Source: Sipunculus nudus (Eukaryota > Annelida > Sipuncula > Golfingiida > Sipunculidae). Taken from it: a stretch of DNA of 64,000 nt. The stretch lies in contig CM049321.1 in the NCBI GenBank assembly GCA_026874595.1, positions 26,645,479-26,709,478 of the forward strand. Direction: 5' to 3'. A program made the translations under genes and the position numbers. Below, in pieces: positions 1 to 64,000 of the stretch (the stretch's first letter is position 1; each line of letters starts with the position of its first letter). The notes under the pieces are model-generated. The model worked only from the letters and a program-made list of their open reading frames with translations, was not told where the DNA came from and made no database searches.

Positions 1-94
1 AAACTTGTCATTCATGGTGTGACTCCCGAAGAAGCGGCTGAGTTCACAGTGAAGGCTGGACCTGCTGAAAGTGCAGCTGACCTCACTGTGCAAG
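1..94 (+). CDS. exon 1 (partial): C-terminal third of an Ig domain
   Basis: The open left edge holds E-, F- and G-strands (LVIHGVTPEEAAEF, then ADLTVQ) and closes at CAAG|GTATAT in phase 1. It matches the end of exon 6 almost residue for residue. Exon 1 followed by exon 2 therefore repeats the order exon 6, exon 7, showing that the five-Ig block extends to the left of the window. Confidence 0.92.
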
Positions 95-3000
95 GTATAT
101 AAAAAATATTCAGCTTTGAATAATAGAATGGATGTTTTCACTCAATATATTTGGTTGTAGTTCCTTGAACAGGATGGCATTTTAGCAGAGGTTCATAATT
201 TTGGTGTCACTGTTAGCAGTCAATTCATTTATTTAAAAAATTATTTGAGCATGCTTCCTTAGCATTAGGTTTCACCATAAAATCAAAAGAATACTACTAC
301 ATATTTGATTTGGGCCTTTTGTAGTTTAGTACACTGGTGACCCTCAGCTTAGTCTTCAAGGTCAAATCTGGGAATATATAAAATTTTTGTTAACCCAGTA
401 AGTATTAACTTTTGAAATACTGCATCTGTTTCCTTCAAATTTGACACCAAAAAATATTTTTACACCAATATTTCAGATTTTTCAAGGCTAGTGACCCTGA
501 CCTTGGTCTTCAAGGTCAAACCTGAAGAAACATAGGTTATTTGTGAGCACGATTACTTTAGAATAACTGCTTTTCTTTTCTTCAAATTTAATATGCAAAT
601 TGTCTCCACCAAGATGTCAGACAAGTTCAAACATTTGTGACCTTGCTCCTGGTGGCCTTGGCAAGTGTCAGTATATGATTCTGAAGAATGGGGCCTATTT
701 TAGAAGGGGCAATGCCTGTACTTTCAGGGGAAATTATGGCATCTCCCATGCCAAGAAATTTTTATTTATCACATTATCATGAATATCTAGCCATATCCCA
801 GAATTCCTTACATCTTACTTAAAGGATGCATCTCAACTTACCAGTAGGAAATATTAAAGTGTCTGGAATTAACTTAATTTTGAATGCAGAATGCCAAAAG
901 AGAAGTTTAATATAAACCATTTCTTTTACAGAAGAGGCCCCTGTAGAGGAAGAAGAGGAGGTGAGCTTCACCATCCCCCTGAAGGAGGAAGAACAACCTG
1001 AAGAGGAAGCCGTGAAGTTCACTGTCCCACTCAAGGACACAACATGTTATGAGGAGGAAACTGTGACCTTAGAATGTCAGGTGTCAAAGGAGGGTGAGGA
1101 GGTGTTCTGGCTGAAGGATGGGGACAGAATCAAGCCGAGTGACAACGTGGAGATAGAGGTGGATGGAACCTTCCACAGACTCCTCATCAAAAAGGCCACA
1201 CTGGACGATGAGGCTGAATACACAGCTGGAGTTGGTGATGACAGAACAAAAGCAGAACTCACTGTTGACGGTAGGCATTTTGTATTTCTTCACACAAAGA
1301 AGAAATAAGATTTATTGGTTTATTAATTTTTGCATGCCAGGTATTCTTGTGGTTATAAAGTTACAAGCTTATAAAACATCTGATGTATGCTGAAATTGTT
1401 ATAAGTAATTTCACAAGTTCTTTGGCATCTTTGGCACACAAACTTGCCTCACTGAACAGAAGAAAAGTTTAGTCTGTTCTTTGGGCGAACATGTTTGTCT
1501 CAAGACTGTTTCAAAGAGACCTTTTCGAGATACATCATCTGTCACTGGGAAGGAAAAAGAATGTGGTCTATCAGAATGGCAAGCAATCACGTTTGAACCT
1601 TCTTAGGTGTGGTTATCTAATTATTTAGGTATTAAATTTATAGTTTAGTATCCCTTGGCTGTATCGATGAAATGAAACTGATTTATTTAGTAAAAAGTCA
1701 CAAGGAGATATTTTTAAACAAAGCTAAATACAGGCGTTTGGTATTTATCCTGTGCTGAAAACTGTTTTATTAAATTAAAGAATTTTATCTTCTAGGGAAA
1801 CGTGTATAATTTTTGGATGAATTAGTTCTATCTAACTTGAATAAAACCAAATATTTACCAGCCAGAAGAAAATGACCACACAGTATTTTTTCTCTGATAG
1901 AGATCCCAGTGACCTTGACCAAACCACTTGAAGCCACAACATGCACTGAGGGTGACACTGTTACCATGGAGTGTGAACTGTCAAAGCCTGTGAAGGTGAA
2001 GTGGTTGAGGAACGGAAAACCACTAACACCTGATGAACATACCACCATGACAGTTGACGGCACCATCCAGCGTCTGACTGTGGACAAGGCAGTCATTGAT
2101 GATACTGCTGAATACACAGTCAAATTTGAAGAAGTAGTTACAACAGCACCACTCACTGTTCAAGGTTAGTTATAGTTTGTATGTATTTTCTTTTATGTTC
2201 CTGTGTAGTCTCTATTGTAGTTGTAAAATACACAGGTTTACATAATTATAATATGACAGCAAATATATAGGAAATGGGTCAATTCAAATAAGACAAACTA
2301 TCATTAATGATAATATTTTGGAACACAAAGTTTTTAACAAATCAAACCTTACTTATGCTAACATGCTGCTAAATCTTTTTAGAAGCACCTGTGACCGTTG
2401 TCCAGCCACTCCAACCAGTTTCCACAAAGGAAGGAGGTGATGTGACCTTGACCTGCCAACTCTCCAAACCAGACCAGAAGGTGAAATGGTTGAAGAAGGG
2501 CAAAGGACTTCCCAAGAGCAAGCGCTATGAGGTGACCAGTGATGGTACAATGTACCAGCTGACGATCCACAAAACCAAGAAGGAGGATGCTGCTGAATTC
2601 ACATTGAAACTGGGAGACCTGAAGACCTCAGCTCCACTCACAGTCACAGTCGAAGGTACTGCAACTTTTACACATTCTTTTGGGTCTCAAGGAACAGATT
2701 ACATGTATTGAAAGTTACTGTTGTATGTATATCATTTAACCAAATATATCTGTTACTATTTAACTATGGGCTTTCCCTGTTCTAATTCATCAGAAACAGT
2801 TTTGAGTTCTTGTTCCTTTGATAAATTATATGTGACATCTTCAAAATATGAAAACAATGTTTTAAACATTTTGCAATGTGACTTATTCTTAATGATGTCT
2901 GATTGCCACCAAGTTAGTCATGTAAATATTATTTTTATTTTCAGAGGAGACTGTAGAATTCCTGACACCCCTCCAGCCACAGAAGGCCACAGAGGGAGAG

Positions 3001-4525
3001 ACCGTGGTGTTTGACTGCAGCGTTTCTAAACCTGTGGAGACTGTCACATGGTTCAAGGATGGTGCACCAATCAAACCCAGTGAGACTTGTGAAATTGTGA
3101 CTGAAGGAACCAACTTGAGACTTGTCCTGCACAATGTTTCTCCTGATCAGGAAGGTGACTTTACCATCCAGGCGGGTCCAGCAACCAGCAAAGCTGACCT
3201 CACAGTTGAAGGTTTGTGTTTTTTTTTCTCAATCAAATGTTAGATTTCAAATATTTTTCATACGAAACTTAAAATGTCAGGCAGACAAAATCAGCAGTGA
3301 AATTATTCATTTGATCAAGTCCATAAAAATACAAACTTGCAAGCAATACTCAATTTACACTGTTTTTTTACCTGTTTTTATTTCAGAAATACCAGTTGCC
3401 ATTACTGAACCACTGAAGCCACAGAGGGCTAAAGAGGGTGAGACAGTCACGTTTGAGTGTACACTGAACAAGCCTGTAGAGACAGTGACATGGTTCAAGG
3501 GTGGTGAGGAGATTGGTCCTAGTCCTCTGTATGAGGTTATATCTGAAGGTCCACACTACAAACTGGTGCTGCACGGTGTCACTCCTGAAGAGGCTGCCAA
3601 CTTCAGCATCAAAGCTGGTCCTGTCTCCAGTGATGCAGAACTTATTGTTGAAGGTAACACTCTTTCTTGTGTATCCTATCTTGATAAAGTGAATTTATTT
3701 TAAAGTGATAACTGTTTTTTTTTATATATAATGCATGAGCTATTTAGGTCTTGTTACTTCACTGGTTCATTGTTCAAATGTTCTTGTTTATATGTCACTT
3801 AACACACAAAATTTTTCATCTTTACAGAAGAGGCCCCTGTAGAGGAAGAGGAGGAGGTGAGCTTCACCATCCCCCTGAAGGAGGAAGAAAAACCTGAAGA
3901 GGAAGCTGTGAAGTTCACTGTCCCACTCAAGGATACATCATGTTACGAGGAGGAAACTGTTACCTTAGAATGTCAGGTGTCAAAGGAGGGTGAGGAGGTG
4001 TTCTGGCTGAAGGACGGAGACAGAATCAAGCCGAGCGACAATGTGGAGATAGAAGTGGATGGAACCTTCCACAGACTCCGCATCAAAAAGGCCACACTGG
4101 ACGATGAGGCTGAATACACAGCTGGTGTCGGTGATGACAGGACAAAAGCTGAACTCACTGTTGATGGTGAGAAAACATTGCTAAACCAAAACTTAAATAC
4201 TGGTGGTAGGAAATTTTACAGTTGGTGTGCAGTTGTTAAAAGCTGCAAACATAATAAAGATAACATGACAAAGCAGTGAAATATATGCTTGTATAACAGT
4301 TGGTTATAAATTTTCAAAAGTGGCTGTTTTTAACATTTTATGTTGTGAGTGGTAAATAAACTGTCAACCCTGTATTAGAATTAATTAATACACATAGACT
4401 CAGTTCAGTTGATCTGTTATCCATGAAAGTACTGGAATGCTGTGTATAGACTTAGGGCAATTTTAAAAAAATAAAAAATGATATTTGGTAATTCATAAAT
4501 CTTTCACAATACTATTTGTTACAGT

Positions 4526-4604
<79 letters not shown>

Positions 4605-7600
4605 TCAATTAACTGTACTAAAATTAACTTGAATGTCAGCACATCAAATGAAGTGGTATGACATGTGGAAAACTCTGTGATTCAGCGAAAAGCATAATTT
4701 ACATGAAACATGTACATCTGTTCATCGGTTGATTCTTGAAAAAATTTAGGTTCATGATAATAAGCAATTATCTTATTAACAGAGATTCCAGTGACATTGA
4801 CCCGACCACTAGAAGCCACAAGCTGCACTGAGGGTGACACTGTCACCATGGAATGTGAACTGTCACAGCCCAACCAGAAGGTCAAGTGGCTGAAGAATGG
4901 GGAACCACTCAAATCCAGTGACCATGCCACCATCTCAGTGGATGGCACAATCCAGCGTTTGACCATTGACAAAGCAAATATGGATGATACTGCTGAATAC
5001 ACAGTCAAATTTGAAGATATTGTAACAAAAGCACCACTCACTGTGCAAGGTTGGTATTATGCTCTCACCATTTTCATTGTTGGGATTTGTCATATTAAAA
5101 TGTTGAGGTTTGATGCAGTCTGATGTTGCCCACAATGTCAGTCTCATCCAGCTTTCCACTCTGCCCTGAGATTACAGTTATTGAATAAATTTTGTAAGCA
5201 TAAGATACCTTCCTAAAATGAGTTGAGTAAGCTAATGGTACCAATGTCATGTAGTAGGGCTGTTTATCAATTCATTTAAAGCATAATATGGTCAATCTAT
5301 AGTCATCTTTAGGTAATATAATAATAATATTTAATCAAAAACTCAAGGAGGGTTTTATTAGACTGTCTATTAATGGCCAAGTTTTTATTACAGAAGCACC
5401 AGTGACCATAGTTCAGCCACTTCAACCAGTGTCCACAGTGGAAGGTCGTGATGTGACCTTGACCTGTGAGCTCTCAAAACCAAACCAGAAGGTAAAATGG
5501 TTGAAAAAGGGTAAAGGACTTCCCAAGAGCAAGCGTTATGAGGTTACCAGTGATGGTACAACATACCAGCTGACAATCCGCAAAACTAAGCTTGAAGATG
5601 CTGCAGAATTTACACTGAAACTGGATGATCTGAAAACATCTGCTCCACTCACTGTGGAAGGTAGTGTATTTCATAAATTTTTTTATGAAATCCTGTATGT
5701 TTATATATTGTCCAAAGTGTTTGCTAAAAAGGCAAATTAAAGTGTGAAAATTTAAATTCAGTATCTGTTTACTCCAGTACATGCAGGTGTCATTTAAACC
5801 AAACAAGTAAAGCCACTTGTCCATTTGTATGGGTGCAGATGCAGACATGCACAAAGAAGTAAGAACAACTGAGTACATTTGAGCACTACAGAGTAATGCC
5901 AGGCATAAAACTGCAGATGTTTTTGCCCGCTGCATAAAAGTAGTAGTATGTAATAGTTATGGAAATGTACACCAAAATGTGCTTGATGTCATATTATTGA
6001 GGTTTTACATCTAAAAACAGCATTGATATATGTATATATGGAAATGCACAAAAGCATGTCTTGACATGCACACCAATACCACAGCCACACTGCATTTGTA
6101 AAAGTGGACATGTAACTTCACCGTTATTTATAACTATTTTTGTTAAATATTTTATCACAGATCTAGGAGGTGATTCTTGAGGTAATATAAAGTTTGATTC
6201 TTTGTATTACAGAAGCTGCAGCCACATTCACAGTACCACTTGAGGACAAACATGTGAAAGAGACAGAAAATGTGATCCTTGAGTGCACGGTATCCAGCCC
6301 TAGCGCCAAGGTCACATGGTACAAAGATGGAGAGCCCATTAAAGAGGATGAGAAGTTTAAGGTCATTGAAGATGGACCAGTCAGGAAGCTGGAGATCTCT
6401 GACATCACCCTGGATGAGGAGGCTGAGTATACAGCTAAGGTCGGTGATGCCAGCACCTCATGCAATGTGACTGTCGAAGGTGAGTCTTGCTTGTCCTGGC
6501 CCTGAAACCAGACTCCATAAACACACACTGGCATCATGTAGTGTTAAACTTTCCTAAGCTGTGGGTCTTATGAAGTAGGTTTAATTTGCAACATGCCATA
6601 AACTAAAAATGAAATTTGTTATTTGGTATAATATGCCAGAAAAGAATTAAACATTGCAAGTGTCCATTGACTTACCTTCTACAAAAACAGATAAGTAACA
6701 ACTATAAAAAGCAAAAGATAAAGAGGAAATTTTAAAACTATTTGTGTTTTGTCAGCTACCTTAATGGGTTGTCGGCTCTGTTGAATTAGGATTAAGATGA
6801 CTATCTGATGATCTATATTTTTAGCTCAGCTGACTATAAGTCAGCTGAGCTATAGTCGTGGTCCTTTGTCCGTCGTCCGTCCGGCCGTCCGGCCGTCCGT
6901 CCTTTAACAGGGCACGTTTTAAAACCGTTGGACCTACGAATCCAAAATTCTGCATACCATTAGATGTCCCCAAAATCTCCTACCATACCGAAAATTGGGT
7001 CATTAGAACTTCGTTCCTTCGAGATATTAAGGAAAAACCTCCGTTTTCCATAAAAAAGCAATTTTTACACTTCAAGTCTGCCTAATATCAAAACCACTGA
7101 TCTGTTTCTGATCATATTTAGTATTCATATTCTTCCATACATTTTCTGTGCACATACCATAAATTAGGTCAGTATTGGGTATTATTTTGAAGTTATAGGC
7201 CCAAATATAATGCAGTTTTTTAAAAATCAGGAAATATATTTGCTCACTTTACATGAGAATTGCTGAAGCTGAAGACTTTTTTTTCAGGAATATAACTTTA
7301 TTTAATCAAGATTCATTTTTTTGCCCAAAATTAGATCTGAATTTTGCAAATTTTTCAAGTTATTAGCATAAATAAAAAATTAATACCTTAAATTTTGTCC
7401 AACTTTGGCAGTGGCACATTTTTTCCCTGTAAGCACTGTTGATTTAATTTTCACAGCATATATACATAAGGATTTAATCTTTTAAAATCTGAAATTTAAA
7501 AGAAATTGTTTGAAAAGAATAGCTTTTATTCAAGTTTTCATACACCATGTCAAGTGTTGTTTATATCTGGCCCACCTAGTCGTACAGCCTTCACTTGCAT

Positions 7601-10600
7601 TATGTAACCCACCCCAGGCAGCTTGCCTTGACCCAGCTTGGCCACTACTAGCAGGCTTCTCCTCTGCCCTGCACTCAACCCCCCCCCCCCCAGCTGGTGC
7701 ATAAACTAGATGAATGTTATAATTTTCTGTATTTTATTTTATTCTTGGACATGCTACATTTTAGATTTTGTATTGTACCACCAGGGTTACAATGATTAAA
7801 GTGCACATTTAATTGTGTCCACAAAGTGATGTATTGCTATGAAACTTGAAGTATGGATGTTCATCAGATAAGTAATGCTTTACTTCAGAAGAGTAAAACT
7901 TCACCAGGTGTGAAATTGACTATTAATTCCAGTTATTAATTATAGCTGAGATTGTAATTAGCATAATGATATTTTTTGTCCCTCATTCAACCAACAGTGT
8001 GTATACTTTATTTGAAAAGATGTTTTTATTTTATCAAATTTACTGAATCTTTTATTTTATTTCGGTGAATAAAATTAAGCTTGTCCTGAAAACTCCAATG
8101 TGCAAAACTTTTTAATAGGAATTCAAGGAATAATTTTGTAGATGCCATGTTGTGGCATTATTTTCTTTTACATTCAGTTTAAACATTTGATTTAAAAATA
8201 ATAAAATATATGTGTATGCATAATATGACCCAATGTGAGCTACAATCACGATATATAAAGATTGCAACTTAGAATTCTAATATTTAAACTTATATTTTCA
8301 CTTTTATATTACAAATTTATAACACTTGTAAATAAAAAAAATGAATCAGATAAAAACTATTAATGAAAAAAGTGGATATGCTAAAAAAATAGGCTTATAT
8401 ATAAACTTAAATGCATTATTCCTTTGAAAGTGAAATGAAGGTATTAGTCCATTCTGTCCACTTGCCTGTCCATCTGAAAATTTTTCATATGCATCACAGT
8501 ATCTCAAAACTTTTACTGTTTTTCTTCATGACAGTCTTGTCAGAGTATTAGTTTGCAGTCATATATTGAGAACTTTACTATAACCAAGTAGGAGGGCCCT
8601 TTCCTCTTAGCTTCTCATATGCTTATATGAATATAAAACATTACAATAGAATATTTTTCATATTTTGCATTTGCAAAAATTTCAAACTTTTGTTGTGACC
8701 CATGGGTCCTTTGTTTATATTCTGGATTCTCAACATCATTGTTTGGCTAAAACTGAATAAATACCAGACATGGTGCAAATACTTTGCAAATGTATATGAA
8801 TATGAATATGAATATGAATATGTACTCCATTATAAAATTTCTTGCATTAGAATGGGAATTCAGGTAAAAATGAAAGTATTTGAATACCAGTGCAAATACT
8901 TTCAAAATGTATTCATAAATGCATATATTCTATAATATTATTTTAATAATTAGTTCAGTTATATTTTATTAAAAAAATCATATGATTCTCTTATTTTTTT
9001 TAATAAAATTATATTGGCACAATATTTGTTATTAAATTTTAATAAATAGTTAAACTCTTTTATTATATTTGCTGCATATAAGTTATATGGCCAAGTCAAA
9101 ATCTGTGTGACAATAGCACTCCATTTGTTAATAAAATAAATGAAATCAATCCTCTTCCCTGTCTCCAAAAATACTATCAAAATCATACATAAGCTAAACA
9201 CCAACAACTCATAATAAAGCTTATATTTATTACCACACAAAACCAGCATATGCCTCTTTCCCAAATCATATTTTTTGTCATATATAACAGCTGAGCGCCG
9301 TGACCCATGGGTCCCTTGTTTTATACTATACTGTATGAGAGACCAGGAATAATCCAGGTCATATTTTTTAAACCTTGGATTGATGCAATTCTCCTAGACT
9401 GTACTAAACATTTATCATCTATCCTTCTCAGTTTAATTGGGTTTAAAGTAGAAAATTTAAGATATTATGTTGATTGCCTTAATTATTAAGTATAACAATC
9501 ACACCCCTTGGAATTGAAGACCTATCAGTTGCTTTAATTTAGTAATCTGTTGCAAGGCATTAATACTTTATCCCATGACAGCTCTTGGTATGTACTTTGG
9601 GTCATGTATAATTTGTTTGTTCTTTCCCTGTAGAATTACCAGCGACCTTCACCATGCCACTGAAGGACTTGACTGCTCCTGAAAACATTGACATTACCTT
9701 CGAATGTGAACTGTCCAAACCCAACAAGATCGTTGATTGGTTTGTTGATTCAAAGCCAATCACACCCAGTGAGAAATATGAGATCACTGTTGATGGCACT
9801 TTCCATCGTCTCACTGTACACAACACCACCAATGAGGATGCTGGTTCATTCACTGCTAAGATCGGTGAAGAAGATACCTCTGCCTCACTGACTATCACAG
9901 GTCTGTCTTATTTTATTATACAAATGTTTTGTCCATATGGTTTGAGGAATATTTTTATACCAGAAAGTTCATTGTGAAAAGGCAGATCGCAGGGTAAAAA
10001 TGAGGCAAATATCTAATTATGAATAAGGGAATGTAAAAATTATATTAGAAATCCAGTTTTTAATCAACAGAAAAAGAAAACGGTCTGTGTTTCACAATTT
10101 TTAAGCCCTAATGACTTTCAGGGTCATTGATCACATGCATTAACAGCCACATTTAACAGCTGCTTACCTGATAATGTGAACAGTGAAAAACATATTTGAC
10201 TAAAAGAACGGCTTCTCATGCAGGGGCAGACTTCCAGTAGAAAAAAAATAAAACAAAAGCCTTGGGCTTTGTTAATAATTCTTTTATGTTGTACTAGGTT
10301 GTCACTCCTGTGTGGTCTTTTTATGAAAATTATTAAAATAATACTTTTAAAAAAAATATTCCAGAAAAACGGACACAGGTTGAATTAACAACCTTCAGTA
10401 TGATTTCAGTTCTCGTAATATCCTTAGAAGCATCAAAATCAAAGAAAAGAAGTAGTATTTTGTACCATATATATCTAGCTGGAAAACATTTTATTTGCAT
10501 TTTCAAATACTTCATAATGCCCAATAAAAGGCTATATAGTTGAAATAAAATTGTAAACCATGCAGTTAGGGTAATAGGATGACTTTGACCAAAACCGGCA

Positions 10601-13600
10601 GCATTAAATAAATTGTATCAAATAAAGTAGGAAATTAATACCTGCACCTATAGAGACATGTAAATGTAAACTTTTGTAATTCTGTATTTTGTAATGTTGA
10701 AAATTTAGACAGTCTTATTAACAAAAGTTAGCAAGTGGTTTCTTGCATAAGCTTTTTTTTTCTGGCAGCTGACATGGATCTTGTTTGTTTTACAGAGGAA
10801 TCAGTGGAGATCACCATCCCACTCAAAGATGCAGAAGTCATGGAAGGGGACAGCGTGACCCTGACCTGTGAACTGAGCAAGCCTAACTTCCCAGTCAAGT
10901 GGCTGTGTAATGGCAAAGAAATCAAGCAAGGCCCAGACTACAAGATGGAGTCAGATGGTACCAAGTACCGCCTGACCATACCGGAAGCAACATTTGATCA
11001 TGAGGCCGAGTACACCATTGTCGCAGCTGACAAGAAGTCCACATGTGAAGTCATTGTCAAAGGTAAAGAAATCTTGGAATTATTTATGTTGAATGAGAAT
11101 GGATTTTTTTTTATATACCTGGGCAAGTATGGTCATTATTGGTCATTTTCTTTGGATGTCTGTTTATTAAGAGTTGGTCTTTTTTCTCTCTTTAATGTGC
11201 ACAGTTATATCTGAAACGTAAATGGTAATTAGATAGGAGGTGTGAGTTTAAAGGTACAACTTTGGTTCAATAAAAAGAACAGTATCATCCTAGTCATGAT
11301 ATTAGATTTGCAGGTGTCATACAGTTAATGCTATTGCAACCTGGACATAGCTATCCCTTTTTAGAGATTTACATACTTGACAAAGTGATGATATGAGAAT
11401 ATCCAATAAAGTACTGTATCGACAATTATATGTCTGTTTTTTTCCAGAACTGCCAGCTGACTTTGTGACTAGACTTCGTGATCAGCGTGTCACTGAGGGT
11501 GACACTGTTGAATTCACAGTGGAACTGACTAAACCCAATGTTAAGGTGAAGTGGAACAAGGATGGCCATGAGCTGAAGGAATCAGACCGTGTGAAGATCA
11601 GTAAGGAGGGTACAACTTACAAAGCTGTCATCACTGACTGTAAGCTGGGTGATGCCGAGCAGTACATCTGTACTCTGCCAGATGGCAAGAAGTCCAAGGG
11701 AATGCTGACAGTTGACCGTGAGTTCATATCTCAGCAAAGCTTGAGTTCATGTAATTTTAGAAAGCCTTTACGGTGTTCACACAAGAGAATACCTTGACTA
11801 CCAGTGTAGGGAGTTAAGAAATACATCAATTTGTAATGTGTACAGATGTGACACAGATCAGCACTGGTGCCTTGTTATCTTTAAAGTGTCCTGTTACAGA
11901 TTATTTGTCAGTTGAAGGAACATTAATATGAATATAAATGTAGTCATTTGGTCAGGATCTTATAAAGTCAGAACTTAAGTGGATTCCCCTCCCCCCTTTT
12001 GAAACAGACAGTGATAAACGGTATGTTCTCATCTGTACAATAATTATTACAGAGGCTCCTATTGACATCACTCAAGACTTGTCAAGTGTTGAGGTGACAG
12101 AAGGTGAAGATGCAACGTTCACTTGTGAGCTGTCCAAACCTGACCAAGAGGTCACATGGATGGTGATTGGCAAAGAAATTACTCCAAGTGACAAATATGA
12201 GATGTCCTCTGATGGTACCACATACACACTCAAGATCAAAGACTGCAAGCTTGAAGATGCAGGAGAAGTCAGCATTGTTGTGCAGGATTGTATGTCATCT
12301 GCTGAACTCATTGTAAAAGGTAGGTCAACTTTTGGCATGCTAGTACTAATAATCTTTCCTCTCTTTACATCCAGTTTCAGCAGGTGAAAACAGTTTATTT
12401 GACCAATAACAACCAGTAATCTCCATAAAACATAACTTTCAGTCTGATGTTGATACACAGGCCTGTTTCAAAACTATATGTCTGCTGTACATACTTTGCT
12501 GTATAAAGTCTTCTAGCATGCACTATTTCATATCAATTACATTTTCGGATTTGGACATGTTTTGACACTTGCATGACCATGGAATCACATTCTTATCACT
12601 CTTGATCATTGCATTCAGAAGCGGATATCAAGATCATTAAACCTCTCAAGAACATCAAGGCTAAGGAAGGTGAAACCGTGACCTTCACTTGTGAACTTTC
12701 CAAGCCTGACCTTGAAGGAATATGGACTTTCAATGGCGAAGAAGTCACAGTCAGTGAGAAGTTCAAGATTGGTGTTGACAAGTTCACCTATACTCTGACC
12801 ATCACTGATGTTACCTTGAATGACATTGGCAAATTTGCATTCTCTGTCCAGAATGTGTCTACATCTGCTGACCTTACTGTGGCTGGTAATGGTTTCTTCT
12901 ACTCTGTTCTGTTTCTTTATCTGCCTTTGTTTAAAGTCTTTGTGTAAATCTTGAACTGCAAATTAAGGCTGTAACAATACATTATCTCAAGATGGAATAA
13001 GTATCATGATACTTTGCTAAAGAAACTATGTACACAATATTGTACATTTAAGACATAATACAGTTTAGAGTCCAGGTGAATGTTCAGCCTTGTTGACTGA
13101 CAGATAACCAAACTCGCATGTAAAAGGTATTCCAAATACAATTAATATCCAAATATTATAAATTTACTTAATTTCCAAATAATCAGCCAGTCTGTTGTTA
13201 ATCTCAGTTTTAACTGATTATGTTTCACCTTCATACATGGTGCTTTCAAACTCCCTTAAACTAATAATATGGAATCTCACTTTTCCTTACATGAAAATAT
13301 ATTTTCAGTGTATTGATGCAGACCTGTATGTCTAAAATAACAATATGATATCTGACTCTGTATCACAATGTGTCATGCACCATTCTGTTGTTACAGCCCT
13401 TCTGTAAATAATTTCTGACAAAGTATCTATATCAATCTTCTGTTCCACTTCTGTATCATATCTTAATAGAAGACAAGGCATGCTCTGTGTTGTTGCCCTA
13501 CTTTTTCCATTTTATGTGAACACTATATTTAACCAGCTACCAGGATGTAAACCGTAGTCTTCTACCAATTTTAATATGGGAAATTAACAAAGATGATCAA

Positions 13601-15495
13601 ACAGTCTTGTCCTGAAGGCTACTGTCATAGCAGACTCAACCTGCATGTAAAGATCAGATATATGTTAGTGCTTGACTCTGAAGTGGTCACTTGGTTATAT
13701 GTACAGAAGGCCCACTGAGGTTGGTGACTCCTCTGTCTGACAAGACAACCCAGGAGAAACAACCAGTGACTATGGAATGTGAGCTGTCCAAGCCAAAACA
13801 GAAGGTGGCCTGGTTGAAGAACGGAAAGAAAATCCTGCCAAAGGACAAGCACTACACAATCACCACTGATGGCAACAAATACCAATTGACCATCCAAGAA
13901 CCTACACTGGATGATGAGGCCAAGTACACATGCAAGATTGATAAAATCAACACAGAGGCCACACTGCTTGTGGAAGGTACATGACTTGAAGCCTGGAAGA
14001 ACATGTTGCCCTCTGTACATTAGTAAAAATTATGACTTTTGCTCAGAATTTTCACTGAATTCTTACACTCTTTTAACATACATAATTTTTCTCCATGTTG
14101 CTTTCCTTCAGAATGCTTAATTAATTTTGCTCTTTCCATCTTATTATTCTTAATTAAGATTTTCTTTAATAATGTCTTCTTAAAGCTGTAAATACCATCT
14201 TATCTGCCTTATGCCTATCTTGACAATATCTATGTACGTACTTCCTTTATTTCATACCATACAGTTCTACTGGTTAGATATGCATGTTTAACTTGCCTTG
14301 GGCTTTGTACTATATGAACTGTGCTTTACAAGTATATTTGCATGTACTACTCCTTGCTTTGTACTATATGAACTGTGCTTTACAGGTACATCTGTACTCT
14401 TTGTCTGTTCTTGGCTATACATTGTTAGTTCCTGATCCTTCTTTGTACAGAACCTCCCATTGAAATCACCAAACCACTGGAAGATGTCAAATGCATGGAG
14501 GGTGATACAATTTCACTCACAGCAGAGATCTCTCGCCCAGCCAAGGTCACTTGGTACAAGAATGGCAAGGAACTTAAACCAAGCAAGGTTTACGTGATTG
14601 AGAAGGACACGAGTAAGACCAAGTGTACACTGACCATCCCTGATATAGACAAGGATGAGGAGGCAGAGTATACCTTCAAGGTTGCTGACCTCGAGTCAAA
14701 AGCCAGTGTCACTGTTGAAGGTACATGAGGACTCATAAAATCAACAGAAATATCATATTTCAATGGAGATTATATTTCATTTGTATATTGTTAATGGCCT
14801 GATGCAGGTATCCTTTTAGTACTGTGTTGAGAAGATCATTAGAATTTTGTGACAAATTCTGAGACCATAACAATTTGTTTCTGTGCTTTCTACATTTTCT
14901 GCTGTTTATGTTTAAACATTTACTCATAGATTTTACTCACATTTTATCATCTTTGTACAATATTAAGTTACTGAAATACTGTTACATGCTCTTACTCAAG
15001 CAATGTTTAACATTATTTGACTCCACTGCTTACTATTATTTACTTTTTACAAGAGAATGATAAGTAATTCATTTAATGGGCATGGATCTGAGAGCAGTTT
15101 GTTTAATAGTGACTATATTTTGCAGAAAAAGCAGAAGAACTAAAGGTTGTCAAACCTCTCAAGCATATCAAGACTACTGAAGGGGAAACCGTGACCTTCA
15201 CCTGTGAACTCTCACAGCCTGATCTTGAAGGTACATGGACCTTCAATGGTGAAGAAGTCACAGTCAGTGAGAAGTTCAAGATCGGTGTTGACAAGTTCAC
15301 CTACACTCTGACAATCACTGATGTTACCTTGAATGACATCGGCAAATTTGCCTTCTCTGTCCAGAATGTCTCCACATCTGCTGACCTTACCATTGAGGGT
15401 ATGACATAAATACATGATACAACCTTAGTATATTAATAATTTTATTTTGAATAAATACAAACTTACACTCATACTAAGCCAGTTTCTTCTGTAGG

Positions 15496-15552
<57 letters not shown>

Positions 15553-18500
15553 CTAAAAGATAAAAGTAACACATTTTGTAAGGATAAATAAACATTTTTG
15601 TACTTAAGATCTTACATTTGTTTACTTGATAACATAAGGAGCTGGCATGTTCCTCTTGTTTACGTTATGGCCCAAGTGCCCTGTTAAGATATCAACCTGC
15701 ACTATAGCAATCTCATAATAGCTAGCACTAGTGTGGAGAAAACAGTGTACAGGTTTGATTATCAAACGGACCCATTCCACTTGCAATGTCCACTTAAGAA
15801 AATTGTTAAAATCTCCTCAGCTCTGTTTTACTCTCTTTAAGAACTGAACAGTTTTACTACTGTTGTCTTGAAAATACTTTTATTCATTTACCTTCTCTCA
15901 TGATGGAATGATTTTATATAAGCAAGGATAATGCCATATTGATACACAAGATTGTTGAGTGGACCATAGGAACAAATTTATATCGGTTTTATCTTGCACA
16001 CCTGAGTTTTTTTTTTTGTTTTCATTCTCTCAATCAGAAGGACCACTCAGGTTGGTGACTCCTCTGTCTGACAAGACAACCCAGGAGAAACAACCAGTGA
16101 CCATGGAATGCGAGCTGTCCAAGCCAAAACAGAAGGTGGCCTGGTTGAAGAACGGAAAGAAAATCCTGCCAAAGGACAAGCACTACACAATCACCACTGA
16201 TGGCAACAAATACCAGCTGACCATCCAAGAACCTACACTGGATGATGAGGCCAAGTACACATGCAAGATTGATAAAATCAGCACTGAGGCCACACTACTT
16301 GTGGAAGGTATGGTGGATAAGCATGGAATTCAGTGTGTTATATGAAAATAATAAGGCCTAAGATATGCAGTAAAGGAAGGCTTATTTAGTGTAGTTTACT
16401 CTCTGTCCTGGCTTTATATTGTATATACTACTGCTCTTCTGAATTGCATGCTTTTCAATGTAAATATGAGATAGTCTGGGTTTCCTTCAGTAAGCTGCCT
16501 CCTGTACATACAGACCTTTGGCTTTTCAGAGCCTCCCATTGAAATCATCAGACCTCTGGAAGATGTAACATGCAAGCCAGGGGATGATGTCACCCTCACA
16601 GTGGAAATCTCCCGCCCAGCCAAGGTCACCTGGTACAAGAATGGCAGTGAACTTAAACCAAGCAAGGTTTATGTGATTGAGAAGGACAAGAGTAAGACTA
16701 AGTGTACACTGACCATCCCTGATATAGACAAGGATGAGGAGGCAGAGTATACCTTCAAGGTTGCTGATTTGTCCACCTCAGGAACAGTTACTGTTGAAGG
16801 TACGATTAGCAGATGCTCTGTGTCCCTCGAAGATTTACTTGTCTGGTAACCCTAATATCTTGTCTTTTCTTTGACGGAAGTCTACTTCCCCATTTAGATC
16901 CTGTGTTTCCTAATATAGAAAACCAATTATCTTTATTTGAAGTGCCGTGATGATTGGACGCCTAATCTATTCTGACATCTAGAATATAATGTGTTATGCA
17001 TTGCGTGTATTGTCTTTAAATCTAGTCATGGGTGTGCTCAGACTTTGGGAATTTTCATCCTGTCCTCTGGTTGTACTCTACAAGTGATCATAATCCGTCT
17101 TGCTAAACCATTGAACTATAGATGTGAGGAACCCCATACATTTTTGGATATGACCCCAAGATTAACCTTTTATTTTCTTATAGTTCAACTTCTGCCATTT
17201 TCTGCATTTCCATACTTTGTATATAATATAACGGGGCTTCCTTTTTAAGAGGAAGCATAAGACAACCTACTGACAGAAAGGTACCTTTGTATACCTTTAG
17301 AAACTGCACCAGAACTCAAAATCACCAAGCCACTGAAAGACATCAAGGCTACTGAAGGTGAAACCGTGACCTTCACATGTGAACTCTCACAGCCTGACCT
17401 TGAAGGAACATGGACCTTCAATGGTGAGGAAGTCACAGTCAGTGAGAAGTTCAAGATCGGCATTGACAAGTTCACCTACACTCTTACCATCACTGATGTT
17501 ACCTTGAATGATATTGGCAAAGTTGCCTTCTCTGTCCAGAATGTCTCAACTGAAGCATCTTTAACTGTGGAGGGTAAACATCTCTTTCTTTTATTTTCTG
17601 GTTCATTCTTTTGGAATTTCTTTATGCATAATTATGAGTTTAGCCTCTTTTGTTAGTCTGTAAATTAATTAAATCCAAAGGTAATGGTATTAACACTCAG
17701 TATGGTATTCCTATGAACAAAACAGTGTTTAGTGATATCCCTTGCTTTCTTATTTTGAACAAAATGAGCTGTAAATTACTTGCCTCAACCAGGCCTTTCA
17801 ATTGGCTTTAAAACCCTATGGTCCCAGTGCATCCCAAATTTGGATATAACTTTCCGAGATACATAAAACACTTTGCAAAGAAGCCAGAACAACAAAACAA
17901 TGCAACTTTTGCTGAATGTGTTTCCAAGTCTCATGTAAATTCAAGTAAACAAATGGTCTTGCATATATTTCATACTTTTGCTTGTACATGTAAATTTGGC
18001 TCCCTAAACTTTATCTATGATTGTCCTGAATGCTGAAAAAGTTGGTGATGCTTTCAATGGGATAGTAAGGCTGTCAATTTTTAGGCCTGCCAGTTGTTGG
18101 TTTTAATTCTATGGGTATAAATATAAAATCAACACTAGTAAATGGACAACTAAAATGTCTGTAACAGAAGGCCCATTGAGGTTGGTGACTCCTCTGTCTG
18201 ACAAGACAACCCAAGTGAAACAACCAGTGACCATGGAATGTGAGCTGTCCAAGCCAAAACAGAAAGTGTCTTGGTTGAAGAATGGAAAGAAGATCCTCCC
18301 CAAGGACAAGCACTACAAGATTACATCTGATGGTAACAAGTACCAACTGACCATCAAGGAACCTACACTGGATGATGAGGCCAAGTACACATGCAAGATT
18401 GATAAAATCAGCACTGAGGCCACACTGCTTGTGGAAGGTACTTGGATTACTGCTTCAAAACAGGAGGAACAGCACCAGTTAGCTAAAATGAATCTGTATT

Positions 18501-21500
18501 GTTTCCAGCTTTTCACATATATGATTTCATACCTTCTTGCGACTGATTAAAATGTTCTGTAAGAGAATCTGTTCTGCTGTGAGATCAACTGTACATATAT
18601 AAAACTAATTTCAAGCATGCATAGCTTGCATTTGTAAATACAACTCTTTCTTATTTTCTTATGTAATATAAGACTAGTCTTTCTGACCTGTGTGTGATCT
18701 AGACTTACACCATCCTTCTTTGTCAACCTCTCAGAACTTCCTATTGAAATCACCAAACCACTGGAAGATGTCAACTGTATGGAAGGTGATACAATTACAC
18801 TCACAGCAGAGATCTCCCGCCCTGCTAAGGTCACCTGGTACAAGAATGGCAAGGAACTCAAACCAAGCAAGGTTTACATGATTGAGAAGGACAAGAGTAA
18901 GACCAAGTGTACACTGACCATCCCTGATATAGATAAGAACGAGGAGGCAGAGTACACATTCAAGGTGGCTGACCTTGAGTCCAAAGCCAAAGTCACCGTA
19001 GGAGGTAAATACAGAGGCTAATGTGGCGTTTCAGGAAGTTTATGTCATATTTACATTTTCCTTCAGCCTGCGGATGTCTTCTTTCTTCTCTGACTTGGTG
19101 TTTGTTTGTACATATTAGATGCATGTGCTTGCTAAGAAACATCATAAAATGTTTACCCATATTTGGTTTTGGATTTCTATCAGCCATACAGTGGACTCAC
19201 TAAGCTGATAAACACACAGGTTAAATGTATGTGTGATGTATTAATTAAACATTAAGGAAGGTTTATGTCATATTTGTTTTGACTAGATATTTTTGCCATA
19301 TTTTTATTTGATGGTTATTTTCTGATATGTGTCCTTGAATAGAAATATTGTAAATTTCTCACTGTTTCATGAATTACAATTAATTAATTAATTACAAAGT
19401 AAAATTTGTGAAAGTTCTGTTGCTTGACTGATATTTTCTGTTGATGATGGGTTTATGAGCACCTAACTTACTTGTAGTGCCAGAAGAAGCCCCAGTGCTC
19501 AAGGTCATTACACCGCTGAAGGATCTGACCATGACAGAGGGTGACACAGCCACATTCACCTGCGAGCTGTCTCAACCCAACCTGGTGGGCACATGGACCT
19601 ACAATGGAGAGGAAATCACTGTCAGTGACAGAATCCAGATTGGAGTGGACAATACTACCTACTCCCTGACCATTGCAGATGTTACACTAAATGATATTGG
19701 AAAAGTCAAGTTTACTATCCAGGATGTCTCAACTGAGGCCACTCTTACAGTTGAAGGTATACAGTTTTGATCAATATATTGCATGATGACACTAGCAGAT
19801 AATGTGTATGAACGTTTTATTACTTTTTTGCTACATATGGTTTAATTAAGGATTTGTATATGTAGTATCATCATGCAGTTCTTTTTGGAAGTGTCAATAC
19901 TTATTTCTTCAGGTAATCTTATGACCTACCTTTACCATCATCTGGTCAGTATAGGCCAGAAGAACATAACATCATTTGAGTAAATTCTGTTGGACCATGT
20001 GTTTTAAGAAATCAAAGTTAAACTCACCAAAAAAAAATCTATGTACATATTTAATAACCATGATATATATATATATGTGCATTAATCATAGTTTTACAAA
20101 AATTGTTTATTTATCTTTTTTACTAGCTGCTGACATTCCACTGAAAATAACCAAACCATTGACTGACATTCATGTCAAGGAGAAGGACACCGCAACCTTG
20201 ACCTGTGAAGTGTCAAAACCAAATATTCAGGCCAAATGGTTCATGGAAAAAACAGAACTGGCACCCAGTGACAAGTATGAAATGATTGTGGATGGAAAAG
20301 TACATAAACTTGTCATCAAGGATACACAGCTGGACGATGAGGCTAAATACACTGTGGTCTTTGCAGACAAATCTTCTGTAGCCACAGTATTTGTGGAAGG
20401 TATGTATTGTTTTCAAATAAAACTTGTAAAATCACCTATTTACATTGAGTGTTATTTCACTGATTTTCTTTCAATTAGTTTAGCGTTTAACAATATGTTC
20501 TTAGAACAGGTGTAAACTTTAGTAAAATTGTAGCTGATGAGATGTATGAAAATATTTTAAAATATGAACTAATAAGTTTTTAGGTGCAAGTCCTGGTGTA
20601 AGTACTTGTGACTTGATAAATTAGATTATTTTAAAGTAATGCATACCATGTGTAATTTAAGAAAATTACCCTGCAATAGCATTTCCTTGAACTGTATCTC
20701 ATGCCTCAGAAGGCAATGTAATCTTTATAAATGTTTTTACTGTGTTTTGCAAAAGTTGAATTTATTTATTTTTGCAGAGGAGTCTTTAGAGTTTGTTCGC
20801 AAACTGGAAGACCAGCATGTGACTGAGGTCCCTGGGACTGCGACTTTCGAATGTGAGCTCTCCAAGCCCGACGTGGAGGTAATGTGGAAGAAGGACGGAG
20901 AGCCAATCAAACCTGGCAAGAAGTACGACATCACCATGGATGGAACAGTGCACCGCCTGGTCGTCCACGGTGTCACTGGTGATGACGAGGCTGATTTCAC
21001 CGCGGTTGCCAAGGACAAGAGCACCACAGCAGCTCTTTTCGTTGAGGGTAAGTAGCTATTTTTTTAGCATTATAGATATGTATAAACTCAATTCACAATA
21101 ATGATATTTAACACACACCCACCCCCCACAAAACTTGTACAGGAATCATAAAAATATAATGAAAATCCCACCTCTGCCTTATTTTTTTTCCACACCACCC
21201 CATAGTTCAATTAACTGTTCCTTTGCATCATATCAATCCTCAGGTTTTATTTTGTTCTCTTTCTCCATCATTGGTCAGAGCATGGTATTTTTCTTTTGGC
21301 AGATGCACCAACACACTAAACAAATGATAGTAAGTCAAAGCATGATCCAGACCAAATGCAAAATATCGTCAAGTCTTCTATATTTTGTTGTGTACATTCC
21401 ATAAAAGTTTCAGTCCATTGACACATTATTCAGGTTTCTTGTACTACATTGACAAATAAACAGACAGGAGCACAGACCAAATAAAAAGTCTTATCTCCTT

Positions 21501-24500
21501 CTATCTCTGTTAAATATCACATCATGTGCATACGCTACTTTTAAACTCGAACACAATGTTCATACAATTCTGATAGTATTTTATATGTTGCACTATTTTC
21601 ATAGATTGGTATTTATCGATGAAACATCTATTTCGACAGTTGCTCCCAAGTTTATCCTTGATGACAACTTCCAAGAGACCATCACTCTGAAGGCTGGTAG
21701 CTCCAAAAAGGTCGTTGTGCCATTCACTGCATACCCCAAACCCAAGTCCTCGCTCACCTTCAATGACGGGGAGGTCAGGAACCCCAAACGTATCAAGCCA
21801 GACCAGAAGGATGACAAGGTCACCTTGGTCTTCAACAAAGTGGAACGCCCTGACTCTGGCAACTATGTGCTGACATTGGAAAATGATGGTGGCAAGGCAA
21901 CTCTCACTGTCATCCTGATTGTACTAGGTACGATAATCTTATATTCATTACTCATAGAGAGGATTGTAAAACGAAAATTTAAAAAACACTACATGACATG
22001 TCACTCTTATGTGGTAGGGAAATAACTTGGAATAAAACTTAGGGTCAGATGAACATTTAAATTTAAAATAATAAAGGTTAGATAAATATGATGAATATAA
22101 TTTCAGATGCCCCCAAATGCTATAATTGCATCAGATTGATTTTAAATGTATGTAGTGTTCCGAGATTATTGGTCTTTGTCCTTATGTTTTGTAGATACAC
22201 AAGTTTGATATACCTAAGAGAAATGGTAAGTGCAAGCAAGGAAAAAAAGAAGCATATATATGCCTGTCATCATGAATGTTGACTTGTGTTTTTCAGATAA
22301 ACCATCCCCACCAAGGAACCTAAAGGTGTCCAACATCACAGCTGAGCATGTTGACTTGTCATGGGATGAACCAGAAGACGACGGAGGCAGTGAGATCACA
22401 CGCTACATCGTAGAGAAGCAGAACGTCGCGCGCAAGTCTTGGCAAGATGGTGGCAAGACTCCAAACACTGAGATCCTGGTGGAAAAACTCATTGAAGGAA
22501 CAACTTATCACTTCCGTGTGAAAGCAGAGAATGCTCAGGGACAGAGCGAGCCTGTGCAGACCAAAGAACCAATCACTGCCAAGGATGGTTTCAGTAAGTC
22601 ATGGTTCACATGTTAACATAAAACTTAATGTGAGGCATGGGACAACAAAGCTTAAAGTCCTAGCTTCAAACCCACAAACTGACAAAGTGCAAAGAGAAAT
22701 ATATCAGTCTGATAACAATTGTTTTTAATTTAGAAATAATGGCTATTCTCAGCCTTAAATATAAATATCTTATCTAACAGAAGGCTTCTCTGTGATGTAT
22801 TATTTTTACATGGTTATATTTATCCTCATCCATTACCTTGCACCAGCTGTAGTCAGGGACCTAATTCTGTAAAGGGTGAGGTATCACATGTGATGATAAC
22901 TTTGTATCTTTTGACATATCAGAGTGTTTTATTTAGGAGAAATATTCATCATTCATTTCAGAGATAGATTACAGGAATAAACATACAATATCTGACATAT
23001 ACCTTTGGGGTAATATTTTCTGATTCTGGTATTATATTCATGATCAGTATATATTCCTCTCCAAATCATCTTCTCATTTGAGAAAAAAATGAACTAAAGA
23101 GACAGTAGGAAAGAAACTTTTAAAAAGCTTGATGATTATTTCTGTACAGTCATGAGGCATAATTCAAATAAAACCCTTTGACTTTACCATACAAGAAAGT
23201 TATATTTTAAATCTTGTATATAAATTATCCTTATTTCAGACAAACCTGAAGCTCCTAGCAAACCAGTTGTCAGCAAAAGGACACCCAATGAAGCCACCAT
23301 TACCTGGTCCCAGCCAGAGAATGATGGTGGGTCACCAATCACCGCATACATTGTTGAGTTCCGTGCTGAGGGAGACATGAAGTGGCAGCCAGCCACAAAG
23401 GATGCAGTGGAATGTGAGTACACTGTGCCCAACCTCAATGAAGGCAAGGAATACGAGTTTCATGTGGCCGCTGTCAACAAAGCAGGAGCTGGACCATTCT
23501 CCGAGCCATCTGATCTGAGCAAATATGGTCAGTATTATGTTTTATATTGTGTGGCTGATTTTACTGCATTGTCCATCTCCAGACCTATATATATATAACC
23601 AGTTAAAAATATGAGGATGAAAATTGATTACAACTTATGTTTTAACACGAGTTCAATATTGAATTAACTTTGGAGATGTTTAGTTTTTTTATGTATAAAG
23701 GTTTGTCATGAATGCCCATCTGCGACTGAATGTTATGTATATAAAGGGAACAATGACAGTGTACAAAGATCTCTATAATTTCTACAGTAATTTATACTAT
23801 ACAGTTCATTAATTATATTTGTTAAAATATGATAGATTAAAATAACAAATGAGATACAAAACAAAAGGTTTTGGTGGAACTTTCACTGCTGATCACATTG
23901 ATCAGATGCTTAGAATATTAATTTTCATAGAACATAATTTAGCATGTGATAATATTTTAATCCAGGGTACTATTATGAGTTCCAGTTCATGAGTATAAAT
24001 ATATTTTGACAGATCACCATTCATTGATATTTCCCCAGATGATAATTTGGGGATCAATGTTGTTTTTGCTTTTCTGTATTTGAGTGTGGACACTTAATGA
24101 CAAGTAAAACCTGTATTGTTGTCCTTACAGTTGACCTTGTCATGCTTGTGCGTCCACTAGAAGATCAAGTCGTTAAGGACATCCCAGGAGTGGCCACATT
24201 TGAATGTGAGTTTTCCAAACCCAAGGTGAAGGTCACATGGGTGTGTGATGGCAAACCTGTGAAGAAAGGAAAGAAATACAACATTGAGGTGGACGGAGCA
24301 GTACACAGACTTACCGTCAAGGATGTGACAGACAAAGACATCTGTGACATCTCTGCCAAGTTTGATGAACTGTCCACAGATGCCAAGTTGTTAGTGGAAG
24401 GTTAGAGCCATTTGTAAATTCAACATTTTAGGGAGCTCCAAAGAACTCATAAACAAATATTGCCTTTTGACTCTAAATGTAGCCTGCTATAATTTGCATA

Positions 24501-27500
24501 TGAGAATGTGGCCATCCCCGGAGTGCTCATCCAGAGTCCTCAGTCCTCCGTACTTTCCTGTTGCATTTCTTGGCCCTTATCAAATCTGACCCGATTAAAA
24601 TTTCAAAACCACTTATGGGTGCTGCCATTTTTTTGTACAGACTAAAATGTGGATGTTGCAAGTTGGGATTAAGTTTATACAGATAGTACATGTATTTATG
24701 CAAAGTAGTAAAGTTGCTTGTTGGTGTAATTACCTTCAACTAAAAAAGTAATATATTTTGTTTATGCAGGGCTTGGTATACTCTTTTTTATTGCTCAATA
24801 AAAATGAAAAATTTTCTCTTGGTTACAGTCCCTCCTGAATTCACCATCGACAAGCTGGAAGAGACCGTGATAATGAAAGCTGGGTCTGCTAAGGTATTTG
24901 AGTTTCCCTTCAAAGCCAGCCCCCAGCCAGTCATTGCTTGGCAGTTTAATGGACAGCCATTACCTGACAAGAAGCGTATCCAGGAGGAGACCATCTACAA
25001 CATGACCTGCCTGAGGATCAAGGATGCCCAGAGGTCATTCACTGGTGACTTCTCTGTTGCCCTGAAGAATGACCATGGCGAGACAACCCTTACCATCCAT
25101 GTTGTTGTTATTGGTATGTATCTCTGTCAGTATCAGTCCAGACACTCATACTTGCAGATACAGCATTCTGTTTATGGTTGTTCTTATTATTGGCTGCTGT
25201 AAGATAATTGATAAACAAGAAATACTGAATTGAGATGAGTGATCCATGCCAGTCTGGAACTTATTTAAAGATGTTGTAAGACCATGTACCACAGAGTAAA
25301 GTGGAGATTTATATGCGTGTTCAACGATCATTGTCATCAGTATATAACAAAAATGGGTATACCTGCTAGTATTGTTATACCCGACAATGAGAAACTAAAT
25401 CCTTTTTATCACTTAAAAAATATAATACAAAATCACAATAAATAAAGTGTGCCACAAGATACACTTGTAAAATCTTAATCTATAATATATTATTATACTC
25501 TTGTTCATACTGTTGTTCATTTTATGTGAACATCAATACATTTTGCAGTTTTATGAATAAAGGATCTGTTTATCTTTCAAAATATATAGTGATGATATCT
25601 TGATCCATCCTGTTCTGTTGTGTATCTCATATTGCAGATAGTATGTATTTTAGAAAAACTATAACAAGTTGGTTACAGGTTAGTTAGTGCATGTTGCTTT
25701 GTGTTACAGACAAGCCTGGGCCCCCTCAGAACCTGGCCATCACAGACTACAGCGAGACCTCAGCCTCCATGCGCTGGGAACTTCCTGAGGACACAGGAGG
25801 AGTAGACATCACAGGTTACGTTGTTGAGAGGCGGGAAGCCAACCGCTCCAGCTGGACTCATACCACCAACATTGAAAAAACAGAGTATACAGTCTCTGAC
25901 CTGGTGGAAAGCAAACAGTATTCTTTCCATGTGGCAGCACAGAATGAGTGCGGCACAGGACCATTTGTGGAATTGGCACAACCAGTCACTGCAAAGTCAC
26001 CAAATGGTACATGTCACCCTTTAGCTGTATACTTAAATTAATGAAATAATTTGTTAAACTGTATGACTTATAAGTAGATGTCTGTAGAGTTTTTGCAAGT
26101 ATTCTGTCTTATTTCACTAGCAGTTACTGTACGTGTACATCAATATAGTATGATAAACGTCTTCTCCCAAGACTGAAAGTTTGAAAAGAACCCCAGATGT
26201 CTCATGCAATAATATTATTAGAGAAGCATTAGTATAAATATAATAGTGTTATATAATAAACTTTGCACCAACTTATTAAAATATGCACTAAATGGTCATA
26301 TAGTATCCCTCTTTCTATATTTCTCATTTTGCATTCAACAGGAACATGCCATTCTCATAACTTTCACTTTCCTTCGGTACTGAAGTACACACACACTTAG
26401 TAGTTGTTTTTTGCGGAATAATTTAATTTAATGAATAAACTTCTCTTTTAGATCCACCAGGACCACCACAGTCTCCTGAAGTATCTGATGTTACCAAGGA
26501 GTCATGTGTGGTGACATGGCAACCACCAGCAACAGATGGTGGAAGCCCTGTGACAGGATACTACATTGAGCGTAAACAGACCAAAAAGGATCGCTGGATC
26601 AAACTGAACAAGGCAGCAGTACCTGACCTAACTTACACTGTCACCGACCTTCATGAGGGTGTGGAGTATGAGTTCCGCATCATGGCCGAGAACAAAATTG
26701 GTGTGGGACCACCCAGCTCACCATCTAAACCAATCACAGCCAAGGATGCCTATGGTAAGCTGATGCTTTGTCTCAATTATCATATTTTTATTTTGACATT
26801 TGTATTTTTAACATCCTCAGTAGGAAGCTGATATTGTCTTGCTTGAAGTATTGTATATTCAGTTTAGTTAACATATGCAGATCCATGTTCCCTTCGATTG
26901 TACTTTCATGAAAATTAGTTTAAATAAAGACAATGTTATGCCAAATGACATTGATAAAGAAACTTCTTCATATTACACTAAGAGTGGAAATACTCTGACA
27001 ATGTTATTAGACTTTAAGGAGGGTTTAGCAGTATTATTTACTGGTACGACTCCAAAACTGTACATAAAAAAACTGTAGTGGATTCAAATCCATCTAGTTC
27101 CAAGGTAAATCATAAAATTTTGAACTTGGCCACAGAAATTGGCTGCAAGACTTATATTTGCTATGAATGCTGTTGTTTCTCCCATGCTCCATTACATGAG
27201 AATTGTTGTCTTAATACTTCTTCATTGGACATATACCAAGGACAAACCATAATTGTAACAACAAAAATAAAAAAATTAAATAGTTTTGTATTTCATATGT
27301 ACACTATATGGTAATCTACTACAAATAATAATATTATTTTAAAGAAAAACCAGGCAAGCCAGGGGCACCAGAATTCAGTGATGTGAAGGGTACCTCCCTG
27401 ACCCTGACCTGGACTGCCCCTGAGAGTGATGGAGGCAGCGAGATCTTCAACTACTTGATCGAGTATCGTGTAGAAGGTGCCTTCCAGTGGCAGAAACTAA

Positions 27501-29285
27501 CAGAAGACACAGTCCCAGACACAACATACCATGCCAAGAAACTGAAAACCGACACCAGTTATGAATTCCGTGTCGCTGCAGAAAACAAAGCTGGTGTAGG
27601 GCCATTCTCTGAGCCCAGTGCAACAGTCCATCTTAAAGAACCAGTCAGTAAGTATGGCAGAGTGCAGGTTGATTTATAATAAAATACTTAAAGTAAGGAT
27701 GGACCCTAAAAGTTTGTTGTAGTTTGAACACAGATGAAATAAAAGAAATGTGTTATTCTTTTTCATTGAAATCATCTGACCAATAACATTAAATAAAGTA
27801 TCATATATTTTTTAAATGTTCATGTTTTTCTGTGTTGATCATTGACAGTGGGACAGTTACACTGGCTTCGGAAAATATGAGTTGCGCAAGTTATTGATGA
27901 GTTTAGAATAAGGCTTCAAGTTTAAATACAGTATCAGAAACAGTATCTGACTTTCATCTTGCTTGTTTTTCAGCTCAGCTAGGTGCATCATGTTTCCCTT
28001 TAAATATCAAAGAGACTGTCCTGTCCTCTTTACAGTTTCAATGCTCTTCAGAGGTCCATGTACAATGTAATTTTGAAATGTCAGATAAAGAGCACATTTT
28101 AATGCCCATTCAAGTCAGAGTACAGTCAGGTCAAACTGTGACTGTTTGGACTGCTTTTGGGAAAAGTAAATGTAAAAAGTAGGATTTGAATAAAAATAAG
28201 GATTTTGACCATACAAACTTTTGTAATGTTGTAGCTGGTAGCCCACCAGAGCTTGAGGAGCCCCTCAAGGATACTACAGCTATCAAAGACCAGAAGGCAA
28301 GCATCAAATGTGTCATCAACCCTGGCAAACCAGAGGCTGAAGTTAAATGGTAAGCATAGCTTCATCAGGGGTTACTATACTGTTTATGTAACACTAAATG
28401 GTGTTGTTGTTGTACTGTTAGATGTCAGCCTTGTATTTGAATCATTCTGGTTTTGAATCCGTTTATGTTAAAATGAAGAGAGATGATCCAGAAAAGAAGG
28501 TTTGCACTCAAATTTAAGAAAAACAGCAATATTCAGATGTCACAGATGTAACACAGGATTTTTGCTCATTTGAACTGGGAAAAATATCTTCCAGATAAAA
28601 TAAACTGATAGAGGATTTTGCTGACAGAATACAGGAATATTTTATTTGGACTCTCTGTACAAAAATGTTTTACAGCTGGGTAATTATTCTTTTATTGTAC
28701 TCTTCAGGTTCAAGAACGGCAAAGAACTGAAATCAAGCAAACGCTGCAAGATCACCTTCATTGACGGTGAAGCTGAAGTGACATTCAAGACCACAGAACT
28801 CAAGGACACAGCCAACTTCAAATGTGAAGCTTCCAACAAACTGGGCAGTGTCAGTACCGAGTGCAAGCTTGAAGTACAAGGTCAGTGCTATTGTATATAT
28901 ACCAAGATAGTGGTAAAAGGATGACGCACAAAGTGTTCAGTTCTTTAAATGTCATTTGGCCTTCCTGTTGGTAATATATTCACCCATTTTAACAATGGAT
29001 ATAATTTTGTTGGATTCTGTTTTGTTTGATTAGTAAAATCAGTCCAATCTTGAAAACTTTTCTTTTTCCTGTAAAGCACATCTTAGAATTATTTACCTTA
29101 GGATTATGTGCATCCCTTCTTAGTGTATACCCTAGGCACCTGCTAGCACTGGTAGCACTGAAGTCTTTTACATTTGTGTGATCAGATTTTCCATGATTAT
29201 AACCACCTGTTTTCAATTTCTATGGTTACGGAAAAATATTGGCGGACAATTTGGAGCATTGTAGAATGAATAAAAGACTATATAA

Positions 29286-29333
<48 letters not shown>

Positions 29334-32001
29334 TATATATATAATCTGATATACCTTTGTTAAAACATATTAATATTTTTATTAGTAATTGCTCATGACG
29401 TTCACAGAAATTGTATAAAAATATGCAGATAAGGCGAAGTTCACTTTACAGATAAATGATGGCTATGTGTTGATTTTGTTTCTTCAGTTCCACCAAAGAT
29501 TGAGTACGATGCCAAGTTGACACAACAGAAGCTGAATGAAGGCAAGACCCTTTCTCTGCCTGTCAGCATCACAGGTGTTCCAAAGCCTGAGGTGAAATGG
29601 TTCCTCAATGATGAACCATTCATCCCTGAGGGCAACAAGTCAATGGAAAGGAGAAATGGTCATGTGACCCTAAAGGTCAAGGACGTGGCAACACAGGAAT
29701 CAGGAACTTACAAAGTGGTGGCAGAGAATCCTGCCGGAACTGACAGCGCAGAGTTCACTGTAACAGTCAGCGGTAAGAGATATTACCCCAGTGACAAAAT
29801 TTTACGTTATCTGCAGAGTTGACTGTAACAGTCAGCAGTAAAAGATATTACCTGGTGACAAAATTTAACATTATCTGCAGAGTTCACTGTAACAGTCAGA
29901 GGTAAGAGATATTACTGCAGTGACAAAATTAACATAATCTTTTATTAAACATTACTAGTATGTCAGAAACAACACCAGGATTTATCTTAAACAATACACT
30001 TTCTATCAATTCAAATTTTGATATTGCTAATTTCTCCTAAAGCTATTGTAACTTTTCATTATTCTGTATTTCAGTGCAGACAGAAATAAAGTATTTTAAG
30101 ATGGCAGATTGTGGTATATGTTTGAAAGGACGGTTTGTACTTTACTTAGAAATTTTCATTGTTTCTCCAGGCAAACCTACCCCACCACAGAACTTGCAGG
30201 TGACAGAGGTATACAAGGACTATGTGGTCATCACCTGGGAAGCCCCTGTATCAGATGGAGGCTCTCCTATCACTGACTATGTCATCGAGAAACGTGACAT
30301 GAAACGCAGCTCATTCACCAGTGCTGGCACAGTTACTGGAGATACCTTCACTTTCAAGGCTGAGAAGCTGGTTGAGGGCAATGAATATCTCTTCCAGGTT
30401 TATGCCAGAAATAACATTGGTGACAGCGAGCCTGTCCAGACATCAGAACCTGTCAAAGCCTGCCTACCCTTTGGTGAGTGTGCACTTGAATGAAGTCTTT
30501 TGTGTTGTTCAAAATCAATGTATGTTATTCTTGATGGAAAAACCCATACAAATTGAGCAAATAAGCAGTTAGCACACAGCCATGAACACATACACAGACA
30601 CATATGTACTTAATATATATATATAAACAAATATTTAGCAGTTCACTGATATGTAGCAGATCACTGATAAATATGTTAGTGTGGAAACTACCAGAACTGT
30701 GCATGGAGTTGTTTTCCTTGACTTTCACCCAAGTTTTAAACTTGAGTTACACCAAAAAGCCAACCATTCAGTGTTTTTTTCTGTGTATAAAATGTCAGAT
30801 TAAAGGAAAATAAAGAAATAGTGGCCATATAATGATTTCAGTGTTATTCTAATCTGCCGCTCTTCTATGTCAGATGTTCCTGGCCCACCACAAAACCTGC
30901 AGGTCAGCGATATCACCAAGACGTCATGCACATTGACCTGGGAACCCCCGGCTTCAGACGGAGGATCACCATTGATTGGCTATTTCATCGAGAGGACCAT
31001 AGGCAAGACCTGGACCAGACTCAACAAGAATCCGCAGAGCCTGCGTACACTAGAACTAGATGACCTGAAAGAGGGGTCGACCTACAAGCTCCGCGTTATT
31101 GCAGTCAATGAGGCAGGCGAGGGTGAACCTGCAACAACTGGCAAGTTTGTGGCCAAGGATGACTTTGACAAACCAGGTAAAAATTATTTTTAATTAGTAT
31201 GATCAATATTGTCCTCTGTGATCTCACTTCACTTGTCATTTATGATGATGGTTATATAAAGGGTGGTGTGTCAATGGTGGATTAATAACCTCTTTTATAC
31301 TGCTCCTTTGTTTATGGTCATAATTTCAGTTCCCTACGATGGGTGAGAATGTTTGAGTTTTTAATTGTAACCTCATTATCTCATTCATCAGACAACCAAT
31401 ACCATGATTTTTAGTGTCAACCTATTTCCTGCTGAAAATTTGTGCATCACATTTTTGGCTTATATGTTGAGTCAGTCAAATAGTTTATGGAGCATTATAC
31501 GTGACCATATATTAAATTACAGGTAAACCTGGCACACCTGAAGTGACATCAATGGAACCAACCTCTGCCACCATCACCTGGACCACACCTGAGAGTGACG
31601 GTGGCGCCCCCATCACAAACTATCAGATAGAGAAGCGTATTGCAGGTGATAAGAAATGGAAGCTGGTCAACAGGGATGAAGTGGTACCAGACACTACCTA
31701 CACCATTGAAGGGCTTATTGAGGGCAAGGAGTATGAGTTCCGTGTTACAGCTGAAAACAAAGCCGGACTTGGACCTCCCTCAGGGCCATCAACACCTGCC
31801 AAATATGGTCAGTAGTCAATTTAGCTTTCAAAGATGTTAAATATAAAGTAGTTGTAAAAGATGAAGAATTATTGAGTGGATATAGAAAATAGCTTGAAAT
31901 TGAATATGTTTGTTCAATTCAGAAAGACATTGTTTGTACCTATATATGGGCACATTATAGCATTTTGGCTCCTTGAAAATTGTACAAGGTTTATTATCTT
32001 A

Positions 32002-32056
<55 letters not shown>

Positions 32057-32201
32057 GGTATAGCCGTGTTAGTTTGTAGTTGAAGCGAAGGTTGAGATAA
32101 ACAGTGACGCCTTTTAGATAGACTAACTAGTTTATTAACACACAAGTGTGTTAATAAACTAGTAAGTCTATCTAACAGATGTCACTGATTTTCTTAACCT
32201 T

Positions 32202-32272
<71 letters not shown>

Positions 32273-35200
32273 AAAACATTACTTAAATAAGGCTGAAGAA
32301 AAGACTGGTTCACTTTCTTCTCTTGCTGGTTCACTTTAGTTCTTGTAATTAATGCACTCATTGAGATAATTTCATTCATTAGGATAAAATGCATTAACCA
32401 ATTGTTATTTGCAGAGGAAACAGTTGAGTTTGTGCGTGAACTTCAAGATGTGACTTTGACTGAACTGGAAGTGACCGTGACCTTTGAATGTGAGGTCACA
32501 AAGGATGGTCTTCAGCCAGAATGGTTCAAGGGAGACAAACCAATCAGGCGTGATGTCAAGTATGACATCATCAGTGATGGGTGTATCCACCGCCTAGTGA
32601 TTGACAAGGCCACAGGAGAAGAAGAGGGTGACTACAAGGTTGTCTTCACGGAGCAAAAGTTGAAGTCAGCTGCCAAACTGTCTATCCAAGGTTAGTTATG
32701 TGATGTTCAGAACAGACTTTGCTGCAAAGGCTGTTAACTAGGAAAACAGTTACTTTGATAGATCTTTTACAGGTTTATGGTTTAATAGTTTTACCTGGCT
32801 GCTTTGCAGGTTGTATTTCATATTCTTATAGTTTATATTAAAAGAAAGAGTAAAAATGTAATAAGTAACTACAAGCTGAGGTCCTAATGGGATAAAGTAT
32901 ATTTAGCTGTAAAAATTATTGCTATTGATAGGAACTGGGGTAGTAAATTCACAATTGTAGCATGCTGTCATCTTCAAATAAGGTAGTTTTAATCAGTATT
33001 TTAAACTTTGTAAATCATCAAATGAATATTTGCTTCATGTTCTACTTTATACCCTGTGAATGACCTTTGATGTCAGAGTTTGATAATATTGTGTTCTGTT
33101 TTAGTTCCACCCTTCTTTGCCACTGACAAACTGGAGGACACTATCATCTTGAATGCTGGTCAGTCCACCATTGTGGAGGTGCCATTCAGAGGTAACCCAC
33201 AACCCAAGGTTACATGGACATACAATGATGGCAAACTACCAGACAAAAAGAGGACTAAAACAGAGACCATCTACAACATGTCCTGCCTGACCCTCACCAA
33301 GGTCATCCGCAAGGACTCTGGCAACTACAAGGTCAACCTTGAAAACCAGTTTGGAATCTTGGATATGACCTTCAAGGTCATTGTCAGAGGTTAGTGACAT
33401 TCAGATTATTCCTGAACAAGTAATATTCTCTACAAGAATTAGTTTCTCTTATTTTGGAATTATGATGGCAGTATTTATAATAATTGCCACTCTTGAAATC
33501 AGGTTTAAATTCCTGTAAGAAAAGCAAAGTGCTGTTCTTGACTGTATGGATTGATAATCATTGTTTTTGTACAGAAGTAACATGTATTTTAAGATACATG
33601 TGACTATCCTTATTTTTGTCAGCTGCTGCACCATTGTTTACAGGGAAATACACTTTTCCATATGACTTGATGTCACATATACCTGAGGTTAATTATCTCC
33701 TATTTATTTTACTGCAGATGTGCCAGGACCAATAGAGAACCTGAAGGTCAATGAGGTCACAGAGAATACCATCAGCTTAGTGTGGCTTCCACCGGAGGAT
33801 GACGGTGGCTGTGACATTGACTGCTATGTCATTGAGAAGGTGGAAGGCACGAAAAAGACATTTGGATCTGAAGGAAAGTGCCAGGAGCCGGAATATACTG
33901 CTACCAAACTTACTGAAGGCAAGGGGTACCGCTTCCGTGTGGCAGCAAAGAACGAGGTTGGAGTTGGACCATTTGTGGAAATGTCCAAGTCGGCTACACC
34001 AAAGTGTCCACACAGTAAGTTCTAATTAATTTATGCCTATATTTTGCATGTTTAGCCATGACTCTTCCTGTTATTACTGGTTGTCACAGGTTACTTTGGT
34101 TACTGTGCAATACACCTTATAAACTCATTGTCAAAATTTTAAAGTAATTTTATGCTCCTATTTACCAGTCTAATGTCTGTGGCCATGACTATACCTGGTA
34201 GTGCTGCAAGTCATAAGAGAAAGTTTATTACATTACATTGCTGGAAATGAAAATATTTAAATGCTTTTGTCTTTTGAACTGGCAGGTATCATTAAATGAT
34301 TGTACAAGATAACATACTGTGGAATTCAAAGATAATAAACCAAAAGCAGAATTTTATTGATTCTGAAAAGTAAAATTTTGTAAAACAAATATTTATTGAA
34401 TATGTTTTGTTCTGTCAGATCCACCAGGACCACCAACCTCTCTTGATGTGACCGATGTCTGCCGTGACAGTATGACATTGTCATGGCAACCACCTGAAGA
34501 GGACGGTGGCTCTCCCATCACAGGCTACACTGTTGAGCGCACAACCAAGGGTACATCCCGCTGGATCCGTGTGAACAAGGAGCCCACTGAGGAACTGACC
34601 TACCAAGTCAAGGAGCTGATCGAAGGCAATGAGTATCAGTTCCGTGTATTTGCTGAGAACAAGGTTGGACCTGGTCCCCCATGTGAGCCTTCCAAGCCTA
34701 TACTGGCCAAGGATCCGTGGGGTAAATATATTATTTTCAGTGTTTAAGATGTAATGTTGCATTTGTAAATAAAGAAACACATTCAACAGGGGATGTAACT
34801 GCTAACATTCTGTTGATAATGAACCAATATGCTCTTAGACCATTGTGATGCTGAGAATATATTATTTTGAATGGGTATGTTCATTATGCATAGATGTGTT
34901 GTTAATATATTGTAAACAGTTAATGAATAATGGTACATCAGAATGTCTCAGCTTTCTTTCATGATTAATTTAATTATTGATACAAGAGAAAAGATGGAAA
35001 TGGTGGAAGGGCATTATTTCACACCTTGTGGCCTATGTTCTGTGTGTGAATGGTTCATTTGAAAAAGTTTGCAAATATGCAGATGGTTGCTGAATAGTGA
35101 ATTATCAAGTTTTTTCATTGTGTTTTATAGATAAACCAGGCAAACCAGAACCACCAATGATTGGCAAGGTCACCAACTCATCTGTGGCATTGTCATGGGC

Positions 35201-38200
35201 ACCACCAGAATCAGATGGCGGAGCAGAGATATTCAACTACGTCATTGAGTACCGTCCTCAGGGTGCATTTAAATGGATTCAGGCCAACAAAGACCAAGTT
35301 CCCACCACCAGCTTTACAGTGTCTGGCCTTGACAAGGACCATGAGTACGAGTTCCGCATCGCTGCTGAGAACAAGGCTGGTGTTGGACCAGCTTCTGAAC
35401 CCAGTGCACCAGTCAAGGTTGCAGAGCCATTAGGTATTGAAAACCATTCCAAATTATTGAATGTATGAAAATGATATAATTAAGCCTTGATTTCTATAAT
35501 TTATAAACAGATCATATAAATTATTGTAGACCCAGAGACATGAAATAATGTTATATTGGTAACAGATTAAAATTTTGTATTTTAAAGCCCTTTCTCAGGC
35601 TAAACATGCAAGACAGGCATTGTAAAATCACAGTCGTGAAGCCCTTGTCTAAATTCAGTAGACAATTCCACTTTCTCAACTGGTCATTCACATACATTTG
35701 TTTTAATAACTGTTTGCCAGAAAAAAAAGACATTTAATCCTCTTCCAAAAGCTGGATACAGATTTACATCTGAGATGTCATTGATGCCAACTGGGCATAA
35801 GTTTCAATTTAGACCAGATACCACATTTGATTATGACAGATTGCACTGGAATATTGTATTGTTATTTCAGTTGGCTCTGCACCTGAAATAGTCTCTGACC
35901 TGACTGACCACATAGTTGTCACACCAGAGTCAGTCACTCTGGAATGTGAAGTCACACTTGGTGAACCTAAAGGCAAGATCCATTGGTACAAGGATGCTAA
36001 GGAGATCTATGCAGGCAAGAAATACGACATTGTTCTTGAAGATGGTCACGCCAAGCTGACCATTAAGGACACAGTCCTGGCTGATGCAGGGGCATACCGT
36101 GTGGAGGCAGCCAATAAACTAGGTCGTGTTGAGACCAGTGGTAAAGTCACTGTACACAGTAAGTGTCAATGTGGTGTTGTGCGAAAGCTACAATATGTCT
36201 ATAAAAATTACACTGATCAAGAGTACTTGGCTGAAAATTTATCATAACTTAGACAATATATCTGGTTGTATACATTATGTTTTTATTTAATTTTTTTTTA
36301 CTATTAATCTGACAGATATACAGAGTGGCAATATACACAGTGACAATATACACAGTGACAAAATATTTATGAGAATTTCATGTATATCCATGTAAGGAAC
36401 ATAACTTTGCTCATGTGAGACCCAACAGGACAGGTTGTATACATTATGGTAACTGTTTATTCATTTTCATGCAGACATATGTTTATTTTGACACATGTCA
36501 TATTTCTGGTTAATCAGGGTTGCAAGAGAGATTCTCTCTTTTCTTTAAATTTGATAAATAATTTGAGCAGCAGTAAATTTACTCCTTCTTGACACAAATG
36601 GAAGCACTGCTATGATGCTTGTTGTTTTCAACTTTACAGGTGCTCCCGAAATAACTTATGATGCCAAATACAAAGAAACACAGCAGCTGAAAGAAGGCAG
36701 TTCCCTAGTGATCAGTGTTAACATCGCCGGTACACCAAAACCAACCATCACCTGGTACCATGGTGATGATGAACTTGTGCCTGGCAAGAATGTCACAATA
36801 GAAACCAAAGAGAACTTCTCCCGCATCACAGTGAAGGGTGTGAGCACCAGTGATGCAGGAAACTACCGTGTTGTGGCAGAGAATCCTGTAGGAACTGCTG
36901 ATGCATCATTTGATGCTGTTGTAAAAGGTTTGTGTACAAGTTGGCTTATAATGTTATAGTTAAAATCATCAAGAAATGACTGAGGAATCAAAGTGACCAT
37001 AATAAACAAGGCTTAAAATGAACCTTGGCCCTGCTGTCAATAATATTACCAATTATGAAGTTCCTGTATGTCTTAACCTTTGACTTATTCATATCAGAAC
37101 ATATGTCAGAGCACTGATATAATAATGTTCAGTTGACTCGGGACTGTACATTTCTTCAAAGACTGTAATTAAACATTTTTAATTTTTAACGAGTTGTGAT
37201 CTTATTATTTAAACTAAAAATAAAATGATTATCAACATATTCACTTCTGTGTGCTAATACAGGCTTTGACATTGAACAACTGTTCTAAATCTTCTAATGC
37301 ATGAAATTGCCCTCAGTACTAACTTACGTTCTATGAATCGTCAGAAGTGGCTGATTAGTGATTCAAGCAGTGCCTTAAATTTGCTAGTTTATGAATAAAT
37401 AAAAAAAACAAAGTAAATTTTGGACAAGTGTTCTTTTTTGCAAACTTTACAGTCCAACCCTTATAAATTTCTAGTAAAGTAATCCCTGTATCAATCTCTG
37501 GATTTATTATTACTTGACTATATATCAAGCAGCTAAGTACAGCTTTAAACTACATCTTGTAGAGTGATGGTCACCATTGTCCTTTTCTATACAAGATCAC
37601 TATATGTCTTACAGGTAAGCCATCTCCTCCACGAAACCTCCATGTGACTGAGGTCAACAAGGACTATGTTGTCCTGGCCTGGGAGGCATCTGAGAGTGAC
37701 GGTGGATCCCCAATCACGGAATACGGCATTGAGAAGACTGGTGTTAAGCGTCTGAACTACACTAATGCTGGTCGTGTTCCTGCTGACACCTGTACTTTCA
37801 AGGTGCCTAACCTCGTAGAAGGCACAGAGTACTTGTTCCGGGTGTATGCTGAGAACAAACTTGGACAGAGTCAGCCAGTTGCTCTAGACAACCCAGTGAT
37901 GGCCAAACTTCCTTTTGGTATCTATCTCAAATATAACATCCTTCATTCTGAATTTAGGGTAAATCTTAAGTGATGTATAGGACAACATTTAGAAGTCTAT
38001 TCAAATTAAAAAATGAAACATGTCAAGAAGTCATCTTAATCATTTTTTTGGAAAATTTTGGCACTGTTAGCAGTGTATAAACATTGTATAAACAGAATGT
38101 AAAGCCTGCTTAAGACAACTGTGTAGTTACTGCAGATAAATTCCAAGTTTGTATGTGGTGCCAACAATGTCTTACTTTGTCTGTGTTATGTAACAATACT

Positions 38201-41200
38201 TCAAAACTACCAAAACATGTCATTTAATTCCACTTGTTTTTTTAGATCCACCAAGTCCACCACAGAATCTGACATTAGAAGACCTGACCAAGAAGACCTG
38301 CACCTTGACATGGGAACCACCAGAGACTGATGGAGGTTCTCCAATCATCGGCTACATCGTTGAGAAGAGTTCCGGTTACAGCAGCCGCTGGGTCAGGGTC
38401 ACCAAAGAACCTATCCCAGTGTGCACTGCTTCTTTTGATGATCTGTTGGAGGGAACGCAGTATGAATACCGTGTCTATGCTGTGAATGAAGCTGGTATGA
38501 GCAAACCATCTGAAACTACCGGCCTGTTCACTGCCAAGGACCCCTATGACAAACCAGGTAAACCAGGACAACCCAAGGTTTCTGATCTGACGAAGGATTC
38601 TGCGACGTTGACGTGGGATGCCCCAGACAGTGATGGAGGTGCTGAGATCGTCAACTATGTTGTGGAGATGAAGGAGACTGGTGATGTCAAATGGAAGAGG
38701 ATTAACAAGGACAACGTGCCAGACACCACCTTCCCAGTTACAGGGCTCAGAGAAGGCCACGAATACGAATTCCGTGTGACTGCTGAGAACAAGGCGGGTC
38801 TGGGTCCTGCTTCCCTCCCATCAAAACCTGTCAAATATGGTAGGTACACACACAATTTATATAAAACATCTTTACTATTGCTTCTTTGTATTTAAATGCT
38901 GTATAGACATGGTTTGATCTGAATGCCTTATCAGGTTTTTTTCGGTTTATATGTACCATACATGCAACTATCATTTGATGAAGTGAGAAAATAAAATGCC
39001 ATTACAATGTTGTTGGAAATACACTTCCGGTAACATTTATAGTAACAGTTCACATTATGTTGAATTTCATGCAACTTTGGAGTAATATTCTTTTCCTGTG
39101 CCAAAGTATCTGAAAAAGGTTTTTGCATTTGTTTCAAGTCATACATTTCTTCTCCTACAGTTGAGAAAATCAAAATCCTGCGAGAACTAGAGGACATCAA
39201 GGTCAAGGAGACAGGTGGTACCATCACCTTTGAATGCGAACTTTCCAAACCAAACCTGAAGGTTGAATGGTTCAAGGGTGACAAGCCTATTCGCTCTGAT
39301 GCCAAATACACTGTGTCTGTTGAGGGAACTGTTCAGCGCCTGACCATTGCCAAGGTCATGGGTGAGGATGCCAATGGATACAAGGCTGTTTTCAAGGATC
39401 TGTCAACTAAAGCCAAACTGTCTGTTGAAGGTAAGATTTACATTAAATATAACTGTCAAACTCAACTTAAATCAAACAGAGTTGATGGCTGTAAGCTTAA
39501 TATGGCTGCATAATAGTGATTTCTACAAAAGTATGGAATCATTGAAATTACTATGTGCATTCTTTTCTCTGTTTATAATTGCTTATTTGCATGGAAGTGA
39601 AAATATGAAAACAAAGTTAAAACAAAGTTTTGTGAAAATAAATTGAATGACCTTTCTTTATAAAAATGATATAAAGATGCAGAAAGTTTACTAAGCAGTG
39701 TTTACAACATCTGTTTACATAGTCTTCTCTGAGTTTCCATTAAATCAAGGAAGAGTATACAGACTTATTTCAGAGGTGTTGTAGGTGTAGGTAATGTGTG
39801 CTTCACATTTTTATTTATTTGTGAAATACATTTGGTTATATTTATATTTCAGTACCACCCTCATTTGGTCACCATGACTACCAGGACAAACTGGTGATGC
39901 ATGCAGGGTCATCAGCAGTTCTGGAAATCCCAATATCAGGCAGCCCTCAACCAAAGGCCACCTGGACATACAACAAGGGTGCTCCACTGCCGGATTCTAG
40001 ACGCTTCAAAGAAGAAACAATCAGGAACATGACAGCGCTTACAATCACCAAGATCCAGCGTCCTGAGGCTGGTGACTACAAGCTGGTGCTGGAGAATCCA
40101 TTTGGATCAGCTGTCTTCACTATCAAGATTATCGTCATAGGTCAGCTACCTTAAATATACAATATGTATTTATATAGACAGAGTAGCAATAAAACAACAT
40201 GCACTGCAGGGTCAGGCTTTCCTAATAGAAGGAAAAAAAGTATCGACTTTATCAGCATGGGAGAGATTCTAAGTGTGTAATACTATGTGGAATCATAAAT
40301 ATAGGGTATTGCACTTGTTATTGATGTTCTCTCAGTTGACAACATTGAGGTACTATTTAGAAAATTTGATGAAATATATAATAACCAGAAATGATTGCTT
40401 TAAATATTTTGGGTATGCGTTTTTGTGCTGCATAGTGATTCTATTATACCTAAATACAACTGAATTCTTTATTGGAATTGACAAATTTATTTACTTATTA
40501 AAACTTTGTTGAATCCAGTGTATTTCTGTAATAATTCAAAATGAAAGTAAAGGATACACTTTCAGCCATTTATTATCAATGTCATTTAATGATTTGTTTA
40601 TTCCAGACAAACCAGGCCCACCAAAGAACCTGAAGGTAACAGCTGTGACTGAGTCATCTGTGTCACTCAAGTGGGCGGCACCTGACAGTGATGGAGGAAG
40701 TGACATCACTGGTTATATCGTAGAGAAACAGGAAGCCAAGCGTCGCTCTTGGGAGCCTGCTGGCACTGTGGATAACCTGGAACAAACTGTTGATGGACTT
40801 ACTGAAGGACAGAAGTACAAGTTCCGTGTGGCTGCTGAAAATATGGTTGGCACCGGAAACTTTGTTGAACTTGCCCAGTCTGTCCTTGCAAAATCACAGC
40901 ATGGTAAGATTAATCTCTTTTCTTAATGGTTCATCACATATTTTAAGGGTGGACTTGTATTGTGATGTGTCATGCTTGACTTTTATGGAGCACACAGAAT
41001 TATGAAAACAAGATTAAGTCCCATGAGTACATAGTATTGAGTAACACTTTGTGGTAAAAATTTACATTTTGAGATTTTTTCAATAGTTCATCAGCTTATT
41101 TTTGAGTGTTGATGGTTAAAAATTTAATACTGAATTATCTATTCAATAAAGTGAGAGACAAGTTAATTTGTGCAAATGTCTCAATATTTGAAATTTAATA

Positions 41201-44200
41201 TTTTTGCACTTTTCTTGTACGAATTGGTTTTGTGCCATTCTGTTAATTTAAATGAATCAGATTTGAGCTTGAATGTAGGTTTATCTTTACAATAATAGCT
41301 GTTTAAATATGAGTAAAGATGTATACAATTTCTTTATATGGTTTTCTCAGTCATATATAGATGTTTATAAAAACCTTTTTTTCCAGAGCCACCTGGACCA
41401 CCATCAGCTCCTGAGGTGACTGATGTCACAAAGAGCTCCTGTGTGCTGACATGGACTCCACCAGAGAACGACGGTGGAACGCCAGTGATCGGGTACTATA
41501 TCGAGCGCCGTGCTGGCACCAGCACCCAGTGGGTCAACATTAACCCCCGCCAGCCACTGACTGACACAACCTTTAAGCTGACAGACCTGATTGAGGGCAC
41601 TGATTATGAGTTCAGAATCACTGCTGAGAACAAGATTGGTCCAGGCAAACCTGGCCCAGCATCTCAACCAATCAAGGCTAAAGACCCATGGGGTAAGAAC
41701 TTGTAATGCCTCAACTTTTCCTGTAAAACATGGTTGCAGACTTTGATTATATCATAGTGTTAAGTCATACTGTCCTTTGGCAAGTATCTTCTAGGTAGAG
41801 CTGATCTTGAGCATGGTAAACTAATATTTACTTTAAACTTTGTGGGCATTGTAGAGTGCTTAAATCATGAAAATACTACTGATTGCATAAAACTGTATGA
41901 ATCTTCAGAGTTATCAATTATGGAAGTACTTCTGTGACAGTTTTTTTTTCATTTCATAGTTTTAAAATAGATAAATAATAACCAAAATATAAAAAGGAGT
42001 AAAACTATTATGTTGTGTTAGGTTTCTTTTTCTAGCTTGTGCCATTTAAATTTAAATGTTCCTTTTCTCTTGTCAACAGAGAAGCCAGGGAAACCAGGCA
42101 TCCCAGAAATCAAATCCATCGACAAGAATAGTGCTGCCCTATCATGGACTCCTCCAGATTCTGATGGTGGCGCGGAAATTACCAATTATGTGATCGAGTA
42201 CCGCCCAGAAGGTGCCTACCAATGGGTGAGAGCCAACAAGAATGTGGCCGTACCAGAGACCAACTACACTGTGAAGGGACTTAAGGAGGACACCATCTAT
42301 GAGTTCCGTGTAGCTGCTGAGAACAAAGCTGGTGTCGGACCTTGCTCAGAAAGCACCATGCCAACCAAGGTCGAAGAGAAAATTGGTTAGTGACATTTCC
42401 TGAATTAGAGTTCATGAAAGTATTCACATGCCACATGTCTCTGCGGTTGTATAGAATATTTCATTCCAACATAGTTCAAATATGAAACATAACTGTGAAA
42501 TATATTTATTGGTATCTGCTTAGGGACTTTGAGTAGTTCATTTAAATAAATCATTTCAAAATACATAAACACTGTCATTACTGTGATTCTTTAAATTTAC
42601 TGGTAGGTTGCTTACAGATGGATAACTACAAATGAGAACAAATATTAAAAGAAAAAGTAAAGTTAATTGTGTAATTAATCCATGGATTGTTATTTACAGT
42701 GGGCAATGCTCCAGAGATAGTAGAGCCACTACAAGACACCACAGTTGTGAGCCCAGAAAAAGTGTTGTTGGAATGCCAGATTACTGCCTGCAAACCAGCC
42801 CCTACAGTCACCTGGTACAAGAACAACAAGGAACTCACCAAGGGCAAGAAGTACACATTCAGTCAGGTTGGAGACAAGGTTACTCTGGTCGTACCTAATG
42901 CTGAGCCCTCTGACACAGCCAATTACAGATGTGAAATAGCCAACAAACTTGGTCGTGTTGAAACAGAAGCCAAGCTTACTGTGCTTGGTAAGTGTACCTT
43001 TTTTTCCCTTTTTTACACTCACTTTACTTCTTTACTGACTCTGTTTTGATTCCTCAGTGATCACATACCAGCTAGATATCTGTTTCCTTCTTTCACGGTT
43101 TCTGGCTCCTTGGAGGTCATAGATACTGTTCCTGTTCTCTATAAAATACTGCTTTTTTTTAAGTGAAGACATTATTCTTTTGTGGAAATAACATCAGCAA
43201 ATTGAACCCATCTAGACCTGCTTCTTTATTATTGCAGCAAATCATACATGTGATAAGTTTTAGAAAACATATCATGAAATGACCATTTATATGGCTGTTC
43301 TATGTTCCATAAAACTGGAATATTAACATGAATTTCCTGTTAAGATGAAAAAGATGACTACAATGCAACAAATACAATGAGGACTTGTTTTTGAATATAT
43401 CACTTTATTAACATTTGTACATAAAAATTATCATGCAATCTCTTCATTGCATCTATACCCTGTCTTTTATAACCAATTAATGAAGTCAAGGCAAGAGACA
43501 TGGAAATCAGGTCAAGAGATATCAGGGATTTTTTTTATCAAATGCTGGGAAATCTGATATCATAAATCCAGTTATGTTTTGTTTTTGTACTTTGTCCCAG
43601 TAGTATTCCTGCTTTATTTTGTCTCTAATGATCCTACCATGTGGTGTAATGTAATTAACGATGCTGTTTGCCTGGTTCCAGTGAAACCTAAGGTTCAACC
43701 TGAGAAGAAAGTACAGAAGAAGCAGACCATCAAGGCGGGCACCTCCTTGTTCATCCCCGTCGCTGTGAGTGGCGTACCTGTCCCCAAGGTGACCTGGTAC
43801 AAGAACGACGAACCTCTTGATGCTGTCAAACCTGTCTTCATTGACACCTCAGAGAGACACTCCACTCTGCAGGTCAAGGGTACTGCTGTAGAACATGCAG
43901 GCACATACAAGGTGGTCGCAGAAAATGAGGCAGGCAGCGATTCTGCTGAATTTGAGATCACCATCCTTGGTAAGAATTTTAGATGATATTAGAGTGTGTA
44001 CAAATATGTCAAATCACTGTATTTATCAGCTAATCAAAATCAATATAGTGCAATCTTATAGAGTAAGCTAGTTGCTCTGTTTTTAAAACAGGGTATAGTA
44101 TAGAAGGACATAGCAGTATGTGTTCAGTATTCAGTACATAATACAAATGAGATACAAAGAAAGATAGAGCGCAACTTTATATGCCACGTTTAATGTAAAA

Positions 44201-47200
44201 CATATCCTTCTCATTTTAAAATACAGATGTGAATAGAGAATCACTGGACCATAGTCTTTCTCCAGTCTCCTTCAGTATTGTTAGGTTATCTATATAAAGT
44301 TTACTTATGCAAGGCTTATAAAAATATGAATATAAATCATTAATCCTTTGTCGTACTAGTCTGTGACTGCATATGAAGCATGCATGAATTTATTCATCAT
44401 GTTCTGAGATGGTTATCAATCGTTTACAGACAAACCATCTGCACCACGCAACCTACACTTGGTTGACGTCCACAAAGATTACATGACAGTGGCCTGGGAG
44501 GCCCCTGAGTCCGATGGTGGTGCTCCAGTCACAGCCTACATCATTGAACGTTGTGAATCCACCAAGTCCAGCTGGGTCAGTGCTGGCACGGTGACCCATG
44601 ACACCCTCAGGTCAAAGGTTGCCAGCTTGACAGAAGGCAAAAAATACTTTGTCCGTGTGATGGCTGAAAACAGCATCGGACGCAGTGAACCAGTTGAGCT
44701 GGATGAACCAGTAACAGCTAAGCTTCCATTTGGTAAGTTTATCTATTATTAAATGACAAATATATGTGTTAGTTAATGTAATTTCTTCATTATTTTTCAG
44801 CATATTTCATTGTATTTGGCCTAGTGAAAGATAATAAGTATGGTACACTTAATACTTTAGTATGATATTGATATCTATATGGATGAATTATGTACTTTTT
44901 ATATGTCCAATGGTATAACCTATTTGCTGGGGGTAAACTAACATAAATGTTGAAGTGGGGTATATATGTTATTTATACAACATAGTTTTATTCTGTTGTT
45001 TAACAGAGCCACCAGGTCAGCCAACTAAATTGCAAGCCAATGATGTGACCAAGAGGTCCTTGAACCTGACATGGAATGCCCCTGAGTTTGATGGAGGCTC
45101 ACCCATCACAGGCTACATCATCGAGTGCCAGCAAGCATTCAGCAACCGCTGGACCCGGGTCAACAAGGAACCAGTGACCGACACTAAGTACAACATTACA
45201 GACCTGGTGGAGATGACCGAGTACAACTACCGTGTCTCTGCTCAGAATGAGGCAGGAGTTGGTAAACCATCTAAACCAACAGGAACCATTGTTGCCAAGG
45301 ATCCATTTGATAAACCAGGCAAGCCAGACCAGCCCCAGGTCACAGATGTTGCTGACAGTGCTGCCACTTTGACATGGGAACCACCAGAAGATGACGGAAA
45401 CAGCCCAATCACCAATTATGTTCTGGAGATAAGAACACGTGCTGACCTTAAGTGGCGCCCTGTTACAGCTGACAGGATCCCCGACACAACATACAGGGTG
45501 GAAGGACTGAAGGAAGGGGTGGAATACGAGTTCCGTGTTACAGCTGAGAACAAAGTTGGACAAGGACCACCATCCCAGCCATCAGACACTGTCAAATATG
45601 GTATGCTGTGTTAAAAGTTTGTAAATCTTAAAACATGCAAGCATGATCTTCTGGTCTCTCTGTAATTAAAATGAATCCTGTTTATCTGAAATTAGTTTAT
45701 ATCAGGTCAGTTTCAATGACAAATTAATTAATATCATTTGAGAGAATGGCCTGTGATCTTGACAGAAGTGTTTGTTACATTCATATATTTCTGTTTTATT
45801 TTTCCAAAATGCTGTCATTACAGTTTATCTCTGCTTCATGGTAATATTGTGTACTCTTTAAAAAGTTATAGACATGGACTTCAGTGTCACTTTATTGTAT
45901 CCGCCAAAACAGAGTTTTGCGGATACTGTGTTTTCAGTCGGAAGCCGCGGCCACTGCATAGGTTTCCAGAGAACTCCTCTGTAACCACTGGGCAGAATTT
46001 TTTTAAAATTTGGGATTATGATCGGGTCACATGTGAACTGCTGTGACCTCATTTTTAGCTCAGCTGACAATAAGTCATCTGAGCTATAGTCATGGTCCAT
46101 TGTCCGTCGTCCGTCCGTCCGTCTGTCTGTCTGTCCGTCCGTCTGTCCGTCTGGATGTCCGTCCGTAAGACTGGCACGTTTCGACACCGTTGGACCTACG
46201 AATCTGAATTTGGGCATACAGTTAGATGTCCCCATAATCTCCTACCATGCCAAAAATTGGGTCAATAGGACTTCGTTCTTTTGAGATATTAAGGAAAAAC
46301 CTCAATTTTTTATTAGAAATCTATTTTCACACTTTAGGACTGCCTAATATCAAAACCACTCATCTGGTTTTCTTCATATTTACCATAAATGTTCCTCTAT
46401 ATAGTTCCTATGTACATGCCAGATATTAAGTCAGTATTATATAATTTAAAAAAGTTATGGGCCCAAAGATAATGGACTTTGTAAAAAAATCAGGAAGATA
46501 TTTGGTCACTTAAGACCAAAAGTGTTAAAGGTAGGGACTTTTTTCCAGTAATACAACTTTGATTAATCAAAATTTAATTGTATACCAAAAATTAGATCAA
46601 AATTTGTTAAATTTTTTTAAATATTGGCAAAAATATGAAATTGGTACCTTAAATTTTGCCCAACTTTGGCCATGGCACGTTTTTTTCCTGTAAGTACTGT
46701 GGATTTAATTTTCACACCATGTATACATAAGGATTTAATCTGTTAAAGTCTGAAATTTGAAAATAAAAGCTGCAAAATTAGGCTTGTTATTGAATTTTTT
46801 TGGAGGCTCTTGTTGTATTCCCTTACATTGTCAAGCAGTCCACTTTGATGACTGTAGGTCATTCAGTGCACATCTCTATGCTCCCCAGGCTGTTGACATA
46901 ATTTTAGATGTCCCCAAAATCTCCTACCATACCAAAAATTGGGTCATTAGGACTTTGTTCCTTCGAGATATTAGGGAAAAAACTCCGTTTTCCATAAAAA
47001 AAGCCATTGTTACACTTCAAGGCTGCCTAATATCAAAACCACTGATCTGTTTTTGATCGTATTTAGTATTCACATTCTTTTATACATTTTCTATGAATAT
47101 ACCAAAAATTAGGTCAGTATTGGGTATTATTTTGAAGTTATGGGCCAAAACATAATGCAATTTTTTTAAAAATCAGGAAATATATTTACTCACCTAACAT

Positions 47201-50200
47201 GAGAATTGCTGAACCTAGAGACTTTTTTTCAGGAATAAAACTTTATTTAATCAAGATTCAATTGTTTACCCAAAATTAAATCTGAATTTTGCAAATTTTT
47301 CAAGTTATTAGCATAAATAAAAAATCAATACCTTAAATTTTGTCCAACTTTGGCACTGTTGATTTAATTTTCCCAGCATATATGCATTAGGATTTAAAAT
47401 CTTTTAAAATCTGAACTTTCAAAAGAAATTGATTGGAATGAATGCTTTTATTCATGTTTTCATACACCATGTCAAGTGTTGTTTACATCTAGCCCACCTA
47501 GTAGTACAGCCTTCACTTGCATTATGTAACCCACCCCAGGCAGCTTACCTTGGCCCAGCTTGGCCACTCTTAGCAGGCTTCCCCTCTGCCCTGCACTCAT
47601 CCCCCCCCCCCCAGCTGGTGCATAAACTAGATGAATGTTATAATTTTTCTGTATTTTATTTTATTCTTAGACATGCTAGATTTTAGATTTTGTATTGAAC
47701 CACCAGGGTTACAATGATTAAAGTGTACATTTAATTGTGTCCACAAAGTGGTGTATTGCTGTGAAAGTGTGGATGTTCATGAGATAAGTAATTCCTTAAT
47801 TGAGAAGAGTAAAAACTTCACCAGGTGTGAAATTGACTATTAATTCCAGTAATTAATTAAAACTGGGATAGTAATTAGCACAATGATATTGTTTGTCCCT
47901 CATTCAACCAACAGTGTGTATACTTTATTTGAAAAGATGTTTTATTTTATCAAATTAACTTTTATTTTATTTTGGTGAATAAAATTAAGCATGTCCTGAA
48001 AACTCCAATGTGAAAAACTTTTTAATAGTGATTCAAGGAATATTCTTGTAGATACCATGTTGTGGCATTATTTTCTTTTAAAATCGGTTTAAACATTTAT
48101 GATTTAAAAATAATAAAATATATGTGTATGCATAATATGACCCAATGTTTTTTACTCTGTATATATAATGATTGCAACTTTTGCAACAATTCTAATATTT
48201 TAACTTATATTTTCAGGTTTTTTAATTAAAAATTTATAAACCTGTAAATAAAAAAATGATTCAGATAAAAACTTCTTAATGGAAAAAGTGGATCTGCTTA
48301 AAAAAAAAGGATTATATATAAACTTAAATGCATTATTCTCTTGAAAGTGAAATAAAGGTGTTAGTCCATTCTGTCCACTTGCCTGTCCATCTGTAAATTT
48401 TTGTATGCAACACAGTATCTCAAAACTTTTACTCTTTTTCTTCATGACAGTCTTGTCAGAGTATTAGTTTGCAATCATATATTTAGAACTTTACTATAAC
48501 CAAGTAGGAGGGCCCCTTTCCTCTTAGCTTTTCATATTCTTATATAAATGAAAAACATTACAATAGAATATTTCTACATCCACCTTTGTGCTGCCCTCAC
48601 TTTTCCCTTCTCCGAACCCCATCCCAAAGTCAGCCTCAGTAAGCAAGAACAAGATGAATCAGATATATTTATACTTTAATATTTTGTATAACTATTCGTC
48701 CATAGGTACCTATGTACATGCCAGAAATTATGTCAATATTGTGTAATATGTAGACATAGTGGGCATCACAATAATGTACCTTGTCAAGACTAAAGAGATA
48801 TTGTGTCATACAGTCACATATTCATAAATCATTTCATCAGCATAGTTAATCATAACATCATATCTGTCAAATTGAACGCTTGCAGACTACCATACACTTT
48901 AGATCCTTCAACAAATAGCCTTATCATCATTCTACTACTGCTTATTACTGCTGTCATTGCATTCATATTTGCTCAAATATATCACAATTTTCAACCCCTC
49001 CTAAATAAATAAAAAATAAACCACTTTATATGACTCTATTAATCCATCAGTCAGGTAATTTCATTTATCATTTACTCATGAGCACATATTACATTACATT
49101 CCTTTATAATAGCCGAACATGTACATGATATTCATAAGCTTTATCGACTCGATATAGTACCACAGTGGAGAAACATTTATAGTCCAATCACGATCAGCTG
49201 AGCGCCGTGACCCATGGGTCCCTTGTTGGTTGACCATTGACCTTTCCTCTCTGCCCAGCATCCATTTCCACACTTAAACCCACATATCTGGGGAACCTTT
49301 TGACCGGTCAGGCTAAAAATTTTGCACAAATGTAGCCCTTGGATACCTTTATAACATACACTAAAATGGTGGCGCCACCTGCAACTGTTTTTGCACAGTG
49401 TCCATCTGTTCATCTGTCGGATATAAAATCACTCGTATCTCTGCATTGGTTGGACTTATCCACCTGAAATTTTGCTTGTGTATACATCCTGGATAGCTTT
49501 CTTGATTTTATGACTGGTGGCGCCACCTACATTCACGTTAACACTGCAGACATCCAATGTCATATCTCTGGAACCGTTTGACCGATTGGGTCAAAATTTT
49601 GCATGTGTATAGATCTCACATAGCTCTTTATCACATGCACAACTGGTGGTGCCTCCTGCAACCATTTTTGCACAGAATCTGTCTGTTTGTCAGCTGTGGG
49701 GTAAAATCACTCCTTTCTCTGCAGTGGTTTGACTTATCTGCCTAAAATTTTGCATGTTTATACATCTTGGATAGCTTTCTAGATTTTGTGGCAGGTGGCA
49801 CCACCTACATATATGTTTATGCTGCAGACATTCAGGCTTATATCTCAGGACTGGTTTGACATATCCTCCAGAAATTTTACATGTGTATAGATCTCACATA
49901 GCTCTTAATCATACACAAAATTGGTGGCGCAACCTGCCACCATTTTTGCACAGCGTCCTTCTGTTTGTCTGCAGTGGGCTAAAATCACTCATATCTCAGT
50001 AGTGGTTTGACTTATCTGCCTAAAATTTTGCATGTTTATACATCTTGGACAGCTTTCTGGATTTTGTGGTAGGTGGCGCAAACTACATACACATTTGGGC
50101 TGCAGACATCCATACTAATATGCAACACACCTCACTCCATTTTCCCCTTGCCACTCAATCCATGCCTCACTTCACCCGTCCCACTCTGATTTTGGCGGAT

Positions 50201-53200
50201 ACACTAAGTCACTTGTCGACTGCCCGTATTCTAGTTTAGTAGATCTGTTTAAGTATAATGTAAAAATGTTTCATGCAAGTAGAAAAGAAATTGCAGCAAA
50301 AATGTCAGTGTCCGTTAGTGAGTATGTGCATGTGTATACAGAACTTTTTTGATTGATGATTCCAGTGGCTTCTAAGTAAAGACATATTTTCATTATTTGA
50401 TTCTTAGTGTATCAAGTGCTGATTTTCATTTTTCAGAGGAAGCAATTGACTTCATCAAAGAACTTGAGGATGTCACAACTAAGAGCATTCCTGAGGATGT
50501 TACCTTTGAGTGTGAACTGTCTAAAGCAGGAGTCAAGGTTGACTGGTACAAGGGAGACCGCCTGCTCAAGCCCAGTGATAAATATGACATTTTTGCTGAT
50601 GGTGCTACCCACACTCTTACTATTAATAAAGCTGACGGGCATGATGAGGGAGAATACAGAGCTGTGATCAAGGGCAACGAGTCTGCAGGCAAACTGACAG
50701 TGCAAGCTCCACCCAAGATCTTCCTTCATGACAAGTTCCAGGATGTGCTCGTACTTAAACGTGGAGCCACAGCAGTGATTGAAGTTCCATTCACGTGCCA
50801 CCCACAGCCAAACGTTACCTGGAAGCTCGATGGTAAACCGGTGGCCCCAATGCCCCGCATCAAGACAGAGACCATCTACAACATGACTGCTCTGACCATC
50901 ACCAAAGCTGAACCAGAGGATGCCGGCAGCTACATCCTGACTCTGGAGAACCCCAGTGGCAAAGCTACTGTCACTGTCAAAGTCAAGGTGCTAGGTAGGT
51001 AGCTGATAAAACACCTAAACTGCCAGGTTTAAGGTTTTAAGTAGGTCACTGATAACATCTAAACTGTCTGGTTCAAGGTTCTCAGTGGGTCACTGATAAC
51101 ACCTAAACTGTTAGTATCAAGGTTCTAAATAGGTTGTTGATAACACCTAAGCTGTCAGGTTCAAGTTTCTAGGTAGATTGCTGATAACATACCTAAATAT
51201 CAACTCCTTAGTTTTGGTAATTGGCACATGTGAATCTGATTTAATCTAAAACTGAACTTTTGAAATGTTAGTCACATACATTAGTTTAAGATTACGACAT
51301 ATCCTGTTTTATATGACACAGGGGTATGCCATTGCCAATCAGCATGTTCCTTATTGATGTCATCACTTAATCCCTGGTAAAAGCAGTCCTTGCCATGACT
51401 GGCCAACTGAATTCCTGTCTGCAATGTTTTGGTGTATGCACCATATAGTAAACATTATGCAGTCTGTGAAGTTAACTGATGTAACCTGCATAAATTAGAT
51501 TGATTGCTATAGGCTTGTGTCAGTCCTCATGCTACCAGCCTCATTCTTCTTCATGCTTTTGGTCTTATGTTAATGTATTTTAGTGAATTAAGTGTATTAT
51601 TTACTAACATTATTTGTATTTCTATTACAGACAAGCCTGGCCCACCAAGAAACCTGGAGGTAACAGAAATAACTGAGAACAGCATCAGTGTGAAGTGGTC
51701 CACCCCCGACTACGATGGAGGCTGTGAAATCATGCACTACATCGTGGAGAAGAGGGAGGGCACCAAACGCACATGGCAGAATGTGGGCACTGTCAAGAAC
51801 AAGGACTTCACTGTGTCCAGCCTTATTGAAGGCAACCAGTACTCAGTGCGTGTATCTGCTGAAAATGAATGCGGAGTAGGCAAACCTGCAGAGCTGCCAC
51901 AGATGATCACTCCAAAGAGCCAGTTTGGTGAGTCTAGATTTAATATATACTTCATCATGATTCGTATAGGGGGTATTTATAAGTATAAATGCTGTAAAAT
52001 ATTTCCCTAGATGAAAATCTTTGTAAGGGAACGGGCAAACCTAAGCCTACAGCTTGCGCCCAAATCCCTTTGATACACTGCTTGTATACTTTTACTATTA
52101 TTGTACGCCTTTTGTATTCTTTGTATCAATAAAATCTTTCAAACAAAAAAATAGGGGGTATTTATAAGTATAAATGCTGTAAAACATTTCACTAGATGAT
52201 TGTCTGTAGCACTTTTAATTATTACGGTTGATAGCACAGCTCATGTCCAAAAGGCTGCTGTTTTTGAACATTTCTAAGTACTTGTTGTAAGGGGAAAAAG
52301 AGAGCTTTGCCAGAGATTATTTGTACATGCATTTCTGTTAAACTAATTTTGCTGTTACAAAATACAGTATATGGGTAGTGACCTGCTCCTGGCTGTAACT
52401 ATTCTTTTAGTGTAAATTTAACTTGTACATTTCAGAGGTACCAAGTGTCCCAGGAACACCAGAGGTATCAGAAATCTTCAAAGATTCCTGCGTACTAACA
52501 TGGGCACCCTCAGAGAGTGATGGTGGCACCCCTCTACTTGGTTACCATATTGAGCGCAGAGCCGGGACCAGTCCAAGATGGCTGCCTGTCAACAAACAAC
52601 CACTCAGTGACACTACATACAAGGTCTCTGACCTGATAGAAGGCACAAACTACGAGTTCCGTATAGTTGCTGAGAATAAGGTTGGCAAGAGCAAACCAAG
52701 CCCACCATCACAGCCAATCACAGCAAAGGATCCATGGGGTAGGTCTCCTGACAGTGCCTCTTGAGTAATATAAATTCAGATCATGACTGAAAAGCAGAAA
52801 CAGTGGGAGATCACCTTAAAACCTTTGATGTTAGCTGGGCATATCAGTGTTGCCTCATATTACTTTAAATGTGGTACATCATGTAGCAAGCTAGTTTTTT
52901 TTTTTCATTTACTGTAAGATGTTCAGGTCTAATTAATTCATAAATTTTATTTATTAATTTATAAAGGTAATAGATAATTCAGTCATTTTATGATGAGTTA
53001 ACACTTCAAATTGATACAAAAATGGCAAAATTTATATTTGTGCAGACAACTTTCATCATGGAATGACTTTTATTGCACAGTTCAGGGTCTTTTCTTTCAA
53101 TGTTTATTTCAAAATGTTTTAAGAAATTATCAAATTTTCTTACACAGACAAGCCAGGCATGCCCAATGACCTACAAGTCAGTGATGTCAAGGGTAATTCC

Positions 53201-56200
53201 ATGAAGGTCAGCTGGTCTCCACCAGATGAGGATGGGGGCTGTCCAGTCAGTGGTTACATCCTGGAATACAAGATGGAGGGCATGTTCAAGTGGACCGCTG
53301 CCAGTCCTGATGAGATCCCAGATACCAGCTACACAGTGACTGGACTGATGGAAGACATGCTGTACTACTTCAGAGTGGCTGCAGTCAACAAGGCTGGTCC
53401 AGGTCCCCATGCTGAGACTGTCAGCCCTGTGAAGGCTGTGGAGCCAATCGGTCAGTTCATCCTGACATTTAATTTGTGTCATGCAAAAATTAGTAATCTT
53501 GCTTTTAAAGTTAATTCATAGGTACTTTCTATAAATTTAGCTGTGTTGTTGTTGTTTGCATTTGGCAAATGTGCCACAAGGAATTTACTTGTATCTTCAC
53601 AGTGCACGGTAATTTCAGGGCAAATTTTGAAATGAAATCAAATTTATACATTGATAATAAAACCAAATGTTGTCATACATAATGATATTTGTTATATGTT
53701 ATTTGTTATTTGCATTGTAATATAAGCAATTACTACTCAACACAGTGTTAGATATTATAGATATCAGGATTATTCTTCTGTACTATACCTTTTCTTAATT
53801 ATTATGTTGTTGCTTTGATTTAATTCAGTTGGTGAACCACCAAAAGTCTTAGCACCTCTTCAAGATGTGACTGTCACTGCACCAGACGATGCTGTCATGG
53901 AGTGTGACATCTTCATGGGAGAACCCACTGGCACCATCAACTGGTTCAAGGATGCCCGTGAAGTATACAGCAGCAAGAAGTACGACATGAGCGTAGAAGA
54001 CAAAGTTGCCACTTTGGTCGTCAAGAACGCTGAACCAGCTGATGCTGGCCAGTACCGTGCTGAGGTGGCCAACAAACTTGGTCGTGTGGATACAGAGGGA
54101 ACACTTGTGGTCCACTGTGAGTGCTTGTTCTTCAATATATGAAACTGTAGAAGTATGAGAAAAGTTATTGGGACTGTCCCACATATGCACAAAAAGTGGT
54201 CTGAGTACATCCCATTACAAACTAGAAATCTGCATTCTAATGAATGCAAGCCTCCACCATTCACTATTTTTTGCCTGTATTCATATGTTCATTTGTGCAT
54301 AAGTGACTTTAGATTTGTAATGTTGTTTGACAACGTTACTGGATCTGGATCATGTGCCTGAGCCATGCCAAAATCTAATCAGTTCTTCATTGACCCATTC
54401 TGGAAATCCCTTAAAATTACATAAGATTCCATACTTAATTGCATGGGTTATGTTGTGAACAAACACACAAACAGGGATGAAAGCATACCCTTATGGTGGA
54501 GGCATCTAACTATATGCTGCATGTGAAACATTTGTGCAGAGGCAGTATTTTATGTTTGTTTATACAACATATAACTGTAAAATGTAACTGAAATCAGTCC
54601 CTTAGTGCTTGAAGAATATCATTTTATGTTTTCATGAACTAATGTTTACCAAGATCCATCCCGAGTCAATGGTTCCTTTAAAATAATATGTTTTAGGACA
54701 TATATCAAATAAGAATGTTTTTGCAGGTGCTCCAAAGATTGATTATGACAATAAATACAAACAACCAATCCACATAAAGGGTGGCAACATGTTGGTCATC
54801 CCGATCAACTTCACTGGCATACCTCCTGCAAACATCACATGGTACCATGGTGACCAGGTGCTTGCGCCATCTGATGACATCACTATCGAGCAAGGAAACG
54901 CTTTCTCAACCCTGAAGGTTGGCAAAGTGGACTTGAGCTGTGCAGGTACCTACAAGGTCGTTGCTGAGAATCCAGTCGGCTCTGACAATGCTGAATTTAC
55001 TGTCAAAGTCACAGGTAAGTGTTTCCTTGTTTTTAAATATATACATATAGTCTATTTGGGGCCTGGATAGTCAAGTGGTAAAACACTTGATCTTCTCTGC
55101 TAGATCCCTGGCTTTGCCATGAGAGTTGGTTGTAGTGGCCCATCCAAAATTGTTTTTTTTTTCTTCTCTGGGTACTCAGGTTTTCTCCATCCCTACAGAC
55201 TGCTGAACGCCACCATTCGAGCCTCATATTAAATTTTTTACCAAGTTGTACAATCCATAGAAAATAAATATAGTTTAAATTTTATTAATCAGTATCTCAG
55301 AAAACAGACAACAAAATGTTCATCATGTGGGACCCTACACGCCCTGATAAAGAATCCTCTCAGGATATAAGGTTGTTCCATAGAGATTCTGTACCTGCAT
55401 TAAAGTTCAAGGGTAGGGCTAGCAAATTTATAACATAGTTAAGCCTGTGAATGTGTAACAAAATGTTGTTGAACCTGTGACTTTATTTTCAGACAAGCCC
55501 TCTGCTCCACGTAACCTGCAAGTGACTGAATTCTACAAAGACTTCATCTCAGTTGCCTGGGAGGAACCAGAGTCTGACGGAGGAGCTGAAATCACTGGCT
55601 ACGTCATCGAGAAACGTGATGCCAACCGCACCATGTGGACCCATGTGGGCGACTGTCTGGCAGAAACACTCCACTACAGAGTCACCAAGCTGTACGAAGG
55701 CAACGAGTACTTGATCAGAGTTGCAGCTGAGAACAATGTTGGTGTCGGAGCATTTGCATGCCTTGATGAACCAGCAAAGGCCTGCCTTCCATTTGGTACG
55801 TGGCTTGCTCTTGCCTGTACTTTCTTCACACCTTTGTACCTCAACCCTGGAAATATAAAGTTCTGTCCAATATATTGTAAAGAATTAAATCATCAAAGAC
55901 TTAAAATTCAGAACTGCTGGATTTAATATTTTACTAGTATGCTTCACAGATGCATTTGTTTCTACATTTTAGAATGCTGTATCACCTTGTAACCAGTAGT
56001 TTATTAGTCCTAGAAGTGTCCAGGCAAGGTGTAGAAAATAAAAAATGGATTTATCTGAATGAAATGTAAATTTCATTTACTTAAGTTGCCCCACTTTTAT
56101 TTTATGATTGTAATTGTTTCTGACACTGGTTCCTCTGGAGTCCAAACACTGGTTTTCAAAGAGGCAGAGTCTGGTTTAAATGATTTCTGATATTGCTTTT

Positions 56201-59200
56201 CACAAAGGTGTTGCTACTGATTTTGATTTTCAGGGTCTGGACATGTCCTTAACCCTTTCTGACATTGGTTTTCCCAGAGTTTAAGCTGCATTTTAATTTT
56301 TTGACATTGGTTTTTACAGAGCCACCTGGACCACCCAAGAGTATCCAGGTTGACAATCTGACCAGGAACAGTGTGACACTGGTGTGGGAGGAGCCTGAGG
56401 ATGATGGTGGCGCACCCGTCACAGGGTACTACCTGGAGAAACGCCAGGCCTTCAGTGATAGGTGGATCAGAGTCACCCAGCAACCACTCACAGACAGGAC
56501 ATACACCAGCTCAGACCTCATTGAAGACAACACATACGAGTATAGAGTGCTCGCTGAAAATGAAGCTGGCATTGGTAAACCATCTGAAAGTACTGGAGTT
56601 TTCACTGCTAAGGATCCTTATGAGAAACCAGGTAAACCTGGCCAGCCAGATGTGACAGTTGATGATGAGGGTAATGCCACTTTGACCTGGGCACCCCCTG
56701 AAGATGATGGCAGGAGTCCAATCACTAACTATGTTGTTGAGATGAAATCCAATGTTGACCACAGGTGGAGGCAGATCAGTGAGAAGCCAGTACCAGAAAC
56801 CAAGTACATCATGCCTAACTTGGCAGAGAATGTGAAGTATGAGTATCGTGTTTCAGCTGAGAACAAGGCGGGTGTTGGACCCCCATCACAGCCATCCAGA
56901 CCTGTACACTATGGTATGTGTCACATTTAATAAAATGCAAAAACTTCATTCTAGGCCTTTAATTTGTTTAGCAAGAGAAAATCTGTGTCTGATGCTATGT
57001 TCACAGGTATTGTTGAAGTATTCCCTTATAGCTGTTACAATATTTGTAACCTGCCTTTTTTTGTGATATCAGTTTATGTCTTTGTGATATCAAGTGTATG
57101 GTTTCTTATGGAACATACAGAAATCTTTCATTTGTTGGTAATAATATTTTTTGTTATTTAATTAACTTTGAATATTTTTTCTTTTCTCTGTACAGATGAA
57201 TTAACATTTTCTTTTCTTTATACAAATGAATTAACATTTAATATTCTCTCTTATCTTTATAGATGAATTAATATTTGATATTATTTGTTTTCTTTACAGA
57301 GGAACCAATCAACTTCCTCAAAGGTTTGACAGATATCACCATAACTGATATCCCCAAGACTGTCACATTTGAGTGTGAACTCTCCAAGTCTAAAGTCCCT
57401 GTGCAGTGGCTGCGCAATGACCAACCAATTAAACGCAGTCAGAAATATGACATTGTCGCAGACGGAAGGATCCATCGTTTGGTCATCAAGGATGCTGATG
57501 GCGAGGACGATGCTCATTACGCCCTGGCTGTCAAGGACAAAGAGAGCCGAGGAAAACTGACAGTACAAGGTCTGTATGATAATCTTATTCTCCTATTCTC
57601 CAGTGCATGAATTAATGTAGCATATCAAACAGCATATCCTTCATACTGATTCTGAGAGATTCCATGACTGCAAGTATATATAATTTATAGATTTAAATTA
57701 AGACTCATTTCAATGTTTCTTATGTCACATATACAAGTGGAAAATTGAGAAAGACTGGTCATATATATGACTTGCCCTTTTGCAGTTCAATTTCAAAGCT
57801 ATCAACCTGAGTTGGACTTTAATTGATCTTCAACTTGCTAGCAGTTGTTTTGCAATAAAAATCATGCTTTAATGTAAAGTTTATGGCAGCTTAGCATTAA
57901 AGTTTGGTTTTGAAGTTTGTTGATGAAATTTTCAGCTCCACCTGAGTTCCATTTTGACAAGTTCAAGGACAAGTTATACATGCGGGTTGGAGCTACGGCT
58001 GCCATTGAGGTGCCTTTCAAGGGCCACCCACAGCCTAAAGTGAAGTGGGGCTTCAACAGAGGTGCTTTACCTGATGACCGACGCTTCAAGGTTGACATCA
58101 TCTATAACATGACTTCTCTAATTATCACCAAGGCAGAGATGAAGGATGCAGGTAAATACTCCCTTACACTGGAGAACGACCATGGCAAGATTGAACTGGC
58201 AGTCCAGGTTATCGTACAGGGTGAGTTGCTTTTATTTAAAACAAACCATCATATGATCTGACATTCTGATTGCAGCTCCAGGGGAGATGGTTTCGCACCA
58301 CACACCCACAATATAGTTGTAGCATCACTGTTATATCTGAGTGTAGTTGTAGTGATGGAAAAGAAAACATTTTATGATTAGTTCATAAAATGTTAGTTCT
58401 CAATTATGAGGCAACATCTGAGACATATCTGAAGCCACATAAATTGAAGGAGTTCATGCATAAAAGCATTAAAAACAGTTAAAATCCCTTCCTCACCCAT
58501 TTTTCCTGAAAATAAAAAAAAATGACTATAACAAAAAGCTGAGGAAGTCAGTGTTGTCATTACTTGTGATAACTGACAAAATTAACTATACATCATGTCA
58601 TGGCTTGAGATAACGGTTCAGTTGTTACCTGACTTTGTTGTTGGAACTGCGATGGTTACCTAGTTAATAGTTACACATTTTAAACTCTGATATCTATGCA
58701 CACTAACTGTCAAGATGTAGTCAATAGGAAGCACTTAGCTGCTGATTACTTGATGAATTCTTACTGTAGAGTCCTCTGTCTTGCTTGTTTCAGACTGGTA
58801 CAATATGCAAGTTCTTTGTTGATGTATTAGACATAAATAGTACATTGATACTTACAATAGTCATGTCAACAATGGTCACTCTGTCATTAAGTATAAAGAA
58901 AGGGATGAATCTTTAAGATTATACATTTTTGGAATATTAATATTGCAGTTTTGTAACTGTCAAGACTGATTCATAAATTTTCTTTAAAATCCTAAACAGA
59001 GCTCTTCTTGTTGACATAGTCTTGCAGGAATCAATGAGTCTTATACCATAAGATGTACTGGTACAACTGTCATAGTTGCAACTATTCTTCATATTCTAGC
59101 ACTTCATGCCTCAATTTGCATGAATGAATCTCTTCTATATGCAGTCAGAAATGAAAAATGCATTCGTGCATTTTTCACCTATATAGTTATAGCTAGAGAT

Positions 59201-62200
59201 TTTCTCATCTTTGTATTTGTATTGTTCATCTTCATGCTGTTCTATGTACTTACATGCATGACCTTCACTTCACACTTACTATAGGCAAGCCCGGAATGCC
59301 GGAAAACCTCAAGGTTACAAATATCACTGAAAATAGCGCAACTCTCAAATGGGCCCCGCCTAATGTAGACGGTGGATCTGAGGTGACTGGTTACATTATT
59401 GAGAGGAGAGAGGCTAATAAGCAGACATTCACACAGGCAGGCATGTCGCGTACTTGCGATTTCAAGGTTACACGTCTGGTGGAGGGTAATGACTATGTGT
59501 TCCGCGTCATGGCACAGAATGAGATCGGTGTTGGTCCGCCAGCAGAACTTGCTGATAGCGTCACTGCTAAAAATCCATTCAGTAAGTCAGTAATACTAAC
59601 AGTAACAATGACTAAATGTCATTTGATATACCCATGTGACATCAGTCTTGACTAAATGTTACATGTGGAAATTGAATGTTTGAAAAATTGGTTGCCTTTT
59701 CCTAGTTCATATTTTTAAATGACACTGTGTGTATGAGACTATTTCTTTTGAATATATATCACACATATTGCATGATTTTTTAAATAAAGTAAACCAAAAA
59801 CAGAAAAGTTCCTTATATATTTTTCTTTAAAAAACATGTTATTGATGTTTATATATTACAGTTTTAGTACCTTAAATGTTTATATCCTGTAGAACTTTTC
59901 TGTATAGACTTATTGGTGAACCCTTTAGTAACCCTTTATAAAAACATTTTATGTATATTTGGAATTAAGGCTGAATCAGGAAACCAGAATTGTAGGTATT
60001 TGCTCTGAATTCTAAACACAATGTAATGAAAACCAGAGATTATCAAGTATAAATTACATAGTACCCTTGTATTTACTATATAACACATTGTTGAAAAGTT
60101 GTTGCCGAGTAGTTTCATCTAACATGAGGAATTTTACAATGAGGATTAATGTACAGTTTCTGTCAGAAGAATGTGGATAAAGGCTTAGGGACAGTGAAAT
60201 GAAAGTGGCCACCACTGAGCTCAAACTTGTCATCAGACATTTTATGATGCTTGCATTGTATTTTTACAAAAATTGTTTATATCCAGTAAAGTGATGCTGT
60301 GTAAGTCATTTTTGTATTCATACTAACATTATATCTTTTATTTTTAATGAACAAGTCAAAAGTGAGGTTTAATGTCAAAGACGTTGATCTTGTAAACACA
60401 CCCTATTCTTGTCATAACTCACATCTGGTTTGTAACTGAATTACAGAGATTTCACCACCTATGTGTCACTATTTGGTTAGGTTAGTCCGTGTGTGTAACA
60501 TGAGGAAGTTTCAGTAACAGGCGATGCTGTACTTTACACAGACCTACCGGGAGCACCTGCTGCACCTGAAGTTACTGATGTCTTCAAGAATTCCATGAGG
60601 CTGCAGTGGCAACCCCCAGAGGAGGACGGCGGCACCCCGATCACCGGCTACTACATCGAGCGGCGCAGTGGATCCTCCAAGAAATGGATCGTCCTGAACC
60701 GTACACCAATCACCGAACTGTTCTACACGATGACTGACCTGTTTGAGGGCACTGAGTACGAATTCAGAATCATTGCCGAGAACAAGGTTGGACCAGGACC
60801 ACCCAGCCAGCCAACACATCCAATCACAGCCAAAGACCCATGGGGTATGTCATCAGAACATATATAAAAGCCCTGGCTTAAATATGTTTAGATGGTTCTG
60901 GGTTAATATGAGAAGTGACTTACCGGTAATTAATCTTGAAGCATGAACTATCAGTGAAATATTTGATTTTCATTCATCATCTGATAAATTGTCATGTTAA
61001 CTATTATGTGGTGATATTTTCCTTTTGCTATTAACACACCTTGCTTGAACCACATTTAATAAAAAAGTATTACAATTCTATTAATAAACTGACTCCATAC
61101 ATTTTAGATTTGTACCAGACCTGCCAGCTTTGTTGTAAATTTTGAAAAGTTCATATTGTGATGAATTTAGATTTCAGTTAAATACAGTCTACTTTTGAAC
61201 TGTTGTATAATGGTATATCTTTCTATTATTGTTCTAACAGGACCCCCAGGTCCACCTGGAACCCCAAAAATCACTGAAGCTCACAAACGCTCTGTAGCGT
61301 TGAAGTGGACGCCACCTGATGATGATGGCGGTGCACCAATTACAGGGTTCGTCATTGAGTATCGCTTCGTGGGTGCGTTCAAATGGAACCGCGCCAACGA
61401 CAGGGAGACCGTGACTGACCTTGAGTATGAGGTCACAGGCTTACGTGAAGGTGAAGAATATGAGTTCCGTGTGGCGGCCCAGAACAGAGCTGGTATTGGA
61501 GAATTTGCCCAGTGTGCGCAGTCTGCCAAGGCAGAAGAACCAATCGGTGAGTAGACCATATTTTATTTTATTAGCATTGGACTCTACCATGATACATTTG
61601 TTTCAAGAATTAAATTAATATGTAATTTTCCAAATTTCTCACTAAACGGTGTATGAATTTTTCTCATGGATCTTAAATTTAAAAGAAAAATTCAGAAACT
61701 TAACTGTCTCCTACACATACCAGACTAAGAACCTGTGACAAGTTCAGAAAGATATGTAATCTTGTATAGCATATTTGTTTTATTCCATTTAAGCCTTATA
61801 CTCAGCCTGTAAATAAACTGTCACCAAAGTATTATTTCGTCCACAATACATTTTCATGATACTTATATGATGATATTACTGTTACAGTGGGTGATCCACC
61901 AAAGATCGTTCAAGGTCTGCGTGATCTGACTGTCGTCTCCCCTGAGATTGCCACCTTTGAGTGCAATGTTAAACCTGGCATGGAGGACACAGAGATCAAA
62001 TGGTGAGTAGGTCCACTGATCATCTTATAATCAAAACTTTATATATCCATGTACTTATATTAATTATGTCAGTATATCATAAATTCTTTTATTAACTACT
62101 AATACTATCTGAGGAGCATATTTTTGTTATATTTTTTGTTTATGTTTGTTTAGTAATCTTACAGGTCAGAATATTTATATATTATAATTATTTTATTTTT

Positions 62201-64000: not shown

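Follow-up and report, generated by a model that had tools for sequence, protein, structure and literature searches.

Vertebrate titin contains a long rod of Ig and FN3 domains with a fixed super-repeat, of 11 domains in the C-zone and of 7 in the D-zone, in which Ig-FN3-FN3-FN3 quartets recur. Its Igs stand singly, in the order Ig-Fn-Fn-Ig-Fn-Fn-Fn-Ig-Fn-Fn-Fn (PMC7427331). Eleven domains of 3.98 nm amount to 43.8 nm, within error of the myosin repeat (PMC7427331), and the indentations of titin form a 3-4-4 pattern that follows the Ig/FN3 sequence and makes up a three-crown unit (PMC10665186). It is largely from this equality of the 11-domain repeat and the 43-nm myosin repeat that the setting of filament length by titin-like proteins has been argued. 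In Drosophila, Sls combines PEVK and Ig parts with C-terminal FN3s and has a kinase-bearing projectin/twitchin partner (PMC9886281, PMC9886278), the core of which is FN3-FN3-Ig, followed by the kinase. In fly flight muscle, Projectin covers 250 nm at the end of the filament, and Sls reaches the myosin filament end (PMC9886278). According to a review, invertebrate titins have no A-band region and are therefore unable to determine the length of thick filaments in the way vertebrate titin does (PMC9140763), and lophotrochozoan titins have been stated to mix I- and A-band features (PMC12063666). PMC12198301 leaves it unresolved whether a fusion produced the one-piece titin of chordates or a split produced the two titins of protostomes. 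Here, we describe a titin-like gene of the sipunculid annelid Sipunculus nudus, the rod of which has a period of ten domains.

The window, a stretch of 64,000 nucleotides (C16:26645479-26709478), covers part of this gene. Ig and FN3 profile HMMs were seeded with 12 domains of the window, rebuilt from their own matches and used in a six-frame scan; the Ig and FN3 rows reported for the window are on the + strand throughout, as are the modules listed below. A partial Ig at the start of the window is followed by 24 complete Igs (1012-20395), one per exon, which constitute a tandem Ig array of I-band type (932..20399) including three copies of a 3-Ig unit (13707-19756). Next comes a truncated A/B hybrid, module 0 (20778..23527, with domains at 20789-23526), consisting of Ig, Ig (A type), FN3 and FN3, the first FN3 being nearest to A3_F1 and the second to B1_F3. 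From there the scan gives an unbroken Ig-Ig-FN3-FN3-FN3 order at 24145-63996, the first exon of the array starting at 24131. The modules are A1 (24131..27647), B1 (28235..31807), A2 (32415..35433), B2 (35871..38839), A3 (39161..42385), B3 (42700..45600), A4 (50437..53450, with both Igs in one exon), B4 (53829..56913, in which 54727 is the re-picked acceptor of the second Ig), A5 (57300..61546) and the first three domains of B5 (61888..64000). Single-domain scores from 24145 on are 76-137 bits, except for two Igs split by an intron, one in B1 (28246/28709) and the other in B5 (61899/62396); an FN3 row at 36816-36908 (10.7 bits) overlapping a real Ig was judged spurious and discarded. Pfam, which is independent of the window, gave three fn3 and two I-set stretches for each of the two modules, out of 12, on which it was run (A3 and B3). 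This map bears out the preliminary description, made by eye from the same DNA, according to which the five-domain order holds without exception from 24131 and four full AB pairs, A5 and part of B5 are visible.

When spliced, the window gives 74 exons and 7263 aa in a single frame without a stop. The splice sites were picked by rule, that is, GT-AG and phases were imposed rather than discovered; three acceptors were re-picked, the exon at 5405 is uncertain by a few residues, and the model takes all exons to be expressed in one isoform. Addition of 200 kb of downstream DNA (264 kb in all) showed that the array continues past the window via B5, A6 and B6 and then ends, giving 12 modules (A1, B1 to A6, B6) and 60 domains in total. 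Extended in this way, the model comprises 101 exons and encodes 9959 aa, again without a stop, with 103 domains: 52 Igs and 51 FN3s, of which 36 lie in the AB array. With the sites chosen by rule, 96 of its 100 introns are in phase 1 and the other four in phase 2. Downstream of B6, one extra B-like Ig-Ig pair (module 7) is followed by 13 consecutive FN3s, up to extended coordinate 86829. The Igs of module 7 are nearest to B6_I1 and B2_I2, with identities of no more than 32 and 35%, respectively, and its first Ig is grouped with second Igs in a quick tree and with the first Igs of B modules in a more careful one. Outside the extended model, a candidate last exon with a splice signal and a stop is found at 87565-87746, 23.6 kb past the window, placing the candidate stop of the gene at C16:26733224.

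The ten-domain period is the central finding. Among the 60 array domains, those ten positions apart are on average 48.9% identical (50 pairs), and the averages for lags 20 and 30 are 48.0% and 45.6%, whereas lag 5 gives 36.8% (55 pairs) and the remaining lags up to 29 give 31.5-37.4%. A period above ten was rejected, identity at lag 20 being not higher than that at lag 10; chance or mis-joined exons are likewise ruled out by the HMM scores, the one open frame and the lag-10 signal. Among the 462 possible splits of the modules into six and six, the A/B alternation ranks first with a difference of 10.9 points (5.2 for the runner-up), and 22 columns are fixed in one type and absent from the other, as compared with at most three in any other split. 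The nearest relative is in the same slot and type for 56 of the 60 domains; of the other four, three are nearest to the A-type first Ig of module 0 and one, B6_F3, is nearest to A4_F2, against perfect regularity. The lengths of the AB units are 972, 980, 980, 978, 978 and 987 aa, a variation of 1.5%. A ten-domain AB super-repeat with paired Igs is thereby confirmed.

Phylogenetic trees give the same picture. In the tree of the five concatenated domains, one branch with 100/100 support separates the six A modules from the six B modules, and it occurs in 100% of 200 bootstrap trees. In quick single-domain trees, the labels of slot and type need the minimum number of changes (4 for the Igs and 6 for the FN3s), a number as low being found in 0 of 200 shuffles in each case. 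B_I1, A_F2 and B_F3 individually need two changes rather than one, and starred branches are few because these trees have only 87-98 columns. A more careful Ig tree sets each of the four Ig groups apart on one side of a branch. The claim of two alternating types, which the preliminary description had itself put at the mercy of such domain trees, therefore stands on the lag-10 peak, the first rank among 462 splits and the 22 fixed columns, and A and B separate in the trees. The motifs by which the types were originally recognised fared less well, as none of them is present in every module of its type: after splicing, the protein has KDPW in five of six A modules (it is missing in A1) and EE-x-x-EF in two of six A modules and in module 0, while LPF, KY and VG-x-x-P are found in four, three and four of six B modules, respectively. 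The final G assigned to KDPWG, LPFG and KYG is mostly a splice donor codon (G|GT), and the spliced protein carries mainly D or E at that position.

The A/B difference resides mostly in the Igs. Identity is 41.8% within a type and 24.6% between types for the first Ig, and 44.0% and 25.7%, respectively, for the second, whereas the FN3s are 49-51% identical within a type and 41-45% between types. This raises the possibility that the alternation reflects duplication history only: a module was duplicated, the copies diverged and the pair was amplified, the two types having no distinct roles and no structural meaning on the filament. Such an account is a serious competitor, although we do not favour it. 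The small difference between the types in the FN3 slots is in keeping with it, as are the shape of the tree, with A and B on opposite sides of a branch, and the departure of the flanking modules from the pattern, the alternation being broken by module 0 and by the last Ig pair. Exon structure also keeps a record of amplification. Two introns are missing together in B2, B3 and B4 alone, the phase-2 intron of the first Ig (at a Trp codon) and the F2-F3 intron, F2 and F3 sharing one exon in each of these modules; the former intron is kept in B1, B5, B6 and the last Ig pair, and the latter in B1, where it is shifted, B5 and B6. This intron pattern suggests that the array grew in the middle, as has also been proposed for the vertebrate C-zone (PMC10665226). 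In the concatenated tree, however, B1 and B2 pair with 97/96 support, which does not fit a B2-B4 clade, and the intron losses may therefore have spread or recurred. On the other hand, amplification alone requires neither 22 type-specific fixed columns in the face of only about 41-52% identity within types nor an AB length that varies by a mere 1.5%, although common descent contributes to both. A false expansion of the repeat in the assembly would be a concern in any repetitive region such as this one, but it is hardly credible here, as the module copies are just 32-52% identical at the protein level, too divergent for collapse or expansion, and a single open frame runs across 101 exons.

What is a module made of? 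The closest solved relatives of A3 and B3 together are the titin chains of the cardiac thick-filament structures 8g4l (E = 1.1e-202) and 8q6t (5.6e-196). In the 8g4l chain, the stretch aligned with A3 residues 98-489 (Ig2-F1-F2-F3) consists of four domains, residues 691-1081, which we read as one of the Ig-FN3-FN3-FN3 quartets of the C-zone repeat. Profiles for comparison with the PDB were built from exons of the window only. The profile of the second Igs matches three stretches in each of the 8g4l and 8q6t titin chains. The profile of the A first Igs (six domains), by contrast, matches Igs of MyBP-C, other titin entries and obscurin first, neither of the two titin chains being among the best 60 of 100 matches, and that of the B first Igs (three domains) finds other titin Igs and MyBP-C first, the 8g4l titin chain scoring 66.9 bits as compared with 233.5 for the best match. 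The other titin entries matched by the first-Ig profiles are presumably I-band domains. The careful Ig tree also took in four Igs of twitchin and six of the 24 I-band Igs of the same protein. The latter group with the A first Igs (support 99/96), and three of the twitchin Igs group with all second Igs (99/98). The profile matches and this tree together point to a module that is a vertebrate-like A-band quartet (Ig-FN3-FN3-FN3) preceded by one extra Ig, and the extra Ig of the A modules is, to judge from its sequence, of the protein's own I-band type. A one-to-one homology of slots with the vertebrate FN3 triplets was considered and rejected: F1 is matched best by a first FN3, and F2 and F3 are both matched best by the same middle FN3. 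An FN3 tree including 11 vertebrate and five twitchin FN3s has a backbone without resolution, and the array F2s do not form one group in it.

The pairing of Igs before FN3 has precedents. Human titin 3lcy (Ig-Ig) and 2nzi (Ig-Ig-FN3) align over the Ig pair of B3, the latter over Ig1-Ig2-F1; we take these to be A164-A165 and A168-A170 of human titin, before the kinase. A second precedent is the twitchin-like gene of the same genome (1,426,538,692 bases in 153 contigs), which is separate and lies on C14. One 10-kb stretch of it contains two FN3-FN3-Ig repeats, and another has FN3-Ig-Ig-FN3 followed by a frame which by eye resembles the N-lobe of a kinase, presumably that of twitchin (N-lobe part only). 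The second Ig of the Ig-Ig-FN3 preceding this frame is nearest to the B second Igs (85/77). A-band-type Ig and FN3 domains are thus shared with projectin/twitchin; the two differ in that the FN3-FN3-Ig core and C-terminal kinase of that family are not found in the array gene and belong to a distinct gene here.

To which kind of titin does the array gene belong? I-set matches extend upstream at least to C16:26408110 (150 of 912 candidates scored). Two 10-kb stretches, read out of the 237 kb of upstream DNA, contain Ig-linker-Ig exons and a PEVK-like frame of 2014 aa with 58% P, E, V and K. These PEVK-like exons are located about 142 kb upstream on the same strand as the array, and from the strand and the intervening run of Ig matches we infer that they are part of the same transcript. 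Joined in this way, the tandem Igs and PEVK would provide the spring typical of the titin family, and the sequence also gives its second hallmark, an A-band-type rod of Ig-FN3 super-repeats. The resemblance to the vertebrate type does not go much further. The period is 10 rather than 11 or 7, there are two module types, and 12 of 12 modules are Ig-Ig-FN3-FN3-FN3, with an extra Ig before every quartet where vertebrate titin has single Igs. In the 264 kb, three motif patterns, as distinct from a kinase HMM, detected no HRD or APE motif of a C-terminal kinase on either strand, and the only two DFG-like matches are copies of one minus-strand stretch. The HMM scan detected no Ig or FN3 on the + strand of the fetched downstream DNA after the FN3 tail, and hence no M-band Ig segment there. 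With no kinase found, the gene is therefore unlike a vertebrate-type titin reaching the M-band.

A vertebrate-type one-piece titin might still be envisaged if its kinase and M-band part had escaped detection through a long intron, an error of assembly or strong divergence of the kinase. In favour of this, vertebrate titin is what the quartets resemble most among the structures solved so far, and the search for the kinase used three motif patterns only. Nevertheless, this is improbable, since the 13 FN3s are followed by a putative last exon, which has a splice signal and a stop codon; some 50 kb separate this exon from the next gene, which is nuclear-receptor-like by eye (about 139-142 kb in extended coordinates), and have neither a kinase motif on either strand nor any further Ig or FN3 on the + strand; and a kinase N-lobe-like frame sits in the separate C14 gene. 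That the gene encodes twitchin/projectin, obscurin/UNC-89 or another Ig/FN3 giant instead of titin is even less probable. The domain families are identical and the A first Igs score high against obscurin and MyBP-C Igs, but the twitchin-like gene is already accounted for on C14, the PEVK-like region and Ig-linker-Ig exons speak for titin, and the best structure matches are titin.

Given the twitchin-like gene with its kinase-like frame on C14, the array gene thus looks like the kinase-less partner of twitchin, and a gene set apart from a kinase-bearing twitchin (the N-lobe being recognised by eye) is a trait of the protostome I-band titins Sls and TTN-1. Like Sls, it has PEVK, Igs and C-terminal FN3s, and the portions of PMC9886281 and PMC9886278 used here mention no kinase in Sls, as none was found in this gene. 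The few C-terminal FN3s of that type are not seen, however: Sls has five (PMC9886281), whereas 51 are modelled here, 36 of them in the AB array. On the whole, with a probability of about 0.6, the gene encodes a lophotrochozoan-like I-band titin, a Sallimus-type twitchin partner, apparently without a kinase, in which a C-terminal A-band-like rod of six AB super-repeats anchors the spring. The statement in PMC12063666 that lophotrochozoan titins mix I- and A-band features fits the present gene and is the nearest published statement found; the text of that article describes no period, module types or paired Igs. In the openly licensed full-text literature, with subscription papers mostly outside its scope, no description of a ten-domain period was found. 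The view of the preliminary description that a paired-Ig, ten-domain period differs from the 7- and 11-domain repeats of vertebrates (PMC7427331) and from the FN3-FN3-Ig of twitchin (the C14 gene) is supported. Titin rods with an Ig/FN3 super-repeat are known; the ten-domain period of two alternating five-domain units appears to be new.

How might such a rod lie on the thick filament? The Ig/PEVK part would act as a spring crossing the I-band, and the AB rod would occupy the outermost 0.24-0.26 um of the thick filament and anchor the spring to myosin. Every module would offer the same A-band quartet to the filament, and the register would come from the extra Ig together with the A/B difference, the latter being most marked in the Igs. 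At a pitch of about 4.3 nm, one module would correspond to 1.5 myosin crowns and an AB pair to three crowns, or 43 nm. If the pitch is about 4.3 nm, only the AB pair spans a whole number of crowns, which would explain why there are two alternating types. Ten domains measure 43 nm at this pitch but 39.8 nm at the vertebrate pitch of 3.98 nm (PMC7427331), off the 43-nm myosin repeat. For the 60-domain array a length of about 240-260 nm is expected, not far from the 250 nm of Projectin, and this closeness makes anchoring of the I-band spring along the outer thick filament, itself an inferred location, the most likely role. A role as thick-filament ruler is not supported, as no kinase was found, only about 240-260 nm would be covered, and ten domains at the vertebrate pitch would fall short of the 43-nm repeat; a partial ruler function is possible. 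A bolder proposal, which we regard as doubtful, sees in the AB repeat another answer to the problem that the 11-domain repeat solves in vertebrates: ten domains on a straighter path (about 4.3 nm each) would span the 43-nm three-crown repeat, and two chemically different modules, each 1.5 crowns long, would have to alternate in order to read integer and half-integer positions. If this proposal is true, protostome I-band titins with an A-band rod would need neither a kinase nor an M-band anchor to count myosin at the tip of the filament, and the ancestral bilaterian titin would have had both I- and A-band parts, the rod having been lost in arthropods and nematodes.

Must the number of domains fit the myosin lattice? 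A strict ten-domain period of two types in six copies is a natural experiment on this question. The part of the statement in PMC9140763 that concerns the lack of an A-band region would not hold for this animal. The question of fusion or splitting is touched as well: an I-band titin of the protostome type that lacks a kinase and has A-band quartets like those of vertebrates would stand between the two architectures.

Matches to the B3 Ig pair in this genome rank highest inside the array, which holds the ten best (202.8 to 60.6 bits); the best match outside it scores 54.5 bits (C16:35009463). The C1q domain is expanded in the same genome, as is typical of bivalves, with at least 141 matches (150 of 203 candidates scored), and the molluscan haemocyanin domain PF14830 had no match among three candidates. 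AlphaFold, run on the two-Ig exon of A4 without an alignment, returned a mean pLDDT of 48.3. Inside the FN3 tail and outside the extended model, there is a 204-aa exon (80899-81510) with 11 RRxS motifs.

Within the FN3 tail, the run of 13 FN3 domains downstream of the array of alternating A and B modules, there is a 204-aa phase-1 exon (80899-81510 in window numbering carried on into the downstream DNA; 26726377-26726988 on C16, contig CM049321.1) that contains the motif RRxS eleven times, and a Pfam search of this exon gave no match. RRxS is a PKA-like consensus. As the length of the exon is divisible by three, it could be a regulated cassette.

Besides the titin-like gene and the twitchin-like gene on C14, domain matches within 20 kb of C16 (34990001-35010000, minus strand) show a third Ig/FN3 giant, in which a domain like the second Ig of the modules is followed by at least five FN3 domains without an intervening Ig. 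Several of these FN3 domains end in KLP, as does the first FN3 (F1) of the B modules, and further Ig matches lie at 34.89-35.01 Mb.

The introns of the array form a mosaic. Comparison across the B modules (window 28235-64000 plus downstream DNA) revealed that B2-B4, unlike B1, B5 and B6, have neither the intron at the Trp codon of the first Ig nor that between F2 and F3, the position of the latter being shifted in B1. Among the A modules, a single exon carries both Igs in A4, and F2 and F3 are fused in A6.

In the I-band part, a three-Ig unit occurs three times (window 13707-19756), and its copies, near-identical by eye in translated frames, are likely to reflect a recent triplication. Igs are also repeated at 932-6479, where the domain at 1012 hardly differs from that at 3908, and both carry the acidic leader EEAPVEEEEE. 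Further upstream, two 10-kb stretches (C16:26476001-26486000 and 26497001-26507000) contain Ig-linker-Ig exons with P/E/V/T/Q-rich linkers and yield a PEVK-like frame of 2014 aa with an internal degenerate repeat.

Long domain-free introns (window 45601-50436 and 6480-9632) hold, by eye, repeated frames such as PSVRPS... and PMGPLF... stretches, which are found again elsewhere in the titin-like locus and are probably mobile or satellite repeats. Spectrin-repeat-like exons of a neighboring gene were recognized by eye on the minus strand (extended numbering, about 230151-258248); synteny of SESTD1/CCDC141 or TRIO-type genes with titin is a topic of PMC12198301.
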